Assembly: GCF_023657595.1 (NCBI RefSeq)
Contig: NZ_CP098323.1
Span: 2,504,001 to 2,568,000, forward strand
Reading direction: 5' to 3'
From: Cytobacillus firmus
GTDB lineage: Bacteria; Bacillota; Bacilli; Bacillales; Cytobacillaceae
DNA length: 64,000 nt
The notes beneath the pieces were generated by a model. That model saw only the letters and a list, made by a program, of their open reading frames with translations, had not been told where the DNA came from and ran no database searches. Below, piece after piece: positions 1 to 64,000 of this stretch. Numbering within the stretch: position 1 is the stretch's first letter; every line of letters begins with the position of its first letter. Made by a program: the position numbers and the translations under genes.

Positions 1-261
1 TTCCCGCTGACTATATGCTGTAAGGAGCAGGATGGGCGTATTGATTTTATTGGAAATGATTTCACTTGCTTTAAGTCCATTGAGATTAGGCATCTTGATA
101 TCCATAAGAATTAAATCAGGTTTTAATGAAAAAGCTAGCTCAACCGCCCTTTCACCATCGCCTGCCTCTGCAACTACTTCGTAGCCGGCATCCTTTAGCA
201 TCAAGCTTAAGTCCATGCGGAAGATTGATTCATCCTCCACAACCATAATTCTTTTTTTCAC
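1..261 (-). CDS. eutV: Response regulator, EutV/ANTAR type (partial, cut by window edge)
   Basis: The visible part is a CheY-like receiver domain: it begins MKKRIMVVEDES, has the phospho-acceptor in the LILMDIKMP segment and the conserved Thr/Ala of LLLTAYS, then runs off the window. The GTG start lies 2 bases after the upstream kinase stop, so the two genes are translationally linked. In Firmicutes, a receiver with a C-terminal ANTAR RNA-binding domain (EutV) pairs with a cytosolic kinase (EutW) to antiterminate ethanolamine genes. The ANTAR half is outside the window, so the EutV name rests on the neighbours eutW, eutC and eutB. An OmpR or NarL-type output domain cannot be formally excluded. 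Confidence 0.75.
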   Translation of the reverse strand, partial: MKKRIMVVEDESIFRMDLSLMLKDAGYEVVAEAGDGERAVELAFSLKPDLILMDIKMPNLNGLKASEIISNKINTPILLLTAYSQRE

Positions 262-263
262 GG

Positions 264-1688
264 CTATTCCGCCTTCCTTTCAAAGGGAAATTGCACAGCT
301 GCAATGGTCCCTGTTTCAGCCCGTTCGATTAAAAAATGGCCGGATAGATCGTGCTCGACCATCATTTTCACAATATCCAAGCCTAGAGAAGGTTTTGCTT
401 CCGGGGAATACCCTTCACCGTTATCAATGACTTCAACCTTGATTTCATCATTGGAATATTCAAAACAGACATCGACTATCCCTTCATGCATATGTTTAAA
501 TGCGTGCTTTACACAATTCTGTATAAGTTCATTGATTACCAGAGACAGAGAAACCGCTTTTTCAGAGTCGATCAAAAGTTTTGGTCCCCTGTATTGAATA
601 TGTATCTTTTTTTGCTCGTGTTTTGCTTCATGGACGAGCATATTGCCAATTTTCTCTATTAAGCTGTAAATATCCACTTCATCCACACTTGAGCTTGAAA
701 GAATAATTTCATACACCGAAGCAATACTTGAGATGCGGTTTAGGCTTTCCACGAAGTGCACCCTGCTTTCTTCCGGCACACCCCTTCTCATCTGAAGCCT
801 CAAAAGGCTGGCAACTGTCTGCAGGTTATTTTTAACTCGGTGATGGATTTCCCGTATGGCAACAGATTTAACGGCAATTTCACGTTCTTTTTCCCTGAGT
901 TCAGTCAGATCTTTAAGGATGATAAAGGCTCCATTCGATTTACCTTCTACTTGAAGACGAATTTTTTTTACGCGGAAAACCTTATTCATCATTTTCAGTT
1001 CTCTAACAAGAAGTTCTTCCGGTTCGTTCAATATCTTTTGAATGCATGGAAAGCAATCAATAAGAGGTATGCCCGGCCTGCAATCTTCCTTCCCGATTTC
1101 GTGAATGAGATTCGTAGCCGATGGATTGTTATAGACTACCTTATTTTCATGATCAATAAAGAACAATGCTTCCTCAATCACCTCTGGAATAATCGGCCGA
1201 TCTTCTGCCATTCCAATGAGTATCCCGCTTAAAGTTTTTGTTGCTTCTGATAGCGCTTCCAATTTCCGCTGCCGCTGAAGCTTCTCACTGATGTCCTTTT
1301 CCATAATCAGTGCACCTATAACCCGATCCTCCGATCCCATAATCGGCACAACACTTTGTTCAACCGTCTTGCCTTCCTGGGTCAGTGCCCGATTGAGAAA
1401 CATATTTTTCCCGGTCCTCAGGGTATACAAAACGGCGGGTTCAAATGCTTCATAAGCGAACTTGCCTGCGACTGGCTTCTGGTAAACAGAATTAGCGGTA
1501 CTTGGGGCTGCTTCAGCAACCACAATCGCATGTTTTCCTTCTTTAGTAAGACAGTCTACAAAAACATTTGCCTGGTTCAGGTCTGCAATTAATGAAAGAT
1601 TGGCAGAGACCTCTTTAATTTTTTTGACTTCTATTTTTGATAGACTTGTATGAAGAGTGCATAGCTCTTCTGCTGAGAGGTTTGTCAT
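264..1688 (-). CDS. eutW: Sensor histidine kinase, EutW-like (H_kinase_N + PAS + HisKA_2)
   Basis: This is a soluble kinase of about 474 residues with no membrane segment. An N-terminal sensory region (GAF/H_kinase_N type) is followed by a PAS-like segment (EALFFIDHENKVVYNNP), the HisKA_2 phosphoacceptor motif EIHHRVKNNLQT, and a C-terminal ATPase with ELIQNCVKHAF (N box) and DNGEGY (G1). This architecture matches the EutW/PdtaS class, which phosphorylates ANTAR regulators. The start at 1688 (MTNLSAEEL) was chosen because a GGGAGAA site lies about 10 bases upstream. The longer open frame begins inside the promoter. It forms a two-gene unit with the response regulator and is separated from eutBC by a terminator. 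Ethanolamine as the signal is inferred from context. Confidence 0.82.
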   Translation of the reverse strand: MTNLSAEELCTLHTSLSKIEVKKIKEVSANLSLIADLNQANVFVDCLTKEGKHAIVVAEAAPSTANSVYQKPVAGKFAYEAFEPAVLYTLRTGKNMFLNRALTQEGKTVEQSVVPIMGSEDRVIGALIMEKDISEKLQRQRKLEALSEATKTLSGILIGMAEDRPIIPEVIEEALFFIDHENKVVYNNPSATNLIHEIGKEDCRPGIPLIDCFPCIQKILNEPEELLVRELKMMNKVFRVKKIRLQVEGKSNGAFIILKDLTELREKEREIAVKSVAIREIHHRVKNNLQTVASLLRLQMRRGVPEESRVHFVESLNRISSIASVYEIILSSSSVDEVDIYSLIEKIGNMLVHEAKHEQKKIHIQYRGPKLLIDSEKAVSLSLVINELIQNCVKHAFKHMHEGIVDVCFEYSNDEIKVEVIDNGEGYSPEAKPSLGLDIVKMMVEHDLSGHFLIERAETGTIAAVQFPFERKAE

Positions 1689-1739
1689 AGGGTGTGTTCT
1701 CCCGAATCTATAGTTGGAAATGTCAGAATATATAAAAAT

Positions 1740-1766
1740 ATTATAGGGAATATAGTAGATTGTCAA
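1740..1766 (-). promoter_or_regulatory. SigA-type promoter of eutW-eutV
   Basis: On the minus strand a perfect TTGACA (1761-1766) is followed by TATAAT (1740-1745) with a 15-base gap; a weaker TAATAT two bases further on gives 17. It lies just upstream of the chosen eutW start and just after the eutC terminator, so the regulators are transcribed independently of eutBC. Confidence 0.7.
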
Positions 1767-1826
1767 CATGCTTTTTAATAGTTTGATAGGGAATTTGATT
1801 CAGTTTTGAGATTATACTGGATATTG

Positions 1827-1865
1827 AAAAGAGGCAGCCATGAGAAAAGTTCATTCCTGCTGCCT
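1827..1865 (-). terminator. Rho-independent terminator after eutC
   Basis: The inverted repeat AGGCAGC...GCTGCCT, with a short inner ATGA/TCAT pairing, is followed on the minus strand by CTTTTC. It lies 8 bases past the eutC stop and separates eutBC from the kinase promoter. Confidence 0.75.
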
Positions 1866-1872
1866 TCTTCAA

Positions 1873-2742
1873 CTATTTGAGCTGAGATAATTTTACACCG
1901 CTTGCTTTGTGTTTTAATATGTCCTCTATTAAATCTGCCAGATGGGCTCCTGCTTCAACCGGGGGAACCCCCCCTTCGTGAATATTGCTGATTACCGTGC
2001 GATCGGCTTCAACTGTATCCTCATTTGGCTGATAGATCAGGTAGGCACTAATGCTTTTAGCAGTTGCCAATCCAGGGCGTTCTCCGATAAGTGAAATGAC
2101 ACAATCACAATTCACAATAGAAGCAAGATCATCTTGAATCCAAACCCTGCTCCGCTTAATAAAGACAGGTTCTCCAAGGGAAATACTTTTTGATTGAAGC
2201 CCCTGGACCAGCGCAGGAAGCAAATCTCTTATATTTGCTTCAACACCTGTTGAGCTCAGCCCATCCGATACAATGATTTGCACTTCTTTATTTTTCGGAA
2301 GATTTTCTTCTGCCCATTGCCTTGATGAATCATGGAGCTTTCGTCCGCTGTCCAGGTCCATTAAGTATTGATCCATCGTTTCAGCTTTTGAATGGAGCAC
2401 CGGCAGCTTTAATTCGTTCAGTAATTTCTCAGAGACGTCTTTAAAAACGGCGTCCTGGGCTGCCGCGTGATCTATTCTGAAATCGAGGTAATTCCTTGTT
2501 TTCATTCGTGTTCCTGTCCGCCCAATCCCAATTCTCGCAGGTGTGATGGCTTGTACCTTCTCTATCTCTTGCAGATCGGCCGGCAGATCTACACCTGATT
2601 GTTTCACTTTTTCGTAAATGATAGTGCGGACACTGGATTCCTTTGTATGTACGGCATCGTTTGCTGGTTTATCTCCGCTTTTTATTTGTCCTTCTTTCTG
2701 AAGTTCTTCCATTACCTGTTTTACAATTGTCTGAATATCCAC
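1873..2742 (-). CDS. eutC: Ethanolamine ammonia-lyase, small (light) subunit
   Basis: EutC forms, with EutB, the adenosylcobalamin-dependent lyase that splits ethanolamine into acetaldehyde and ammonia. The protein has 289 residues, normal for EutC. It starts at GTG after a GGGGGAG site, has a variable charged N-terminus, then family segments such as ARIGIGRTGTR, TYLDFR-like NYLDFRIDHAAAQDAVF, IVSDGLSSTGVEANI and ISLIGERPGLATAKSISAYL. It follows eutB by 17 bases in one operon and ends at a terminator. No microcompartment shell genes are visible here, so whether the acetaldehyde is made in a compartment cannot be judged from this window. Confidence 0.95.
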   Translation of the reverse strand: MDIQTIVKQVMEELQKEGQIKSGDKPANDAVHTKESSVRTIIYEKVKQSGVDLPADLQEIEKVQAITPARIGIGRTGTRMKTRNYLDFRIDHAAAQDAVFKDVSEKLLNELKLPVLHSKAETMDQYLMDLDSGRKLHDSSRQWAEENLPKNKEVQIIVSDGLSSTGVEANIRDLLPALVQGLQSKSISLGEPVFIKRSRVWIQDDLASIVNCDCVISLIGERPGLATAKSISAYLIYQPNEDTVEADRTVISNIHEGGVPPVEAGAHLADLIEDILKHKASGVKLSQLK

Positions 2743-2759
2743 TAAATGCTCCCCCTTTC

Positions 2760-4118
2760 CTATTTGAAAATTGATAGATCTCCCGCTCGTTCTGTCAATC
2801 TTCCATTCTCCATTATGCCCATATTCTCAAGCCATATCTCGAATTCACGAAGAGGACGAAGCCCCAGCATTTCTCTTAAGCTGGCATCATCATGATAGCT
2901 GGTATCCTGGTAACTTAGCATGACATCGTCTCCTCCAGGCACGCCCATATAAAAATTTGCTCCTGCAAGTGCGGTAAGCATACCGGCGATTTCCTGGTCA
3001 TTTTGATCTGCCTGCATATGATTGGTATAAGTAGGAGCAATCCCCATTGGAAGCCCATGCATTTTCCCCATAAAAAGGTCTTCCAAGTCTGCACGGATAA
3101 CTTGTTTTCCGTCGTAAATGGTCTCAGGCCCGATAAAACCCGAAACATTATTAACCATGAACGGTTTCCAATGACGTGCATATCCATAGGTGCGTGCTTC
3201 GAGTGTCTGCATATCAATGCCAAGGTGGGCATCCAGAGAAACTTCAGATCCCTGGCCAGTTTCGAAATAAAGCTGATTAGGGCCAGTTGAGGTCCCATGC
3301 TTAGCCATCAGCTGAAACGCTTCATCCAGCATCTCTTTTGAAACCCCAAAGTCTTCATTTGCAGCCTGTGTACCTGCAAGACTCTGGAACATTAAAGCGA
3401 TTGGAGCACCTTTTTTGAGAGCCTGCATTTGTGTTGTGATGTGAGCAAGCACACAGTTCTGTGTTGGAATTTCCCACTTTTGTATAAAATCATGAGTCAT
3501 ATGAAGAATTCTCGATACTGATTCAACAGAATCATTGTTAGGGTTCACACCAATAACAGCATCCCCTGATCCATAGGAAAGGCCTTCTTTCATGGAGGCA
3601 AGAATGCCATCGGGATGGTCAATGGGATGGTTGGGCTGGCACCTGAATGCCAGACGTCCAGCCTCGCCTATCGTTGTGTTGCAATGGGCAGTCGGCCGGA
3701 TTTTCTGTGAAGCCATGACCAAATCGATGCTCGACATAAGCTTTGCTGCAGCAGAAATCATTTCACTTGTCAGGCCTTTGCTGATTCTAAACAAATCCGA
3801 TGTGCGTGTTTGGTGGGACAAAATATAATCTCGCAATTCCCCAACAGACCAATTTGCAATTTCTTTATAGATAAAAAGATTTAGGTCATCATAGATAATA
3901 CGTGTTACTTCATCCTTTTCGTACGGAATGACGGGATTCTCGTAAATTTCTTTTAGCTTGATTTCACTTAACACCACTTTGGCTGCCATTCGTTCAATAG
4001 AGGATCCTGCAGAAATGCCTGCCATTTTATCCCCGGACTTCTCCTCACTGGCTTTTGCCAATACATCCGCAATAGAACGGAACTGATAAGTTTGATTTTT
4101 TAACGTACATGTATACAT
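2760..4118 (-). CDS. eutB: Ethanolamine ammonia-lyase, large (heavy) subunit
   Basis: This is the catalytic TIM-barrel subunit of the B12-dependent ethanolamine ammonia-lyase, 452 residues as expected. Diagnostic stretches include TIGEAGRLAFRCQPNHP, GDAVIGVNPNND, FETGQGSEVSLDAHLG, NNVSGFIGPETIYDG and MGIAPTYTNHM. The start at 4118 (MYTCTLKNQTYQF) follows a GGGAGGC site at good spacing. The open frame extends 47 codons further upstream, but that part overlaps the leader terminator and is not EutB-like. Expression probably depends on the promoter near 4270 and on readthrough of the leader hairpin, a typical target of an EutV-type antiterminator. Confidence 0.96.
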   Translation of the reverse strand: MYTCTLKNQTYQFRSIADVLAKASEEKSGDKMAGISAGSSIERMAAKVVLSEIKLKEIYENPVIPYEKDEVTRIIYDDLNLFIYKEIANWSVGELRDYILSHQTRTSDLFRISKGLTSEMISAAAKLMSSIDLVMASQKIRPTAHCNTTIGEAGRLAFRCQPNHPIDHPDGILASMKEGLSYGSGDAVIGVNPNNDSVESVSRILHMTHDFIQKWEIPTQNCVLAHITTQMQALKKGAPIALMFQSLAGTQAANEDFGVSKEMLDEAFQLMAKHGTSTGPNQLYFETGQGSEVSLDAHLGIDMQTLEARTYGYARHWKPFMVNNVSGFIGPETIYDGKQVIRADLEDLFMGKMHGLPMGIAPTYTNHMQADQNDQEIAGMLTALAGANFYMGVPGGDDVMLSYQDTSYHDDASLREMLGLRPLREFEIWLENMGIMENGRLTERAGDLSIFK

Positions 4119-4188
4119 AAATAGCCTCCCTTCGAGTATAAAAAGCAGTCGGCAACGATAGAGAAAGCGATTACAAGCTGCTCCAAAC

Positions 4189-4243
4189 AAAAAGACGCCA
4201 TAATAGCATAAGCTGATTAACAGCTTACCTATTAAGGCGTCTT
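4189..4243 (-). terminator. Leader terminator / putative attenuator upstream of eutB
   Basis: On the minus strand the leader folds into a long interrupted stem: GACGCC pairs with GGCGTC, AATAG with CTATT and AAGCTG with CAGCTT, followed by TTTTTG. It lies between the eutBC promoter and the eutB ribosome site, so it should stop transcription unless antiterminated. It could also serve as terminator for the upstream peptidase gene. Confidence 0.7.
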
Positions 4244-4268
4244 CACCTGATATTTTCACTTTTTTATC

Positions 4269-4277
4269 ATTATACCA
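4269..4277 (-). promoter_or_regulatory. Extended -10 promoter of eutBC
   Basis: TGGTATAAT on the minus strand is a perfect -10 with the TGn extension. No good -35 is visible 17 bases upstream. Initiation here would give a leader of about 140 bases containing the terminator hairpin. Confidence 0.6.
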
Positions 4278-4328
4278 AGCAGTTAACTGAAAAGATAGAC
4301 TTTTTTGATTATATGATCTGACACTTTT

Positions 4329-5366
4329 TTATGAAAACATCCCCTCCACCACTCTTCCGTTCCGCCCATTTGTGGTCTTTGCCTGTGACAGCGAATTAAG
4401 AATCGCTTCCTCTGCAGCCTCGGCCGCACCTTGAAAAAGCTGATTCATGATGGGATGATCATCTCTGATAAAATAGGCAGCTTCGATCATATTGCTGCTT
4501 TCATGAAAGCTCTTGTTTGCGGTGGAAAAAGCGATAACAATGTCACCGCTGCCGTTGCTGAAATGGCTTCCTGTGCGTCCTAGGCCTATGCCGCATCTCT
4601 TCGCGAGCCTTTTCAGCTGCCTGTCACTGACAGGTGCGTCTGTAGCCAGGATAATCATGATTGAGCCATCAGGCGTGTCCTTTGTTTTCGGCTGAATTTC
4701 TGACAGTCCGTATTTAATGAACGGAAATTCGTCTCTATTGCCAAAGTTCGTGACCACCAGACATCCGATTTTGTATTCATTTGTGCTTTGTTCTACAGTG
4801 ATTACCCGTGAAGAAGCACCCACGCCCCCTTTATACCCACAACACACCATGCCTGTACCAGCTCCGACCGCACCTTCTTCCACCTTTTCCGGTTTGGCAT
4901 TTTGAATGGCTTCTATTGCATGTTCCGGTTTTACAGGGAGTGTCCGAATGGAATTTAAATACCCGTCGTTGCATTCCCCTGTGACGATATTAACGGTTCC
5001 GGTTGTGTCTCCAATTTCCGGCGTGGTTTTTAGCAGGTATTCCAGCGTTCCCTGTGTGACTGACGGCACCCCAAATGTATTTGTCAGCATAATTGGAGAT
5101 TCAATCATACCCAGTTCTTCCACCTGCACCAGACCCGTCGTTTTACCAAAGCCATTGATGACATAGGAGGCTGCCGGGACTTTTTCACGAAAGAGATTTC
5201 CTCCATGCGGTAAAACGGCCGTTACGCCCGTACAGACATATTGGTCATTATCCAGAGGATAGTCCAGAGTGATGTGGCCTGCCATGACTCCATCTATATC
5301 TGTAATGCAATTCTTTTTTCCAGGTCTCAGTGTTCCAATTGTTACTCCTCTTTCTCTAATCTTCAT
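4329..5366 (-). CDS. P1-family aminopeptidase (DmpA-like)
   Basis: The protein resembles the P1/DmpA family of self-cleaving N-terminal-nucleophile aminopeptidases (L-aminopeptidase/D-esterase type). It has 345 residues, starting MKIRERGVTIG after an AAGGAG site. Family features visible are NCITDIDGVMAGH near the N-terminus, the ITLTNTFGV-like segment MLTNTFGVPSV, GAGTGMVCCGYKGGVGASSR near residue 170-190 carrying the likely autoprocessing Ser, and a C-terminal RLAKRCGIGLGRTGS segment. No signal peptide is evident, so it is probably cytosolic. It stands alone, with the eutBC promoter downstream and an MFS gene diverging upstream. The natural substrate is unknown. Confidence 0.85.
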   Translation of the reverse strand: MKIRERGVTIGTLRPGKKNCITDIDGVMAGHITLDYPLDNDQYVCTGVTAVLPHGGNLFREKVPAASYVINGFGKTTGLVQVEELGMIESPIMLTNTFGVPSVTQGTLEYLLKTTPEIGDTTGTVNIVTGECNDGYLNSIRTLPVKPEHAIEAIQNAKPEKVEEGAVGAGTGMVCCGYKGGVGASSRVITVEQSTNEYKIGCLVVTNFGNRDEFPFIKYGLSEIQPKTKDTPDGSIMIILATDAPVSDRQLKRLAKRCGIGLGRTGSHFSNGSGDIVIAFSTANKSFHESSNMIEAAYFIRDDHPIMNQLFQGAAEAAEEAILNSLSQAKTTNGRNGRVVEGMFS

Positions 5367-5464
5367 CTTGACGCTCCTTAAAATAGAATTTCCCTTTGTT
5401 TTCCTTTATAATAGTAAAATATTTAGATTACCTAATCATTTTACACCATTCTGGGAGGAATTAT

Positions 5465-6649
5465 ATGGCTGATACTTTATCAGGAGAAGCAAAAAAACAG
5501 ACTGCAGGTTCCGAAAAGATATGGTCCAGGGATTTTGTTCTGATCTTGATTTCCAACTTTTTTATTTTTCTCGGATTTCAAATGACATTGCCCACGATCC
5601 CTCTTTTTGTGGAAAAATTGGGCGGGAATGACCAGCTGATCGGGATAGTGGTCGGGATCTTTACATTTTCGGCTCTGCTATTGCGTCCTTATGCAGGGCA
5701 TACGCTGGAGACCAAAGGCAGGCGCTTTGTCTATTTAACAGGCCTGGCAATTTTCGTGCTCTCGGTTGGGTCATTTGGTTTTATTAATAGTTTAATCTTC
5801 TTATTTGTTTTAAGGATTATCCAGGGATTTGGCTGGGGTTTCTCCACTACAGCCTCGGGAACCATTGCCACGGATTTAATTCCTGCAAAGCGGCGGGGAG
5901 AAGGAATGGGATATTTCGGGCTTTCCGGGAACATTGCCCTTGCATTCGGCCCCACCCTCGGACTGGCGCTCGCCGGAGTCATCTCTTTCAAACTCTTATT
6001 CTTAATTTGTGCTCTGCTGGGTTTAGCCGCACTGGTGTTGTCATCGAGGATCAACTACAAGCAGGCTGAAAAACAAACTGTTCCCCAGAAGCGCTGGGAC
6101 ATCTATGAAAAAAGTGCTTTAAGGCCTTCATTTCTTTTATTTTTCATCACCGTCACCTTCGGGGGCATCGCATCATTTCTTCCTATATATTCAGCCCAAA
6201 AAGGGATAGGCGGCATCCACTGGTACTTTCTGCTGTTTGCCATAGCTTTAATGCTTTCCCGGGCTTTTGCCGGCAGATTATATGATCAAAGAGGTCACCA
6301 GGCTGTATTCTTACCAGGAGCGGTGCTGATTTTGGCAGCCATGTTCCTGCTGGCGTGGCTTCCGAGCAGCATGATTATGTATATAGCTGCGATTCTTTAT
6401 GGTCTCGGATTTGGTTCAGTCCAGCCTGCCCTTCAAGCCTGGTCTGTAAAAGAAGCGCCTGCCAATCGGCGCGGGATGGCCAATGCTACGTTCTTTTCCT
6501 TCTTTGACCTTGGAGTAGGGATTGGCGCCATCGTGTTTGGGCAGATCGCTCATTTGTTTGGGTATAGCACCATTTATTTGACAGCAGCCGGATCGGTAGT
6601 GATTTCAATTCTACTGTATATCTGGATTCTGGTGACAAAAAGGGGTTAA
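5465..6649 (+). CDS. MFS transporter, about 12 membrane segments
   Basis: This is a 394-residue major-facilitator carrier of the drug/sugar-efflux-like class, with hydrophobic helices throughout and an MFS loop signature around GHTLETKGRRFVYLTGL (helices 2-3). It resembles the YttB/YfmO-like Bacillus transporters and is clearly related in sequence pattern to the other MFS protein at 33152, for example the GTIATDLIPAKRRGEGMGYF and GTIAAQIIPAARKGEGIGYF segments. The start at 5465 (MADTLSG) follows GGGAGGAATT; the longer open frame lacks a ribosome site. It is monocistronic and ends in a strong terminator. The substrate is not known. Confidence 0.85.
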   Translation: MADTLSGEAKKQTAGSEKIWSRDFVLILISNFFIFLGFQMTLPTIPLFVEKLGGNDQLIGIVVGIFTFSALLLRPYAGHTLETKGRRFVYLTGLAIFVLSVGSFGFINSLIFLFVLRIIQGFGWGFSTTASGTIATDLIPAKRRGEGMGYFGLSGNIALAFGPTLGLALAGVISFKLLFLICALLGLAALVLSSRINYKQAEKQTVPQKRWDIYEKSALRPSFLLFFITVTFGGIASFLPIYSAQKGIGGIHWYFLLFAIALMLSRAFAGRLYDQRGHQAVFLPGAVLILAAMFLLAWLPSSMIMYIAAILYGLGFGSVQPALQAWSVKEAPANRRGMANATFFSFFDLGVGIGAIVFGQIAHLFGYSTIYLTAAGSVVISILLYIWILVTKRG

Positions 6650-6653
6650 TGCG

Positions 6654-6696
6654 AAAGACGATTTTCCGGGAGATGCGGAAAATCGTCTTTTTATTT
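6654..6696 (+). terminator. Rho-independent terminator after MFS gene
   Basis: A perfect 15-base-pair stem (AAAGACGATTTTCCG with its complement) has a 7-base loop and runs into TTTTTATTTT. Confidence 0.92.
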
Positions 6697-6721
6697 TGGG
6701 TGAGTTTTCAGGTGGTGCGGT

Positions 6722-7046
6722 GGGTTCGGACTTTGAGCTTGTGATTTTCGCGGTCAGTGTCCGAAGTTGGGCTGGGTTCGGACTCAGATCATGGTTTCTC
6801 TGCTTTTTGTGTCCGAAGTTACACCAGGTTCGGACTTACACTACTGGCTTTCCGACTTCTCTGTCCGAAGTTGACCCGTATTCGGACTCAAATCATGGTT
6901 TCTCTGCTTTCTCTGCCCGAAGTTGCACCGAATTCGGACTCAGATCATGGTTTCTCTGCTTTTTGTGTCCGAAGTTGCGCCAGTTTCGGCCTTACACTTT
7001 AGTTTTTCCAATTTCTCTGTCCGAAGCTGCACCAAATTCGATCTCA
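6722..7046. repeat. Tandem repeat array A1, 52-bp period, TCCGAA/TTCGGA dyads
   Basis: Six CCGAAG cores begin at 6761, 6813, 6865, 6917, 6969 and 7021, exactly 52 bases apart, preceded by a half unit with TTCGGA near 6725. Each intact unit carries the dyad TCCGAA-N11-TTCGGA, then a spacer of two alternating kinds (one with ATCATGGTTTCTCTGC, one starting TTACACT). It fills the gap between convergent genes. Open frames through it exist only because the repeat lacks stops; they have no ribosome sites. The same family recurs near 59.8-60.2 kb. Confidence 0.9.
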
Positions 7047-7075
7047 TACTCTAACTGCCGGAACAGTAATTCCTC

Positions 7076-7861
7076 TTATAAAGCTTTCACCATCCCGCCA
7101 TCGACTAAAATGGAGCTTCCGGTCACGTAGCTGCTGGCATCAGATGCAAGGAAGGTGACGACGTTCGCAAATTCTTCCGGGGTTCCGTATCTGCCCAGCG
7201 GAATTTTGCTTTTGGCTCTTTCAGCAACTTCTTCTTTGGTGATATTCTGCCGGTCTGCGTTATGCTGATCCAGATAATCAACGCGGTCGGTCGCAATTCT
7301 TCCCGGAGCTACTGTATTAATTAAGATATTATAAGCTGCCAATTCCTCTGAGAGTGTTTTGGTCAGTCCGACAATCCCAAGCCGGAATGTATTGGATAAG
7401 AGCAGGCCCGGAATCGGCTGCTTTATGCTTGATGATGCTATATTAATGATCCTGCCGCCATTTTTCTTTAATTCAGGAAGTGCCTCGCGGATCAGCCTGA
7501 CATGGCTTAATAGATTTAGCTGAAACGCTTTTTCCCAGTCTTCATCTGTCAGGTTTTCAAACGTCCCCCCGGGTGGCCCTCCGGCGTTATTGATTAATAT
7601 ATCAATTCCCCCAAGGGTTTCAGCTGTATGCTGAATCAGGTTCTTTATATCCTCAGGGTCCGTAACATCTGCGCGGTAATACTCAACATCGGCATTGAAT
7701 TGGTCACGGAATTCCTTTTGAACGCTCTTTAGTTTTGCTTCGTCCCTGCTTGTTATCATGACCTTGGTGCCTTCTTTTGCAAGCTGTGCTGCAATGGCTT
7801 TTCCGAGGCCCTGGCTTGAAGCCACGACAAGCGCTTTTTTATTTTTCAGTTTTAAATCCAT
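7076..7861 (-). CDS. SDR-family protein, BKR-like, lacking the YxxxK pair
   Basis: This 261-residue Rossmann-fold protein of the short-chain dehydrogenase family starts MDLKLKNKKALVV after AGGAGGAAACG. The cofactor loop is atypical (ASSQGLGKAIA rather than TGxxxGxG), NNAG is present, and the catalytic region reads SNTFRLGIVGLTK, so the usual Tyr and Lys are replaced by Ser and Arg. The C-terminal end YVTGSSILVDGGM is standard. This fits the known subgroup of ketoacyl-reductase-like SDRs without the canonical tetrad, so reductase activity should not be assumed. It is 12 bases downstream of the methyltransferase in the same operon. Confidence 0.85.
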   Translation of the reverse strand: MDLKLKNKKALVVASSQGLGKAIAAQLAKEGTKVMITSRDEAKLKSVQKEFRDQFNADVEYYRADVTDPEDIKNLIQHTAETLGGIDILINNAGGPPGGTFENLTDEDWEKAFQLNLLSHVRLIREALPELKKNGGRIINIASSSIKQPIPGLLLSNTFRLGIVGLTKTLSEELAAYNILINTVAPGRIATDRVDYLDQHNADRQNITKEEVAERAKSKIPLGRYGTPEEFANVVTFLASDASSYVTGSSILVDGGMVKAL

Positions 7862-7873
7862 GATCGTTTCCTC

Positions 7874-8647
7874 CTATTTTTTAACGCAAAGCGCCATCCA
7901 TTCATCCACTTTAAAGGATTGGACCTTGCCTTCATGTAGTTCAATTTGAAAATAATCCGCAGCAGCCTGATCAGCCTGCAGAATATACTCTTCGACTGCC
8001 TTAATCTGTTCTTCACTTTCAGCCGTTCGTCTCACCCAGGAAGGGAATTCGAAGGTTTTCTTCCTGCTCTTTGCGTTTGTTTCATTTAGTCCGGAAGCAG
8101 CAAATAGCTTTCTCCACTCTGCCGTTGACAAACACCGGTAATGGCTGTCATCCCGCATTTTCTCAACTGTGTTCATATAGTCTGCGAGCTCTTTTTCATC
8201 GGGTGATACATTATCAACTAACAGAAATCTTCCCCCTGATTTTAAAACCCTGCCAGCTTCAGCAATGAACTTTTCCGGATGGGGAAAATGGTGTGGCGCG
8301 ATCCGGCACGTGACAGCATCAAAGGACTCATCCAGAAAAGGCAAAGTTTCCGCGTCTGCAACGATATACCAGATATTTTTATAGCTTTCCAGATGGCGTG
8401 CGGTATTCGCCAGCATTTCTTTTGTCAAATCAGCTGCGAAGACCTGGGAAACAAAGGGTGCCAGACTTTTGGCCACATGCCCGCCGCCTGTCGCGATATC
8501 CAGCACCACCCAATCCTTCTGCGGATTCAGGGTTTGAACAAGCTGATGTAATTCTGCCGCATCTCCATGAATTTTGCTTGTCACATATTTTTCTGCGTTT
8601 TTACCGAATGTATTTTGTACCTTTTTTTTTATTTCTTCCTTTTCCAT
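7874..8647 (-). CDS. Class I SAM-dependent methyltransferase
   Basis: This 257-residue methyltransferase has the SAM motif I VLDIATGGGHVAKSLAP near residue 50, an acidic motif II (VFAADLTKEML), and motif-III-like AETLPFLDESFDAVTCRIAPHHF, resembling the UbiE/YcgJ-type (Methyltransf_11) proteins. No membrane or targeting signal is seen. It is first in a two-gene unit with the SDR-like protein; a GGTGGTGATT site precedes the start. The substrate cannot be told from sequence. Confidence 0.85.
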   Translation of the reverse strand: MEKEEIKKKVQNTFGKNAEKYVTSKIHGDAAELHQLVQTLNPQKDWVVLDIATGGGHVAKSLAPFVSQVFAADLTKEMLANTARHLESYKNIWYIVADAETLPFLDESFDAVTCRIAPHHFPHPEKFIAEAGRVLKSGGRFLLVDNVSPDEKELADYMNTVEKMRDDSHYRCLSTAEWRKLFAASGLNETNAKSRKKTFEFPSWVRRTAESEEQIKAVEEYILQADQAAADYFQIELHEGKVQSFKVDEWMALCVKK

Positions 8648-8724
8648 ATGTAATCACCACCATCAAAAATTCACCTATACTATTTAGTTTCTATACAAAT
8701 CCCTATAATCCTGTCAGATTAATA

Positions 8725-8760
8725 GAAAAAGAGCCTGCCACTTGGTGAAATGGCAGGCTG
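8725..8760 (-). terminator. Terminator of the hbd-to-quinone-reductase operon
   Basis: AGCCTGCCA and its complement (8732-8740 with 8751-8759) form a 9-base-pair stem followed by CTTTTTC on the minus strand, 5 bases past the quinone oxidoreductase stop. Confidence 0.88.
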
Positions 8761-8764
8761 CTGT

Positions 8765-9742
8765 TTATCTGGCAGGCACAAGAATTAGCTTCCCTTTTGT
8801 TTGCCTAGACTGCATTCGCTCATGTACTTTGGCAGCGTCCTCAAGAGGATGGACTTCACCAATAGTCAGCTTCAGCTTCCCTTGGGCTGTATAGGATAAT
8901 AATTCCTTCATGCTCGGCTGCAGCAATTCCGGTTTCCTCATTATTTGCGGCAGGAAAAATCCGATGACCGATTGATTCCGCCCCATTAAGGAAGAAGGAT
9001 AAAACCGGCTCTGCTCCCCGCTTGCCACACCATAAATAACAAGGCGGCCAAAGGTGGCAAGGCATTTCAGGGTTTTATTAAAAATTTCGCCGCCTGCCAT
9101 TTCGAGTGCCACATTTACACCTTTTCCGCCTGTTGCTTCGAGTACTTCATTTTCCCAGCCTTCATTTGTATAGTTGACGAGGACATCGGCTCCCATTTCT
9201 TTTGCAAGCTGCAGTTTTTCAGCAGTGCTGGCGGTAGCAATGACAGTCCCGGCCCCGAATAATTTTGCAAGCTGAACGGCAAGTGTTCCCACTCCTCCCG
9301 CAGCTGCATGGACCAGGACGCTTTCACCCGCTTCAAGCCGGCCCATCGTTTTCAAAATATGATAGGCACTCAGTCCTTGCAGGGGCAGTGCCGCAGCAAG
9401 ATTGAAATCCAGTCCTTCCGGCAGCGGAATCAAACCCCTTTCATCGGCTGTGACATACTCTGAGTAGCCTCCTGATTCTATTAGCGTCACCACTCTTGTG
9501 CCAACCGGAATACTCGCCTCTTCACCCGCGGCTGCGACAACACCTGCCACCTCTGCACCGGGAATGAACGGCAGAGGTGTCGGCACAACATATTGCCCTT
9601 CTCTTCTTGCGGTATCGGCATAGTTCACTCCGATCGCATGCACTTCGATTAAAACTTCCCGTCCGGTCGGCTGCGGCCGATCCAGTTCGATTACATCAAG
9701 GACTTCAGGTCCCCCATATTCTTTGAATTGAATGGCTTTCAT
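8765..9742 (-). CDS. Zinc-less quinone oxidoreductase (NADPH:quinone reductase, MDR family)
   Basis: The 325-residue medium-chain reductase has the N-terminal GroES-like domain (MKAIQFKEYGGPEVL...GVNYADTARREGQY) and a Rossmann domain with VLVHAAAGGVGTLAVQLAK near residue 145. The structural zinc cysteines of alcohol dehydrogenases are absent, as in QOR/crotonyl-CoA-reductase-like members. The start at 9742 follows AAGGAGTG; the longer frame overlaps the upstream acyl-CoA dehydrogenase end. As the last gene of a fatty-acid operon it may reduce an enone or enoyl intermediate or act on a quinone; both are inference. Confidence 0.88.
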   Translation of the reverse strand: MKAIQFKEYGGPEVLDVIELDRPQPTGREVLIEVHAIGVNYADTARREGQYVVPTPLPFIPGAEVAGVVAAAGEEASIPVGTRVVTLIESGGYSEYVTADERGLIPLPEGLDFNLAAALPLQGLSAYHILKTMGRLEAGESVLVHAAAGGVGTLAVQLAKLFGAGTVIATASTAEKLQLAKEMGADVLVNYTNEGWENEVLEATGGKGVNVALEMAGGEIFNKTLKCLATFGRLVIYGVASGEQSRFYPSSLMGRNQSVIGFFLPQIMRKPELLQPSMKELLSYTAQGKLKLTIGEVHPLEDAAKVHERMQSRQTKGKLILVPAR

Positions 9743-9767
9743 TTTCAAACACTCCTTTTCTATATTT

Positions 9768-11543
9768 CTAGCAGCAATATTCGCCTTTTTCATACATGAG
9801 CTCAGCTATTCTCCGGTTCCTTGCACTTTCTTTCCCAAAGGAGCTGAACCTGCTGCATTCCCGGATGATTAATCCGATCAGCGCATCCTTTTTCTCATCT
9901 GAAGACAATTCGGACACTAATTGGCGGGATAGCCTTTCAGCTTCCCATATTGCACCTTCCAGAAAAGTCCTGGTCAGGTGAATCTTCAATTCTTCTTTTT
10001 CTTCACCATTTTTCTGAATGGCTTTGTATGTCCGATAAACTGCTGATTCTGCTGCATACAGGGCAATGGCGAGATCCGCAAGCTTCATTAGGGCTTCCTG
10101 TTCATGAACAAGGGTATCGCCAAATGCTTCATAGGCGAGTCCGGCATTCAGCAGGAATAGGTTTCTTATAGTATCAACCGCTGCTCTCTCTTTCTCAAAA
10201 ATCGCCTGCCCGATTGGTGCAGGTTTGCTCAAGCGAACAATCGCTTCCTCCACTCTTGCTGCTAAATCGATTTCACCCTTCAGCGCTTTTCGGAAAAGGT
10301 GAGTAGGAATCAGCAATCTATTAATCTCATTTGTACCTTCAAAAATACGGTTAATGCGGGAATCCCGATACATTTGTTCCACACCGTATTCCTTGATGAA
10401 TCCCGCTCCGCCATGAAGCTGCAGTGCTTCATCTGCCGTATAATCCAGTGTTTCCGAGCCAAACACCTTGCAGATCGCACATTCTGTGGCATATTCGCTC
10501 ATTCTTTTTCCAATAAGTTTTACATCAGTTGATTCATATAAGTCTCCCAATGATTCCTCCAGCAGGCTTGCGGTGCGGTATTGCAGTGATTCAGCGGCGT
10601 AGATTCTTCCTGCCATCTTCGCCGTTTTTTCCTTGGTAGCCGGAAAATCAGCGATCGACTTCCCAAACTGCTTTCTTTCCCCTGTAAATTGGAGTGTTTT
10701 CTTCAAGCCGGTTTTTGCTGCCCCCATGCAGGCTGAACCTAAATTGAAACGGCCCAAATTCAAGACGTTCAAAGCAATGATATGGCCTTTGCCCACTTCC
10801 CCAAGCAGATTTTCTGCTGGCACAGGACAATCCTCAAAAATGACCGATCTGGTTGACGATCCTTTAATGCCCATCTTATTTTCTTCCGGGCCAAGGGATA
10901 ATCCTGGTGTGTCCCGTTCGACGATAAATGCGGTAAAATGCCGGCCGTCCACTTTGGCATATACAATGAATGTATCTGAAAATACAGCATTCGTAATATA
11001 AATTTTCGTGCCATCTAAAATGTAATGGGTCCCATCCTCATTCAAAACGGCGGTAGTCTGGGAGGATAGAGCATCAGATCCTGCGTTCGGCTCTGTCAGG
11101 CAGTAAGCGCCTATGTACTCCCCTGAAGCAAGCTTCGGCAAGTACTTTTCTTTTTGCTCAGGAGTTCCGAAGTAAGTGATCGGCAGGGTTGCAATGCAAG
11201 TATGGTTCGAGTGGGCTACCCCGTAACCGCCTGATGAGGCAATGTTTTCTCCGACGATCCCCTTGCTGATTTTATCCAGGCCAAGGCCGCCATAATTTTC
11301 GGGAATGCTATGGGCAAGCAAGCCCAGTTCGCCCGCCTTCCTAAGTAAATCCGTTACCAGCTCGAATTCCTGGTTTTCGATCCGGTCCTTTTCAGGGTGA
11401 ACCATTTTTTCAGTAAATTGTTTAGCTGTTCTTCCGATTAAGATATGCTCATCTGAAAAATTCTCGGGTGTGAAAAGTGTTTCAGGATTTAGCTTTGTGA
11501 ACAAGAAACTCGCACCGCGATTGGCTGTGTTTACTTTTTCCAT
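9768..11543 (-). CDS. Acyl-CoA dehydrogenase, long FadE/YusJ form
   Basis: This 591-residue FAD-dependent acyl-CoA dehydrogenase has the length of Bacillus FadE (YusJ), about 200 residues longer than the short ACADs owing to a C-terminal helical extension. Visible signatures are YCLTEPNAGSDALSSQTTA (FAD/substrate loop), GIKGSSTRSVIFEDCPVP, GKRMSEYATECAICKVFGSE, QLHGGAGFIKEYGVEQMYRDSRI and FEGTNEINRLLI, which carries the catalytic Glu position. It is fourth in the operon starting with hbd, 33 bases after the kinase gene. It should perform the first step of beta-oxidation; chain-length range is unknown. A second FadE elsewhere in the genome is possible, so no symbol is given. Confidence 0.93.
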   Translation of the reverse strand: MEKVNTANRGASFLFTKLNPETLFTPENFSDEHILIGRTAKQFTEKMVHPEKDRIENQEFELVTDLLRKAGELGLLAHSIPENYGGLGLDKISKGIVGENIASSGGYGVAHSNHTCIATLPITYFGTPEQKEKYLPKLASGEYIGAYCLTEPNAGSDALSSQTTAVLNEDGTHYILDGTKIYITNAVFSDTFIVYAKVDGRHFTAFIVERDTPGLSLGPEENKMGIKGSSTRSVIFEDCPVPAENLLGEVGKGHIIALNVLNLGRFNLGSACMGAAKTGLKKTLQFTGERKQFGKSIADFPATKEKTAKMAGRIYAAESLQYRTASLLEESLGDLYESTDVKLIGKRMSEYATECAICKVFGSETLDYTADEALQLHGGAGFIKEYGVEQMYRDSRINRIFEGTNEINRLLIPTHLFRKALKGEIDLAARVEEAIVRLSKPAPIGQAIFEKERAAVDTIRNLFLLNAGLAYEAFGDTLVHEQEALMKLADLAIALYAAESAVYRTYKAIQKNGEEKEELKIHLTRTFLEGAIWEAERLSRQLVSELSSDEKKDALIGLIIRECSRFSSFGKESARNRRIAELMYEKGEYCC

Positions 11544-11576
11544 TTACGGATTCACTCTCCTCAGCATTTCTTCATC

Positions 11577-12650
11577 TCAGATTTTTTCATCTGCCGCCTG
11601 TACAGCATGTTTCAGAAGCACTTTAACGAATCTATTGAATTGTGAAAACCGCGGATCTGCTGTTTGGCCTTTCTTGTAGCGGTAATAGATTTGCTGGCAA
11701 ATGACGGCCAGCTTAAAATAGGCAAATGTTAAATAAAAATTCATTCTGCTGAGATCACGGCCTGTTTTTCCAGCATAGGCCTCCATAAATTCTCTGCGGG
11801 AGTAAAAGCCATTTAGAACTGTTACCGGGGGTTTTCCTAATCCAAACTTGAGCAGATCGGGATCGTCTCCCTGAATCCAATAGCTCATCGCGGCACCAAG
11901 ATCTGCCAGCGGATCACCTGCCGTTGCCATCTCCCAGTCGAAAAGGCCCGTCATTTCTGTTAAATCCTCATTGAACATTACATTGTTCAGCTTGTAATCA
12001 TAATGGATGACGGATGGCTCAGGGCTAACCGGGATATGATGGGTCATCCACTTTTTCAGCGTATCCGCTTCAGAAACTTCATCTGTCTTTGCCCGCTCAT
12101 ACCGGCCAATCCAGCCATGCACCTGCCTTTTCATAAATCCATCGGGATTGCTGATTTCCGCTAGACCTGTCCTTTTATAGTCAATGGAATGAAGTTCTGC
12201 CAGCTTATCAACCATAATTTGAGACAGTCTTCTGCAAATTTCCTCGTCCCGTTCCATTCCTTCAGGGAATGAGGTATCTAAAACAATTCCATGCCGCCGT
12301 TCCATAATGAAAAATGGTGCTCCTGTGATTTCACTATTATTCGTAAACAGGATCGGCTTCGGGGCTTCTTTGAAAAAGGGGTGTATCTCAGAAATCACCC
12401 TGTATTCCCTCTCCATGTCATGAGCTTTTGGTGCGACAGGTCCAAGCGGAGGCCTGCGCAGCACGGCTTCCCACTCTCCCATTTTCAGCTGATAGGTAAG
12501 ATTGGAGTGCCCAGCATGGAACTGAAGAATCTTAAGCGGTTGATTTGGAAGATTAGCCATCTCGTTCCGCAGGAATTTTTCCAATTCAGCGGTATTCAAT
12601 TGCTCTCCTTTTCTAACGGGAATGGTATCCTGGCTCATTTGCTTCGGCAT
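11577..12650 (-). CDS. APH-family phosphotransferase, ACAD10/11 N-domain-like (putative 4-hydroxyacyl-CoA kinase)
   Basis: The protein has a choline/aminoglycoside-kinase fold of 357 residues: FHAGHSNLTYQL (nucleotide loop), EAVLRRPP (ATP-binding Lys/Arg region), catalytic VIHYDYKLNNVMF around residue 215 and metal-binding GLFDWEMATAGDPLADLG. The set HSNLTY, MEREYRVISEI and GAPFFIMERR matches the kinase domain of mammalian ACAD10/11 and the bacterial LvaA class, which phosphorylate 4-hydroxyacyl-CoA. It lies in an operon with acyl-CoA enzymes rather than antibiotic genes, so drug resistance is unlikely. An ACAD11-like dehydrogenase is encoded 5 kb away under the same operator type. Activity is inferred, not proven. 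Confidence 0.85.
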   Translation of the reverse strand: MPKQMSQDTIPVRKGEQLNTAELEKFLRNEMANLPNQPLKILQFHAGHSNLTYQLKMGEWEAVLRRPPLGPVAPKAHDMEREYRVISEIHPFFKEAPKPILFTNNSEITGAPFFIMERRHGIVLDTSFPEGMERDEEICRRLSQIMVDKLAELHSIDYKRTGLAEISNPDGFMKRQVHGWIGRYERAKTDEVSEADTLKKWMTHHIPVSPEPSVIHYDYKLNNVMFNEDLTEMTGLFDWEMATAGDPLADLGAAMSYWIQGDDPDLLKFGLGKPPVTVLNGFYSRREFMEAYAGKTGRDLSRMNFYLTFAYFKLAVICQQIYYRYKKGQTADPRFSQFNRFVKVLLKHAVQAADEKI

Positions 12651-12679
12651 GTGGTCCTCCTTTTTAAAGGAAAATTAAA

Positions 12680-13081
12680 TTATGTTTCTCTTACATTTTG
12701 GTTTAGACCTTCCCTTAGAAGATCAGGTATAACAGCACTTTCCTGTTTGGCGAAATTAAAATAGACGATTACGGCGCTCCCTTTGGCAATAAGGTTTCCT
12801 GTCTGAGTGCATACAATTTCATGATCGAGCTGAAAGCTTTTGCTGCCAATCCTTGATACCCAGGTTTTCACCGTTAGGATTTGGTTAAAATATCCCTGGC
12901 TTAGAAAGTCGCATTTTGTGGAGGCCAGGATAAAACTCCATTTTTTCACATCCATGCTGTAGCCAAGTGTCTCGAAGTATTTCACCCGTGCTTCTTCAAG
13001 GTAAATAAAATAACTTGTATTGTTGATATGGCCAAGAGCATCAGTTTCGCAAAACCTTACTGTTACCTGCATTTCATGCAT
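12680..13081 (-). CDS. Acyl-CoA thioesterase, 4HBT hot-dog family
   Basis: The 133-residue protein has the 4-hydroxybenzoyl-CoA-thioesterase pattern: VRFCETDALGHINNTSYFIYLEEARVKYF, with the catalytic Asp in ETDALGHINN near residue 14-20. It hydrolyses acyl-CoA esters in the cytosol; YbgC/FadM-type relatives clear acyl-CoA during fatty acid growth. It lies 11 bases after hbd and 29 bases before the kinase, inside the operon. Start MHEMQVTV follows a TAAGGGGTG site. The substrate is not identifiable. Confidence 0.9.
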   Translation of the reverse strand: MHEMQVTVRFCETDALGHINNTSYFIYLEEARVKYFETLGYSMDVKKWSFILASTKCDFLSQGYFNQILTVKTWVSRIGSKSFQLDHEIVCTQTGNLIAKGSAVIVYFNFAKQESAVIPDLLREGLNQNVRET

Positions 13082-13092
13082 GATGGCACCCC

Positions 13093-13977
13093 TTAACTCT
13101 TCACCTTATTGGAAGAATACTCATACCAGCCCTTACCTGTCTTTCTCCCCAATTCTCCCTTTGCCACTTTTTCGGCAACACAGTCAAATGGCTTATCTGC
13201 AGGATCTCCTGTCTCCCGATAACGCTGATCCATTACATAATAGGCCACATCAAGTCCGGATAAATCCATGAGTTCAAACGGGCCGATTGGGTGGTTCAAG
13301 GCTTTCCGGCAGATGATATCGATATCTTTATAGTCGGCAATCCCCTGTTCATACAGAGCCACTGCCTCTTTTTGGAGTGCACCGAGAATGCGGTTTGCGA
13401 CGAAGCCGGAAATTTCTTTTTTCAAAAGGACAGCTGTTCTATTAATCTTTTCACAGACTTCCATCGCTATTTGTGCGGTTTCTTCAGACGTCTGTTCACT
13501 CATGACTACTTCCACACAGTCCATCACAAGAGGTGGAAAGAAGAAATGCATATTAACGACTTTTTCAGGCCGCTCAGTTTCACCGGCTATTAAACTATTA
13601 ACGATTGTGGAGCTATTGGTTGCAAAGATGGCATGAGGAGGCGCGTACTCTTCCAGTTTTCTGAATACCTCTTTTTTCACATCAAGCTTTTCCGTTACGG
13701 CTTCAATGATTAAGTCGGAGTTTAGGACACTTTCCTGAAGGCTGCTGGAGAAACGAAGCTTTCCGAAAGCAGCGGCTTTCGCATCTTCATCCAGCTTCCC
13801 CTTGGCAACCCATTTTGACATAATCATCTGCAGCTTAGCCTCGGCATCCTGCAATGCGGCTTCGCTCAAATCCTGGATAATCGTCTCATAGCCTCCAAGA
13901 GCACAGAGCATTCCGATCTGGTGGCCCATTTGTCCGGCACCTATAACGGTAATTTGCTTAACATCCTTTGCATTCAT
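13093..13977 (-). CDS. 3-hydroxyacyl-CoA (3-hydroxybutyryl-CoA) dehydrogenase
   Basis: The 294-residue protein has an N-terminal NAD domain (ITVIGAGQMGHQIGMLCALGGY) and the C-terminal dimerisation domain of the Hbd/MmgB family. The catalytic region MHFFFPPLVMDCVEVV holds the His-Glu pair and ATNSSTIVN the conserved Ser/Asn. It oxidises 3-hydroxyacyl-CoA to 3-ketoacyl-CoA. It is the first gene of the operon, with an AAGGAGG site immediately preceded by a TetR-type operator, so repression is expected without inducer. Confidence 0.93.
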   Translation of the reverse strand: MNAKDVKQITVIGAGQMGHQIGMLCALGGYETIIQDLSEAALQDAEAKLQMIMSKWVAKGKLDEDAKAAAFGKLRFSSSLQESVLNSDLIIEAVTEKLDVKKEVFRKLEEYAPPHAIFATNSSTIVNSLIAGETERPEKVVNMHFFFPPLVMDCVEVVMSEQTSEETAQIAMEVCEKINRTAVLLKKEISGFVANRILGALQKEAVALYEQGIADYKDIDIICRKALNHPIGPFELMDLSGLDVAYYVMDQRYRETGDPADKPFDCVAEKVAKGELGRKTGKGWYEYSSNKVKS

Positions 13978-13991
13978 CGTTTATCCTCCTT

Positions 13992-14009
13992 ATACTGACC
14001 AGTTGGTAT
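13992..14009. promoter_or_regulatory. TetR-type operator upstream of hbd operon
   Basis: The palindrome ATACTGACCAGTTGGTAT lies directly before the hbd ribosome site. The core ACTGACC-A/G-GT-T/C-GGTATGTT is repeated with two transitions at 18461-18479 before the second operon, so one regulator, probably the TetR protein encoded at 14187-14750, should bind both. Confidence 0.7.
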
Positions 14010-14031
14010 GTTTTGCGGGAAAATCAAAATT

Positions 14032-14181
14032 TCTCAGGTTTTTCAAGAATTCGCTGATAAAATTTAAATTTCGCCGATATATTTAAAAATTCGCTGATAA
14101 ATATTAAATTTTCGCCGATTTATTTAAAAATTCGCTGATAAATATTAAATTTTCGCCGATAAATTGAAAAACTCACCAATA
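14032..14181. repeat. Tandem repeat array C, 20-21 bp period, TCGCYGAT cores
   Basis: TCGCTGAT and TCGCCGAT alternate at 14051, 14071, 14091, 14112, 14132 and 14153, with degenerate ends at 14032 and 14173. The spacers are almost only A and T (ATTTAAA, ATATTAAA). The array occupies the gap between tetR and hbd, which are co-oriented. No rho-independent terminator is seen after tetR, so this A+T-rich array separates the two operons. Confidence 0.85.
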
Positions 14182-14186
14182 TCTAG

Positions 14187-14750
14187 CTACATCTCTATCC
14201 CCTTTAATATCATTTCCGTAAAGATCTCTGCCACTTCCCTGTCGGATATGCTTCCCTCCGGATTGAACCACTGGTAGCTCCAGTTGGTGACGCCTAAGAT
14301 TCCAAAGGCGATAATCGGAGAGTGGAGGTTTGCACGGAACTCTCCGTTCTGCTTGCCTTCTTCTATTAATTTTTCGATATTCAGCCTGAACTGATCCCTT
14401 TTTGGAATGATTTCCGATAAGCTTTCTTCACTAAGGTTGCGCATTTCCCTGAAAAAGACTTTCGCGCTCGCTCCCTGGGTTTTGATATTGCCCAGCAGCA
14501 TTTGGACAATCGAAAGGAGTTTGTCTTTGCAGGATTTTGACTCTTCCCCGAGGATTTCCTGCTGATTGGCCAGCATGTCATCTATATAGCGAAGATGGAT
14601 GTCCATCAGCAGTTGTTCTTTGCTCGAGAAATAGTAATAAAACGTGCCTTTCGTGACACCGAGGCTGTCGACGATATCCTGAATCGATGTTTCGCTGAAA
14701 CCTTTCTGATCAAATAGCCGGATGCTCTTTTCAGTAATTTTTTCTTTCAA
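14187..14750 (-). CDS. TetR/AcrR-family repressor (fatty-acid regulon candidate)
   Basis: The 187-residue protein has an N-terminal HTH (SIQDIVDSLGVTKGTFYYYFSSKEQLL) and a ligand domain like the FadR/YsiA (TetR_C) group of Bacillus. It is the last gene of the ACAD-SDR-ligase operon, 53 bases after the ligase, so it would be autoregulated through the operator at 18459. Acyl-CoA is the usual inducer of such regulators, but the ligand here is inference. Two matching operators, one at each operon, define a probable local regulon. Confidence 0.88.
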   Translation of the reverse strand: MKEKITEKSIRLFDQKGFSETSIQDIVDSLGVTKGTFYYYFSSKEQLLMDIHLRYIDDMLANQQEILGEESKSCKDKLLSIVQMLLGNIKTQGASAKVFFREMRNLSEESLSEIIPKRDQFRLNIEKLIEEGKQNGEFRANLHSPIIAFGILGVTNWSYQWFNPEGSISDREVAEIFTEMILKGIEM

Positions 14751-14803
14751 TGTCAGTCCCCGCTTCTGTTAGAAAATATCGACAGCATTATATCACAAAA
14801 CGA

Positions 14804-16414
14804 TTAACTCCGGACTTCATCCCGCAGAGCTCTTCGAAGGATTTTTCCGACATTGGTTTTTGGAAGCTCCTCTCGGAATTCTACAGCCGATGGAATTTTA
14901 TAGGCAGCCAGGTTCTGCCTGCAGTATGAAATGATTTCTTCTTGGGCCGCCGTTTTACCGGCTTTCAGCACGACGAAAGCTTTAACTGTTTCACCCCGGT
15001 AAGGATCCGGGACACCAATGACGACAGCCTCCTGAACTGCAGGATGCTCATAGAGCACTTCCTCAATATCGCGAGGATAAATATTATACCCGCTCGCAAT
15101 GATCAGGTCTTTCTTACGGTCGACAATATAAAGGAAGCCGTCATCATCCATTCTCGCAATATCACCGGTGTAGAGCCATCCATCCCGTAATGTAACGGCC
15201 GTCTCCTCAGGCATATTCCAATATCCTTTCATGATCTGCGGTCCCTTTATGATGACCTCACCGAGTTCTCCATTCGGAACTTCTTCTGTTCCTGTGGCCA
15301 AATCGACTACTTTATAATCAGTTGAAGGAAAACCGATTCCGACGCTTCCAGGCTTTCTTTCTGAAAATGGCGGATTGCAGTGTGTTACCGGGGAAGCTTC
15401 TGATAAACCATAACCTTCAAGAATTTTTGCTCCCGTCTTTTTTTCAAAATCCCGCAGCAGTTCGACAGGCATAGGCGCGCTGCCGCTATTGCAGGTTTCA
15501 ATGCTGTCAATGCCATATTCCTCTGCATGCGGATGATTGGTGATGGCCACATACATAGTTGGAACACCAGGAAATACAGATGGCTGCTCATTTTTAATTG
15601 TATTTAACACTTCCTCCACATCAAAGCGCGGCAATAAAATCGATTCATTGGCCGTATAAATGGCAAAGTTCATGCAGGCAGTCATGCCAAAAACATGGAA
15701 CAGCGGAATGACGGTTAAGAATTTTTCCCCGCCTATTTCCGTTCTATCTTTAAAAAATTCATAAGACTGTACCACATTTGCGAGAACATTGTAATGAGTC
15801 AGCATGGCTCCTTTTGACCGTCCGGTTGTTCCGCCCGTATATTGAAGAACGGCAATATCCTGCTGGGGCTCAATGTTGACCGGGGTGTATTGTCCACTGG
15901 CTTCCTGTATAAAACCTTCGAATGTTTTGTCAGGTGAAAAATCTGCTTCTGTTGGCTGCAGACTGACAATGACTATATTTCTAACCTTCGTTCTGTCTTG
16001 AACACCCTTAACCCGGGGATATAGGGCATCAAACACGACAAGAGTTTCAGAACCAGAGTCATTCATGATATGCTCGATCTCGCGCTCAACCAGCATCGGG
16101 TTTACTTGAGTAACAATCGCTCCTGCTGCAAGTATTCCATAATAAGCAATCACATATTGCGGGCAATTAGGAAGCATGATGGCAACACGGTCGCCTTTTT
16201 GAACACCATTTTTCTGCAGGGATGCGGCAAATCCATAGACGGCTTTTTGAAGTTCCGCGTAATTCATCTTTCGTCCATAAAAAGATAGTGCCATATTCTG
16301 CGGATACATCGCTGTCACTTCCTGAAGCATCTCAGGCATCGATTTACTTGGAATGGTTACTTCAGCTGCAATGGATTCAGGATAGTGTGCATGCCAGGTT
16401 TTCTTATCGGTCAT
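14804..16414 (-). CDS. Acyl-CoA synthetase / long-chain fatty acid CoA ligase
   Basis: The adenylate-forming ligase of 536 residues has the P-loop-like motif YTGGTTGRSKGAMLTH near residue 190, the A5 motif EGYGLSEASPVTHCNP, the A7/A8 motif YTGDIARMDDDGFLYIVDRKKDLIIASGYNIYP (two overlapping segments) and the C-terminal catalytic Lys in PKTNVGKILRRALR. It activates a carboxylic acid to acyl-CoA, the entry step of the pathway. The start at 16414 (MTDKKTW) follows GGAGGG; an upstream in-frame ATG at 16432 lacks one. Chain length is unknown. It is the third gene of the operon. Confidence 0.93.
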   Translation of the reverse strand: MTDKKTWHAHYPESIAAEVTIPSKSMPEMLQEVTAMYPQNMALSFYGRKMNYAELQKAVYGFAASLQKNGVQKGDRVAIMLPNCPQYVIAYYGILAAGAIVTQVNPMLVEREIEHIMNDSGSETLVVFDALYPRVKGVQDRTKVRNIVIVSLQPTEADFSPDKTFEGFIQEASGQYTPVNIEPQQDIAVLQYTGGTTGRSKGAMLTHYNVLANVVQSYEFFKDRTEIGGEKFLTVIPLFHVFGMTACMNFAIYTANESILLPRFDVEEVLNTIKNEQPSVFPGVPTMYVAITNHPHAEEYGIDSIETCNSGSAPMPVELLRDFEKKTGAKILEGYGLSEASPVTHCNPPFSERKPGSVGIGFPSTDYKVVDLATGTEEVPNGELGEVIIKGPQIMKGYWNMPEETAVTLRDGWLYTGDIARMDDDGFLYIVDRKKDLIIASGYNIYPRDIEEVLYEHPAVQEAVVIGVPDPYRGETVKAFVVLKAGKTAAQEEIISYCRQNLAAYKIPSAVEFREELPKTNVGKILRRALRDEVRS

Positions 16415-16443
16415 TTGAAATCCCTCCAACATAATTTGCCATT

Positions 16444-17217
16444 TTACATTGCATGTGTTCCGCCATCAACAATTAATACGTCTCCCGTCACATAATTTGA
16501 AGCATTGGAAGCCAGGAACAATGCGGCGCCTTTCAAATCATCCTCAGAGCCGAAGCGACTGAGCGGTGTTGCGTCCAGGATGGGGTTTCGTCCCTGCTCC
16601 ATAATCGCCGAGGACATTTTTGTAGGGAAAAAACCTGGAGCAATGGCATTCACATTGATGCCATACCTGCCCCATTTTACAGCCAGGTCCTTTGTCATCG
16701 TAATGACTGCCCCTTTGCTGGTGTTATAGCCGATTGTATCCATCACCCTGGGGTCCGTGCCTCCAAGGCCGGCAACAGAGGCAATATTAATGATTTTTCC
16801 TGATCCCTGTTCGATCATGACCTTGCCTGCAGCCTGGCTCATTAAAAATGTCCCTGTCACATTTACATTGATGACTTTTTGCCAGGCTTCAAGCGGCATT
16901 TCTTCCGCGGGAGCTCCCCAGGTAGCCCCGCTGTTGTTGACCAGAATATCGATAGCCCCAAATTCCTGAACCGTCTCTTCAACCACTTTTTGGACATCCT
17001 CCTGTATACTGATGTCACAGGAAAGCGCTAATGTGTTCACACCAAGTGCTGCAAGGCGGTCAGCGGTTTCCTGACATGCCTCCACTTTTCTTGAACAAAG
17101 CACAACATTTGCCCCTGCTTCGGCTAATCCTTCGGCAATCTGAGCACCCAGCCCTCGCCCGCCTCCAGTAATCAGTGCAGTCTTTCCGGTTAGGTCAAAT
17201 AGTTCCATTACCTTCAT
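16444..17217 (-). CDS. SDR-family oxidoreductase (classical, YxxxK present)
   Basis: This 257-residue classical short-chain dehydrogenase has ALITGGGRGLGAQIA (TGxxxGxG), DILVNNSGA (NNxG), IINIASVAGL (catalytic Ser region), YNTSKGAV (YxxxK) and YVTGDVLIVDGGTHAM. All catalytic residues are present, so it should be an active NAD(P)-dependent alcohol/ketone enzyme. It lies 13 bases after the ACAD11-like gene. In the levulinate pathway an SDR interconverts 4-keto and 4-hydroxyacyl-CoA, and such a role would suit this cluster, but a 3-ketoacyl reductase role is equally possible from sequence alone. Confidence 0.9.
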   Translation of the reverse strand: MKVMELFDLTGKTALITGGGRGLGAQIAEGLAEAGANVVLCSRKVEACQETADRLAALGVNTLALSCDISIQEDVQKVVEETVQEFGAIDILVNNSGATWGAPAEEMPLEAWQKVINVNVTGTFLMSQAAGKVMIEQGSGKIINIASVAGLGGTDPRVMDTIGYNTSKGAVITMTKDLAVKWGRYGINVNAIAPGFFPTKMSSAIMEQGRNPILDATPLSRFGSEDDLKGAALFLASNASNYVTGDVLIVDGGTHAM

Positions 17218-17230
17218 GATTTTTCAGCTC

Positions 17231-18439
17231 CTATTGGTAATTTTTCAATTCAAGCTTAGCAATCTGTGCCCGGTGGACTTCATCTGGACCGTCTGCCAAT
17301 CTCAGCGTTCTGGCATTTGCCCACAGTGCGGCAAGCGGGACATCCTCACTCACTCCAGCTGCTCCAAACGCCTGGATTGCCCGGTCAATTACCTTAAGGG
17401 CCATGGATGGCGCCACGACCTTGATCATAGCAATCTCGGTTTTCGCCACTTTGTTGCCGGCAGTATCCATCATATGGGCAGCTTTAAGCGTTAATAGTCT
17501 TGCCTGCTCAATTTCAATCCGGGAATCCGCTATCCATTCACGGATGACACCCTGGCTTGCGAGCGTTTTGCCAAAAGCAGTTCGATTTTGTACACGCTTA
17601 CATAATTCCTCAAGAGCGCGCTCTGCTGCCCCGATCAGCCTCATGCAATGATGGATGCGTCCCGGACCCAGCCTGCCCTGTGCAATGGCGAACCCTTTCC
17701 CTTCACCCCAAATGATATTTTCAGCAGGAACTCTGACATTGTCGTATGTAATTTCAGCATGGCCATGTGGAGCGTGATCATAGCCAAACACCGGAAGCAT
17801 CCTCTCTATTTTTACTCCGGGGGTATCCATAGGAACAAGAATCATGGATTGCTGTTCATGACGGTTTGCGTCCGGATCGGTTTTTCCCATAAAGATCGCT
17901 ATACGGCACCTCGGATCTCCCGCACCTGAAGACCACCACTTCCGTCCATTGATGACATATTCTGTACCCTGCTTTTCAATCCGCGCTTCAATATTTGTGG
18001 CATCAGAGGAGGCCACATCCGGCTCTGTCATCGAAAAGCAGGATCGGATGTCCCCTTCTAACAGCGGCTTTAACCAATCATTCTTCTGCTGCTCCGTGCC
18101 GTATCTTGCGAGCACTTCCATGTTGCCGGTATCAGGTGCATTGCAGTTGAAGATTTCCGGTGCAATCATTGATCGCCCCATAATCTCACAAAGCGGGGCA
18201 TATTCCACGTTCGTGAGTCCTGCGCCATACTCGCTCTCCGGTAAAAATAAGTTCCATAACCCTGCAGCTTTCGCCTTGCGTTTCAGCTCTTCCATAATCG
18301 GCGGAATAGCACTCCATCGATTTTCCTGTTCATTCAATTGCTGTTCATATGAAGCTTCGTTCGGATAAACGTTCTCTTCCATAAACACATTTAATTTCCC
18401 TATGAGCTCCTGAACTTTTGGTGAGTATGAGAAATCCAA
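17231..18439 (-). CDS. Acyl-CoA dehydrogenase, ACAD11-like
   Basis: The 402-residue enzyme has [66 protein letters not shown] and [21 protein letters not shown], then [15 protein letters not shown]. These segments match the dehydrogenase half of ACAD11 far better than ordinary short-chain ACADs. Start is TTG with GGAGGAGGGACAGG upstream. In ACAD10/11 and LvaC the dehydrogenase acts on a 4-phosphooxy-acyl-CoA made by a fused or separate kinase; such a kinase is encoded at 11577-12650. First gene of an operon with SDR, ligase and TetR, directly behind an operator. Confidence 0.92.
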
Positions 18440-18458
18440 ATTCCTGTCCCTCCTCCAC

Positions 18459-18476
18459 TAACTGACCGGTCGGTAT
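18459..18476. promoter_or_regulatory. TetR-type operator upstream of ACAD11-like operon
   Basis: ACTGACCGGTCGGTAT is a near-perfect dyad (ACCGACC/GGTCAGT). It sits between the predicted transcription start and the ribosome site and matches the hbd operator at 13992. Confidence 0.75.
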
Positions 18477-18487
18477 GTTACAAGTTT

Positions 18488-18515
18488 AGTATAAACAATC
18501 TCTGAAATTAATCAA
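18488..18515 (-). promoter_or_regulatory. Promoter of the ACAD11-like operon
   Basis: On the minus strand TTGATT (18510-18515) and TATACT (18488-18493) are 16 bases apart. The operator at 18459-18476 falls just downstream of the expected start site, a typical repressor position. Confidence 0.55.
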
Positions 18516-18657
18516 CTAATTTTCTGAAAATTTATTTTTTTTTTTTTGCTAGTCTCCTATTATTCTAGTTCGCTCCCCGAACTACTTTAGTCCTACAATG
18601 ACTTCTTTTTCAGCTTTTCCAACTTTAAACTCCTCAATTTATACTATTCTAAATTTT

Positions 18658-18687
18658 TTGACACATTCAACTCTCTTACTCTATTAT
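18658..18687 (+). promoter_or_regulatory. SigA-type promoter of the M14 peptidase gene
   Basis: A perfect TTGACA (18658-18663) is followed after 18 bases by TATTAT (18682-18687), 34 bases before the start codon. Confidence 0.65.
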
Positions 18688-18720
18688 TGATTTGAAATTA
18701 GATGAGGAGGAACTTAGCAG

Positions 18721-20373
18721 ATGAAAAAACTAGTAAAGAAACGCACTATACCGGTAATTCTGTCTGTAGCCTTGCTGGCTGCACCTGCCGTTCAGGCTGA
18801 AACTCCCTACTACGGGAAATCCTACAGCCAGCCTGAACAAGTCAGACACCTTTTTCCTGCCATTGAAGTGAAGGACAATACTCCTGCCTTTTCAAGGGAA
18901 GGTGAAGCAGCGTTTACTTCTCAAGAAGAAATGATGTCTTACATAAAACAGCTCGAAGCTAAAAGTCCTTACCTCACTGTTAAAACAATCGGAACATCCC
19001 AGGAAGGCCGTGAAATACCAGCTCTTTATTTTACAAAGGACAAGCAGATCAGGTCAGGCTATTTATCAAAAAAGCCGATTGTATGGGTTCAGAGCCAGAT
19101 CCATGGCAACGAGCCTGCCAGCGGTGAATCCATCCTGGCCCTGGCCAATAGGCTTACAGGTGATTTGGGCAAAGAGCTGCTGGATGATATCAATATTATC
19201 GTCATTCCAAGGGTAAATCCTGATGGCTCCTTTGATTTTAAACGGCAGCTTGCCAACGGCCTGGACGGTAACCGGGATCATATCAAACTTGAATCACCTG
19301 AGGTCCAGGCCATTCATAAGGAATTCAATAAGTATTTACCGGAGGTCGTGATTGATGCTCATGAATATTCCGTGTACAGCAGCGCTTTTAATCAAGTTGG
19401 AGAACAGGGAGCGTTGAAGTACCACGATATTCTGATCCAGTCAGGCCGAAACCTCAATATTCCGGAAAAAATCCGTCAGGCTTCCGACAGTTTATTCGTG
19501 GGACCAACCATGGAAGAGCTAGAGAATAACGGCATCTCCGCGGAAATTTACTATACAGCCGGCCTGGATGACCAGGGTAAAATTGAAATTATCGAGGGCT
19601 CCACTGAACCAAGGATTGGCCGCAATGCATTCGGACTTCAGCCTGCATTCTCCTTCCTCGTAGAAAGCAGGGGCATTGGCATTGGACGTGAGGATTTTGA
19701 GCGCAGAGTGAGCGCCCAAATCGCCACTCACGAGAGTATTCTTAAGCAAACGGCAAGTCATGCAAAACAAATAGAAAATCTGGTCGCATTTGAAAGACTT
19801 AATCTGATCAAAAAAGGCTTACTGCCAAATGACAATGATCCAATCATCATTGATAGTGAAAACAAAGAACTGGAGAATGAAACACTTGAAATGGTAGACA
19901 TCGCAACCGGCACTGTTCAGGATATTCCTGTAAATTACTTAAGTGCTACCGATGCTGAACCAACATTGGTAAGGGAAAGACCTACTGCTTATCTAATAAT
20001 GCCAGGATATGAGGATGTAGCTGAAAAATTAAAGGCTCAAGGGTTAAAGGCCTTTAAACTTCCGAAAAATGTCAGCCTTCCTGCTGAAGCCTTTACAGTT
20101 ACTTCCAAGGAAGGTGCAGGGGAATATGAAGGCAGGAATCTGGCAGAAGTTGAAACTGAGCTGACGAAGAAGGACGTCACATTTCCGAAAGGCAGCTATG
20201 TATTTTTAACTGCTCAGCCTCAAACCAATCTGCTTTCCCTCTCGCTCGAGCCTGAATCTGTAGACAGTTATACGACATTTGGCTATATCCCTTCTGAAGT
20301 TGGGAAGGAATTGCCGATATACCGTTTTACCATTGATCCGAAGAAATCAAATATGAAACCATTTTTGAAATAA
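18721..20373 (+). CDS. Secreted M14-family zinc carboxypeptidase
   Basis: The 550-residue protein has a Sec signal peptide (MKKLVKKRTIPVILSVALLAAPAVQA). The M14 zinc site is seen as HGNEPASGE (His and Glu ligands, near residue 130), with the third His in VVIDAHEYS; substrate-binding residues lie in RVNPDGSFDFKR and the catalytic Glu probably in FLVESRG near residue 315. A C-terminal region of about 190 residues follows the catalytic domain. Start follows GATGAGGAGG. It should trim C-terminal residues from extracellular peptides or wall peptides. It is monocistronic with its own promoter. Confidence 0.9.
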   Translation: MKKLVKKRTIPVILSVALLAAPAVQAETPYYGKSYSQPEQVRHLFPAIEVKDNTPAFSREGEAAFTSQEEMMSYIKQLEAKSPYLTVKTIGTSQEGREIPALYFTKDKQIRSGYLSKKPIVWVQSQIHGNEPASGESILALANRLTGDLGKELLDDINIIVIPRVNPDGSFDFKRQLANGLDGNRDHIKLESPEVQAIHKEFNKYLPEVVIDAHEYSVYSSAFNQVGEQGALKYHDILIQSGRNLNIPEKIRQASDSLFVGPTMEELENNGISAEIYYTAGLDDQGKIEIIEGSTEPRIGRNAFGLQPAFSFLVESRGIGIGREDFERRVSAQIATHESILKQTASHAKQIENLVAFERLNLIKKGLLPNDNDPIIIDSENKELENETLEMVDIATGTVQDIPVNYLSATDAEPTLVRERPTAYLIMPGYEDVAEKLKAQGLKAFKLPKNVSLPAEAFTVTSKEGAGEYEGRNLAEVETELTKKDVTFPKGSYVFLTAQPQTNLLSLSLEPESVDSYTTFGYIPSEVGKELPIYRFTIDPKKSNMKPFLK

Positions 20374-20674
20374 AGAATAAGAGGCTGACGGATTTGTCAG
20401 CTTCCATGGGATGTTTCAGCTGTCCTTCAAAGACAGCAGTATAGCCCATTGATTACTTTTTTAAATGGTTCTGTTAAATTCAGATGTTGATTAATATGTA
20501 ATAAATTTGGGGAACCATCATTTGTCGAGGTTCCCTTTTTTTTCAGCTAATGCCCCCGTTTGTCCAACTAGGAGACAGAACGACTGTTTCTAAAAAGACA
20601 GTCGTCCCATCTGAAATTTCAGCGTGTTTAGATAAGTGAAAGTGTTTCTCTATATATGTCAGTATATCGTCTGT
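20374..20674. other. Intergenic region with hairpins, no gene
   Basis: Besides the terminator listed separately, it holds two further inverted repeats: GGCTGAC/GTCAGCT just after the M14 stop, and ACGACTGT/ACAGTCGT near 20580-20606, which lacks a U-run on either strand. No coding frame with a ribosome site was found. Confidence 0.6.
20510..20543 (+). terminator. Rho-independent terminator after M14 peptidase
   Basis: GGGAACC pairs with GGTTCCC across a 12-base loop and is followed by eight T residues. Confidence 0.88.
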
Positions 20675-21112
20675 CTATTTAATTTTCTCCGCCAACTCTA
20701 AAATAATTCCCTCTGGACCACGAACGTAGCATAACTTATAACTTTCTTCATATTGCTGTATCTCACTAAAGGTTTCCGTGCCCTTCTGTTTTAGTTTTGC
20801 AACAATAGCTTCAATATCTTCAACAGCAAAGCAAATATGTCGGATACCCAGCGTATTTGCAAAAGGCTGCTGAATATCTCTTTCATCTGAAGGCGTATAA
20901 AATTTGACCAACTCTATCCATGCCTGACCATCCGGCATCCCTAATCCAACACATGCCGTTTTAACTTCATTAAGCCCAACTATTCTGTCCAACTGTTTTC
21001 CATCCAATTCCCATTCCGCTTGTACTTCAAGTCCTAAATCAAGAAAAAACGCTTTAGCCTCTGAAAGATCATTTACGTTTATACTGACATGATCTATTCT
21101 ATTAATCTTCAT
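20675..21112 (-). CDS. VOC-superfamily (glyoxalase-like) protein
   Basis: The 145-residue protein has the two-fold beta-alpha-beta-beta-beta VOC pattern: INRIDHVSINVNDLSEAKAFF at the start and IRHICFAVEDIEAIVAKLKQKG in the second half, ending in GPEGIILELAEKI. Metal-ligand candidates are His8, Glu in WIELV, His in RHICF and Glu in ILELAE. Members include methylmalonyl-CoA epimerases, glyoxalases and bleomycin-type resistance proteins; nothing here decides between them. It is a single gene with its own ribosome site (AGGAGG). Confidence 0.82.
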   Translation of the reverse strand: MKINRIDHVSINVNDLSEAKAFFLDLGLEVQAEWELDGKQLDRIVGLNEVKTACVGLGMPDGQAWIELVKFYTPSDERDIQQPFANTLGIRHICFAVEDIEAIVAKLKQKGTETFSEIQQYEESYKLCYVRGPEGIILELAEKIK

Positions 21113-21262
21113 ATCTAATACCTCCTTGAGATCATGTGCTCTTCACAGAATTATTCAACAAACTGTTTGCAGATTACTACCATGATAGTTAAATAAGCCT
21201 ATACAGCGAATTTTTTGATAAGCATAAACTATAATTATTCTGTAACAATTTGTCCCCTTATT

Positions 21263-22501
21263 TTATCCTTTAGCCAATTGGCGTACTTTTTCCTTTATTA
21301 ACCCAGCGCCCATCAGTCCCATCAGTGAGAAGATGACCGGTATAATAAATCCATACTGGTAGCCTGCTTCAAATGTATCCAAAACCTTTCCGAAGATAAA
21401 TGGCAGCAGAACTGCGCTCAGAAATCCGCCGGTGTTGGCAAATCCTGAAACGACACCTACATCCCGAATGTCAAATGATTTTCTGACAATCGCAAACGTC
21501 AGCGTACTTGCCCCATTACCATAACCCATAATCAGGAAAAGAACGATCAGGAGCGGATATGGAGGCTTACCCTGAAATAACAGAAAAGTTGCCCAGCCAA
21601 GGACGGCGATTGTGTGGGCAAAAAGATAAGGACGTTTGATGCTGCCCATCCGGCCTGATAGAAAGCTCATTAACGGTGCACCAATGATGGCACCAAACAA
21701 TCCGATCATAACCAGCTGGCTGGAATCGGAACGGCTCAGATTATACATGTCCATGCCATACGGAACAGCCCACGACCCGATGAAACCGACATAAGTGCCG
21801 ACCAGGCCAAAATGGCAGAAGAACGTGGCCCATGCCTGGCGATCAGAAAAAATTCTCTTTAATATGCTTGCTGTTTTTTCTTTTGGCTGTTTCTTATCTT
21901 TAGGTTTTTTACGCTCTATGCCCATTCGGGAAGGCTGCCAGATTAATATGATATACAGCAATACGGCAAGAATGGTCAAAATAATGCCGACTGCCAAAAA
22001 CGGAATACGCCAGCCCCATATTGAAATCCAAATGGAAAATGGGACAGTCGCGAGCAAAAATCCAAAGCTGCCCGACATGCCTGCAAAGCCAAGCAGCTTC
22101 ACAAATTCATTTACCTTAAACCATCTGCCTAAAATGATGACAATATTAATCCAAATCGTTGCATCACCTATTCCAACCAGCATCCTTGCCGCGAAGAGAA
22201 TGTACTCATTTGCGGCAAAGCTGAAAAATAACGTCCCTATTCCATTCAGAAGAGTTCCGGCGATTAAAAATACATTAGGGCCAAAACGGTCGGATAATAT
22301 CCCAATCGGAACCTGGAGGCTGGCATAGGCAAAAAATTGGATGCTCGTCAGAAGCCCAATGGCCGCAGCTGTCACGCCAAATTCCTTCATTAATTGATCA
22401 GTAATTAAACCAGGGGCTGTCCTTTGGCTCACGATCAAAAAGTATGCAAATAAAACCGCGCCAAAGACGAGCCACCTGTATTTGCTGTTATGTTTCTCCA
22501 C
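21263..22501 (-). CDS. MFS transporter (ACS/NarK-like, about 12 TM)
   Basis: The 412-residue carrier starts at GTG. It has twelve hydrophobic segments, the loop 2-3 motif GILSDRFGPNVF, and the central loop rich in Lys (ERKKPKDKKQPKEK). The helix-1 region with SQRTAPGLITDQLMKEFG resembles the sugar-acid/anion-cation-symporter type MFS proteins. A TATAAT box (22538-22543) lies upstream on the minus strand, right after the dioxygenase terminator. Substrate unknown. Confidence 0.85.
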   Translation of the reverse strand: MEKHNSKYRWLVFGAVLFAYFLIVSQRTAPGLITDQLMKEFGVTAAAIGLLTSIQFFAYASLQVPIGILSDRFGPNVFLIAGTLLNGIGTLFFSFAANEYILFAARMLVGIGDATIWINIVIILGRWFKVNEFVKLLGFAGMSGSFGFLLATVPFSIWISIWGWRIPFLAVGIILTILAVLLYIILIWQPSRMGIERKKPKDKKQPKEKTASILKRIFSDRQAWATFFCHFGLVGTYVGFIGSWAVPYGMDMYNLSRSDSSQLVMIGLFGAIIGAPLMSFLSGRMGSIKRPYLFAHTIAVLGWATFLLFQGKPPYPLLIVLFLIMGYGNGASTLTFAIVRKSFDIRDVGVVSGFANTGGFLSAVLLPFIFGKVLDTFEAGYQYGFIIPVIFSLMGLMGAGLIKEKVRQLAKG

Positions 22502-22544
22502 TTCACTCTGCTCCTAATTTTATAAAGAATACCCTCCATTATAC

Positions 22545-22606
22545 CCTAAAAAAAGGCAGCTGTCCCCCACTGCGTTAAAGCGGTGGACTGACAGGTGCCT
22601 TTGGCC
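22545..22606 (-). terminator. Terminator after the MhqO-like dioxygenase gene
   Basis: A long stem (GGCACCTGTC with GACAGCTGCC, inner CCACCGC with GCAGTGG) is followed by TTTTTTT on the minus strand, just past the stop at 22610. Confidence 0.88.
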
Positions 22607-22609
22607 TGG

Positions 22610-23587
22610 TTATTCTTTTACAAAATCCTTCGTGCTTCTTACTGTATCGATCGGACGGACATAGCTTTCGATCTGGTCCCTTTTCGGCTCAAGGAATGGC
22701 GGCAGTGACAGCTTTTCACCAAGTGTTTCATAAGGCTCGTCCCCCATGAACCCAGGTCCATCCGTTGCGAATTCAAATAAAATCTGCGGAGCAACCCGGG
22801 AATATAAAGAACCGAAGAAGAAGCGGTCGACAAAACCTGAAGTCTGGAAACCAAAGCCTCTCAAATGCTGATCCCATTCCTCAAGAACAGATTTATCTTC
22901 CACGCGGAATGCAGCATGATGGACGGTTCCGTAACCCTGGCGTGCTTGCGGAAGAGATGGATTATATTCCACAACCACCTGTGCCCCATTTCCGCCTTCG
23001 CCAACTTCAAACAAATGGAAATCTCCTTCTTCAGCGATTTCCTTAAAGTGCAGCACTTTTTCCATCATTTCCTTAAAATAATCAAATTGAGCAACCCTTA
23101 CAAAAAGCGGCCCCAGACCTGTGATCGCGTACTCCAGCGGGATTGGCCCTTTCTGCCATGGCGTTCCTGATGGTACTCCTTTATTGGCTTCATCCGAGAT
23201 CAATTGATATTTTTGATCATCAAAATCTGTGAATGACAGAGTCTTCTTACCGAACTGCTCCTGGATGCCGGAATGGGGAACCTCTAAGCGGTCAAATCGC
23301 TTTACCCAATAATCGAGCGCTTCATCTGTCGGAACCCGGAAGGACGTTTTCGATATTTCATCTGTTCCGTGAGAGCCCTTCGGAATCCCTGGAAAATCAA
23401 AAAATGTCATATCCGTTCCGGGACTTCCTGTATCATCTGCAAAAAATAAGTGATAGGTTTGAATATCATCCTGATTGACGGTCTTCTTTACTAAACGCAT
23501 TCCTAATGTATATGTGAAAAACTCATAATTTTTTTCTGCACTGCTGGTGATGGCTGTAACATGGTGAATGCCTTTTAATTGATTCAA
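22610..23587 (-). CDS. Ring-cleaving extradiol-type dioxygenase, MhqO/MhqA family
   Basis: The 325-residue protein carries two VOC modules: GIHHVTAITSSAEKNYEFF at the N-terminus (His ligand) and TVHHAAFRVEDKSVLEEW in the C-terminal half, with LFEFATDGPGF supplying the last Glu ligand. This is the MhqA/MhqE/MhqO family of Bacillus, linked to hydroquinone and catechol detoxification. Start is TTG after GGGGAGG. A match to the MhqR operator lies 40-57 bases upstream, which supports the assignment and implies derepression by quinone-like electrophiles. It is monocistronic. Confidence 0.88.
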   Translation of the reverse strand: MNQLKGIHHVTAITSSAEKNYEFFTYTLGMRLVKKTVNQDDIQTYHLFFADDTGSPGTDMTFFDFPGIPKGSHGTDEISKTSFRVPTDEALDYWVKRFDRLEVPHSGIQEQFGKKTLSFTDFDDQKYQLISDEANKGVPSGTPWQKGPIPLEYAITGLGPLFVRVAQFDYFKEMMEKVLHFKEIAEEGDFHLFEVGEGGNGAQVVVEYNPSLPQARQGYGTVHHAAFRVEDKSVLEEWDQHLRGFGFQTSGFVDRFFFGSLYSRVAPQILFEFATDGPGFMGDEPYETLGEKLSLPPFLEPKRDQIESYVRPIDTVRSTKDFVKE

Positions 23588-23626
23588 GTGGACTTCCTCC
23601 CCTTTGTTATCTATCTTAAAATAAAA

Positions 23627-23644
23627 TATCTTTAATTCGAGATA
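23627..23644. promoter_or_regulatory. MhqR-like operator
   Basis: TATCTTTAATTCGAGATA is an imperfect palindrome close to the B. subtilis MhqR operator (tATCTcgAATTcgAGATa as recalled). It sits upstream of the dioxygenase start. Confidence 0.65.
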
Positions 23645-23692
23645 ATTTTACTTTATCACGGTATATTGCTGGTGTCAATATTACCTGGGGCC

Positions 23693-23833
23693 TTAGAAAA
23701 AGGATTTAATAATGTCTTCCTCATGATTGCATTCCTTGCAGATGTATTCGATTTCCAGTGCATCTTCCCTGGCGATGTGGACCGTTTCTTTCCCGCAGAC
23801 TTCGCAATATCTTTTTTCCGTAACTTCCTTCAT
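23693..23833 (-). CDS. Small zinc-ribbon protein, 46 aa
   Basis: The frame begins MKEVTEKRYCEVCGKE after an AGGAGA site about 9 bases upstream and ends in EEDIIKSFF. Four cysteines form two CxxC knuckles (CEVC and CKEC) about 23 residues apart, as in zinc-ribbon domains. It is upstream of the dioxygenase in the same direction, with the MhqR-like operator between them. No family name is recognised and the role is unknown. Confidence 0.7.
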   Translation of the reverse strand: MKEVTEKRYCEVCGKETVHIAREDALEIEYICKECNHEEDIIKSFF

Positions 23834-23872
23834 TATTCCATCTCCTGTTCATGTGCCGTTTATCGCAGTCTA

Positions 23873-24002
23873 ACGGGCAGTAAGACCCCCACTTCAAGAC
23901 TCAGAGGAATTAAAAGAGGATAAGTGGGGGTCAAACTGCCCGTAAAGGCCCGATTGGTTCAACTAACACTCAGTGGGGAATAAGGAAAACCCCCACTGAG
24001 TG
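23873..24002. repeat. Two large inverted repeats with CCCCCACT cores
   Basis: The first has 22-base arms (23873-23894 with 23922-23943; ACGGGCAGT...ACCCCCACTT and its complement, one short mismatch patch) around a 27-base loop. The second has perfect 12-base arms CACTCAGTGGGG / CCCCACTGAGTG (23967-23978 with 23991-24002). Neither has a U-run. They may be palindromic mobile or REP-like elements; no transposase is nearby. Confidence 0.8.
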
Positions 24003-24049
24003 AAGTTTCACTTTATCTTGGTTTAACCATAATTTTAATTTCTAAACGC

Positions 24050-24288
24050 AAAAAAAAACCAGCTCCCATTGGGAACTGGTTTGATTACAGTATGTACAGC
24101 CGCCATTGCCGTAAATAATGATAAGAAAGTTTTAAACCACCACTCCTCAAAGTGGGTGTTCGCAGAAACATTCCTGCCTGTCCTCCTTGTCTTATAGACG
24201 GAGGCCTGTCATTCCCGTTTCAATGTAAAACTCCCTATTACAGCTTAAAGGTTAAAACTTTATTATGATTACGCACAATGCAGCTTGT
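24050..24288 (-). ncRNA. ssrS: 6S-like regulatory RNA, copy 1
   Basis: On the minus strand a transcript of about 239 bases folds as a long closing helix (5' AAAGUUUUAACC with 3' GGUUUAAAACUUU, extended outward by AUUG/CAAU-type pairs), a central bubble, a terminal stem CCUCCGUCU-AUA-AGACAAGGAGG, and a small hairpin CACCCACU/AGUGGUG on the 3' side of the bubble. It ends with a terminator AACCAGUUCCCAAUGGGAGCUGGUU plus Us (two arms around a 4-base loop). This is the fold of 6S RNA, the RNA polymerase decoy. A near-identical copy lies at 62873-63110. The name is by structure, not by a search. Confidence 0.6.
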
Positions 24289-24391
24289 ATTTATATATTA
24301 ACGGATACGGAGTAATTTTTCAATGGGCATGCTCAGGTTTTTTATTGTATGAAAAGGGGTTAAGAAATTATTGTTGAACGAAGGATATTAA

Positions 24392-24808
24392 ATGAAACAA
24401 AACCCAATTATTTTATCTATTATGACCATCTTACTATTAATCGGATGTTCTAAAGATGCCTCCAATGAATTTGACCTGAAGCAGCTGACTAGAGTTGATA
24501 TTTCAGAAGAAAAAAGTGAAAAAGAATTCATCATTACAGAAAAAGAGAAGATTATATCCCTAAGAAAGATAATCTCAAGAATTGAATGGGAGCGGGACAT
24601 AAAGCCCCAGATGGCTGAAAAAGAAGATATGATAGCCACTGTATTCTTTACTTATGATAAAAATATGCCAGAGAGATTGACTGAGTATTCCATATGGTTC
24701 AGTGAGAAAGACGGATCTGCAGCAATTTTTCACAGAGAAAAAAATACATTAGGAACCTTAGACAAAAAAAATGGCCAAGCCCTTAGAGAACTCCTAAATA
24801 ATAACTGA
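24392..24808 (+). CDS. Putative lipoprotein, 138 aa
   Basis: The N-terminus MKQNPIILSIMTILLLIGCSKD is a type II signal peptide with lipobox LIGC, so Cys19 should be lipidated and the protein anchored outside the membrane. The rest is charged and mostly soluble, with LTRVDISEEKSEKEFIITEKEKI near residue 30-50. A GAAGGA site precedes the start. No family is recognised. It stands alone between the 6S-like RNA (opposite strand) and the 52-bp repeat array. Confidence 0.75.
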   Translation: MKQNPIILSIMTILLLIGCSKDASNEFDLKQLTRVDISEEKSEKEFIITEKEKIISLRKIISRIEWERDIKPQMAEKEDMIATVFFTYDKNMPERLTEYSIWFSEKDGSAAIFHREKNTLGTLDKKNGQALRELLNNN

Positions 24809-24887
24809 AAAGCAGATGTGTATTTTAGTTTTGTTTCTGCTTAGTGCTGTATTAATCCTTTTGGGGAGCGTTTTTTCCGGGTCTTAC

Positions 24888-25215
24888 TCTTTTTGGGCTT
24901 CATGACTGCTCTAGGACGACTATTTTCTCCTCGCCTCTCCTATTTTGGACGTCATAACTCCTCTATGGCGACCGTTTCCTACGCAGCGCTCCTATTTTAG
25001 GCGTCATGATTGCTCTATGATGTCCATTTTGTATTCGTCTTCCTAATTTGGGCGTCATGAACCCTCTGTAGCGACCATTTTATCTGCGTCTCTCCTATTT
25101 TGGACGTCATAATCTCTCTAGAACGACCATTTCCTCCTTGCCTCTCCTATATTGGTCGACATAAATCCTCTATAGCGACCGTTTTCTCCTCACTCTTCAA
25201 TAGTGTTCTACATAA
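24888..25215. repeat. Tandem repeat array D, 51-52 bp period, GACGTCAT cores
   Basis: The CAT of the core repeats at 24901, 24953, 25005, 25056, 25108, 25160 and 25211, giving spacings of 52, 52, 51, 52, 52 and 51. A full unit reads CTCCTATTTTGGACGTCAT, then about 10 bases, then CTATGGCGACCGTTTT-like sequence. TGGACGTCATA and TATGGCGACCA form an imperfect dyad within each unit. The sequence is unrelated to array A although the period is the same. It lies between the lipoprotein and fdhF and carries no gene. Confidence 0.9.
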
Positions 25216-25312
25216 GTATATCCCACTGCCAATTCAGCCCATTTTGTAATACATTTCCCACTTTTAACAAATACTTTTTAAATAGAACGAAATGAATAGG
25301 CGGTGGTGTATT

Positions 25313-28303
25313 ATGGACGGAGAAAAATTCACCTTTTACCTGGATGAAAAAGAAATCCAAGCAAAGCCGGGACAGTCGATTTTTGAGGCGGCGCGGGATC
25401 ATAAACACTTTCTCCCGGGGATTTGTTCTTCCCAGCCGGATTTAGGGGTTGGCGTCATTCAGACGTGCGATACCTGCTACGTGGAGATTGATGGCGAATT
25501 GAGAAGGTCCTGTGCGACTAAAGCCGAACCGGATCTAGGAGTAAGTTCGGTGTCGGAGCTGGCAAAGGAAGCACAGCTTGAAGGAATGTCCCGCATATTA
25601 AAAAATCATGAGCTATACTGCACGGTTTGTGATAACAATAATGGAAACTGTGTGGTGCATAACACTGCCGAGCATTTTAAGATTGAGCATCAGAAATATG
25701 AATTTAAGCCAAAGCCGTACCCGCAGGATAATTCGAATCCTTTTTACCGCTATGAGCCTGATCAATGCATTCTTTGCGGTCTTTGTGTGGAAGCGTGCCA
25801 GGATCTGCAGGTGAGCGAGGTGCTGAGCATTGCCTGGGACCGGGAGCAGCCGCGTGTGATTTGGGATAATGATGTGCCGATTAATGAATCCTCTTGTGTA
25901 TCCTGCGGGCATTGTGTGACGGTGTGCCCATGCAATGCATTAATGGAGAAATCGATGCTCGGCAAAGCAGGCTATCTTACGAATATTCCAAAGCCGCTTC
26001 TTGAGCCGATGATTGATTTAACAAAAGAAGTTGAGCCAGGCTATAAAGAGATTTTTGCTATATCCAATGTAGAGGCAGCAATGCGGGAAGCCCGTATTAA
26101 GCGCACCAAAACAGTCTGCACCTATTGCGGAGTCGGCTGCAGCTTCGAGGTTTGGACGAAAGACCGGGAGATTCTCAAAATCCAGCCTTCACCTGAAGCC
26201 CCTGTTAATGGGATTTCAACTTGTGTGAAGGGAAAATTCGGCTGGAGCTTTGTAAACAGCAAAGAGCGCCTCACCAAGCCCCTAATCAGAAAAGGCGAAA
26301 AATTCTATGAAGCGACATGGGATGAGGCTCTTTCTTTAATTGCGGAGAAATTCACAGGCATCAAAGAAGAAACTGGGCCGGATGCCCTCGGCTTTATCGC
26401 ATCTTCCAAGTGTTCCAACGAGGAAAACTATCTGTTCCAGAAGCTTGCCAGGGCCATTTTTAAAACGAATAACATCGATAATTGTTCAAGATACTGTCAG
26501 ACACCTGCCTCGATGGGGCTCATCCGCACAGTTGGCATTGGCGGGGACTCAGGTACGATGAAGGATATTGCCAGCTCGGATTTAATTATTGTTGTCGGGG
26601 CGAACCCGGCAGAATCACATCCTGTTCTGGCAACCCGAATCAAACGGTCGCATAAATTGGCAGACCAGAAGCTGATTGTAGCTGACCTTCGGAAAAATGA
26701 TCTGGCGGACCGGGCTGATTTGCATATCCATCCGAAACCGGGCACGGATCTTGTATGGCTTTCAGCTGTAACGAAATACTTTTTTGACCAGGGATGGGAA
26801 GACCGTGAATTTCTTAACACGCGTGTGAATCAAGTGGATGAATACAAAAAGTCCCTTGAAAAATTCACGCTGGATTATGCGGAAGAAACAACCGGGATCG
26901 CAAAAGAAACACTAATCAAAATGGCTGAAATGATTCATGATGCTAAAGGCACATGCATTTTATGGGCCATGGGTGTTACCCAGCACTTAGGCGGCACGGA
27001 TACAAGCACCGCGATTTGCAACCTGCTTTTAGTTACAGGCAATTTTGGCAAGCCGGGTGCGGGCGCCTACCCTCTGCGCGGCCACAATAACGTGCAGGGT
27101 GCGAGTGATTTTGGGACAATGCCTACCTGGCTTCCGGGATATCAGCCAATAGAAAATGACGAAATACGCACCCGCTTTGAACAAGCCTGGGGCACAGAAC
27201 TTCCAATAAACCCTGGTCTCAACAATCATCAGATTGTAGAAGCCATCCAGGCTGGCAAAGTAAAGGCAATGTATCTTTTTGGCGAAGAAATGGGCCTTGT
27301 GGATTCGAATATCAATTATGTTCACCAAGCCTTTGAAAAACTGGATTTCTTTGTCGTGCAGGATATTTTCTTTTCCAAGACGGCCCAATTTGCGGATGTG
27401 ATTCTGCCGGCAGCGCCAAGCCTTGAAAAAGACGGCACCTTCACGAATACAGAGCGGCGGATCCAGCGATTTAATAAAGTTTTCGAGCCGCTCGGAGACA
27501 GCAAACCGGATTGGCTCATTTTTCAGGAGCTGGCCAACAAGCTTGGGGCAAACTGGCATTATAACGATCCAGGTGAAATTATGGATGAAGCCGCTAAGCT
27601 TTCGCCTGTTTTTGCCGGTGTCAGCTACAAGCGACTTGAAAACTGGGAAAGTCTTGTTTGGCCTGTTGCTCCGGATGGAACGGATACACCTTTACTCTAC
27701 AAGGATCAATTTCATTTTCCGGATGGAAAAGCCCGCTTAATTACTGTGGATTGGACTCCTCCTTTTGAAGCCGGAGAGGAATATGACCTTCATTTGAACA
27801 ATGGAAGAATCCTGGAGCATTTCCATGAAGGCAATATGACCTATCAATCCGAAGGAATTTCCTATAAGGTGCCGGAGCTATGGCTGGAGGTTTCTCCTGA
27901 ACTGGCAGACGAGCGGAACATCAAAACCGGCAGTCTTGTGCGACTCACCTCCCCTTACGGCCATGTCAAAGTAAAAGTATGGGTGACAGATCAGGTTAAG
28001 GGGAAAGAACTGTATTTGCCGATGCATTCAACTGAAGGAATGGGAGCAGTCAACAAGCTAACCAGCAGCTATCATGACAAAATTACCCATACGCCGAACT
28101 ACAAGGAAATGCAGGTGAAAATGGAAGTGCTGGAACGGGACGGCGATTCACCGCTTCCTCATCACAACTTCAGGTTTGGCAACCCGCAGCCGCATATTGG
28201 CGTCGAAACAGAGAAAAAATGGAGCCGGGACGACTTCATCTCCATTCCGGAAATGCTGAAAAAGGAGGGTATCTACGATGGCGAAAGCGATCAAGCAAAT
28301 TGA
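25313..28303 (+). CDS. fdhF: Formate dehydrogenase catalytic subunit (YrhE-like, Mo-bis-MGD)
   Basis: This 996-residue enzyme has an N-terminal 2Fe-2S ferredoxin domain (QTCDTCYVEIDGELRRSC), a CxxHxxxC-type cluster (LYCTVCDNNNGNCVVHN), two 4Fe-4S motifs (CILCGLCVEAC, CVSCGHCVTVCPC), then the molybdopterin domain beginning CTYCGVGC, and the C-terminal cofactor-binding domain. The active-site position is Cys in NCSRYCQTP, so it is a cysteine, not selenocysteine, enzyme. It oxidises formate to CO2 in the cytosol. Start at 25313 (MDGEKFTF) is preferred over an ATG 21 bases earlier. It overlaps the next gene. Confidence 0.94.
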   Translation: MDGEKFTFYLDEKEIQAKPGQSIFEAARDHKHFLPGICSSQPDLGVGVIQTCDTCYVEIDGELRRSCATKAEPDLGVSSVSELAKEAQLEGMSRILKNHELYCTVCDNNNGNCVVHNTAEHFKIEHQKYEFKPKPYPQDNSNPFYRYEPDQCILCGLCVEACQDLQVSEVLSIAWDREQPRVIWDNDVPINESSCVSCGHCVTVCPCNALMEKSMLGKAGYLTNIPKPLLEPMIDLTKEVEPGYKEIFAISNVEAAMREARIKRTKTVCTYCGVGCSFEVWTKDREILKIQPSPEAPVNGISTCVKGKFGWSFVNSKERLTKPLIRKGEKFYEATWDEALSLIAEKFTGIKEETGPDALGFIASSKCSNEENYLFQKLARAIFKTNNIDNCSRYCQTPASMGLIRTVGIGGDSGTMKDIASSDLIIVVGANPAESHPVLATRIKRSHKLADQKLIVADLRKNDLADRADLHIHPKPGTDLVWLSAVTKYFFDQGWEDREFLNTRVNQVDEYKKSLEKFTLDYAEETTGIAKETLIKMAEMIHDAKGTCILWAMGVTQHLGGTDTSTAICNLLLVTGNFGKPGAGAYPLRGHNNVQGASDFGTMPTWLPGYQPIENDEIRTRFEQAWGTELPINPGLNNHQIVEAIQAGKVKAMYLFGEEMGLVDSNINYVHQAFEKLDFFVVQDIFFSKTAQFADVILPAAPSLEKDGTFTNTERRIQRFNKVFEPLGDSKPDWLIFQELANKLGANWHYNDPGEIMDEAAKLSPVFAGVSYKRLENWESLVWPVAPDGTDTPLLYKDQFHFPDGKARLITVDWTPPFEAGEEYDLHLNNGRILEHFHEGNMTYQSEGISYKVPELWLEVSPELADERNIKTGSLVRLTSPYGHVKVKVWVTDQVKGKELYLPMHSTEGMGAVNKLTSSYHDKITHTPNYKEMQVKMEVLERDGDSPLPHHNFRFGNPQPHIGVETEKKWSRDDFISIPEMLKKEGIYDGESDQAN

Positions 28304-28784
28304 ACTGGTTCAGCCTTCAGCCGAGGAAGAGCAAACACAGGATATAGCGGGTCTTTTAACACAGCTCAGCCAGAATCGTGAGGCCCTCTCAAGTGCCATC
28401 GATATCATCGGACAGCTGCAAAAGTCTGGAATACTTGATATTATCCAGGGATTTCTGCATTCGAAAGAAAAAGTGGCTGCCATTGCGATTGACCAGGTTA
28501 ACCAGCCGAACATGCACAATATCATCCGCAACGGTTTTAATACCGTCGATTTTCTGGGCTCCCTCGATCCGCAGCAGATGAATATCATGATGAGTGCTGT
28601 CACAAAAGGCCTTGATGAATCGGCAGAAGTGATGAAAAGGAATGAAAAGACCGGTGTGCTCGGGCTTATGAAAGCGCTGCGTGATCCTGATATTAATCTG
28701 GCCATCAATTCTATGCTCGGTTTTCTCAAAGGGATGGGCAGGGAAATGGGCAAAGAGCACAGTCATTATAAAACAGGAGAGTGA
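28278..28784 (+). CDS. DUF1641 protein (YrhD-like), formate dehydrogenase partner
   Basis: The 168-residue acidic-helical protein belongs to the DUF1641 family that accompanies fdhF-type dehydrogenases in Bacillus (YrhD next to YrhE). Visible segments are LLTQLSQNREALSSAIDIIGQLQKSGILDIIQG and the C-terminal MKALRDPDINLAINSMLGFLKGMG. It overlaps fdhF by 26 bases, with GGAGGG before the start, so it is translationally coupled. Its biochemical job is unknown; an accessory or subunit role is inferred from conserved linkage. Confidence 0.88.
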   Translation: MAKAIKQIELVQPSAEEEQTQDIAGLLTQLSQNREALSSAIDIIGQLQKSGILDIIQGFLHSKEKVAAIAIDQVNQPNMHNIIRNGFNTVDFLGSLDPQQMNIMMSAVTKGLDESAEVMKRNEKTGVLGLMKALRDPDINLAINSMLGFLKGMGREMGKEHSHYKTGE

Positions 28785-28790
28785 TTTTTA

Positions 28791-29006
28791 ATGATTACTC
28801 GAACAGTATCTATTGAAAACATGAATCAGACGGATGAAGAAAAACTAAGCAAAGCTCTGTATGATGTCTGGGGTGTACGGAAGATTAAGCTGAATTCCAT
28901 GAGTGGTGAAGCAGTTATTTCATTTGATGAAGATGCTGCTTCCTTCATGGATTTTGAACAGGCTATTAAAGACTGCGGATATAATATTCTATCAAGTGAT
29001 GATTAA
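28791..29006 (+). CDS. HMA-like fold protein without the CxxC metal site, 71 aa
   Basis: The pattern ITRTVSIENMNQTDEEKLSKALYDVWGVRKIKLNSMSGEAVISFDEDAASF, given here in pieces as a beta-alpha-beta plan, resembles heavy-metal-associated domains (ferredoxin-like fold): VWGVRKIKLN followed by GEAVISFDED and DFEQAIKDCGY. The metal-binding CxxC loop is replaced by ENMNQTDEE. It follows DUF1641 by 6 bases after GGAGAG and is part of the fdh operon. A cofactor-delivery or protein-interaction role is possible but unproven. Confidence 0.75.
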   Translation: MITRTVSIENMNQTDEEKLSKALYDVWGVRKIKLNSMSGEAVISFDEDAASFMDFEQAIKDCGYNILSSDD

Positions 29007-29018
29007 GGGGGTTTTACT

Positions 29019-29147
29019 TTGGCAAAGGTCTGTGAAATCTGCGGGCACATAGAGGAAACGGAAGAAGAGGAATACAGTCTTGATATGCTGGTTATCTGCC
29101 CGGATTGCTCTAATGACCGCGTTCATCCATTTTCATTCGAAAAATAA
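29019..29147 (+). CDS. Small four-cysteine (zinc-ribbon or rubredoxin-like) protein, 42 aa
   Basis: A TTG-started frame (LAKVCEICGHIEETEEEEY...VICPDCSNDRVHPFSFEK) has CEIC and CPDC knuckles separated by about 20 residues, and an AAGGGGG site 8-10 bases upstream. It lies 12 bases after the HMA-like gene and just before the operon terminator, so it is the fourth gene of the fdh operon. The two CxxC pairs could bind zinc or an iron as in rubredoxin; sequence does not decide. No family name is recognised. Confidence 0.7.
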   Translation: MAKVCEICGHIEETEEEEYSLDMLVICPDCSNDRVHPFSFEK

Positions 29148-29150
29148 AAA

Positions 29151-29187
29151 AGAACTCCTGCCAGCTGACCCGGCAGGAGCTTTTCTC
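29151..29187. terminator. Terminator between fdh operon and OFA gene (bidirectional)
   Basis: CTCCTGCC and GGCAGGAG form the stem around a 9-base loop, with CTTTTCTCTTT on the plus side and TTCTTTTTT on the minus side, serving both convergent genes. Confidence 0.88.
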
Positions 29188-29188
29188 T

Positions 29189-30454
29189 TTATTCAGTCAC
29201 AAGCTGGCCGCTTGTTCTTTTTTCTTTCTTAGCCGTTCTGATTTTCTTGATGTCGCGCTTCATCAGCAGGGAAACAATGAAGCCGATGGCAAGCATGGTG
29301 CCAAATACATAGAAGGTAATCGTATAGCTTTGCGTATTTTCATAGATGCTCGAGACAAGCATAGGTCCGACCACACCGGCGATCGACCACGATGTAAGCA
29401 GATAGCCATGAATCGCGCCAAGCTGTTTGGTTCCAAACAGGTCTCCGATAAAGGCCGGAAGCGATGCAAATCCGCCCCCATAGCATGAAACAATGATATA
29501 GAGGAAAACAGAAAAGACAAACGAGTTTGTGATGAATGGAAGAATGAAGAATGCAGCAACCTGGATCAGGAAGAAGGTCATATATGTATTTCCTCTTCCA
29601 AGATAATCGGATGCAGACGCCCAGCCAATTCTTCCGCCTCCATTAAAGAGGCCCATAATGCCTACAATGCTAGCTGCGGTGATGGCGCTGGCTCCAGTGA
29701 TTTCCTGTGCCATTGGTGCGGCAACGGAGAGAATCATGATGCCTGCAGAAATATTGATGAACATCATAAACCAAAGCAGCCAGAAACGCTTCGTCTTAAT
29801 TGCTTCATTGGCAGTCATCTGTGCCAGGTCCGCTTTTACCGGCCTCTCTTCCTTGTTCTCTTCCATTCCTTCAGGTGCCCATCCTTCAGGCGGCTTAGCG
29901 ATGTAAAGCGCTCCTAAAATCATCAGTACAAAATAACTGATTCCAAGGATGTAGAAGGTTGTCGGAATTGATGTGGCAATCATTAATCTGCTGGCAATCG
30001 GGCTTGTAATGAGGGCCCCTGCACCGAAGCCCATAACTGCCATCCCTGTGGCAAGTCCCCTTCTGTCAGGAAACCATTTTACCAGTGTAGAGACAGGTGC
30101 AATATAGCCAAAGCCGAGACCCAGCCCCCCAATGACACCGAAGAAAATCAGGAATAGGATATAGTTCTCCAATTGAATGGCAAACCCGGATCCAATAATC
30201 CCAATTCCAAAGAAGACAGCAGCAATCATTGCTGACACTCTTGGCCCCCGCTTTTCTACAAACCGGCCAAAAAAGGCTGCCGCAATTCCCAGAATAAAAA
30301 TGGCAATGGTAAATGCCAGTGAGATATCGGTCTTTTCCCAGCCTAGCGTTTCTTTCAATGGATTTTGATAAACGCTGTATGCATAGACCGAACCAATTGA
30401 TAAATGAATGGCGACGGCTGAAAGGGCAATCAGCCATCTGTTCTTGTTCGTCAT
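29189..30454 (-). CDS. OFA-family MFS transporter (oxalate/formate antiporter type)
   Basis: The 421-residue carrier has 12 membrane segments, beginning NRWLIALSAVAIHLSIGSVYAYSVY, with GIAAAFFGRFVEKRGPR and LGFGYIAPVSTLVKWFPDRRGLATGMAVMGFGAGA, hallmark OFA segments. It is convergent with the formate dehydrogenase operon, so a monocarboxylate such as formate is a natural candidate substrate, but OFA members also carry pyruvate and other acids. A long charged loop (EEMEENKEERPVKAD-like) lies mid-protein. A single-gene unit. Confidence 0.87.
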   Translation of the reverse strand: MTNKNRWLIALSAVAIHLSIGSVYAYSVYQNPLKETLGWEKTDISLAFTIAIFILGIAAAFFGRFVEKRGPRVSAMIAAVFFGIGIIGSGFAIQLENYILFLIFFGVIGGLGLGFGYIAPVSTLVKWFPDRRGLATGMAVMGFGAGALITSPIASRLMIATSIPTTFYILGISYFVLMILGALYIAKPPEGWAPEGMEENKEERPVKADLAQMTANEAIKTKRFWLLWFMMFINISAGIMILSVAAPMAQEITGASAITAASIVGIMGLFNGGGRIGWASASDYLGRGNTYMTFFLIQVAAFFILPFITNSFVFSVFLYIIVSCYGGGFASLPAFIGDLFGTKQLGAIHGYLLTSWSIAGVVGPMLVSSIYENTQSYTITFYVFGTMLAIGFIVSLLMKRDIKKIRTAKKEKRTSGQLVTE

Positions 30455-30532
30455 AAATAACCCCTTTCCCTGAATATTGTTTTATTTATTCCCCTAATAA
30501 GGAATAAGCTCCATGCTATTTTTTACCTTCCC

Positions 30533-30570
30533 AAAAAAGCCTGTCTCTAATCCTTTTAGAGACAGGCTTT
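30533..30570 (-). terminator. Terminator after TetR gene
   Basis: AAGCCTGTCTCT pairs perfectly with AGAGACAGGCTT across a 9-base loop, followed by TTTTTT on the minus strand. Confidence 0.9.
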
Positions 30571-30577
30571 CTGAAAA

Positions 30578-31186
30578 TCATTCTGATACGAACCCTTTTT
30601 TCAGTAAATAGATTTCTTTTTTGTAATTTTGGACAGCTTCGTCGAATGGCAGCTCCCCCGCAAATTTTTTAACGATATTATGAAACGTTACAGAAGAAAT
30701 AATCTGCATCATATGAAAAAGCTCCTGCTCGTCCTGAATATTCAGCCGATCCTTATTAATCAGATTGCTGATTTTCTTAAAATTTTCATTCAGGTCATTT
30801 TCCCCGAAGCTTCTTGCCATAACATTTTCGATCCGGTGCGTCATATTAAGAAACAAATTCCTCAAAAACTGCAGATTTTCTTTTTCTTCTGTAATAATGG
30901 CTGTATAAAAATCAATCATCGCATCAAAAATATTACCATTATTTTTTTGGAGCATTTCAAGAAAGTGCATCTTATAAGCAGACACATGGCTATTTAATAA
31001 GTAGAAAAACGCATCTTCTTTGTCGTCAAAATACTGGTAAAAGCTGCCACGCGGGATTTTGGCATCTTTTATGATATTGGATATGGATGCCTGATAAAGC
31101 GGGACGCGGGCAAATTCCTTTTTGGCCGCTAGAACTAAGTTTTCCCGTTTGTCTTCAGGCAAATTGAAAAAAGTAATTTTCGGCAA
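30578..31186 (-). CDS. TetR/AcrR-family transcriptional regulator
   Basis: The 202-residue protein has an N-terminal HTH (YQASISNIIKDAKIPRGSFYQYFDDKEDAFFYLL) typical of TetR repressors and an all-helical C-terminal ligand domain with no recognised family. It is last in a minus-strand run after DUF5392 (13-base gap) and sasA, so it may be co-transcribed with them, and next to the OFA carrier gene, which it could also control. The target is not evident; no obvious palindrome was identified at its own start. Confidence 0.87.
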   Translation of the reverse strand: MPKITFFNLPEDKRENLVLAAKKEFARVPLYQASISNIIKDAKIPRGSFYQYFDDKEDAFFYLLNSHVSAYKMHFLEMLQKNNGNIFDAMIDFYTAIITEEKENLQFLRNLFLNMTHRIENVMARSFGENDLNENFKKISNLINKDRLNIQDEQELFHMMQIISSVTFHNIVKKFAGELPFDEAVQNYKKEIYLLKKGFVSE

Positions 31187-31199
31187 ATTTTGTTCCTCC

Positions 31200-31625
31200 T
31201 TATTGCCAGTCTCTTTTTTCCTCCTTTAAGAATTGGATAAAATAAGGGACAGCCTTTCTGGGGTTCTCATTGATCAATGCTTGATATCTCGTTTTAATAG
31301 GGTCAGAAGCCCACTGGCTTTTAGAAATCCGTTCTTTCATGTACTGTAAGCTCAGTTTTTGAATTTCCAGCTGCTGATGCTTCCCTTCTTTAGAAAGTGC
31401 GAAACCGAGCGCACCAATAATCGCGTAAATCAGAATGGCTGCCGGCGATGTTTTCTCATCCTGAACGGTGAAAAACAAGGTCATGAGATTGATTAGTGAC
31501 AGAATAATCAAGGGTGTAGACCAAAAAATATATCTGGAAGCTTTTTTCATGATGGGAGATACTATTTCTTCAAGCTGCTCAAGCTCTCTTTTTACGAAAT
31601 TCGGCATATCTGTCCACACTTGCAT
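31200..31625 (-). CDS. DUF5392-like membrane protein (YwnF-like)
   Basis: The 141-residue protein has two close hydrophobic segments (YIFWSTPLIILSLINLMTLFF and AAILIYAIIGALGFAL, the first given only by its span) at about residues 32-53 and 63-79, then a charged cytosolic tail with RYQALINENPRKAVPYFIQFL. This resembles the Bacillus YwnF/DUF5392 proteins. It follows sasA by 14 bases. The function is unknown. Confidence 0.7.
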   Translation of the reverse strand: MQVWTDMPNFVKRELEQLEEIVSPIMKKASRYIFWSTPLIILSLINLMTLFFTVQDEKTSPAAILIYAIIGALGFALSKEGKHQQLEIQKLSLQYMKERISKSQWASDPIKTRYQALINENPRKAVPYFIQFLKEEKRDWQ

Positions 31626-31639
31626 TTATTTCGTCTCCT

Positions 31640-32359
31640 TTAAGTTTTAATCCCTTTATGGCCCAGAAGAAATTGCAGGCTTTCAGGCGAAAAAGTCATG
31701 GCTTCGTCATCATCAAGCTGTTTTAAAGCAATCATTTCATCATGGAGATTCTCCATTTTCCGATCGAGGCGTGAAGCTGTGTCAGCTGCCTCTTTCAGTT
31801 CTATCACTATTCTTTGCGGAATTTCTTTATTGTACTTGTAGTAAATCTTGTGCTCGAGGCTCGCCCAGAAATCCATCGCAATCGTCCGTATTTGAATCTC
31901 CACAGGAACCAGCTCTTCCCTGTCAGACATAAAAATGGGGATCTGGACAATCAGATGAAGGCTTTGGTAGCCATTTGGCTTAGGATGCTGAATATAATCC
32001 CTGCATTCGAGCACGGTTATATCTTTCTGGCTTTCAAGCATGGCTTTGATTTTATAGATATCGGACACAAACGAACATGTAATGCGGACGCCCGCAATAT
32101 CCCGAATATTTTGCTGAATGGATTCTAAGGAAATCTCCAATTTTTTTCTTTGCAGCTTTTTAAACATACTTTCTGGTGATTTAATTCGTGATTTTACATG
32201 CTCAATCGGATTATAGTCATGCACATACTGAAATTCTTCTTTCAGGATATTTATTTTGGTGTTTATTTCTTCCAATGCGAACTTGTAGGACATCATAAAA
32301 CGCACTAAATCTGTCCTTAGTTCTTTTAGTGAGATTTGCTCAGGCATATTGGTGACCAT
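31640..32359 (-). CDS. sasA: Small alarmone synthetase, SasA/YwaC (RelP) type
   Basis: The 239-residue single-domain (p)ppGpp synthetase has the nucleotide motifs of RelA/SpoT synthetase domains: HVKSRIKSPESMFKKL, DIAGVRITCSFVSDIYKI, HPKPNGYQSLHLIVQIP and VEIQIRTIAMDFWASLEHKIYYK. The YKFALEEINTKINILKEEF start and HNPIEH-like segment match YwaC more closely than YjbM. No hydrolase domain is present. Start at 32359 follows AAAGGAG and overlaps a 46-codon ORF. Upstream lies a strong promoter covered by three inverted repeats, so expression is probably switched by a repressor. Confidence 0.92.
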   Translation of the reverse strand: MVTNMPEQISLKELRTDLVRFMMSYKFALEEINTKINILKEEFQYVHDYNPIEHVKSRIKSPESMFKKLQRKKLEISLESIQQNIRDIAGVRITCSFVSDIYKIKAMLESQKDITVLECRDYIQHPKPNGYQSLHLIVQIPIFMSDREELVPVEIQIRTIAMDFWASLEHKIYYKYNKEIPQRIVIELKEAADTASRLDRKMENLHDEMIALKQLDDDEAMTFSPESLQFLLGHKGIKT

Positions 32360-32480
32360 ATGGGCTCCTTTGAATTTTCGCCTTATTTTTCAGAGGCTTA
32401 ATATTGGATGGCTTTTTGCACATTGATGCATTTACTCCCTGTTTCTGCAATTCAGCAATAAGCAATTGAATTTTGGACAA
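32340..32480 (-). CDS. Small ORF upstream of and overlapping sasA, 46 aa
   Basis: A TTG codon at 32480, 6 bases after a GAGGTG site, opens a frame reading MSKIQLLIAELQKQGVNAS, then a basic stretch (CKKPSNIKPLKNKAKIQRS) and ending YGHQYA. It runs 20 bases into sasA and would couple sasA translation. It is the first frame after the only promoter seen. A GTG three codons earlier is an alternative start. No family is recognised; it could be a regulatory leader peptide or a genuine small basic protein. Confidence 0.5.
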   Translation of the reverse strand: MSKIQLLIAELQKQGVNASMCKKPSNIKPLKNKAKIQRSPYGHQYA

Positions 32481-32496
32481 TGCTTTCACCTCGATG

Positions 32497-32571
32497 TGAC
32501 AATGTGTCATCATTACAATTGAATTGTATATGACATCGTGTCATACGTCAACCGGATATGACACAATGTCA
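32497..32571 (-). promoter_or_regulatory. sasA promoter with three TGACA-N3-TGTCA operators
   Basis: Minus-strand TTGACG (32546-32551) and TACAAT (32523-32528) are 17 bases apart. Perfect inverted repeats TGACA-N3-TGTCA occur at 32559-32571 (before -35), 32531-32543 (inside the spacer) and 32497-32509 (after -10), centred 28 and 34 bases apart. This arrangement indicates a tightly repressed promoter. The regulator is not identified. Confidence 0.75.
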
Positions 32572-32628
32572 CAAATTTGCCTTCTTTTGAATTAATGGAT
32601 AGCTCTTTTAGAAACAAAGCTCAGCCTA

Positions 32629-32658
32629 TTTACATGTCATCACTTTGAGCTGTATAAT
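32629..32658 (+). promoter_or_regulatory. Promoter of marR-MFS operon
   Basis: TTTACA (32629-32634) and TATAAT (32653-32658) are separated by 18 bases, 50 bases upstream of the marR ribosome site. Confidence 0.65.
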
Positions 32659-32669
32659 GGATAGATAAT

Positions 32670-32701
32670 TAGTTACTCTAGATAACTATTACTCAAAGTA
32701 A
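32670..32701. promoter_or_regulatory. MarR-type operators (TAGTTA/TAACTA and TTACT/AGTAA dyads)
   Basis: TAGTTACTCTAGATAACTA (32670-32688) is a 19-base palindrome with a single central mismatch pair, followed at once by TTACTCAAAGTAA. Both lie between the -10 box and the marR gene, fitting autorepression. Confidence 0.65.
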
Positions 32702-32721
32702 CTATTTAGGAGGTTATTAAG

Positions 32722-33150
32722 ATCGAAACATTCCAGCGTTTTTTTCATCAGCTTGTACTATTGTATCGACCATTTGAAAATAGGCTGAATACTGAGTTAA
32801 GCAAGCATCAATTATACCGGGCTCAATGGTCCATCATGTATTACATGTATAATGATGGTTCCGTTACATTGGTGGAGCTTTCCCATTACCTTGGTGTTGA
32901 AAAACCAACGGTGACAAGGACGATTGCAAAATTGGAGGAAATGGGCTATTTAGAACCTGTTCCGACTAAAGACAAACGGGAAAAAAGAATGCAGCTGACC
33001 GATGCCGGCAGAAAGGTTTATCAGGAAGTCCGAGCCACAATCGATGAATTCGAACAGGAAATTTTAAAAGGAATTTCAGAGGAGGAACAGCTGGAGGGAA
33101 TTCGTATGATGAGCCTAATCCGCAAAAATTTAATGCAGGGAGAGTTATAA
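32722..33150 (+). CDS. MarR-family transcriptional regulator, probable ATC start
   Basis: The winged-helix region is clear: LVELSHYLGVEKPTVTRTIAKLEEMGYLEPVPTKDKREKRMQLTDAGRKVY, cited here by its ends as LVELSHYLGVEKPT (recognition helix) and KDKREKRMQLTDAG (wing). The conventional TTG at 32761 has no ribosome site and would remove helix 1. A strong AGGAGG (32708-32713) lies 8 bases before ATC 32722, whose frame adds IETFQRFFHQLVL, a normal MarR helix 1. ATT at 32716 is the other option but is too close. It is coupled to the MFS gene downstream, which it should repress. Confidence 0.85.
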   Translation: METFQRFFHQLVLLYRPFENRLNTELSKHQLYRAQWSIMYYMYNDGSVTLVELSHYLGVEKPTVTRTIAKLEEMGYLEPVPTKDKREKRMQLTDAGRKVYQEVRATIDEFEQEILKGISEEEQLEGIRMMSLIRKNLMQGEL

Positions 33151-33151
33151 A

Positions 33152-34345
33152 TTGAATTCGAAGCTTTGGACAAAGGATTTTATTATTGTTTCATCGGTTA
33201 ATTTTTTCTTAACATTGATTTTCTATCTGCTGATGGTGACCATTGCTGTCTTTGCAGTGGATTACTATAGTGCCACAACCAGCCAGGCCGGGCTTGTTAC
33301 GGGCATCTTTATTATTGGAACGCTCATTGGCAGGCTTTATATCGGGAGGGCCATTGATAAAATTGGACGCAAGAAAACACTTTTTATCGGGTTGATCTTT
33401 TTTACGCTGACGACTCTTTTGTATTTCGTAAACATTGGAATTGCTTTTCTGCTGATTACCAGGTTTATACACGGCATTGCTTTAGGAGTGGCAAGCACCG
33501 CGACTGGAACCATTGCGGCACAAATTATTCCTGCAGCACGCAAGGGGGAAGGAATTGGCTACTTCAGCATGAGTACAACACTGGCGACAGCTGTTGGGCC
33601 ATTTATTGGCTTATTGATGATGCAAAAAGTTTCTTTCCAAGTGATTTTTGCCTTCTGCCTGGCCATCGGCATAATTGCCCTAATAACATCCTTCTTTTTA
33701 TATGTTCCGAACGTTGAAACCTCAGATGGAAAGAAGCCCGGTTTTCAGCTTTCCAGCTTTATTGAGCCAAAAGCGATTAAGATCGCATTTATCACGCTCG
33801 CGATTGCATTTGCTTATTCCGGCGTCCTCTCTTTTATCAACTTTTACGCGATAGAGGTCGATTTAGTAAAGGCTGCAAGCTTTTTCTTTCTGATATACTC
33901 TGCCGCAGTCCTGGTTTCACGTCCATTTACCGGGCGGCTGATGGATCTTAAAGGAGCAAATTATGTGATGTACCCCGCTTTTATCTTTTTTGCGGCAGGC
34001 ATGTTTGTGCTCAGCATGGCGAACAGCAGTTTCACACTGCTTTTGGCTGGTGCGCTTATTGGGCTTGGCTTTGGAAACATGCAGTCCTGCACCCAGGCCG
34101 TGGCCGTCAAGCTGACACCGGCACATCGGATGGGATTGGCAACGTCAACGTTCTTCATTTTTCTTGATGCAGGCCTGGGATTTGGGCCCTATTTGCTTGG
34201 GTTCATTATTCCGGTTACAGGCTATGGCAAACTCTATGGAATGATGGCCGTGTTTGTATTATTGTCAGCTATTTTATATTATTTCCTGCATGGGAAGAAG
34301 GAATCTGCAGCTTTAAAGAAGATAAACACATCTGTTTCAGCTTAA
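33152..34345 (+). CDS. MFS efflux transporter in MarR operon
   Basis: The 397-residue carrier starts at TTG one base after the marR stop. It has 12 hydrophobic segments, GRLYIGRAIDKIGRKKTLFIG as the loop 2-3 motif and GIALGVASTATGTIAAQIIP (motif C-like region of drug:proton antiporters). It resembles the MFS protein at 5465. With the MarR repressor it forms a standard efflux operon; the expelled compound is unknown. Confidence 0.88.
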   Translation: MNSKLWTKDFIIVSSVNFFLTLIFYLLMVTIAVFAVDYYSATTSQAGLVTGIFIIGTLIGRLYIGRAIDKIGRKKTLFIGLIFFTLTTLLYFVNIGIAFLLITRFIHGIALGVASTATGTIAAQIIPAARKGEGIGYFSMSTTLATAVGPFIGLLMMQKVSFQVIFAFCLAIGIIALITSFFLYVPNVETSDGKKPGFQLSSFIEPKAIKIAFITLAIAFAYSGVLSFINFYAIEVDLVKAASFFFLIYSAAVLVSRPFTGRLMDLKGANYVMYPAFIFFAAGMFVLSMANSSFTLLLAGALIGLGFGNMQSCTQAVAVKLTPAHRMGLATSTFFIFLDAGLGFGPYLLGFIIPVTGYGKLYGMMAVFVLLSAILYYFLHGKKESAALKKINTSVSA

Positions 34346-34355
34346 ATCAAAATAA

Positions 34356-34392
34356 TTAAAAGCCATGGAGCCTTGCCGCCCATGGCTTTTAA
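34356..34392. terminator. Bidirectional terminator between MFS and S8 protease
   Basis: TTAAAAGCCATGG and CCATGGCTTTTAA form a perfect 13-base-pair stem around an 11-base loop, with flanking A and T runs on both sides. Confidence 0.9.
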
Positions 34393-34396
34393 TCGT

Positions 34397-37300
34397 TTAA
34401 TTCTGAAATACTGTAACCGTTTTAGGACTTGTGCTCACTTTAAAGCCCTGTTTATTTGTTACATCCGCACTAATGGTGTAAGTCCCGTTCGGCAATTCTG
34501 CGTCCGGAGTCCACTTTAAATGAATTTCATGTTCATTTTCCACAGTGATTGTATCAACGGTTTTCCCAGCTTCATCTTTAATGTTCACTTTCCAGTTTAC
34601 GCGGTTATTTGCAAATGCATTGATGCCGGCAGGTGTGTTTGCATTCACATTTTTATTAGGATAAACACTGAAGTAGCTTACCAGCATTCCTTCATTAATA
34701 TAGGAAGGATCCCCCCATACAGCATAGCTCTGGTTAAAGGCATGGTCGACACCCATTACGACAACGCTCTCTGGTTCTTCTTTTACAAGTGCTGAAGTTT
34801 TTCCAGGTTCGAGTGGCATATACTTCCCGTTGTACCAGATGATTGCACCATTATAGCCGCTTCCCCCTTTGTTATCTTCTGACTTGAAGGAAATCTCATA
34901 TTGGCCTTCCTTTGGCTGTACTTGAATATCCGAGACGATTGGTGCCACTGAATCTACATGAACCGGAAGCCTTACTTCCTGAGGCTTGCTATCCTTGTAA
35001 TCAAGTGTTGTTTTGATTACATACTGATAGGTTCCATCCTCAACGAATTGCCCATTTTGATTCTTTACATCCCATAAATATCCGTTAATCATATAATCTC
35101 CGAATGCCATAATGTTTTTTCTGAACTTCCATGGCTTGCCGGTATATTCACTAAAGTCGCCTAAATAGTTGATCATTTCCCCTTTATCATTCTCCACGTA
35201 CATTTCTGTTTTTTGCAAGTTGCGGAGAGCTGTAAAAGTTGGGAAAACACCCGGCAAAACAGCATTAGGAGAAATCACAATGCGGTCCATATTAAAGGTT
35301 CCGGTATACGGGTCATATCCCATTGGAAAACGTGCGCCTTCATCGTTCCAAAGCACGGTATATCCTAAGAATGCATCTTTCTCCCATGCAGCAGGATCCA
35401 GGTTTTGCGGCTTGTCCCATTCTCCATAGTAACCCATATAAGGCACGGTTAGCGGAACAGCTTCATCGCTATTTTTACCGGATGGCACAAGACGGACAAA
35501 GCCTTCTACAAATGAGCCCTTCTTTACATTATTCGGCAATTGAATCTGTACATCCAAACTCTTGATTTGTCCTGGCTTAATTTTCAGCTTTTTTCCTTTG
35601 GATTCCGTTACTTTATCACCGTTAACGATGGCAGCAGCACCTGATATTCTCTTGCTTGTCATCGTTAAATATTCTTTAGAATCTAACTTGCCGTCATTGT
35701 CGAGATCATACTCTTTTGTTTCGCTGTTGTCTGTCAAGACATCAACGTATACGGTGTATTCCAAATCTTTAACATCAGAATCACGCAATGCTTCAACATT
35801 CAGTTTGAAATGTGCTTTATTGCCAGTAATCTCTTTGAGAGCAACCGCTCCTCCCTGTTCCAAAGGAGCATTTTTATTTGTTACGAGTACAGGCGTATTA
35901 ATCGCATTTTGTATTTGCATTAAGCCGGACCCCTGAACTCGCGGTGAGTATGGAACCTGGTTATTTGTACGAGGATCCTCGACGACTTTTGATGTATTCA
36001 TTAAGGCAATTTTTGCTTTTAGAGCTGTTTCTTTTGATTGTGCTAATCCTTTTTCATATAGTGCCTGAAGCAGCAGTGCTGACCCTCCTGCAACATGGGG
36101 TGCTGCCATGGATGTTCCGCTCATGATTTCATATTCATTGCCGGGAACAGTCGAATAAATTCCGCCGCCAGGTGCGGAAAGCTCAGGTTTGAAGTCCAGC
36201 GTGTGCGGTGTTCCAAAGGAAGAAAAGTCTGACATGTTATCCTTTTCCGCATTTTCCAGCCAAATACCTTTGCTCATCTGCATTTTTACTGTTTGTCCCT
36301 CTGTAAGCTTGGAAATTAAGGCCTCCCCTGCCTCTTTGCCGGTTGTTGCTGCAGGGATAAAGTAAGGACTAAAATACAAGAAAGAATAGTCCGCTTTTTC
36401 AGGCGGAGGAACAAGGATAACTGCCTTGGCTCCATTTTTTCCTGCTTCAGATTGAACATGTGAATAGGAAAAATAGTTAAGTGTTGGTTTTGCTATAACA
36501 ATTTTCCCTGCTACATCTTTGCCTGTAAAATCTTCTCTTTTGCCTTCCCCCACATACACAAATTCATAGCTCTCACCAGGAGTTAATACCTTTGAAAGCT
36601 TTAAATCCACATGGGTCTGATCCTGGTATGGAAGCTTGAAACCATTTTCATCCGAAAGGACGTTCCTATACAGTTTACTATTTTCATAGGAAGCAACAGA
36701 TAGCGCAAACGGGCTGACAGAAGGTTCGCCGACTGTGCCAATATCCGGATTTTCCGCATATGGCTTAGCAGAGGACTCCAAAATATTATTTTTAGTACTG
36801 TAAGAAGAATTTCCTCCAGCTACTACTACCAGGGTACCCTGCTCAGTTGCTTCCCGGATTGACTTTTGGATGGGGTCATTTTCTTCTCCAACAAAGCCGG
36901 CATCTGACCCAAGACTCATGTTAATGACATCTGCCCCCATAGTAACAGCGTGTTCAATTCCGGCAATAATATCATCTTCATAAGCTCCCCCGCCGTTATC
37001 GGAAAAGACTTTTTCAGCTAATAACTGGACACCGGGAGCAATCCCCTTGACCCCATCATTTTCTTCATTGCCATTAGCACCTACTGTACCGGCGACATGC
37101 ATGCCATGCGGGCTTCCATATTGTCCGCGGGGGATGACATCCGTATCCTCATCGGCCCAGTCATAGCCTGTCGGCACTTTGTCACTATACCAAACATCAT
37201 TAATTGCCGTTTCAGAGAGTTTTGCCTGGATTCCTCCCTCAGACCATTTCTGCTGGTCTTTCCCTTCATCCGTCAATGTCATATCCCGGTGAGTATAATC

Positions 37301-37912
37301 CAATCCTGAGTCAACGACAGCAACAAGCAGCCCTTCTCCTTCATAGCCATGCCGCTCCCAGACTTTCTGTGCCTGTACTAATTCCTTGCTGGCACCCATG
37401 GATGGCTGGAATGTTCTCGCGATATGTACGTTGGTGACACCAGGAATATCCTGAATTTCTTTTACATTGCGAAACTCGGTTTCCAAACTGAACCCATTAA
37501 ACCCTTCAAAAAAGCGATGCTTCACTTTCTTGAAGGATTTTTTCTTGGAAAGGGCTGAAATTACCTCGTCTTGTTTTGCTTTCATTTTACTTTTTTTGCT
37601 TTGTTTCGTTTTTTCAATATCAGCCGGCTGTTCGACTTCAACAATTACACGTAAAACTTCATTAGGCTCATATGGTTTCGTTAACCCTTTTTCTTTCAGA
37701 TCTTTATATCCCAGCTTGTCCACTGCATTTGCTTCAGCCTGGTATTGCTGGTCCAAAAATATTTTCTGCCCCTGTTTGACAATGTCCTCAACACTTGGAG
37801 CCTTGATCTCATCATCCTGAGCTCCTTGTGCCGAGACAGTTCCCCCGAATAGCATTGCTGCTGCCAATGCAGAAGCCAGCACCTTATAGGGTACCCCTTT
37901 TTTCACTTTCAT
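34397..37912 (-). CDS. Large secreted S8 subtilisin-like serine protease with PA domain
   Basis: The 1171-residue protein has a Sec signal (KVLASALAAAMLFGGTVSAQG), an inhibitor-I9-like propeptide (VLRVIVEVEQP, FFEGFNGFSLE), then the S8 triad: Asp in VAVVDSGLDYTH (about residue 200), His in GSPHGMHVAGTVG and Ser in MSGTSMAAPHVAGG (about residue 600). A protease-associated domain is inserted between His and Ser (GAKAVILVPPPEK). The C-terminal half has Fn3/Ig-like segments, ending PNGTYTISADVTNKQGFKVST. It resembles Vpr and lactocepin-type proteases. No LPXTG anchor is seen, so it is probably released. It diverges from the HTH-TPR regulator. Confidence 0.93.
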   Translation of the reverse strand: MKVKKGVPYKVLASALAAAMLFGGTVSAQGAQDDEIKAPSVEDIVKQGQKIFLDQQYQAEANAVDKLGYKDLKEKGLTKPYEPNEVLRVIVEVEQPADIEKTKQSKKSKMKAKQDEVISALSKKKSFKKVKHRFFEGFNGFSLETEFRNVKEIQDIPGVTNVHIARTFQPSMGASKELVQAQKVWERHGYEGEGLLVAVVDSGLDYTHRDMTLTDEGKDQQKWSEGGIQAKLSETAINDVWYSDKVPTGYDWADEDTDVIPRGQYGSPHGMHVAGTVGANGNEENDGVKGIAPGVQLLAEKVFSDNGGGAYEDDIIAGIEHAVTMGADVINMSLGSDAGFVGEENDPIQKSIREATEQGTLVVVAGGNSSYSTKNNILESSAKPYAENPDIGTVGEPSVSPFALSVASYENSKLYRNVLSDENGFKLPYQDQTHVDLKLSKVLTPGESYEFVYVGEGKREDFTGKDVAGKIVIAKPTLNYFSYSHVQSEAGKNGAKAVILVPPPEKADYSFLYFSPYFIPAATTGKEAGEALISKLTEGQTVKMQMSKGIWLENAEKDNMSDFSSFGTPHTLDFKPELSAPGGGIYSTVPGNEYEIMSGTSMAAPHVAGGSALLLQALYEKGLAQSKETALKAKIALMNTSKVVEDPRTNNQVPYSPRVQGSGLMQIQNAINTPVLVTNKNAPLEQGGAVALKEITGNKAHFKLNVEALRDSDVKDLEYTVYVDVLTDNSETKEYDLDNDGKLDSKEYLTMTSKRISGAAAIVNGDKVTESKGKKLKIKPGQIKSLDVQIQLPNNVKKGSFVEGFVRLVPSGKNSDEAVPLTVPYMGYYGEWDKPQNLDPAAWEKDAFLGYTVLWNDEGARFPMGYDPYTGTFNMDRIVISPNAVLPGVFPTFTALRNLQKTEMYVENDKGEMINYLGDFSEYTGKPWKFRKNIMAFGDYMINGYLWDVKNQNGQFVEDGTYQYVIKTTLDYKDSKPQEVRLPVHVDSVAPIVSDIQVQPKEGQYEISFKSEDNKGGSGYNGAIIWYNGKYMPLEPGKTSALVKEEPESVVVMGVDHAFNQSYAVWGDPSYINEGMLVSYFSVYPNKNVNANTPAGINAFANNRVNWKVNIKDEAGKTVDTITVENEHEIHLKWTPDAELPNGTYTISADVTNKQGFKVSTSPKTVTVFQN

Positions 37913-38299
37913 TTCTCTCTACCGCCCTTTCCTAATGAAAAGTCTATATTTTTTAACTTTTCACATAATTAATTGTAGGACCGGGGCTGAGAGATGTAAA
38001 TTGGGGGAATTTAAAAAGAGCAACTGTTTAATTTCAGAACTTTATATCCAGATCTCAGGATCTACTCTTATTAAAATAGCACAAAAGACATGTTCCCTAA
38101 CCTATTTTCAATTAGCTTTCTCACTTTCTGGTAAAAAAGGCTTTTTCGAATTACCCCAAACTGAAATCTTTAAAAACCTTTTAGGAATAAAATCCCATTA
38201 GACATTGGAAAAAACAGACATCTGACATTTCCTGGCTATCTTTTTCTAACTGATAAGGTATGCTACGATACTATTCAGAACCACAGGGGGGATGCTGTT
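37913..38299. other. Divergent intergenic region, no gene
   Basis: This gap should carry the promoters of the S8 protease (minus) and the first HTH-TPR regulator (plus). A minus-strand TATAGA with a weak TTAATT 18 bases upstream is the best protease candidate. An 88-codon open frame inside lacks a ribosome site and is not believed. No clear palindromic operator was recognised. Confidence 0.5.
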
Positions 38300-39544
38300 T
38301 TGAAGGAAGGTTTAATTATAAAATATTACCGGGAACGGGCTGGATTGACCCAAACGCAGCTGGGCGAAGGGATTTGTTCAGTGACTCATATAAGCAAAAT
38401 AGAGCGGGGGCATACACAATATTCGTCTGAAATCACAAATCTGATCTGTAAACGGCTGAATATAGATCTTATAAGTGAGCTTGAAAAGTTTAATATGCTG
38501 GAGACTAAACTTCATGAATGGCTGGATGCCATGGTTAAACAGCAAAAAGAAGATATAGAATTGATTAAAGAGGAATTAGCCCAAAATCCTTACCTGCATT
38601 TTTCGGAAACAAAATCTTTTCACTCAATCCTTTTGGCTCGCTACCACCTCATGCAAGGAGAGCACGATAAAGGCAAATCGCTGTTAGACAGCTGCCAAAA
38701 AGCTTGGAACACTCTTGATCGTTTTGAACGGAATCTTCTAGAACATACTTGGAGCATTTATTTTCTTAACTTACAGAATTGCAAAGAAGCCATCGCCCAC
38801 TTAAAGAATATTAATCCTAAAGATTATAATAACCATGAATTTTATTTTCACCTCGCAACCTCTTCCCATTTGATGAATGACAAAGTAAAAGCCTATCACT
38901 ATGGTACTCTTGCACTATCCCATTTTCGGGAAACCAATAATTTTAAAAGAATTCTTGATACAGAAACCGTTTTACTGATACAAATGGGTACATACGACCT
39001 TTGCCAATTTGAAGAAACCGTAAAGCAGTATCATACATTAATCAAATCCTGCCGGACTCATAAAGAAGAAGCCAGGGAAATGAACCTTTGGCATAATCTT
39101 GCCGTTGAATACTTTGCAAAAGGCTTTTATTCAGAAGCAAGCGAAGTATACAAAAAGCTATTGGAACAATGGGAGGTTAATCCAAACCCGCCTTTAAAAT
39201 TAAGTGCTATAAGAGGTTATGTTCATAGCTGCCTTAATTTGGATCATTATAATAAACAAAATCTCAGATCCTTGCTGGACGATGGCCGCAGGCTAGCTGA
39301 ACAATTTCAAAATAAAACCTATCAATATGTTTTTTATATGCTCGATATCCTTTTAGAAGATAAAGACATAAATGATTACTATTTCTTTTTAGAAAACACA
39401 TTCCTTCCCCACCTTTATGAATTAGGGAATAGCACATTAATCACTCTCTATGAAAAAGAACTGTTTCATTATTACAGGAAGTCGTCACAGCATGAAAAAG
39501 CAAGCGGACTTGCAGCCAAATACTTCGAACCCCAAGTTCATTAA
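38300..39544 (+). CDS. HTH-TPR regulator, NprR/PlcR-like (RNPP type), copy 1
   Basis: The 414-residue protein starts at TTG after GGGGGGAT. An N-terminal XRE-type HTH (YYRERAGLTQTQLGEGIC...HISKIERGHTQYSS, residues 9-50) is followed by an all-helical region with TPR-like repeats (NLAVEYFAKGFYSEASEVYKKLLEQW). This is the plan of RNPP quorum-sensing regulators, which bind secreted peptides through the TPRs. It is followed by a terminator and then a paralogue. Neighbouring secreted proteases are the usual targets of NprR/PlcR regulators. No convincing cognate peptide gene was found. Confidence 0.85.
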   Translation: MKEGLIIKYYRERAGLTQTQLGEGICSVTHISKIERGHTQYSSEITNLICKRLNIDLISELEKFNMLETKLHEWLDAMVKQQKEDIELIKEELAQNPYLHFSETKSFHSILLARYHLMQGEHDKGKSLLDSCQKAWNTLDRFERNLLEHTWSIYFLNLQNCKEAIAHLKNINPKDYNNHEFYFHLATSSHLMNDKVKAYHYGTLALSHFRETNNFKRILDTETVLLIQMGTYDLCQFEETVKQYHTLIKSCRTHKEEAREMNLWHNLAVEYFAKGFYSEASEVYKKLLEQWEVNPNPPLKLSAIRGYVHSCLNLDHYNKQNLRSLLDDGRRLAEQFQNKTYQYVFYMLDILLEDKDINDYYFFLENTFLPHLYELGNSTLITLYEKELFHYYRKSSQHEKASGLAAKYFEPQVH

Positions 39545-39563
39545 ACATTATTGCGAGAGGAAA

Positions 39564-39598
39564 TTCTTCTATAATCCCATAGAAGATTTTTCTTTTTG
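39564..39598 (+). terminator. Terminator after HTH-TPR copy 1
   Basis: TTCTTCTAT and ATAGAAGA pair around a 6-base loop, followed by TTTTTCTTTTT. Confidence 0.8.
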
Positions 39599-39789
39599 TC
39601 CTATTTTTCCGCTCTTTCACAGTTAAGCCTTTTGGCCTTATTTTTGGTTCACCCCCCAAAAGGAGCTATGTCTTCTGACCCTAAAAATTCCCCCAAAAAG
39701 GAAAATCTTAGATTAAAGACAATTAAGTATTCAAGAGACAGCTGCCTGGCATATTCACCTGGATTATTAATAGATAAGGAGAGGATCAC

Positions 39790-41049
39790 ATGCTTGAAGG
39801 GGAAATTATTAGATACTACCGGGAAAAATCAGGGCTCACACAAGCCATGTTAGGTGAAGGAATTTGTACTCCTACCCATGTAAGCAAAATTGAAAGAGGG
39901 AAAACTGCGTATTCACCGGAAATTATTTCACTTTTCTCTGCCGTTTTAAATATTGACATTCAAAAGGAAATTGAATACTTCCGGGATCTGGACAAGCGCC
40001 TGCAGGAATGGCATAAAGCCATCATCATGTATAGAGTAGCCAGGGCGGAGGAAATCAAAAATGAATTGGAAAGCTCGCCTTTTATTCAATCTTCTAAATA
40101 TGCAGCCCACTATCTTCTTTTAAAGGCAAGATATCATTTACTGCATCAGGAATTAGAGGAAACATCCCGGATCATTAAGAAAATAAGCAATGAGTTTCCA
40201 AACCTCTCCCCTTTTGAGAGAAATTTATTTTTCCATGTTCAAGGGATGTATTATATTAACCAAGCAATAAAACCTGATAATCCGGATCAGCAAAAAGCGC
40301 TTCAGGTATTAAAAAACATCGATATTGATGAATATGGCAATGAAGAATACTTTTATCACCTGGCAATTGCCTATCATTATATCGATTCAAAAATCATGGC
40401 TTACATGTTAGCGGAAAAATCATTGCAGCATTTCAAAAACACGAACAACTACACGATGGCGATAAAAGCGGAATCCATTATCCTCCTGCAGATCAGCAGT
40501 GATATCTTGACCGACATGGATAAACTGGCAGAACGATATAATCAACTAATTTGGGACTGTGAACGAATTGGTTTTCATGATTTTAAAGGCCTGTTATACA
40601 ATAATTTAGGATTTGAGTATTTCAATAGGGAACAATATGCGGAGGCAAAGGATTGCTACAAACAGGCCCTGCGTTTAGCTGACAGGAATACAATCATTTA
40701 TCTTCAGCGATTATATTCTTACCTTAATTCCTGTATAGAAGGCAAATTATCCGGTAAAACAGCCCTTCTTAAAAAAGCTTGTAAAGGAATTCAGGTGTCA
40801 AAGGAGCTTAAAAGCACTTTATACTTATCATTATTTAAACTTTCTAAGTATCAGCTTTACCACCAGCGTGAGAAATATTTTAAGTATTTGGAAGAAAAGG
40901 CCTTTCCTGAATTTATTAAAATTAAGCATATGATTCTCATGCGCAGGTATGGCAAAAAGCTTTATGAATATTACATCGAGACAGGAAATCATGAAAAAGC
41001 CATTCATCTGAACAGGCAGCTTGAAGGCAAAGAATTAATTAATGTGTAG
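39790..41049 (+). CDS. HTH-TPR regulator, NprR/PlcR-like, copy 2
   Basis: This 419-residue paralogue aligns with copy 1 along its length: YYREKSGLTQAMLGEGIC...HVSKIERGKTAYSP in the HTH, NLGFEYFNREQYAEAKDCYKQAL in the TPR region, and a similar C-terminal YIETGNHEKAIHLNRQ (copy 1 YRKSSQHEKASGL). Start ATG follows AAGGAGAGG. It has its own upstream space after a terminator, so the two copies are separately transcribed. Conserved HTH with divergent TPRs suggests related operators but different ligands. It converges on the TasA/CalY-like gene. Confidence 0.85.
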   Translation: MLEGEIIRYYREKSGLTQAMLGEGICTPTHVSKIERGKTAYSPEIISLFSAVLNIDIQKEIEYFRDLDKRLQEWHKAIIMYRVARAEEIKNELESSPFIQSSKYAAHYLLLKARYHLLHQELEETSRIIKKISNEFPNLSPFERNLFFHVQGMYYINQAIKPDNPDQQKALQVLKNIDIDEYGNEEYFYHLAIAYHYIDSKIMAYMLAEKSLQHFKNTNNYTMAIKAESIILLQISSDILTDMDKLAERYNQLIWDCERIGFHDFKGLLYNNLGFEYFNREQYAEAKDCYKQALRLADRNTIIYLQRLYSYLNSCIEGKLSGKTALLKKACKGIQVSKELKSTLYLSLFKLSKYQLYHQREKYFKYLEEKAFPEFIKIKHMILMRRYGKKLYEYYIETGNHEKAIHLNRQLEGKELINV

Positions 41050-41050
41050 A

Positions 41051-41084
41051 AAAATCCCTTGAATCTTCCTTCAAGGGATTTTCC
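41051..41084. terminator. Bidirectional terminator between HTH-TPR copy 2 and tasA-like gene
   Basis: AAAATCCCTTGAA and TTCAAGGGATTTT form a perfect stem around a 6-base loop. Confidence 0.88.
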
Positions 41085-41091
41085 GTCCTTT

Positions 41092-41691
41092 CTATTTTAC
41101 TGTTCCTTCAGCCTGTTCTGCATTGAATTTCCATTCCACCTGCAGTGCATCTCCCTGGAATTCGTTTTGGTCCTCTCCGTTATCCACAAATTCGAACAGC
41201 ACTATAATTTTATCGGTTTCCCCAGGGGCCAGGCCATCCGGCACTGTTCCACCGCCTACAAAATTATCAATGGCTGTTAAATCCGGAGTTTGTGTCTGAA
41301 GGTCATGTAAAGTCGTCTCTGCAACCTGTACGGTTGCGTTAGCCTGATTGTATAAGATTGTGACTTTAATATGCTTGCCGAAATCATCTGCATTTGCAGC
41401 CCCATTTAATTTTGCATCTTCCACCTGATAGTTTGTATGCAGCAAGATCTTGAAAATATCAAGAGTCCCGCTATTTGTAATGGTAAATTCACGTGAAACC
41501 TCGTCACCTGGTTTTAAATCGCCAATATTGACGATTGTTTCAGGGTTTACCGCCAAATCGAGTGTACCTGCTGCAAACGTGTTATTTGTAACCTCGGTAT
41601 CGCTGAAATAAGCGTATGTACCCCCACCCATTAATGAAAAACCTAAAGCAGCTGTCAAAAGTCCTTTACTTACCTTTTTTGCAAATCCCAT
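41092..41691 (-). CDS. TasA/CalY-family biofilm fibre protein (camelysin-like)
   Basis: The 199-residue protein has a SipW-type signal peptide (GLLTAALGFSLMGGGTYAYFSD, cited as residues 10-31), then the TasA/CalY core: TNNTFAAGTLDLAVNP, LKPGDEVSREFTITNSGTLDIFKILLHTNY and the C-terminal GDALQVEWKFNAEQ. These proteins polymerise into extracellular matrix fibres; B. cereus camelysin was also reported as an M73 protease. AAGGAGG lies 8 bases before the start. sipW is immediately upstream in the same direction. Whether it is the TasA or CalY orthologue cannot be decided here, so no symbol is given. Confidence 0.9.
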   Translation of the reverse strand: MGFAKKVSKGLLTAALGFSLMGGGTYAYFSDTEVTNNTFAAGTLDLAVNPETIVNIGDLKPGDEVSREFTITNSGTLDIFKILLHTNYQVEDAKLNGAANADDFGKHIKVTILYNQANATVQVAETTLHDLQTQTPDLTAIDNFVGGGTVPDGLAPGETDKIIVLFEFVDNGEDQNEFQGDALQVEWKFNAEQAEGTVK

Positions 41692-41770
41692 GTGTTACTT
41701 CCTCCTTTGAATACTATAAATTTATTTAACTCTTATTTACCTGTGGCAGATAAGAGGCATAACCGAAATA

Positions 41771-42313
41771 TTAAGCGTTTTTAGTTTCGTATTCTTTAAG
41801 AGCCAGAAAAATAGTCCTCCCTGCAGATAGCAGCAGGAGCAGTCCCGGGATAAACAGCAGGAGTGCGGCTCCTTCCTTGGATGCTGCAAATTCAGCCGCA
41901 TAGCCTGCATATGGGATGGTAAAACCCGCATATTTACCGGTTATATTTTCATGCTGCACATATTCCATATCCGGTGCGTCATTGTTGTCGCCTTTCGTTT
42001 GATATAAAACCCCGGCTTTCGTTTTCTTTACTTCGACAATTCTATGGGTAATTAATTTATCTCCTGATTTAAATGTAATAATATCTTCCGTTTTTAAATG
42101 TTCTTTACTGTCCGGCTGTTTCACTACAATGATGGATCCTGTCATGAAAGTCGGTTCCATCGATCCCGATAAAACAGCTTTTGCCTGATAACCAATAAGG
42201 GACGGTTCTCCTCCGGATGCTTTTGAGGATATTACCCAAACAGCAAGCAGGCACAGGAGCATCAATCCTGCTGCACTGATACATTTACTCAGTATTTTCA
42301 GGGTTTTCTTCAA
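41771..42313 (-). CDS. sipW: Signal peptidase I, SipW (ER-type)
   Basis: SipW processes TasA/CalY and TapA precursors. The protein has an N-terminal membrane segment (ISAAGLMLLCLLAVWVISS), the catalytic Ser in AVLSGSMEPTFMTGS, the ER-type HRIVEV box with His replacing Lys of the usual bacterial enzymes, GDNNDAPD, and a second C-terminal membrane helix. The preferred start is TTG 42313, 9 bases after AGGAGG and overlapping the upstream gene by 29 bases; an ATG-led frame reaches further back but is preceded by no such site. About 180 residues, normal for SipW. Confidence 0.9.
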   Translation of the reverse strand: MKKTLKILSKCISAAGLMLLCLLAVWVISSKASGGEPSLIGYQAKAVLSGSMEPTFMTGSIIVVKQPDSKEHLKTEDIITFKSGDKLITHRIVEVKKTKAGVLYQTKGDNNDAPDMEYVQHENITGKYAGFTIPYAGYAAEFAASKEGAALLLFIPGLLLLLSAGRTIFLALKEYETKNA

Positions 42314-42998
42314 TGGCTGTTTCCTCCTCATCAACCTTCTGCGTTTTGTCCTTGCTGACAGTCTGTTCTTCCGCTGGATTGGCTTTTTCCTCCAATGGCT
42401 GTTTGTGTTCAATTTTCTGTTTTTCCAACTCGCTGATAGTCATTTCTATTTTTCCACCCTCACCCATTTTGATTGTTTTATGATCCTCTTCTTGCTGCTC
42501 TTTTTTCAGCTCTTGCCATTTTTGGTTAAAAAGCTGTTCCAGCTCCTGAAGATAAAGAGAATCATTCATTCTCATAAGAAGCTTGTCTACTTTTAGAAAA
42601 CCTTCACTTACAAACTCATATCCTTCCTTTTTTTCTGCATGCCGGTCCAGTTTTTCCAGTTCATCTCTTATTCTATGAAGTTCCTCCAAGCTGGCTGTGA
42701 TCTGTTCTTTTTTTCTCAAAAATTCAGAGGGCGGATCTGCGGTCCCATTTAAGAGCCCGTTCTTCACAGATGTTTCTAAATCCGCCTGCTCTTTTACTAT
42801 TTGATCACTGCTTATCCTCGCTTTCTCTTCAAGCCCGTGAATATAGGATGGGAAAACAAAAGCAGTGGAGATTATAATAGGCTTTGCCTCTGCCTGGCTT
42901 GTAAAGGCAGCTTCTGTTTTCCCGACAAGCTGAGTGCCCGTATAAAAACTCAGACAGCATAGACAAGGCAAAATGAGTTTATTCAATCCCTTCTTCAT
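42285..42998 (-). CDS. SipW-associated secreted accessory protein (TapA- or DUF4047-like)
   Basis: The 237-residue protein has a signal-like N-terminus (LILPCLCCLSFYTGTQLVGKTEAAFTS, cited as residues 8-34) ending in the AAFTS processing pattern seen in SipW substrates. The middle is a long charged coiled-coil-prone region (LEELHRIRDELEKLDRHAEKKE) and the C-terminus is low-complexity Glu/Lys rich. It occupies the place of tapA before sipW and tasA. Identity with TapA is not clear by sequence; it more resembles the DUF4047 proteins beside sipW in other Bacillus. It probably helps fibre assembly. Confidence 0.7.
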   Translation of the reverse strand: MKKGLNKLILPCLCCLSFYTGTQLVGKTEAAFTSQAEAKPIIISTAFVFPSYIHGLEEKARISSDQIVKEQADLETSVKNGLLNGTADPPSEFLRKKEQITASLEELHRIRDELEKLDRHAEKKEGYEFVSEGFLKVDKLLMRMNDSLYLQELEQLFNQKWQELKKEQQEEDHKTIKMGEGGKIEMTISELEKQKIEHKQPLEEKANPAEEQTVSKDKTQKVDEEETAIEENPENTE

Positions 42999-43225
42999 CC
43001 CCTGCTCTCCTCTCGAAAAGGTGTCTGTGGAACAAGCATACGAGAGGCCATGTGCAAAGTAAATTGGGTTATTTTGCGCTATTCCAAGGTAAAATACAGG
43101 CTATTTTGATTTCCGAATTCACGAAAGACAGCCATATCGCTGATCCCTATATCCCAATTGACCATTTGTGGAATTTTCAGAATAATAGACCTTGAAATAC
43201 CAATCCAAACTAAGAGGTGATCAGT

Positions 43226-45007
43226 TTGAAAAGAAATCAGCTAAAAAAGAAAGTCCTCCCTGCTGTTCTGGCAGCTTCGTTTGCCATCTCGGGACTATCA
43301 CTGCCAGCAAAAAATGTGCTGGCAAATGAAGAAATCGTTAAGTATCATCAGGAATTAAAGACGCCTTCCTACATAATTGGGACCTGGCAAGCTCCTGAAG
43401 GACTTAGTAAGGAAGAAGCTGTATATGAGTTCCTTCAATCAAAGGCAAACTTATTTAAAAATGCGGGCTACGAGGCCAAGGACCAATTCAAAATCATGGA
43501 TCAATTTAATGATAAGCAAACGAACACACACCATTTCAGAACAGTAGAGCAATACAACGGAATACCTGTATACGGATCACAGCAGACCATTGCTTTGGAC
43601 GAAAGTAATAATGTGACAGCCTTCTTCGGTAAGGTTACACCAAATCTGGCACGTTCCATTATTCCAACTGATGCAAAACTGGCCGAAGATGAAGCACTGG
43701 AAAAGGTAAAGGAAAGCATTGAAGATAAAATCGGAGAAGTAAAGAGCTATGATGGTATAGAAGGAGAACTTGTTATTTATCCGCATAATGGGCAAAAGCT
43801 TCTGGCTTATTATGTAACAGCATCCACCTCAGCACCTGCACCGGGGTATTGGCATTATTTTGTAGATGCTGCAACTGGAAACATTATTCATAGCTATAAT
43901 GCCATCGCAGAACTGACTCCATCTTCACCTGAACAACCTGAGGCACAGCAGACGGCTTCTTCTCAGCCTGCACCGAAAGCACTTCCGAATGTTTCAGAAC
44001 CTGTTCAGGCAAGAGGAATGGATATTTTCGGGACACTGCAATCATTCCAGGCGGTTAAAGACCCGGAAACAGGAACGCACTATTTATTCGATGGGACAAG
44101 ATCTGAAGGTGTCCATACATTCAAAGCGAACCGCATGCCTGAAAACGCGTTTATTATCCTTTCAGGACTGCTTGGAATGACAGGATTCGAGGTGGAAAGC
44201 AGAAACAACTTCTTCTATGATCCTTCTGCAGTGTCTGCCCATGTGAACGCAGGAAAAGTTTATGACTATTATAAAAAGGTTCATGGCCGGGATTCCCTTG
44301 ATGGCGAAGGGATGAAATTAGTTTCAACTGTCCATATCGGTTCGAAGTGGAATAATGCTGCATGGAATGGCAAGCAGATGCTATACGGTGATGGTGACGG
44401 GACTCGCATGATATCGCTCTCTGGCGGTCTTGATGTGATCGGGCATGAAATGACACACGGTGTGATCACCAATACGGCAGATTTAATTTATGAAAATGAA
44501 TCCGGTGCGATCAATGAATCCATTGCAGATATTTTAGGGGCTTTCGCTGAAAATAAAACAGGCGAAGATCTTTGGTTATTAGGTGAAGATATTTGGACGC
44601 CAAATACACCAGGTGACGGTCTTCGTTCTATGAGTGACCCGGGTTCCGTCTATATTGGCGGCTATACAGAATCAGGCTACTACCCTGATCACTACAGCAA
44701 ACGTTATATAGGAGAGCTTGATAAAGGCGGTGTCCATATCAACAGCAGCATCAACAACAAAGCTGCCCACCTGATTACAGATGGAGGCACTCATTACGGT
44801 GTTTCGGTTACAGGCATCGGAAAAACAAAAGCCGAGAAGATTTTCTTCAGAGCTCTTACTCATTACCTGACAGCAAGCTCCGACTTCAGCCAAATGCGCC
44901 AGGCAGCAATCCAGGCAGCAAGAGACCTGCATCCGGATCGAAACGGACAGACTTCAGCTGAGGTAAAGGCCGTCATGGCAGCATATGATGCTGTTGGTGT
45001 TCAATAA
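43226..45007 (+). CDS. Secreted M4 neutral metalloprotease (bacillolysin/thermolysin family)
   Basis: The 593-residue preproprotein starts at TTG after AAGAGGTGATC. It has a signal peptide (PAVLAASFAISGLSLPAKNVLA, residues about 11-32), FTP and PepSY propeptide domains (HFRTVEQYNGIPVYGSQQ; ILLAYY-like LLAYYVTAS), a Pro/Gln/Ser-rich linker (about 235-260), and the thermolysin domain with zinc motif HEMTH, third ligand in NESIADILGAFAE and catalytic His in YKRYIGELDKGGVHINSSINNKAAHL-type segment. It is monocistronic and lies beside the matrix operon and the NprR-like regulators, which commonly drive this protease class. Confidence 0.94.
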   Translation: MKRNQLKKKVLPAVLAASFAISGLSLPAKNVLANEEIVKYHQELKTPSYIIGTWQAPEGLSKEEAVYEFLQSKANLFKNAGYEAKDQFKIMDQFNDKQTNTHHFRTVEQYNGIPVYGSQQTIALDESNNVTAFFGKVTPNLARSIIPTDAKLAEDEALEKVKESIEDKIGEVKSYDGIEGELVIYPHNGQKLLAYYVTASTSAPAPGYWHYFVDAATGNIIHSYNAIAELTPSSPEQPEAQQTASSQPAPKALPNVSEPVQARGMDIFGTLQSFQAVKDPETGTHYLFDGTRSEGVHTFKANRMPENAFIILSGLLGMTGFEVESRNNFFYDPSAVSAHVNAGKVYDYYKKVHGRDSLDGEGMKLVSTVHIGSKWNNAAWNGKQMLYGDGDGTRMISLSGGLDVIGHEMTHGVITNTADLIYENESGAINESIADILGAFAENKTGEDLWLLGEDIWTPNTPGDGLRSMSDPGSVYIGGYTESGYYPDHYSKRYIGELDKGGVHINSSINNKAAHLITDGGTHYGVSVTGIGKTKAEKIFFRALTHYLTASSDFSQMRQAAIQAARDLHPDRNGQTSAEVKAVMAAYDAVGVQ

Positions 45008-45030
45008 AATGACCTTTTAAAATAAAGAGA

Positions 45031-45064
45031 AACTCGCCACATGACTGCTGTGGTGAGTTTTTCT
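45031..45064. terminator. Terminator after M4 protease
   Basis: AAACTCGCCACA and TGTGGTGAGTTT form the stem with a 7-base loop, followed by TTTCT; it also abuts the end of the convergent gene. Confidence 0.88.
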
Positions 45065-45530
45065 AATATTTCTTTGTCCTCTTCATAGCTGACAGGATGC
45101 CTAACATGACGGTTATGATATGCGATAAGAAAAAGGTATAAACATTAAAATAAAGACTATTCGTGTATTGATTGAACCAGCCAAAACGGTAAATTCTTGA
45201 GGCAGGATTATCAGGCGTACCTCCAAGAGCCATGATCAGCTCATTTGTGTAATGATTAATTGCAAAAATCAGCAAAGCACAGCCGGCAAGTGCAAAAAGT
45301 AAAATACCTATAGTCATTTTACTATCTATCACAATTTTTGCTTTTACCAGTTTAAAAGTATAGATCCAACTGAAAATAAAGACAGGTGTAAAAAGTAAAA
45401 TTACGAGGATGCCTAAATTTCCATTGCCGGAAATCACATGCGGCTTTACCGTAAAAACATGTTCTATAAGGTAAAAACCAAAGAATGAAAACAGGAAGCA
45501 CAGGATCCAAAAGATCATTTTTTTACTCAA
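45063..45530 (-). CDS. Integral membrane protein, 155 aa, function unknown
   Basis: Four hydrophobic helices are visible: IFWILCFLFSFFGFYLI (6-22), LGILVILLFTPVFIFSWIY (39-57), MTIGILLFALAGCALLIFAI (72-91) and YTFFLSHIITVMLGILSAM at the C-terminus. A soluble loop with GGTPDNPASRIYRFGWFNQY joins helices 3 and 4. No known family was recognised. It converges on the M4 protease gene, with the TSUP gene upstream in the same direction and 65 bases between, possibly one operon. Confidence 0.65.
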   Translation of the reverse strand: MSKKMIFWILCFLFSFFGFYLIEHVFTVKPHVISGNGNLGILVILLFTPVFIFSWIYTFKLVKAKIVIDSKMTIGILLFALAGCALLIFAINHYTNELIMALGGTPDNPASRIYRFGWFNQYTNSLYFNVYTFFLSHIITVMLGILSAMKRTKKY

Positions 45531-45595
45531 GAGCAGACACCCTTTTCGTGATTTGATTAATACTAATTAGCCCGACTTTTTTTCATGTTTACTTC

Positions 45596-46312
45596 CTACT
45601 CCACACTCGCAGCCAGCAGGTAAACCCCCGTGAAAATCAATATAATATATGTAAAAATCTTAAAAAAACGCTGATTGATTTTAACAAATAAAATTTGTCC
45701 CAGGTATAGACCCAGCAGCACCAGCGGCAAAGCATACAAGCTTGAAAGCCAAATTGTTTTATTGGTCCCTGCAAAGATAATCTGAATTACCAAACTGGCC
45801 GAGTAGATAAACAAGTAAAAAGCCAAAGTAGTTCCCCTAAGCCGCTCTTTTTCAGTATCCGTTCCTGAAAAATACAACAGGAGCGGCGGGCCGGGCATGC
45901 CAATGCTGGTTGTCATGATTCCTGACAATCCCCCCACTGAATAATCCCTCCAGCTTGTTACTTTCACACGGAAGTTCGCCATCAAAAGGAGTGTTAAAAG
46001 CAAAATAATGAAACTGACAGCTAATTTCAGCCGGGAAATGTCCAAAAATAAAAAAATTCCAATACCGATAGGCAGCCCTGCTGCACTGCCAATTGCGAAC
46101 CTTTTCAGAACTCCAAAGTCTGTATCCTTCTTGATTTTTGAAAATAAGGCAGCAGAAATAATTAAAGATAAAATTAAATTGATTTGAATGGCTTCTTTAG
46201 GTTCAAAAAGAAGAAGCAAAAACGGTGTGGCCAGGATTGAGAAGCCAAATCCCGTGCTTGTCTGTAAAATGGATGCAATTAAAATAATGAGGATGTAAAT
46301 AAAGATTTCCAT
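45596..46312 (-). CDS. TSUP-family membrane protein (TauE/SafE type)
   Basis: The 238-residue protein is nearly all hydrophobic, with 7-8 membrane segments. The two TSUP half-motifs are seen: TGFGFSILATPFLLLLFEPKEAIQINLILSL near the N-terminus (cited by ends) and GGLSGIMTTSIGMPGPPLLLYF in the second half. Members export or import sulfite, sulfoacetate and related anions. Substrate unknown. It is divergent from the Bce-type response regulator. Confidence 0.88.
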   Translation of the reverse strand: MEIFIYILIILIASILQTSTGFGFSILATPFLLLLFEPKEAIQINLILSLIISAALFSKIKKDTDFGVLKRFAIGSAAGLPIGIGIFLFLDISRLKLAVSFIILLLTLLLMANFRVKVTSWRDYSVGGLSGIMTTSIGMPGPPLLLYFSGTDTEKERLRGTTLAFYLFIYSASLVIQIIFAGTNKTIWLSSLYALPLVLLGLYLGQILFVKINQRFFKIFTYIILIFTGVYLLAASVE

Positions 46313-46423
46313 GCAAAAAACCTGCTTTTTACCTTATTTTAACACAGCTCGGAATTATTCTGGCAGACCTTGTCCTTTTCCTATACAATAATGGAAGGAA
46401 AATGCAAAAGTGTGGTGAGTTGA

Positions 46424-47119
46424 TTGTTTAAAGTGCTTTTAATTGAGGATGATGCCTCCCTTTTTACTGAAATCAAAGACCGGCTTTCCCAGTGGTCTTA
46501 TGAAGTTCATGGAATTCAGGATTTCAGTGATGTTATGAAGGAATTTGCCGGCATTCAGCCAGATTTGGTCATTATTGATATCCAGCTTCCTAAGTTCGAC
46601 GGGTTTCATTGGTGCCGGATGATCCGTTCACATTCGAATGTGCCGATCATTTTCCTGTCATCCCGCGATCACCCAACAGATATGGTCATGTCCATGCAGC
46701 TTGGCGCGGACGATTTTGTCCAAAAACCCTTTCACTTCGAAGTCCTGATTGCCAAAATACAGGCAATCCTGAGGCGGGTCTATAACTATAGTGCCGTTCA
46801 GAATAATCTCAAGACCTGGTGCGGTGCGGCAGTTGATTTCGAAAAGAATACCGTTTCAAATGAGAGTGGTTCTATAGAATTAACGAAAAATGAAATCTAC
46901 ATATTAAAGCTTCTGATAGAAAGAAAAAATCAAATAGTCAGCAGGGATGAGATCATTAATAGCCTATGGGATGACAAACGGTTCATTAGTGACAATACTC
47001 TGACAGTCAATGTTAACAGACTGCGGAAAAAGCTTGATGAACTTGGGCTTGGCTCAAGGATTGAAACAAAGGTCGGCCAGGGATATATAGCAATTGAAGA
47101 GGATGCCTCGCATGTTTAG
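46424..47119 (+). CDS. bceR: Response regulator, BceR-like (OmpR family)
   Basis: The 231-residue regulator starts at TTG. Receiver domain: acidic pair in LIEDDASLF, phospho-Asp in LVIIDIQLPKFDG (Asp52 region), Thr/Ser in IIFLSSRDH and Lys in QKPFHFEVL. The winged-helix output domain has the recognition segment SDNTLTVNVNRLRKKLDELG. The receiver and partner match the BceR class that activates ABC transporters upon bacitracin-like peptides. It overlaps the kinase gene by 8 bases. Confidence 0.88.
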   Translation: MFKVLLIEDDASLFTEIKDRLSQWSYEVHGIQDFSDVMKEFAGIQPDLVIIDIQLPKFDGFHWCRMIRSHSNVPIIFLSSRDHPTDMVMSMQLGADDFVQKPFHFEVLIAKIQAILRRVYNYSAVQNNLKTWCGAAVDFEKNTVSNESGSIELTKNEIYILKLLIERKNQIVSRDEIINSLWDDKRFISDNTLTVNVNRLRKKLDELGLGSRIETKVGQGYIAIEEDASHV

Positions 47120-48116
47120 GAAATATATCAGGGAACGGTTAAGCTGGATCCTGCTGTTTGGCTTCCTTCAGGTGCTTGCTGCCTTTGTAGTATATATCGA
47201 TTCAGCCCTGTCCCTAAAACCTTTCCTTTATTACGTCTTCTTGTCTTTGATCATTTTTACTGGATTCTTTTTAATTCGTTATCAAAAGGAAACAAAGTTT
47301 TACAGAGAAATAGCTGAGCGGGAAGATAATTTAGATCTGTCGAGCATACCGGAGTCTGAAAGTCCTTTTGAAAAAATAATAGAGTCAGGCCTGGTCAGCC
47401 AAACCGAGCGGTTTAAACAGGAGTACACCCAGAACTGGACACAGCTCGAGCAGGAAAAAGATGAATTGCTCTCCTGGATTCATGAAGTTAAAACACCCTT
47501 GACGGCCATGCATCTTATGATTGACCGGATCGAGGATCAAAATCTTAAATCTGCCCTTACATATGAATGGCTGCGCATCCACCTTCTTCTGGATCAGCAG
47601 CTGCATCAAAAGCGGATTCCTTTTATGGAAAATGACCTGTATATTGAAATAGTTAATCTTGAAGATATCCTCTTCAATGAGATTAAAGTTCTTCAGTCCT
47701 GGTGCATGCAAAAAGGCCTTGGCTTTGAAATGGAAATGGAAGAAACAGAAGCTCTGAGCGACGCGAAATGGCTGAGCTTTATCATTCGCCAGCTTTTAAC
47801 CAATGCTGTGAAGTATAGTGAGGAATCAGATATTATGATTTCAAGCTCCAGATCTGACGGTAAAATATCCTTGAGGATTCAGGATTTTGGCAGAGGCATT
47901 GATCAGAGGGACTTGCCGAGGATCTTTGAGAAGGGGTTCACTTCTACTGCCAATCATCATGAAAACGCAGCAACAGGCATGGGGTTGTATTTAGCCAAAA
48001 AAGCCGCAGACCAGCTGAAAATAAAATTCCTTGTGGAGTCTGTTTTAGGCAAAGGCACCATCATGACCCTTGTCTTCCCTACCAGAAATGATTTCGTCAG
48101 CATAACAGGCATGTGA
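47112..48116 (+). CDS. bceS: Intramembrane-sensing histidine kinase, BceS-like
   Basis: Two N-terminal membrane helices (LLFGFLQVLAAFVVYID and FLYYVFLSLIIFTGFFLI) are joined by a very short loop with no extracellular sensor domain, the intramembrane-sensing type. HisKA-like box: LLSWIHEVKTPLTAMHLMIDR; ATPase: LLTNAVKYSEESD (N), DFGRGIDQRDLPRIFEKGF (G1/F) and GMGLYLAKKAADQL (G2). Start ATG 47112 follows AAGAGG by 9 bases; ATG 47103 is an alternative. BceS-type kinases take their signal from the partner ABC transporter encoded downstream. Confidence 0.9.
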   Translation: MFRKYIRERLSWILLFGFLQVLAAFVVYIDSALSLKPFLYYVFLSLIIFTGFFLIRYQKETKFYREIAEREDNLDLSSIPESESPFEKIIESGLVSQTERFKQEYTQNWTQLEQEKDELLSWIHEVKTPLTAMHLMIDRIEDQNLKSALTYEWLRIHLLLDQQLHQKRIPFMENDLYIEIVNLEDILFNEIKVLQSWCMQKGLGFEMEMEETEALSDAKWLSFIIRQLLTNAVKYSEESDIMISSSRSDGKISLRIQDFGRGIDQRDLPRIFEKGFTSTANHHENAATGMGLYLAKKAADQLKIKFLVESVLGKGTIMTLVFPTRNDFVSITGM

Positions 48117-48187
48117 CAAAAATGTCACATGCTTTTGCTGTTTGTTCGTTCAATCGAAGGAATTACATAAACGTAACCTTCTATAAT
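48111..48187 (+). promoter_or_regulatory. Bce transporter promoter with BceR-type dyad
   Basis: The dyad GCATGTGAC-N6-GTCACATGC (about 48109-48132) just after the kinase stop may act both as a terminator (TTTTG follows) and as a BceR binding site. A TATAAT box lies at 48182-48187 with no good -35, as expected for an activated promoter. Confidence 0.6.
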
Positions 48188-48215
48188 ATAGCTATCAAAG
48201 AAAGGATGGTTACAC

Positions 48216-48977
48216 ATGACAGTACTTGAAGCAAAAAAAATCCATAAAAGCTACGGCAATAAATTTAATAGGCAGGAAGTATTAAAAGGAATTGATATGA
48301 AAATTGAAACAGGTGAATTTGTAAGCATTATGGGCGCTTCCGGTTCAGGGAAGACCACACTTCTCAATGTGCTCTCGTCTATTGACAGTGCAAGCGGAGG
48401 AGAAATAAACATTGAAGGAAAGGAAATGACAAGACTGAAGGAAAAACAGCTCGCTGAGTTCCGCAAGAAGCATCTCGGATTTATTTTTCAGGAATATAAT
48501 CTCCTGGATACATTGACAGTGAAGGAAAATATCCTTCTTCCGCTTTCCATCAGCAAAACACCCAAAAAAGAGGCAGATGGGAAGTTTGCAGCTGTTGCGG
48601 CTGAGCTTGGTATTTTAGAGTTAAAGGATAAATATCCGAACGAAATTTCCGGCGGGCAAAAGCAGCGGACTTCTGCAGCTCGTGCGTTTATTCATGAGCC
48701 AAGCATTATTTTCGCTGATGAGCCGACAGGTGCGCTGGATTCAAAGTCAGCCTCAGACTTATTAAATAAGCTAAGTGATTTAAATCAGAAAAGGAAAGCA
48801 ACGATTATCATGGTCACCCATGATCCTGTAGCAGCAAGCTTCTGCAGCCGTGTTATTTTCATCAAGGATGGCCAGGTTTATACGCAGCTGAATAAAGGTG
48901 ATCAATCAAGACAGGCTTTTTTCAATGATATTATGAAGACACAAGGCGTTTTAGGCGGTGTGCAGCATGAGCATTAA
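48216..48977 (+). CDS. bceA: ABC transporter ATP-binding protein, BceA-like
   Basis: The 253-residue ATPase has Walker [13 protein letters not shown] (about residue 40), Q-loop FIFQEYNLL, signature [15 protein letters not shown] (note RTS where most read RVA), Walker [14 protein letters not shown] and H-loop MVTHDP. It is the MacB/BceA class that energises peptide detoxification at the membrane. Preceded by GAAAGGATGG; its stop overlaps the permease start in ATGAGCATTAA. Confidence 0.93.
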
Positions 48978-50907
48978 TACCATCATCCTCCGCAATCTGA
49001 AAAAGAACCTGAAACATTATTATCTCTATGTTTTCGCGCTCATTTTCAGTGTCGCGCTCTATTTTGCCTTTGTCACACTGCAATATGATCCATCCATGTC
49101 TGAAGCAAAGGGTTCGATTAAAGGTGCGGCTGCCATCAAAACGGCCTCCATCCTGCTTGTGGCGATTGTTTCTATCTTTCTTCTGTACGCCAACACGATT
49201 TTTATTAAAAGGCGAAGCAAGGAAATCGGGCTGTTTCAGCTGATCGGAATGACCAAGAATGAGATTTTCAGATTGCTTAGCCTGGAAAATCTTATGCTGT
49301 ATTTTGGGTCCTTGATCATTGGGATCTTTGTTGGCTTTTCGGTTTCGAAGTTAATACTGATGGTCCTTTTTAAATTGACAGGTGTTGAAGGAATTGCTTC
49401 CTTGCACTTTTCAAGTGAGGCGCTTTTGCAGACTGTCATCGTCTTTACGGTTATTTATATTTTCATCATGCTGATGAACTTTGTTTTTATCAAGAGGCAA
49501 ACCATTCTATCTTTATTCAGAGTGGTTTCGGTTGCCGAGGGAAAAGTGAAAAAGCTGTCCATTTGGGAAATGATCATGGGGGTGCTTGGTTTAGCCTTGA
49601 TCATTGCCGGCTATTACATCTCTTCCCTATTATTTGGCGGGGATTTCACCTCCATGAACGAGCTGTTCTTCGCGATGGTGGTCATTCTTGCTTCCGTTAT
49701 CATTGGAACCTATCTTTTCTACAAAGGATCGGTAAGCTTTATCGCGAGCCTGATCCGCAAAAGGAAAGATGGATACCTGAATGTTAATGAAGTTCTTTCA
49801 TTGTCCTCCATCATGTTCCGCATGAAGTCGAGTGCCCTGCTTTTAACGATAATTACAACTGTATCCGCCCTTGCGATCGGGCTGCTGTCATTAAGCTATA
49901 TTTCCTACTACTCAGCGGAAAAATCAGCACAGGACAGTCTTCCTTCCCACTTTTCATTTACAAGCCGGGAGGATGCAGATAAGTTTGCGGATAGGCTTGA
50001 AGAAAATGGATTAGACTATAAGGATCAAACCATTGAAGTATTACAGGTGGAAGCCGATATGAAGGACATCCTGGATGTTAATCTGGACGAAATGGGTTTT
50101 GATTCCCCAAACATGCATCTGCCTGTTGTAAGCGAAAAGGCCATTTCCGGCGTGGAGCTTTCCCCGAAAGAAACTGTTCTGACAGGATATAACGATGCAT
50201 TGCAGAAGTTCATGACGCTCAAGGACTCAGGAAAGCTTGAGTTCAAAGGAAAAACAAAAACCATTGAACAAAAATATTTAGGATTGAATAAAGACTTTGT
50301 CATCCCGTTTTATTTTACATCAGGCGGATTGCCCGTGGCCATTGTGGATGAGAATGTGTATGAAGTGCTAAAAGCTGACCTTGATCCTGAAATTCAGCTG
50401 GAGGATTCGCTTTTAATAGGGGTGGATATGAAGAATGAAAGCGATATTGAAAAAGCTAATACACTCTTTAATGAGATGGAGTTCAGCGGCAGAGCCGATT
50501 CGCAGCAAGAGATGAGCACAAGGCAGAAAATGAATATGGGGCTTGTTATGTTTATTGTCGGTTTTCTTGGCTTGACCTTCTTGGTCACTTCGGGCTGCAT
50601 CCTTTATTTCAAGCAAATGGATCAGAGTGAGGATGAAAAGCCAAATTACACAATCCTGCGGAAACTAGGTTTTACACAGGGAGACCTGCTGCGCGGAATA
50701 CGATCCAAAATGGCATTCAACTTTGGAATTCCGCTGGTGGTCGGCCTTATCCACAGCTATTTTGCTGTAAAATCCGGATGGTTCTTCTTCGGCAGCGAGC
50801 TTTGGATGCCGATGATCCTGGTAATGGCGCTTTACACCGTTCTTTATTCGATTTTCGGAATTTTGTCTGTGATCTATTCGAAAAAAGTGATAAAAGATGC
50901 ACTATAG
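48967..50907 (+). CDS. bceB: ABC transporter permease, BceB-like (FtsX family)
   Basis: The 646-residue protein has the ten-helix BceB topology: one N-terminal helix ([19 protein letters not shown]), three in the first FtsX block, further helices to about residue 300, a large extracellular domain of about 200 residues ([18 protein letters not shown] to the [11 protein letters not shown] region) and a final FtsX block. The outer domain is the ligand-sensing part in this family. Start at 48967 overlaps the ATPase stop. With bceRSA it forms a full antimicrobial-peptide resistance module; which peptide is recognised is unknown. Confidence 0.92.
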
Positions 50908-50912
50908 GAAGG

Positions 50913-50948
50913 AAAAACCGCTCAGGTATGATGGCCTGAGCGGTTTTT
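50913..50948 (+). terminator. Terminator of the bce operon
   Basis: AAAAACCGCTCAGG and CCTGAGCGGTTTTT form a perfect stem around an 8-base loop. Confidence 0.92.
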
Positions 50949-50989
50949 ATGTGTTGGAGTTTGGCTTCGTTATCGATTGGCAGAGGCTA

Positions 50990-51201
50990 TTTGCGGGTTT
51001 TCTGCGTCTATTTGCAAGTTTTCCTAGTTTATTTGCAAATTACAGCATTTAGTTGCAAAATGGTCTCTGCTTGTTTTTAGAATTTCTTTTTATTTGCAGT
51101 CTTCCCATTCTATTTGCAAGTTTTCCATTCTATTTGCAGGTTTGCCCAGGCTGTTTGCAAATTATCTTATTTATTTGCAATTTCTTCATATCTATTTGCA
51201 A
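50990..51201. repeat. Tandem repeat array B, 20-21 bp period, TTTGCAA cores
   Basis: TTTGC begins at 50990, 51011, 51032, 51052 (GTTGC), 51093, 51113, 51133, 51154, 51174 and 51195, so spacings are 20-21 except one double step of 41. The cores are mostly ATTTGCAA followed by TTTTCC or ATT. The array fills the gap between convergent bceB and spo0E-like genes, and its last unit forms the final codons and stop of the Spo0E-like gene. Confidence 0.9.
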
Positions 51202-51374
51202 ATAACCTCATAAGGGTCCAATTTTTTAGCCTCTCGTTTCAATCGCTGTGATTCAACAATTAACTTATCCAGTTCCTGGCTTAATTTCAAAGTATCTACA
51301 TCAGTTAGCCCCTTAGAATATATGCTTTGAATCATTGCCTGCCTGGTCAGTTCAATCGCCTTTGTTAAATCCAT
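51192..51374 (-). CDS. Spo0E-family aspartyl-phosphate phosphatase, 60 aa
   Basis: The small two-helix protein has the Spo0E signature SQELDKLIVESQRL, preceded by a first helix (AIELTRQAMIQSIYSKGL). Spo0E-like proteins dephosphorylate Spo0A~P and delay sporulation. The start lies 4 bases after the stop of the SIS gene with a GAAGGA site in its end, so it is co-transcribed with nagB. The last residues (ICK) come from the 20-bp repeat array. The precise target among Spo0A-like regulators is not proven. Confidence 0.88.
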   Translation of the reverse strand: MDLTKAIELTRQAMIQSIYSKGLTDVDTLKLSQELDKLIVESQRLKREAKKLDPYEVICK

Positions 51375-51378
51375 TCCG

Positions 51379-52116
51379 TTATCCTTCCAGAAGCGGAATT
51401 CGGGATTTATATCTTTTCACCAGCTCGCGGTTATGCTGATCTGCTCCATCTACATTTCCACTTTTAAAAATAGGCGGTTCGAACCCGCTTTCAACCATCA
51501 CTTCCACTGCTTCCACCATCAGGCTGTTTACAATCGCAAAGCCAATAATAGATGAGGCGGAGCCGAAACTTATCCCCATTGATGAATGCTGCATCAATGC
51601 GTCTCCTGGCTCGATATGGTTGTCAATCGCCAGGTCCACTGATGAAAACAGATACTTTCCGTGTTTATGGCGGGAGAATTGAGTTTCAGCATAGCGCGGG
51701 GAAGTAATTCCTATCACGAATGCCCCGCTGGCTTTTGAAATTTCAGCTACATCCACCGGTACTGGATTCCGGCCTGAAGTGGATGCCACAATCACAACAT
51801 CATTCGGCCGGATATCAGCATTCTCCATAAATCCCCCGGCATAATCATTTTCCTTTTCCAAGGAAGAAGAACGGACTGCACCCTTATGCAGCATTAAGTC
51901 CTCCACAAAAATGGGTTTAATGGGGGCAAGACCCCCTGCACGGTAAAACAGCTCTTCTCCGAGCATATGAGAATGCCCGCAGCCAAACACGTGAATAATT
52001 CCATGGTTTTGGATACATTCAGCCACTGCACGGGCTGCTTTCTTCAGTTTTTGTCCCTCCTCTTTTTCCACAAGGGACAATAAATCTTTTATGTCATTCA
52101 GATAATTCTCCAGCAT
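51379..52116 (-). CDS. SIS-domain sugar-phosphate protein (UPF0309 type)
   Basis: The 245-residue protein has a SIS fold with HVFGCGHSHMLGEELFYRAGGLAP (phosphosugar loop), VVIVASTSGRNPVPVDVAEISKASG (second Ser/Thr loop) and a C-terminal HSSMGISFGSASSIIGFAIVNSL. This is the UPF0309 subgroup, uncharacterised but often next to amino-sugar genes. It is 14 bases downstream of nagB and 4 upstream of the Spo0E-like gene. A phosphosugar isomerase/deaminase or MurNAc-related role is possible. Confidence 0.85.
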   Translation of the reverse strand: MLENYLNDIKDLLSLVEKEEGQKLKKAARAVAECIQNHGIIHVFGCGHSHMLGEELFYRAGGLAPIKPIFVEDLMLHKGAVRSSSLEKENDYAGGFMENADIRPNDVVIVASTSGRNPVPVDVAEISKASGAFVIGITSPRYAETQFSRHKHGKYLFSSVDLAIDNHIEPGDALMQHSSMGISFGSASSIIGFAIVNSLMVEAVEVMVESGFEPPIFKSGNVDGADQHNRELVKRYKSRIPLLEG

Positions 52117-52130
52117 ACTTCCTACCCCAT

Positions 52131-52871
52131 TTATACCCTGACTTTGGATGCGCTTAGTGCTGCTTCATCTGCAATCACTTTTACATTCGGATGATTCCTT
52201 AATACTGATGCAGGAAACTGCTCATTAAGTCCATTTCCAAGAAGCTGCCCAATCGCATCGGCTTTAGCTTCACCTGAAGCAAGCAGGAGGATCTCCCTGC
52301 TCTGTAAGATCGTAGCGATTCCCATGGTAATGGCTTGGGTCGGCACCTCTCCGATCGTATTAAAAAACCTTGCATTGGCTTTAATAGTGGAATCTGCTAA
52401 ATCAACAATATGAGTTTTAGATGAAAACGGCGTGCCTGGCTCATTAAAGCCAATGTGCCCATTATTGCCGATGCCCAAAATTTGCAAATCAATGCCGCCA
52501 TGGTTTTTAAGCTTACTTTCATAATTTCGGCATTCTGCTTCCATATCCTCGGCCGTACCGCTTGGGACAAAAGTGTTTTTCTTAAGAATATCGAGATGGT
52601 TAAACAATTGAGAATCCATAAAATATCGGTAGCTTTGCGGGTTTTCTCCAGAAAGGCCGATATACTCATCCAAATTAAAGGTTGTCACCTTTTTATATGA
52701 TGTTCCGTTATCCCGGTGATCTTCAATCAAACGTTTATATGTTCCCACAGGTGTACTCCCGGTTGCCAATCCGAGTGTAGCTTCAGGAAATTGGCATACC
52801 TTCCTGGTGATGTATTCTGCTGCGGTTTTACTCATTTCTTCATAGTTGTTTACTTTAATAATCTCCATCAT
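52131..52871 (-). CDS. nagB: Glucosamine-6-phosphate deaminase
   Basis: The 246-residue enzyme converts glucosamine-6-phosphate to fructose-6-phosphate and ammonia. Signatures are LGLATGSTPVGTYKRLI, TFNLDEYIGLSGENPQSYRYFM (catalytic Asp in NLDEY), LGIGNNGHIGFNEPG (His-Glu catalytic pair) and ITMGIATILQSREILLLASGEAKADAI. First gene of a three-gene operon with a promoter overlapped by a NagR-type site. No nagA is visible in the window. Confidence 0.96.
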   Translation of the reverse strand: MMEIIKVNNYEEMSKTAAEYITRKVCQFPEATLGLATGSTPVGTYKRLIEDHRDNGTSYKKVTTFNLDEYIGLSGENPQSYRYFMDSQLFNHLDILKKNTFVPSGTAEDMEAECRNYESKLKNHGGIDLQILGIGNNGHIGFNEPGTPFSSKTHIVDLADSTIKANARFFNTIGEVPTQAITMGIATILQSREILLLASGEAKADAIGQLLGNGLNEQFPASVLRNHPNVKVIADEAALSASKVRV

Positions 52872-52960
52872 GAGTTCCTCCCTGCAATAAGCTGATTAAG
52901 TATATATTTGCACTATAGAAGGCAAAATATTGGAATAAAATAAACCCATTTATACTTCAT

Positions 52961-52994
52961 ATCGTAACACCTTAAAGTATAGTTGTCTATACCA
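52961..52994 (-). promoter_or_regulatory. nagB promoter overlapped by NagR (dre) operator
   Basis: Minus-strand TAGACA (52984-52989) and TACGAT (52961-52966) are 17 bases apart. The operator TGGTATAGACAACTATA (minus strand, 52978-52994) covers the -35 box. It is the exact inverse copy of the site at 53052. Confidence 0.8.
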
Positions 52995-53051
52995 ATTTAG
53001 TCTCTGTTAAACCTAATTTTTAAAAAGCATATAAATTTTTTCTTTTAAAAA

Positions 53052-53086
53052 TGGTATAGACAACTATATTTATATTTTGGTATGAT
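53052..53086 (+). promoter_or_regulatory. nagP promoter overlapped by NagR (dre) operator
   Basis: TGGTATAGACAACTATA (53052-53068) contains TAGACA (53057-53062) as the -35; TATGAT (53081-53086) with a TGG extension lies 18 bases on. The TGGTATAGACAAC type of site is that of NagR/YvoA. Confidence 0.8.
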
Positions 53087-53144
53087 TACGACAGTTTAGT
53101 AAAACGCTTTCTTACTCATTTATTTTTATTAAGGAGAGATCAAT

Positions 53145-54521
53145 ATGTTAGGATTCCTACAGAGAATTGGTAAGGCATTAATGCTTCCGATTGCCGTCCT
53201 GCCTGCCGCTGGTCTATTGCTTCGCTTTGGACAGGATGATTTATTGGGTATTCCGTTCATCGCGAATGCCGGCAATGCTATTTTCGCGAACCTGGCACTT
53301 ATTTTTGCCATTGGGGTTGCGATGGGATTTGCGAAGGATAATAATGGGGCTGCTGCCCTTTCCGGCGCCATCGGTTTTCTGGTGCTGACCGAGGGTGCAA
53401 TTGCCATCGATGAAAATATAAATATGGGAGTACTGGGCGGAATTATTGCCGGTATTATTGCTGGTTTATTGTATAACCGCTTCCATGATATTAAGCTTCC
53501 GGACTGGCTCGGATTCTTTAGCGGACGACGCTTCGTTCCGATTATCACTTCCGTCACTATGATTCTTCTGGCTGCAATTGCTGGTTTTGCCTGGCCTCCT
53601 ATCCAGGGCGCAATCGATGCACTGGGCAATTGGATTATTGGTCTTGGCGCTTTAGGTTCAGGACTATTCGGCTTTATGAACCGTCTTTTAATACCTTTGG
53701 GTCTGCACCATGTATTGAACAGTTTATTCTGGTTCCAGTTCGGCGAATTTGAAGGAGTTAATGGAGATATTGCCCGCTTCTTTGCAGGAGATCCCTCAGC
53801 AGGAGCTTACATGACTGGATTCTTCCCTGTGATGATGTTCGGTCTGCCGGCTGCAGCTTTTGCGATCATTGCAACTGCTAAGCCTGAAAAAAGAAAAGCG
53901 GTATCCGGAATGTTCATCGGTCTTGCGCTGACTTCATTCCTGACTGGTATTACAGAGCCGATCGAGTTCTCCTTTATGTTCATCGCACCTCTTTTATATG
54001 GAGTGCATGCCATCTTAACCGGGGTTTCCATGTGGGTAACATCCTTACTGGGCATACGAGATGGCTTCACATTCTCAGCAGGCGCACTCGATTTTGCACT
54101 GAACTTTAATATCGCTGAAAAGCCGCTGCTGCTGTTGGGAATTGGCGTCATCTACGCTATTCTGTACTTCGTTATCTTCTATGCACTAATTAAAGCATTA
54201 GACCTGAAAACGCCAGGCCGTGAAGAGGACGAAGATATCGTGGAAGATGAAGATGAACCAGTCTCAACAGGCAACAGCAAGTATGAAGTTATGGCAAGCC
54301 ATTTTATTAAAGATATTGGCGGTGCTGACAACATTACTTCTATTGATAACTGTGCGACACGCCTGCGCTTAAACATTGCGGATATGGAAAAAGTGAAGGA
54401 AAGCGCACTGAAGGCACATGGTGCTAAAGGAATCATGAAATTAAGCAAAACGAATCTGCAGATCATTGTTGGAACAGACGTTGAGTTTGTTGCAGATGAG
54501 ATGAAGAAAATAAAGAAGTAA
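53145..54521 (+). CDS. nagP: PTS N-acetylglucosamine transporter, EIICB
   Basis: The 458-residue membrane protein has the Glc-family EIIC domain, with MLPIAVLPAAGLLLRFGQ at the start, HHVLNSLFWFQFGEFEG, and GITEPIEFSFMFIAPLLYGVHA (substrate region), then an acidic linker and an EIIB domain with the phospho-Cys in SIDNCATRLRL. GlcNAc-6-phosphate would be delivered to the cytosol. No EIIA domain is present, so a separate EIIA (for example of the glucose PTS) must serve. It is a single gene, divergent from nagB. Confidence 0.94.
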   Translation: MLGFLQRIGKALMLPIAVLPAAGLLLRFGQDDLLGIPFIANAGNAIFANLALIFAIGVAMGFAKDNNGAAALSGAIGFLVLTEGAIAIDENINMGVLGGIIAGIIAGLLYNRFHDIKLPDWLGFFSGRRFVPIITSVTMILLAAIAGFAWPPIQGAIDALGNWIIGLGALGSGLFGFMNRLLIPLGLHHVLNSLFWFQFGEFEGVNGDIARFFAGDPSAGAYMTGFFPVMMFGLPAAAFAIIATAKPEKRKAVSGMFIGLALTSFLTGITEPIEFSFMFIAPLLYGVHAILTGVSMWVTSLLGIRDGFTFSAGALDFALNFNIAEKPLLLLGIGVIYAILYFVIFYALIKALDLKTPGREEDEDIVEDEDEPVSTGNSKYEVMASHFIKDIGGADNITSIDNCATRLRLNIADMEKVKESALKAHGAKGIMKLSKTNLQIIVGTDVEFVADEMKKIKK

Positions 54522-54531
54522 TTGACTAAAA

Positions 54532-54562
54532 AACAGTGTCCCGAGACGGACACTGTTTTTTT
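54532..54562. terminator. Terminator after nagP
   Basis: AACAGTGTCC and GGACACTGTT pair around GAGAC, with TTTTTTT on the plus side and a TTTTTTAG on the minus side, so it may also serve the convergent operon. Confidence 0.9.
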
Positions 54563-55262
54563 AATATATCAGCTTTATATTAGGCGGAAGTTTTGCAGAG
54601 CATAGTATTCCGAGTTCCTGTAAGCGCATTAAATTATAAGAAGACCCCTCCATAAGCAATTGATCTGCAAATGCCGGATGGCACATGACTTCCACTGTTT
54701 CCCCGTCTTCAGCCTTTTCTGCCAGCGTGCTGAAATAGTCTTCCTGAATGCCATCTCCGTAAAAATCGAATAAGCACCTGTCCGTATGGCTTTTGACCCC
54801 TTCAAGCGCAAAATTGCCATTGACTCTGAAGGGGAGACCGTATTTATTGGACAGGCTCTGAACTACTGGGAGAAACTCTTCGCGTGTATGAACGTGATGA
54901 TGGCTATCCAAATGGGAAGGCGTAAGACCAGCCCCGATAAAACGGTCAATTTGTGCAGACCACTCCAGTTCCAATTCTTCAAGAGAGATTCCCTCTAAAT
55001 CCCCCTGAGATCTAAAGTACCCATCTTTATTAGTTAAGGTCACTAAATCTGTTAATAACGGCTTCCCGCTTGTGAGGACTAAATGAACGCCAGTTCGTAA
55101 CCCCGGAAATTGTTTAGCCATAGCCAGGGCCTGCCTGGTTCCGGCCATGTTCATCATCATGGTGGCGGAATTGACAATTCCATATAAATAGCTGTGCAAA
55201 ATTCCATAATTCACGCCGGGACTATATCCAAAATCATCTGCATTGACGATGAGTTTTATCAT
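54561..55262 (-). CDS. chbG: Carbohydrate deacetylase, ChbG/YdjC family
   Basis: The 233-residue protein has the YdjC/ChbG plan: KLIVNADDFGYSPGVNYGI (metal Asp pair), GLRTGVHLVLTSGKPLL (His), HLDSHHHVHTREEFLPVV (further metal His), and EVMCHPAFAD near the end. ChbG removes an acetyl group from chitobiose-6-phosphate so that a GH4 glucosidase can hydrolyse it. Start at 55262 (MIKLIVNA) follows GGAGGCC; ten upstream codons of the open frame are not believed. It is last in the PTS operon, 63 bases after the GH4 gene. Confidence 0.9.
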   Translation of the reverse strand: MIKLIVNADDFGYSPGVNYGILHSYLYGIVNSATMMMNMAGTRQALAMAKQFPGLRTGVHLVLTSGKPLLTDLVTLTNKDGYFRSQGDLEGISLEELELEWSAQIDRFIGAGLTPSHLDSHHHVHTREEFLPVVQSLSNKYGLPFRVNGNFALEGVKSHTDRCLFDFYGDGIQEDYFSTLAEKAEDGETVEVMCHPAFADQLLMEGSSYNLMRLQELGILCSAKLPPNIKLIY

Positions 55263-55325
55263 ATTTAGAGGCCTCCGGTTAAATAGATGCAAGGCAGCCT
55301 GAAAATAATGCTGCCCTGCAAAATT

Positions 55326-56648
55326 TTATTGAAATTGCGGCAAATAGAAACGATGGGCTTCGAGCATTTCATCAAGTATTTTTTTCGCTATCTTGTCGGA
55401 ACTCACCAGAGGATTTATTGTCAGTGCCAGCAGAGCAGTATTATAATCACCAGTCAAGGCCGCTTCTATGGTCACCCTTTCAAAGGATTTAATAGATTGA
55501 ACCAGTCCCCTGACTGAAACTGGAAGTTCTCCGATCGCTAACGGCTTTGGCCCATCCTTCGTTATAATGCAGCTGACTTCCACGGCTGAATCTGACGGAA
55601 GGCCTGCAATAGCACCATTATTCCGGGTGTTAACCGGCTGTATATCCCTTTTATCTGTATATATCGAATGAATGAGTCTGCATGCCGCATCACTATAATA
55701 AGCGCCTCCCCTTTTTTCAAGCTGGGAAGGCTTTTCAGCAAGATCTGGATTCTGATATAACTGAAACAGCTCATCCTCCAGCATTTTAACCACTTCAGCC
55801 CGTGTACCGCCTTCTGAAGCTGCTTTAATTTCTTCTTCCACCATTTCACGGGTCTTATAGTAGTAATTATGGTAAGGACAAGGAAGCACATTTAATGCCT
55901 GCAGGAATTCCGGTTCCCATCCCATCGCATGGATGTTCTTCATTGTGATTGATTTTTCTTTGTCTGTAAGCTTTTTCAGCAGCTCTTCCTTGACGCTCAC
56001 TCCATCGACATAGACATCAAGTCCATAGACAAGGTGATTGAGTCCGGCAAAATCAATCCTTACTCTGCTGTGGTCCACATTCATTAACTGTGCTGCCCCC
56101 ATCTCCATTCCAATCGGCACATTGCATAAACCAACCACTTTTTTGATGCTGCTATATCGCAAGACTGCTTCTGTAATTATCCCTGCTGGATTGGTAAAAT
56201 TGATGAGCCATGCATTTGGACACAACTCTTCCATTTCACGGCAGATCTCCATAATGACTGGAATGGTTCGGAGGGCCTTGAAAAACCCCCCCGGTCCATT
56301 GGTTTCCTGGCCCAGCACTCCATATTTCAGCGGAATTCTCTCGTCCTTCGCTCTTGCAGCCAAAAGTCCTACACGGAATTGGGTTGTAACAAAGTCTGCA
56401 CCCTTAAGCGCTTTTTTCCTATCCAATGTAAGCTGAATCTCTATGGGAACACCGGCTTTTTCAACCATCCGTTTCGCTAATTGCCCTACAATCTCGAGCT
56501 TATTTCGTCCTTCCTCCACATCCACAAGCCAAATTTCCCTGACAGGCAATTCCTGATGTCTTTTGATAAATCCTTCAATTAATTCAGGTGTATAGCTTGA
56601 ACCTCCGCCGATCACGGCAATCTTTATACTATCTGGTTGCTGTGCCAT
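55326..56648 (-). CDS. Family GH4 6-phospho-beta-glucosidase (ChbF/LicH-like)
   Basis: The 440-residue enzyme uses NAD+ and a divalent metal. The N-terminal Rossmann loop [18 protein letters not shown], the substrate motif [26 protein letters not shown] and metal ligands [10 protein letters not shown] and GLNHLVYG are visible. It hydrolyses phosphorylated disaccharides delivered by the PTS. The pairing with ChbG suggests chitobiose-6-phosphate rather than cellobiose-6-phosphate. It follows the EIIA gene by 13 bases. Confidence 0.92.
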
Positions 56649-56661
56649 TCTGTTACCTCTC

Positions 56662-56976
56662 TTAGTCTAGTTTCTTGTATAGGTCGATGAATTCCTGTGC
56701 CATGTCTTTGACAGTGAGTGCATTCATCAAATGATCCTGGGCATGGACAAGAATGATGGGCAGATCGAATTGAGCTCCGGAAGCTTCGCCCTGAATTAAC
56801 TCCGTTTGATGTCTGTGTGCCAGCACAAATTCCTCCTCGGCTTCCCGGATTTTAGCTTCCGCCGCATCGAACTTGCCTGCCTTTGCTTCCCGGATGGATT
56901 CCATAGCGAGACTTCTGGCATTCCCGCTGTGCAAAATAAGCTGAAATGAAATTTGATAAAGCTTTTCTTTCTCCAT
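56662..56976 (-). CDS. PTS lactose/cellobiose-family EIIA
   Basis: The 104-residue helical phosphocarrier begins with QISFQLILHSGNARSLAMESIREAKAG and has the active His in IILVHAQDHLMNAL near residue 75-80. It transfers phosphate to the EIIB of the operon. It sits between EIIC and GH4, with 12-13 base gaps. Confidence 0.93.
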   Translation of the reverse strand: MEKEKLYQISFQLILHSGNARSLAMESIREAKAGKFDAAEAKIREAEEEFVLAHRHQTELIQGEASGAQFDLPIILVHAQDHLMNALTVKDMAQEFIDLYKKLD

Positions 56977-56988
56977 TCTTTAACCCGC

Positions 56989-58326
56989 CTAACCTTGAAT
57001 TGTTGGTGTTTGTTCCGGCTGCACCTGCTTCAGTTTCTTTTCATCCATTTTCCCTGTTATATAGACAAATGGCAGGTAAATGACAATGGAAATGGCTAAA
57101 TTCACAAGTGCCAGCACTGCACCGGAGATATGTCCTCCTGTTGCAAGATAGCCGCCAATTCCTGCAGGCGTCACCCAAGGGATGCTTGCCACAACCACTG
57201 GATAAACAAGGCCCCATTTAATAGCCAGATACGCCACTGCCGTCATGATGACTGGTGCTGAAATAAACGGAATCAGCCAGATTGGATTTAACACAATTGG
57301 AAGCCCGAATAATAATGGTTCATTGATTTGAAAAATACCAGGCGGCGTTCCTAATGCAAGCAGCTGCTTATGCCGCTTACGTCCTGCAATAAACATGGAA
57401 ATGATAAGTCCGAGAGTTGCTCCTGAGCCGCCCAGATATACGAAGGCATCCAGAAATGGCCCTGCGAGAATTGCATACTTATCAAGATCCGTCACTCCCT
57501 GAGCATATAAATCTGTATTTTTGGTTCCGAGAGATGTAAATAAAGGCGTTGTAACACCCCCAAGAATATTTGGTCCATGAAGGCCAACCGACCAAAAACC
57601 ATGGACCAGAAAGACTATAAGGATCGCAAATGGCAGTGAATCGGCAGCATTTGTCAAAGGTGCTACAAGGGTTGTATTCAGCCAGTCATTCAAAAATTCA
57701 CCATTTGTCATTTTTCTGAACAGAAGGCCTGCCACTCCAAATAGGAAAATCGTCAGCATGCCCGGCACCAGTTTGGCAAAAGCCCCTGCAACGGCTGGTG
57801 GAACTCCGTCCGGCAGTTTGATAATGAAGGCTTTTACCCTGGTCAAACGGATAAATAATTCGGTCGCAAGAAGTGCCACTACAATTCCTGTAAATAAAGC
57901 CGTTGCATTAAAGTATCCATAGCCAATGAAGCCCCAGGCACCTTCCGTATCCGGGACCTGGCCTACTTGAGGGATTAAGAGGAAGAAGCAGGCTGCGGCA
58001 ACCAGCATCGCCTCGAATCCATCATCCCCATACGATTTGGCAAGCCTGTGGGATATGCCAAATACAGCGAATATGGTTAAGAAGGCAAAGGTGCCCCACC
58101 AGATATCTCCGCCAAGTGTTTTCCAGGATTCGCCGAAAATACTTTCCATGAGTCTGCCGTACGGCTTAATGATTTCCCCCAAATTATTAAATAGAACAGC
58201 AAACGATCCCACCATTGTGATGGCGATCATACCGATCAAGGCATCCCGGATAGCAAGCAAATGCCTGTTATTGCCGAATTTCACAGCATAAGGCATGATA
58301 TATTTCTCAATAAACGTCATCATCAC
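56989..58326 (-). CDS. PTS cellobiose/chitobiose-family EIIC
   Basis: The 445-residue membrane permease of the Lac/Chb family has about 10 helices, with FIEKYIMPYAVKFGNNRHLLAIRDALIG (N-terminal), LVHGFWSVGLHGPNILGGV, PGIFQINEPLLFGLPIVLNPI (substrate-binding Glu region) and VPWV-like SIPWVTPAGIGGYLATGG. The GTG start overlaps the EIIB stop by one base (TAGTG). It imports a beta-linked disaccharide. Confidence 0.92.
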   Translation of the reverse strand: MMMTFIEKYIMPYAVKFGNNRHLLAIRDALIGMIAITMVGSFAVLFNNLGEIIKPYGRLMESIFGESWKTLGGDIWWGTFAFLTIFAVFGISHRLAKSYGDDGFEAMLVAAACFFLLIPQVGQVPDTEGAWGFIGYGYFNATALFTGIVVALLATELFIRLTRVKAFIIKLPDGVPPAVAGAFAKLVPGMLTIFLFGVAGLLFRKMTNGEFLNDWLNTTLVAPLTNAADSLPFAILIVFLVHGFWSVGLHGPNILGGVTTPLFTSLGTKNTDLYAQGVTDLDKYAILAGPFLDAFVYLGGSGATLGLIISMFIAGRKRHKQLLALGTPPGIFQINEPLLFGLPIVLNPIWLIPFISAPVIMTAVAYLAIKWGLVYPVVVASIPWVTPAGIGGYLATGGHISGAVLALVNLAISIVIYLPFVYITGKMDEKKLKQVQPEQTPTIQG

Positions 58327-58631
58327 TATTCACCCTTTATCAATGAGATAGCCTGCTTTAATACTTCCTCGCCATTACATAAGCCGTAATGCATCGGGTT
58401 TATGGGAGCTACAGGAATTCTGCCTCCTGCCTCCTTCTTTAATTGCTCGGTCATAAACCGAATCTGCGGTCCCAGCAGCAGGACATCTGCCGAATCAATA
58501 TGGCTTTGAACCTCCCCGTTGCCAACAGCCCAGATTTTACAGTCGATCCCCTGGCTTTCAGCGCTAGCTTTCATCTTTGTCACCAGGAGACTTGTAGACA
58601 TTCCAGCCGAACAGCACAACAAAATATTCAT
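58326..58631 (-). CDS. PTS lactose/cellobiose-family EIIB
   Basis: The 101-residue cytosolic phosphotransfer protein begins [20 protein letters not shown], with the phospho-Cys in CCSAGMST, then [11 protein letters not shown]. It is the first gene of the operon IIB-IIC-IIA-GH4-chbG, opposite a GntR regulator, with operator palindromes between the two. Confidence 0.93.
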
Positions 58632-58791
58632 GATTACCCCCCTTTTTTTTCTGTAAGCGATCTCAAAAAAATAAAATAATTGCTTAACTTAATAGTACCA
58701 TCAATAAAACAGATTATTCAGTCAATTTAATACAAAGATATTTCTTTTTTGAAGTCATCACCTCCTTTTAATACCTTATGCTTGAAATTAA

Positions 58792-58848
58792 TTGTAATTA
58801 CAAATATTCTATTTTTCAATACATTTTTAAAATTTGTTATTACAAATT
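58792..58848. promoter_or_regulatory. Two GntR/UTRA-type operators between chb operon and regulator
   Basis: A perfect palindrome TTGTAATTACAA (58792-58803) and a near-perfect AATTTGTTATTACAAATT (58831-58848) share TTGTNATTACAA, spaced about 42 bases centre to centre. A TATAAT box for the regulator lies at 58853-58858. Confidence 0.7.
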
Positions 58849-58917
58849 ATTTTATAATTGATATGACAATATATTCTATGGAATAATAGATAGAAGAACA
58901 GAGTAGGAGGAACGGGA

Positions 58918-59649
58918 ATGAAAGACGGTTTTGCCGAGGAAAGTGCCCTGCACTTAAAGGTTAAAGAAAGCATTCTTGAACTTATCAGAAACGGTGAATA
59001 CAAACCGGATACCAAATTGCCGACAGAAGCGGAGTTTTGTGAAAAATACGGAGTCAGCCGGACGACTATTAGAACAGCACTCCAGCAGCTGAGCATAGAA
59101 GGCCATATTTATCGCCAGCAAGGCAGAGGCACATTTGTATCAAGCAATAAAGTGAAGCAGCGCCTGACCTCTACAGTGGAAAACTTTTCAAAGCAAATGG
59201 CGATGCAGGGAAAGAACCCGCTCATAAAAGTCATAAACCTGGAAGTCATCCCTGCCGACTCCTTCTTAGCAGAAGTCTTTGACCTGTCAGAAGGCGACCC
59301 GGTTAATGTTCTCGAACGAATCAGGTTTGCTGATGAAGAGCCACTTCAATATGAAAAAGCCTTCCTGCCGTGGAAAAAGACCCCCAGCTTGAACCGGGAG
59401 GCCTGTGAAAAATCCTTATACCATTTGCTGCAGAATCAATACAGATTAAAAATCCAAAAGACAGTGGAGCATTTAGAAATAGGGTTCCCTGAAAAAGAAA
59501 TTAGTGAACTGCTAAACATCAAACCTGAAACACCGTGTTTCTCTCTTGAGACCTATGCCCATATTGAAGACGGAAGCTTAATCGAGTATTCCAAAACGAT
59601 GTTCCGCGGGGATTATGCTCATTTTATTATTGAACGGAATTATGAATAA
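58918..59649 (+). CDS. GntR-family (HutC/UTRA) regulator of the chitobiose PTS operon
   Basis: The 243-residue regulator has an N-terminal winged helix (KLPTEAEFCEKYGVSRTTIRTALQQLSIEGHIYRQQGRGTFV, cited as residues 37-78) and a UTRA ligand domain with ERIRFADEEPLQYEKAFLPW and YSKTMFRGDYAHFIIER. UTRA ligands are commonly phosphosugars. It diverges from the PTS operon across two matching palindromes, so it likely represses that operon and itself. AGGAGGAACGGG precedes the start. Confidence 0.9.
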   Translation: MKDGFAEESALHLKVKESILELIRNGEYKPDTKLPTEAEFCEKYGVSRTTIRTALQQLSIEGHIYRQQGRGTFVSSNKVKQRLTSTVENFSKQMAMQGKNPLIKVINLEVIPADSFLAEVFDLSEGDPVNVLERIRFADEEPLQYEKAFLPWKKTPSLNREACEKSLYHLLQNQYRLKIQKTVEHLEIGFPEKEISELLNIKPETPCFSLETYAHIEDGSLIEYSKTMFRGDYAHFIIERNYE

Positions 59650-59751
59650 GGGATTGTTAATGCTAGCTGCTTAGGTTGGGGCTGCACTATGGTGCTGTTA
59701 CCTGGGATTAGGGCTAGGGGGTAGATTTTTGCTTCTTCTGGTTTTTGCAGC

Positions 59752-60172
59752 GGCGGGTTCGGACTCTATGAAGGCGATTTCCTTTTTTGTGTCTGAAGTT
59801 GTCCCGGGTTCGGACTCTAAGAGGGCGTTTTCTCTTTTTAGAGTCCGAAGTTGACCTGGGTTCGGACTCTGCGGGGCCCTTTTCCTTTTTTGTGTCCGAA
59901 GTTGTCCCGGGTTCGGACTCTACGGGCACATTTTTCCTTTTCTGTGTCCGAAGTTGCCCCGGGTTCGGACTCTACGTGTGCGTTTTCCCTTTTCTGTGTC
60001 CGGAGTTGACCTTGGTTCGGACTCTACGTGTGCGTTTTCCCTTTTCTGTGTCCGAAGCTGACCCGGGTTGGGACTCTACGTGTGCGTTTTCCCTTTTCTG
60101 TGTCCGAAGTTGACCTTGGTTCGGACTCTAAGGGGACGATTTCCTTTTCCTGAGTCCAAAGTTGCCCCGGGT
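59752..60172. repeat. Tandem repeat array A2, 52-bp period, TCCGAA/TTCGGA dyads
   Basis: Cores (CCGAAG or variants) begin at 59793, 59845, 59896, 59948, 60000, 60052, 60104 and 60156, so all steps are 52 except one of 51. A typical unit is GTCCGAAGTTGACC then GGGTTCGGACTC, ACGTGTGCG and a TTTTCCCTTTTCTG tail. GTCCGAA and TTCGGAC form a 7-base-pair dyad. It is the same family as array A1, 53 kb away, and again lies between convergent genes. Confidence 0.92.
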
Positions 60173-60237
60173 CTGCAATCTATTAAAAACAAATTACCTC
60201 TTTCAGTCCAAAGAAAGTATAAAATTAACTATTCAAC

Positions 60238-60765
60238 CTAGAATGAATGCCTCTTTTTATACCACTCCATTGCCTTCATCTCAATTTCCTGCACAAGTGC
60301 TTCCTTCCCTTTTATATAGGAATCTATGTCAAAGGGAAACTGTTTCGCTAACTCCAATTTTAAGGTTCCATATTGTTTTGCGTCTTCTCCGTTTGCTCTT
60401 AGGTAATCACGAAAAGCAAGATGGCGCGTGATTTCAGGACTCCCTTTTTCATAGATATGGACATGGTGTGTCCGCAGATTTCCCCCTTTCTGAAAATACC
60501 GCCGGCCAGGCAGTCCGTTTTCTCCACGGGGCTCAAAACCCAGTGAAATCATTTCCGTATTAAAGCGGTCAACCCTCTCAATATCTATTACGACAGGCAA
60601 TATATCAATGACGGGCTTAGCTGCCAGACCAGGAACCGATGTGCTCCCAATATGGTGAATGGCCAGAATTTCTTCTTGAAAAATGGTCTTGATTAACTCT
60701 GACTCACTTTGAAATTTAAATTTCCAATCAGGATTATAGCAGGTAACAGTCACTTTCCTTGTCAT
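60238..60765 (-). CDS. GrpB-family (UPF0157) nucleotidyltransferase-fold protein
   Basis: The 175-residue protein has the GrpB pattern: AIHHIGSTSVPGLAAKPVIDILPVV (nucleotidyltransferase-like loop with the Gly-Ser and Asp residues), RRYFQKGG, HHVHIYEKGSPEITRHLAFRDYLR and YGTLKLELAKQF. The family is widespread and poorly understood; some resemble dephospho-CoA kinase partners. It is 15 bases downstream of a methyltransferase in the same direction. Function unknown. Confidence 0.88.
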   Translation of the reverse strand: MTRKVTVTCYNPDWKFKFQSESELIKTIFQEEILAIHHIGSTSVPGLAAKPVIDILPVVIDIERVDRFNTEMISLGFEPRGENGLPGRRYFQKGGNLRTHHVHIYEKGSPEITRHLAFRDYLRANGEDAKQYGTLKLELAKQFPFDIDSYIKGKEALVQEIEMKAMEWYKKRHSF

Positions 60766-60780
60766 GTTCTCCTCCTGAAT

Positions 60781-61479
60781 TTATTTTAAGCTCATCAAAC
60801 ACGTCCATAAAAAATCTTCCCCAAATAGATCACTGGGCTGCTGTATTTTTTTCATCGTTCTAAGCTCCAGAAAATGAAAGTCATCTTGAAAGATCTCTTT
60901 CAATCGTTCCTCCGTGTATCCGATGCCTCCCTTTAGGCTGCCGATACGATACACCTCCCAGTCCTGCGTGGGAAGTGCTCCATCCGGATTAAAACATACC
61001 AATCCAAATTTTCCACCAGGATTGAGTGCCGCTTTGATTATTTCCAGGTATGTAAGCCTTCTGTGGGGCGGAAGGTGATGAAACATGCCGCTGTCATAAA
61101 TAAAATCATAGCTTTGAGGTTCAAAATGAAAGTCGAATAGAGATACACATTCAAAATTAATTTTTACCTGTGCTTCATTTGCTCTTTCACCTGCCCATTT
61201 GACCGCCCTTTCGGAAAAATCGATAGCATCCACCTGTACCCCATTCTTCGCCAGAAAAATGGCATTCCTTCCTGGGCCGCATCCAATTTCGAGTGCCTTC
61301 CCCGCCTGCAGGCCATTTTGAATATACTCAGACAGATTTTCATCCGGCCCTTTCACTTTGAAAAATGGAATCTCTTTATCCCGGTCTTCGTAGAAATTTT
61401 CCCAGAATAATTTTGGTTCTCTTAACAATCCATCCAGCATTTCCAATAAGTCAATATGATTTAAAATAGCTTTTTCCAT
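60781..61479 (-). CDS. Class I SAM-dependent methyltransferase (TehB/Methyltransf_25-like)
   Basis: The 232-residue enzyme has SAM motif I ALEIGCGPGRNAIFLAKNGVQVDAIDFSERAV near residue 65-95 (cited by ends), YDFIYDSGMFHHLPPHRRLTYL as motif II/III and NPGGKFGLVCFNPDG as motif IV. The start at 61479 has GGGGGA at better spacing than an ATG two codons earlier. It is in an operon with the GrpB-like gene. Substrate unknown. Confidence 0.85.
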   Translation of the reverse strand: MEKAILNHIDLLEMLDGLLREPKLFWENFYEDRDKEIPFFKVKGPDENLSEYIQNGLQAGKALEIGCGPGRNAIFLAKNGVQVDAIDFSERAVKWAGERANEAQVKINFECVSLFDFHFEPQSYDFIYDSGMFHHLPPHRRLTYLEIIKAALNPGGKFGLVCFNPDGALPTQDWEVYRIGSLKGGIGYTEERLKEIFQDDFHFLELRTMKKIQQPSDLFGEDFLWTCLMSLK

Positions 61480-61485
61480 AGCCAT

Positions 61486-61821
61486 TCCCCCTTACTTTTA
61501 TTTTACTGAATCCCTTATGGAAAAGGATTACAGCTGCGTTAAGAATAGATTATTTAAGTAAAAACGATCAGCTGATTTTGCATTATTCTTCCATCTAGAA
61601 ATCCTGCAAGGGGGTATTTTTAAGTTTTATAGTCTAAGAAATACCTAAGTCTTAAAGCAAAGAGAAATACTTCCAGGAGCATTCTGAGGATTCTGGAAAA
61701 ACATCCAATCATCGCGATTCGTAATATTTGTAATACTTATGAAATATTTTCTTTTGAAAACTTGTCCTTCATTTCGGTCAGCTCTCATATAATGACGACA
61801 AGAAGGTTTAGGAGGTACGTG
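61486..61821. other. Divergent intergenic region, no gene
   Basis: It should hold the promoters of the methyltransferase and yqhV. A TATAAT box near 61789 (in CATATAATGACG) upstream of yqhV is the only good element. An inverted pair GGTATTT/AAATACC is seen near 61614-61650. Nothing else was recognised. Confidence 0.5.
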
Positions 61822-62097
61822 ATGTTTCTTTTTCTTGATAAAGCGATTCTAGGTATGGCCATTCTGCGCCTTATTTCCGGGAGCATTGAAATTTTTGTTG
61901 CACTATTAATCTTAAAAATGAATGATATCGAAAAAGCATTAGTTATGAATAGTTCACTGGCCCTTATTGGACCGCCTGTGCTTCTCTTGACGACAGTCAT
62001 TGGATTGACCGGAATGGCGGATAAAGTTTCATTAAGCAAGATCTTATGGGTGCTTTGCGGGGTTGGCTGCATTCTGTATGGGGTAAAAGGGAGATAG
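61822..62097 (+). CDS. yqhV: YqhV-like DUF2619 membrane protein, 91 aa
   Basis: The small membrane protein has three hydrophobic helices: FLDKAILGMAILRLISGSIEIFVALLIL (part), NSSLALIGPPVLLLTTVIGLTG and ILWVLCGVGCILYGV, with the conserved MNDIEKALVMNSSLALIGP core of B. subtilis YqhV. The start at 61822 follows GGAGGTACG; a longer frame is unsupported. YqhV is under sporulation control in Bacillus, but its role is unknown. A terminator follows. Confidence 0.87.
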   Translation: MFLFLDKAILGMAILRLISGSIEIFVALLILKMNDIEKALVMNSSLALIGPPVLLLTTVIGLTGMADKVSLSKILWVLCGVGCILYGVKGR

Positions 62098-62122
62098 AGC
62101 TGTATAGACAGCTCTATTTTTG
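62093..62122. terminator. Bidirectional terminator between yqhV and polysaccharide deacetylase
   Basis: TAGAGCTG and CAGCTCTA form the stem around TATAGA, followed by TTTTTG on the plus strand; the last bases overlap the end of the deacetylase gene. Confidence 0.85.
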
Positions 62123-62824
62123 ATGTTTCAGCAAGTCCGAAACGGTGGTCATTTGGTATCCTTGCTCTTTTAATGAAGCAATTATTTTCTTAACAGATTT
62201 CAGAGACTCTTCCCGGCTTTCATACATGACATGAAGAAGAATGATGGAGCCTGGTTCTATATTTTCCGCCACATACTCCGTGATTTTATCTGCATCCCCT
62301 TCTATGTCCGGAAAACTTTCAGGCTCGATATTCCACAAAACCGTCTTTCGCTCCTGTTTAGACAAGTAGTAAGGCAGGAGAAATAACTTTTTCCCGTATG
62401 GAGGGCGAAAATGAATTTCTCCTTCATAGCCTGTCTGCCTGATTAAATCATCTGTTTTCTCAATTTCCTCTTTGATAAAAGTGGGAGATTTTAATACCAT
62501 ACGGGAATGAGAGTAGGAATGATTGCCGATTTCATGCCCTTCTCCCACAATTTTTTTCGCATCTTCCATATGTTGTTCAATCTCTTTTCCTGTTAAATAG
62601 AAAGTGGCTTTAACATCCTCTTCCCGTAAAATCGTTAAGATTTCATCGGTATTAACGCCAGGCCCATCATCAAAAGTCATGGCTGCGACTTTGTCCTCAG
62701 TTTCTGCTTTATTAACAAGGCCGCCGAAAAACTGAAAGTTCCTGGACTTCGATACTTCAAAGAGCAAAAAGGCAATTCCTAATAGCAAGATTATCCATAA
62801 AATAATTTTAAGCAGTTTTTTCAT
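62114..62824 (-). CDS. Membrane-anchored polysaccharide deacetylase (NodB domain)
   Basis: The 236-residue protein has an N-terminal membrane anchor (IILWIILLLGIAFLLFEVS) and a NodB domain: AMTFDDGPGVNT (metal Asp), EIGNHSYSHSRM (two metal His), FRPPYGKK and the end motif SIILLHVMYESREES. It deacetylates GlcNAc-type residues in peptidoglycan or another outer polymer. It is monocistronic; AGGAGGAAAA precedes the start. The substrate is not deducible. Confidence 0.92.
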   Translation of the reverse strand: MKKLLKIILWIILLLGIAFLLFEVSKSRNFQFFGGLVNKAETEDKVAAMTFDDGPGVNTDEILTILREEDVKATFYLTGKEIEQHMEDAKKIVGEGHEIGNHSYSHSRMVLKSPTFIKEEIEKTDDLIRQTGYEGEIHFRPPYGKKLFLLPYYLSKQERKTVLWNIEPESFPDIEGDADKITEYVAENIEPGSIILLHVMYESREESLKSVKKIIASLKEQGYQMTTVSDLLKHQK

Positions 62825-62872
62825 TTTTCCTCCTGATGCTTTAGTTACAGAGTAATTATAATTTAAATATGT

Positions 62873-63110
62873 AAAAAAACCAGCCCCCGATTGGAAACTG
62901 GTTTGATAACATAAGTATGTAGCCGCTTTTGCCGTAACTGTGATAAGAAAGTTTTAAACCACCACTCCTCAAAGTGGGTGTTCGCAGAAACATTCCTGCC
63001 TGTCCTCCTTGTCTTATAGACAGAGGCTTGTCATTCCTGTTCCGATGTTAAACTCCCTATTTCAGCTTAAAGGTTAAAACTTTAGTATGATTACGTACAA
63101 TGCAGCTTGT
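62873..63110 (-). ncRNA. ssrS: 6S-like regulatory RNA, copy 2
   Basis: It repeats the same fold and sequence as 24050-24288 on the same strand: closing helix AAAGUUUUAACC/GGUUUAAAACUUU, apical CCUCUGUCU-AUA-AGACAAGGAGG, the CACCCACU/AGUGGUG hairpin and terminator ACCAGUUUCC/GGGGCUGGU with Us. The most conserved part is the bubble and apical stem; the terminator arms differ. A TATAAT box lies just upstream of the proposed 5' end. Two 6S copies 39 kb apart would be unusual. The name rests on structure. Confidence 0.6.
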
Positions 63111-63191
63111 TTTATTATAATAATATAATTTACACGACGATTCAATAGAAGTTTTTTCCTGTCTGGACCTATTAACTCTTTTCACTTAGCT

Positions 63192-63473
63192 TCAATGCCG
63201 TTCAGTAATTTTCATATCCGTTTCCAGCTTTTTTTTCAAATTATGCGGATAATAGGTCCCCTGCTGATCATGTAATTAGTTATTTTTTCATGAGTTTCTA
63301 CCTGTAAGGGCAAATGCAATATTCCGGATGCCCGCTTTCGCGGAGAAAAAATCCGTTGCAATTACCTGATCAGACATTCCGCCCATAGCTACCGATTTAA
63401 TGAGACACAGGTTTTTAAAAACCAGAAGCTCATGAAGCTCCAATGTTTCATGCAAACCCATTTCACTCATCAT
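63192..63473 (-). pseudogene. Decayed CotF-family spore coat gene
   Basis: The frame starts MMSEMGLHETLELHELLVFKNLCL after GGGAGGA, a CotF-like opening, and continues to FSAKAGIRNIAFALT, again CotF-like, then hits TGA and TAA. After these stops the same frame resumes with QGTYYPHNLKKKLETDMK, the usual CotF C-terminal end, to 63192. The central piece between is missing. A 61-residue product is possible but is likely non-functional. Confidence 0.7.
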
Positions 63474-63620
63474 AAATAATCCTCCCATACATTTATATAC
63501 TCATTTTGCTCATTTCCCACTTTCGAAACCTGTGGTATTTATTTCTTCTGCCAGGCACTGTGAATTACGCATAAAGCAGCTGAAAGAAGAAACATTAACA
63601 GTTAAAAGGAGGGCGTAATT

Positions 63621-63698
63621 ATGGACGAGTTAGGCCTTGGCTACCATGAAACAATGGAAACACATGAGATGCTGAAAGCATGGTTAGGAAGCATTTGA
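63621..63698 (+). pseudogene. Short CotF-like N-terminal remnant, 25 codons
   Basis: ATG with a strong AAAAGGAGGG site opens MDELGLGYHETMETHEMLKA and stops at once. It resembles the first part of the CotF-like remnant on the other strand (GLHETLELHELL). No continuation was found in any frame. It may be translated as a tiny peptide, but loss of the remainder is more likely. Confidence 0.5.
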
Positions 63699-63784
63699 TC
63701 CGAAAACAGAGGAATGCATTAAAGTTATACTAAAGCCTTAACCTGATTTTTTAGTTACACCAGGTTACAAAGGAGAAATTGCAA

Positions 63785-64000
63785 TTGGGACGAAAGTTTG
63801 AACGAAATCTGCTGCGCAGCCTGTTTATTTTCGGAATTGGGGCTTTTTTTCATCTGGTCAGAAAGCCTCCTATAAAAGACTGGCTTATCGTGTTCTTTTT
63901 GAAAAGCTATATTGCCACCTTCTTAGATAATCTCTTAGTGCGAAAAGGCTATCTCAAGTACCCGGTTAATCTGTTTAAAACGTTTGATGTCAGTGTACTA
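63785..64000 (+). CDS. CBO0543-like membrane protein (partial, runs off window)
   Basis: A TTG start after AAAGGAG opens GRKFERNLLRSLFIFGIGAFFHLVRKPP, then DWLIVFFLKSYIATFLDNLLVRKGYLKYPVNLF, cited by ends. This matches the CBO0543-type small membrane proteins of Bacillales and clostridia. Only about 72 residues are inside the window. Function unknown. Confidence 0.7.
   Translation, partial: MGRKFERNLLRSLFIFGIGAFFHLVRKPPIKDWLIVFFLKSYIATFLDNLLVRKGYLKYPVNLFKTFDVSVL

Follow-up and report, generated by a model that had tools for sequence, protein, structure and literature searches.

Results

The intergenic regions of Cytobacillus firmus contain tandem arrays whose units keep one of two lengths, 52 bp or 20-21 bp, in families of different sequence. 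In the main family (A), the spacers between conserved half-sites diverge while the period stays within 1 bp of 52, and the AT/GC content of these spacers follows a common phase of about 10 bp. This combination of changing letters and fixed spacing points to sites for DNA bending or protein wrapping of a type not yet described. Five of the arrays lie in the window, the whole stretch of 64,000 nucleotides that was analysed:

Array A1, 6722..7053, no strand assigned: 52-bp units with GTCCGAA-N11-TTCGGAC inverted half-sites and a pyrimidine-rich spacer
Array C, 14048..14181, no strand assigned: 20-21-bp units TTCGCYGATAAAT... in the gap between the 3HCDH and TetR genes, which are in tandem on the minus strand
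Array D, 24871..25191, no strand assigned: 52-bp units with the imperfect dyad GGnCGTCAT...GnCGACC
Array B, 50983..51203, no strand assigned: 20-21-bp units with TATTTGCA in the convergent gap between an FtsX-like gene and a SIS-domain locus
Array A2, 59754..60182, no strand assigned: 52-bp A-family units in the convergent gap between the GntR (58918-59649) and GrpB (60238-60765) genes

A1 is flanked by convergent MFS (5465-6649) and SDR (7076-7861) genes, and D is located upstream of a molybdopterin oxidoreductase gene in a tandem gap on the plus strand. Terminator-like hairpins were read by eye ahead of A1 (~6655-6693) and B (~50914-50949). All five arrays were recovered by TRF. The steps given in the original prediction were reproduced exactly for A1 (52 five times), A2 (52,51,52,52,52,52,52), and B at 51 kb (21,21,20,41,20,20,21,20,21), and five of the six claimed steps were recovered both for D (52,52,51,52,52; the last copy was not called under the re-measurement rule) and for C at 14 kb (20,20,21,20,21). 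The description of the arrays as four unrelated families is perhaps overstated, because the 20-bp families may be variants of one theme. No array was matched by the Rfam models run over the window, in which two 6S RNAs, both outside the arrays, alone reached gathering scores. The window arrays also differ from CRISPR arrays, which combine identical repeats, unrelated spacers, and cas genes, in that whole units, spacers included, repeat degenerately.

The periods were examined by a lag scan of 727 intergenic regions in a 1.26-Mb sample of the same genome (about a quarter of the chromosome, window included). Significant self-similarity was observed in 47 regions, 20 of which had a lag of 51-52, two of them weakly (scores 18 and 22). 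Eight more fell on a ladder of 20.5 bp, namely seven at lag 20, 21 or 41 and window array B, whose best lag of 122 is about 6 x 20.3. The remaining 19 lags were 11, 12, 39 (twice), 44, 50, 55, 64, 73, 78, 81, 85, 86 (five times), 100, and 128, all with low scores (17-34). With one Markov shuffle for each of the 727 regions, the best lag score never exceeded 16; the real scores were 112 for A1, 197 for A2, 62 for D, 60 for C, and 30 for B. Thus, the predicted sharing of the periods 52 and 20-21 was borne out, as 28 of the 47 significant lags were at 51-52 or on the 20.5-bp ladder, with no broad spread of periods across the sample. Five 50-kb pieces (250 kb) of E. coli K-12, scanned in the same way, yielded five significant lags, none of them at 52 or 20-21. 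Altogether, 30 arrays of several sequence families were counted in the sample.

The unit of family A is GTCnGAA-N11-TTCnGAC followed by a 27-bp spacer. When the period was left free between 37 and 67, it was 51-53 in 858 of 868 matches and in 116 of 117 public stretches; likewise, a search of 199 genomes of the order yielded 2,138 forward hits at 51-53 vs 2 at 56-58. Order-wide, the pattern was present in 11 of 98 genera, and within the genus it was matched in 16 of 36 genomes, with no match in the other 20. Among the arrays with at least four dyads (period free between 30 and 75), the median period was 52 in 88 of 91, and 532 of 567 steps were exactly 52. Within our own sample, the arm spacing inside the dyad was 18 bp in 121 of 126 neighbouring arm pairs and the distance from dyad to dyad was 34 bp in 127 of 133 cases. 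Spacer identity between arrays fell below 60% at this constant period. A phage origin of the family was considered and rejected: in viral contigs searched with a free period, four stretches were found at 44, 64, 39, and 44/54, none at 51-53.

Subsequently, the helical phase inside the units was analysed. A block-shuffle test of AA/TT power with two-base blocks was abandoned, since clumping of T runs inflates the power, and harmonics, phase agreement, and circular shifts were used instead. Among harmonics 1-13, the AA/TT signal was maximal at 52/5 in 16 of 17 own arrays and 46 of 70 other arrays. The phase of the spacer agreed with that of the arms in all 18 own runs and in 90 of 98 other runs, or in 34 of 36 cases when counted by organism. 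For 75 non-redundant spacers, the detrended power at 10.4 bp was 3.70 vs a null maximum of 0.58, and no shift control out of 2,000 reached the AT/GC phase of about 10 bp common to spacers less than 60% identical. Across the periods tried, the profile of the spacers was strongest at 9.5 bp, not 10.4 bp. Distances between TT runs within spacers showed no 10-bp peak (6 vs 9.0 expected at 10 bp; 17 vs 10.9 expected at 8 bp), and the single-spacer shift test, a weak one, gave p<=0.1 in none of the 18 own runs and in 29 of the 98 others. When arrays were taken singly, the 10.4-bp harmonic ranked first of 26 in A1 and D (p=0.010 for D) and second in A2 (p=0.074), in array L064 (p=0.18), and in the D-like array L240 (p=0.066); it ranked fifth and sixth in two S. 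globispora arrays, sixth in a 51-bp array, and twelfth in an N. drentensis array. Internal helical phase is evident in family A, likely in D, and not clear elsewhere.

The arrays were unevenly distributed over gap orientations. Tandem gaps contained 20 of the 30, convergent gaps 9, and divergent gaps 1, against a baseline of 476, 91, and 160 among the 727 regions, which means that divergent gaps were depleted (p=0.0067) and convergent gaps enriched (p=0.0077). The statement that three of five arrays lie between convergent genes is correct within the window, but sample-wide the figure is 9 of 30. One 52-bp array of a relative (L313 of G002) occupies a divergent gap. Genes facing the arrays had no high-expression codon bias (median 0.564 vs 0.580, p=0.085), and a supercoil sink at highly expressed genes is therefore unsupported. 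Terminators ahead of the arrays showed no clear excess over controls (20/36 vs 146/338). One replichore had 20 sampled stretches in succession in which no array was seen.

Of the four window arrays tested, three (A1, A2, and B) recurred at orthologous sites. A1 and B were each kept in all five other genomes examined (6/6 with our own), B with one unit fewer in G002 and in G019, visible as a 20-column alignment gap. A2 was present in 10 of 11 genomes, own included, with a gntR gene at least 90% identical, and its gap in G004 is an instance of array gain or loss. The orthologous gap of G002 lacked array C, and that of G011 had one unit-like copy, these being the two relatives examined. An array similar in appearance to D was found in G003 (L240:19139-19571). 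The number of units varied widely between genomes, and units within one array shared variants absent from other arrays. The proposal that helical phase is kept in preference to sequence is supported for the main family by its fixed period, diverged spacers, and shared spacer and arm AA/TT phase, but the internal 10.4-bp phase was not seen in every 52-bp family and the 14-kb array was not kept in the two relatives.

Discussion

Our leading explanation, which we hold tentatively and at somewhat less than an even chance, is that the arrays, placed behind gene ends, are helically phased sites of DNA bending or wrapping to which a protein most likely binds, gyrase being the first guess. The arrays would act at the DNA level and not as genes. 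Their unit length would be a whole number of helical turns (five for 52 bp, two for 20-21 bp), and the half-sites and AT-rich minor grooves would therefore recur on one face of the helix. Their placement behind gene ends would be where positive supercoils gather. The holder would most likely be a DNA-bending or DNA-wrapping protein; for the long class this may be DNA gyrase, as one 52-bp unit would fit one wrap of the GyrA C-terminal domain, and in that case the arrays would be the Bacillaceae counterpart of E. coli BIME-2. Recombination or slippage may add or remove whole units, and changes in spacing would be removed by selection. However, the conserved half-sites argue for a reading of sequence and against gyrase, since such reading is not, to our knowledge, a known habit of this enzyme.

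A sequence-specific protein is the main rival, which we regard as less likely than the leading explanation. A Bacillaceae protein might read the inverted half-sites, a pair of 7-bp arms with a spacing of 18 bp, and assemble regularly along the array in the manner of plasmid centromere or iteron proteins; the AT phase would be a by-product or an aid to bending, and the 20-bp class would be read by a second protein or a relative. The arms recur across about 15 genera despite differing 11-bp centres and spacers (the arms being part of the query), and their fourth base switches throughout an array, as in the A2 gap, where the arms are mostly GTCAGAA with TTCTGAC in G002, G023, and G027, and GTCAGAA with TTCGGAC in G019. 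Other 52-bp families show, by eye, a similar dyad layout with different arms. This explanation would nevertheless require several proteins for the different families within one genome, and leaves the AT/GC phase common to dissimilar spacers unexplained. The dyads could alternatively be transcribed, forming hairpins in 3' regions that stop exonucleases or bind a regulator. All A units are inverted repeats, the A2 stretch as RNA outperforms 200 shuffles in folding (z -3.54), the base pair adjoining the arms covaries (p=0.009), and in relatives the middle base of the arms is complementary in 71% vs 48% expected (98 units). This proposal is weakened because the same base is uncompensated in our own genome (36% vs 45% expected, 121 units), as well as in the named loci (81% vs 80%, 659 units), and because no covariation was found in four inner base pairs. 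Furthermore, the 20-bp units show no comparable dyad by eye and the fixed 52-bp step has no rationale in RNA. Hairpins are the least probable of the explanations.

Neutral or selfish satellites, grown by slippage and unequal crossing-over with a period inherited from the founding unit and without function, would account for the variants common to the units of one array, the wide variation in unit number, and the gains and losses at the 14-kb array and the A2 gap of G004. Neutral tandem repeats would be expected to show a broad spread of periods, which was found neither in the scan nor among the A-family matches. Instead, the same two periods occur in families of different sequence, the period stays at 51-53 when spacers are less than 60% identical, and the spacer phase is common across arrays. 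The persistence of three of four arrays at orthologous sites, the general avoidance of divergent gaps, and the lack of the A pattern at 51-53 in viral contigs also stand against satellites, which we consider improbable.

Among known systems, REP and BIME-2 elements of E. coli resemble the arrays in being intergenic, palindromic, repeated, and multi-copy. They lie mostly behind genes and are rare in divergent gaps, a placement that the arrays share (20 tandem, 9 convergent, 1 divergent). REP elements have a consensus palindrome and form mosaics with other motifs; judged from unit layout and lags, the arrays do neither. By eye the REP sequence is unrelated to GTCnGAA-N11-TTCnGAC and the other dyads with their fixed steps, and our E. 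coli scan gave lags of 91, 92, 98, and 102 in four REP-like gaps and of 33 in one further gap, in contrast to 52 or 20-21 here. A fixed step of 52 bp or 20 bp is not known to us in any BIME. In F sopC, pSK41 parC, and RepA iterons, one protein lines up on tandem sites about whole helical turns apart. Such centromere and iteron arrays occupy one or few loci per plasmid, whereas 30 arrays of several sequence families were found here in a quarter of a chromosome.

With regard to gyrase, one report describes cleavage sites clustered downstream of operons or transcription units and in BIME-2, which contain such sites and have a raised gyrase motif score; the E. coli motif shows a 10.75-bp GC variation in two 47-bp regions, and 35-52 bp are thought to be wrapped by one GyrA CTD (PMC6379681). 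As described there, the motif is like the arrays in that AT and GC content alternate in step with the helix for tens of bp, and a wrap of 35-52 bp covers one unit; it differs in being degenerate, centred on a cleavage core, and periodic at 10.75 bp, whereas the arrays are tandem, with fixed half-sites and 10.4 bp. An alternation of this style over at least 40 bp would fit family A as a set and D, but taken alone A2, L064, and L240 ranked second and the others fifth to twelfth. TAACTGA repeats of marine Beggiatoaceae likewise form many short intergenic direct-repeat sets, but their units are 7 bp long, lie for the most part directly ahead of start codons, and have a suggested function in translation, in contrast to the 52 or 20-21 bp behind genes observed here; in the same paper, repeat sets of two Cyanothece strains differ by whole-unit indels (PMC4679880). 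In the open-licence literature on array, gyrase, plasmid centromere, and Bacillus repeat topics, arrays such as these were nowhere described among the matches listed.

It is also possible, though we hold it with slightly more reserve than the leading explanation, that the arrays represent a general non-coding class of Bacillaceae chromosomes defined by helical geometry instead of sequence, that is, five-turn or two-turn tandem units behind genes in which half-sites drift jointly genome-wide and phase is kept to within 1 bp, serving as chromosome-wide wrapping platforms for undescribed architectural proteins or for gyrase acting in a new way. Since the common feature of the families is geometry, repeat scans based on similarity can miss it. 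If selection acts on phase rather than on sequence, the arrays would offer a natural test of gene-end marking, supercoil absorption, and chromosome folding, with tens of loci per genome in many species providing natural variants that differ in a single trait. They could then also help to find an architectural DNA-binding protein, or a strong class of gyrase sites, in Gram-positive bacteria.

Spacing and sequence of the repeat unit

The window holds five arrays:

6722-7053, A1, family A, 52 bp
59754-60182, A2, family A, 52 bp
24871-25191, D, 52 bp, other sequence
50983-51203, B, units of 20-21 bp
14048-14181, C, units of 20-21 bp

The genome holding the window is a single contig of 4.98 Mb, in which the window runs from 2,504,001 to 2,568,000. 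The A unit consists of GTCCGAA, 11 bp, and TTCGGAC, followed by a 27-bp T/C-rich spacer. Re-measurement reproduced the originally predicted steps of A1 (52, five times), A2 (52,51,52,52,52,52,52), and B (21,21,20,41,20,20,21,20,21); for D and C, 52,52,51,52,52 and 20,20,21,20,21 were recovered, but the final copy of each was uncalled under the counting rule used. TRF gave concordant periods.

The C. firmus genome was sampled as 60 stretches of 20 kb spaced 80 kb apart (1.264 Mb including the window). Of 126 neighbouring arm pairs not more than 70 bp apart in this sample, 121 had an arm-to-arm distance of 18 bp, and the end of one dyad lay 34 bp from the start of the next in 127 of 133 cases. 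A search with free geometry (centre 9-13, period 30-75, at least four dyads) gave 91 arrays, many from loci fetched by a species-scan query with fixed arms and centre and a free period; the median period was 52 in 88 arrays, 51 in one, and 53 in two, and 532 of the 567 single steps were 52. A greedy filter for spacers less than 60% identical kept 75 of 164 A-type runs. Because the unit length holds within ±1 while the spacer letters diverge below 60%, we infer that the spacing is not the product of neutral indels.

Period census

A simple gene finder left 727 intergenic regions of at least 60 bp, which were scanned at lags of 9-129 bp with one Markov shuffle per region as the null (maximum 16); 47 regions exceeded this maximum. 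This genome-wide period scan, proposed with the original prediction and run on the 1.264-Mb sample, recovered both predicted classes: the lag was 51-52 in 20 regions (two of them weak) and 20, 21, or 41 in seven. Window array B appeared at lag 122, and the remaining 19 regions had other lags with scores of 17-34. A chain-of-words test added two 20-bp arrays (stretches L085 and L087), giving 30 arrays; one at a stretch end (L062:19857-19969) was left out of this count. Other families were also found, namely a 52-bp array with a GTCGTTA-N11-TAACGAC dyad (L064) and ~20.5-bp arrays with units TTATCCGCACATAAA and ACCGGCC. Applied to 119 regions in 250 kb of E. coli K-12, the identical scan yielded only lags of 102, 33, 98, 92, and 91, and none at 52 or 20-21.

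Other repeats were observed as well. A 149-bp tandem repeat (L048:1743-2271; 3.5 copies, 98% matches) occupies a convergent gap. Dispersed elements with CATCGCACGACCAAA (gaps of L047, L048, L070, L080, and L082) or AGAAGGAAAGAACACCTTCTTGC (twice in L031, also in L217 of Sporosarcina globispora) are, unlike the tandem arrays, paired ~81-86 bp apart.

Helical phase within the unit

The fifth harmonic of AA/TT (10.4 bp) was the strongest among harmonics 1-13 in 16 of 17 C. firmus arrays and 46 of 70 others. Since the arms alone might produce part of this signal, spacer and arm phases were compared, and they agreed (cosine >0) in all 18 C. firmus runs and in 90 of 98 others. Averaged over the 75 spacers, the profile had AT maxima near 29, 38, and 47 and GC maxima near 32 and 43, with extra GC steps at 26 and 49 adjoining the fixed flanking letters. 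After removal of linear and quadratic trends, its power at 10.4 bp reached 3.70, whereas none of 2,000 circularly shifted sets exceeded 0.58; as expected of so short a spacer, the power was broad, and of all periods tried 9.5 gave the most. Tested one by one, single spacers were mostly non-significant in phase, and TT-run distances in spacers peaked at 8 bp rather than 10.

Rank of the 10.4-bp component among 26 harmonics
A1: 1st, p=0.004
D: 1st, p=0.010
A2: 2nd, p=0.074
D-like array of relative G003: 2nd, p=0.066
L064 array: 2nd, p=0.18
Two S. globispora arrays: 5th and 6th
N. drentensis array: 12th
A 51-bp array: 6th

An internal helical phase is thus established for family A taken as a set and likely in D, and it is not general across 52-bp arrays. 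The proposal that helical phase is selected finds support in family A, where spacer and arms agreed in 34 of 36 organisms (cosine >0.5 in 27), but not in several other arrays, where the rank fell to 5th to 12th.

Persistence and placement

A2 lies behind gntR in 10 of 11 genomes (C. firmus included) with gntR at least 90% identical, with steps of 51-53 bp; this count leaves out 15 weaker gntR loci. In G004 a 33-bp gap replaces the array, and in G002 and G019, which retain it, grpB was not found within the 3.7 kb fetched. A1 was found in all six genomes examined, out of 14 with the SDR gene at least 91% identical; G010 has three half-sites only at this site, with steps of 52 and 54. B was likewise found in all six examined (out of 13 full-length at ≥84%), with TATTTGCA mostly retained and one unit fewer in each of G002 and G019, as a 20-column alignment gap. 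At the gap orthologous to that of C, the two relatives examined had no array (G002) and a single copy (G011).

The 30 arrays lay in 20 tandem, nine convergent, and one divergent gap, the base counts being 476, 91, and 160, respectively; convergent gaps were rich (p=0.0077) and divergent gaps poor (p=0.0067) in arrays. In tandem gaps, 15 of 20 arrays were closer to the upstream stop. The lag scan found no 52-bp or 20-bp intergenic array in 20 consecutive right-replichore stretches (L039-L058, ~0.68-2.22 Mb), and among the matches listed by two pattern searches of the genome, none fell within 0.837-2.392 Mb and 0.632-2.291 Mb, respectively.

In C. firmus A arrays (e.g. 59754-60182), the pyrimidine-rich strand of the spacer mostly lies opposite the leading strand, except in L066 and L069; L059, which is close to the terminus, is ambiguous. 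The window also holds two 6S RNA genes on the minus strand (24093-24289 and 62916-63111; Rfam RF00013, 75.8 and 71.4 bits), less than 39 kb apart.

Periods in other species

Among regions above threshold, S. globispora (400 kb, 20 regions) had four at 52 and six at 20 or 40; G002 (200 kb, five regions) had three at 52, including one in a divergent gap, and one on the 20.5 ladder; Neobacillus drentensis (200 kb, five regions) had a single region each at 52 and 51. G028 (six regions) had no lag of 52, three of 20 or 40, and a weak one of 51, and the G018 sample (five regions) had none at 52 or 20-21. G040 (seven regions) had a strong 21-bp array, another region with lags 104 and 21, and remaining lags of 22/44, 35/70, 76, 92, and 105. 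G040 is from a different family within the order, so the two-turn class extends beyond the genus. Its 21-bp array (L301:7971-8264) reads TTTGGTGCGATGAACACC. Both classes are common in the relatives sampled, yet other repeats occur too.

GTDB species genomes were queried for GTCCGAA-N11-TTCGGAC followed 12-42 bp later by another GTCCGAA, giving at least 117 stretches. Among the matches listed, the period was 51-53 in 858 of 868 matches and 116 of 117 stretches (802 matches at 52), with exceptions at 40, 48, 50, 54, and 63; 80 titles named ~15 Bacillales genera, and those outside Bacillales were one Chryseobacterium (52) and one Verrucomicrobia (63). The former (L164, Chryseobacterium sp. ISL-80) carries an array of Bacillales type under a Bacteroidota name, and this assembly is perhaps mislabelled. 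In viral contigs the query matched four stretches, none at 51-53. A tandem GTCnGAA pattern matched in 16 of 36 genomes of the genus; across the order, periods of 51-53 occurred in 18 of 199 genomes and 11 of 98 genera (2,138 forward matches), and periods of 56-58 in two of 199 (two forward matches).

Possible function

The arms could be read as RNA or as DNA. Their middle base varies in A units and was complementary in 36% of 121 C. firmus units (45% expected) and 81% of 659 named-locus units (80% expected). Among relatives, the figure was 71% of 98 units against an expected 48%, an excess that arose because both arms changed in some clades. In 38 non-redundant centres, the sole covarying pair adjoins the arms (p=0.009). 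From these letters, two half-sites read as DNA appear a better fit than a maintained RNA hairpin.

For E. coli gyrase, PMC6379681 describes a motif in which GC content has a 10.75-bp period across two flanking 47-bp regions, one GyrA C-terminal domain being thought to be wrapped by 35-52 bp. Cleavage sites cluster in the DNA downstream of highly active operons and also within BIME-2 elements, which act as strong gyrase sites independent of transcription (PMC6379681). BIME-2 are the nearest known kind to our arrays, but the arrays fall outside the BIME-2 sequence definition, and in the open-licence literature searched we found no account of Bacillaceae arrays phased to the helix at 52 or 20 bp. 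The main rival to wrapping would be a sequence-specific protein that reads the dyad, so ranked because the arms are the best-conserved letters of the unit. The 52-bp phased AT/GC, the tandem order, and the location behind genes fit a gyrase-type wrapping platform, and we propose that the arrays may serve as one. Since codon bias is not raised in the genes facing the arrays, a version of this platform that would act independently of transcription is favoured.
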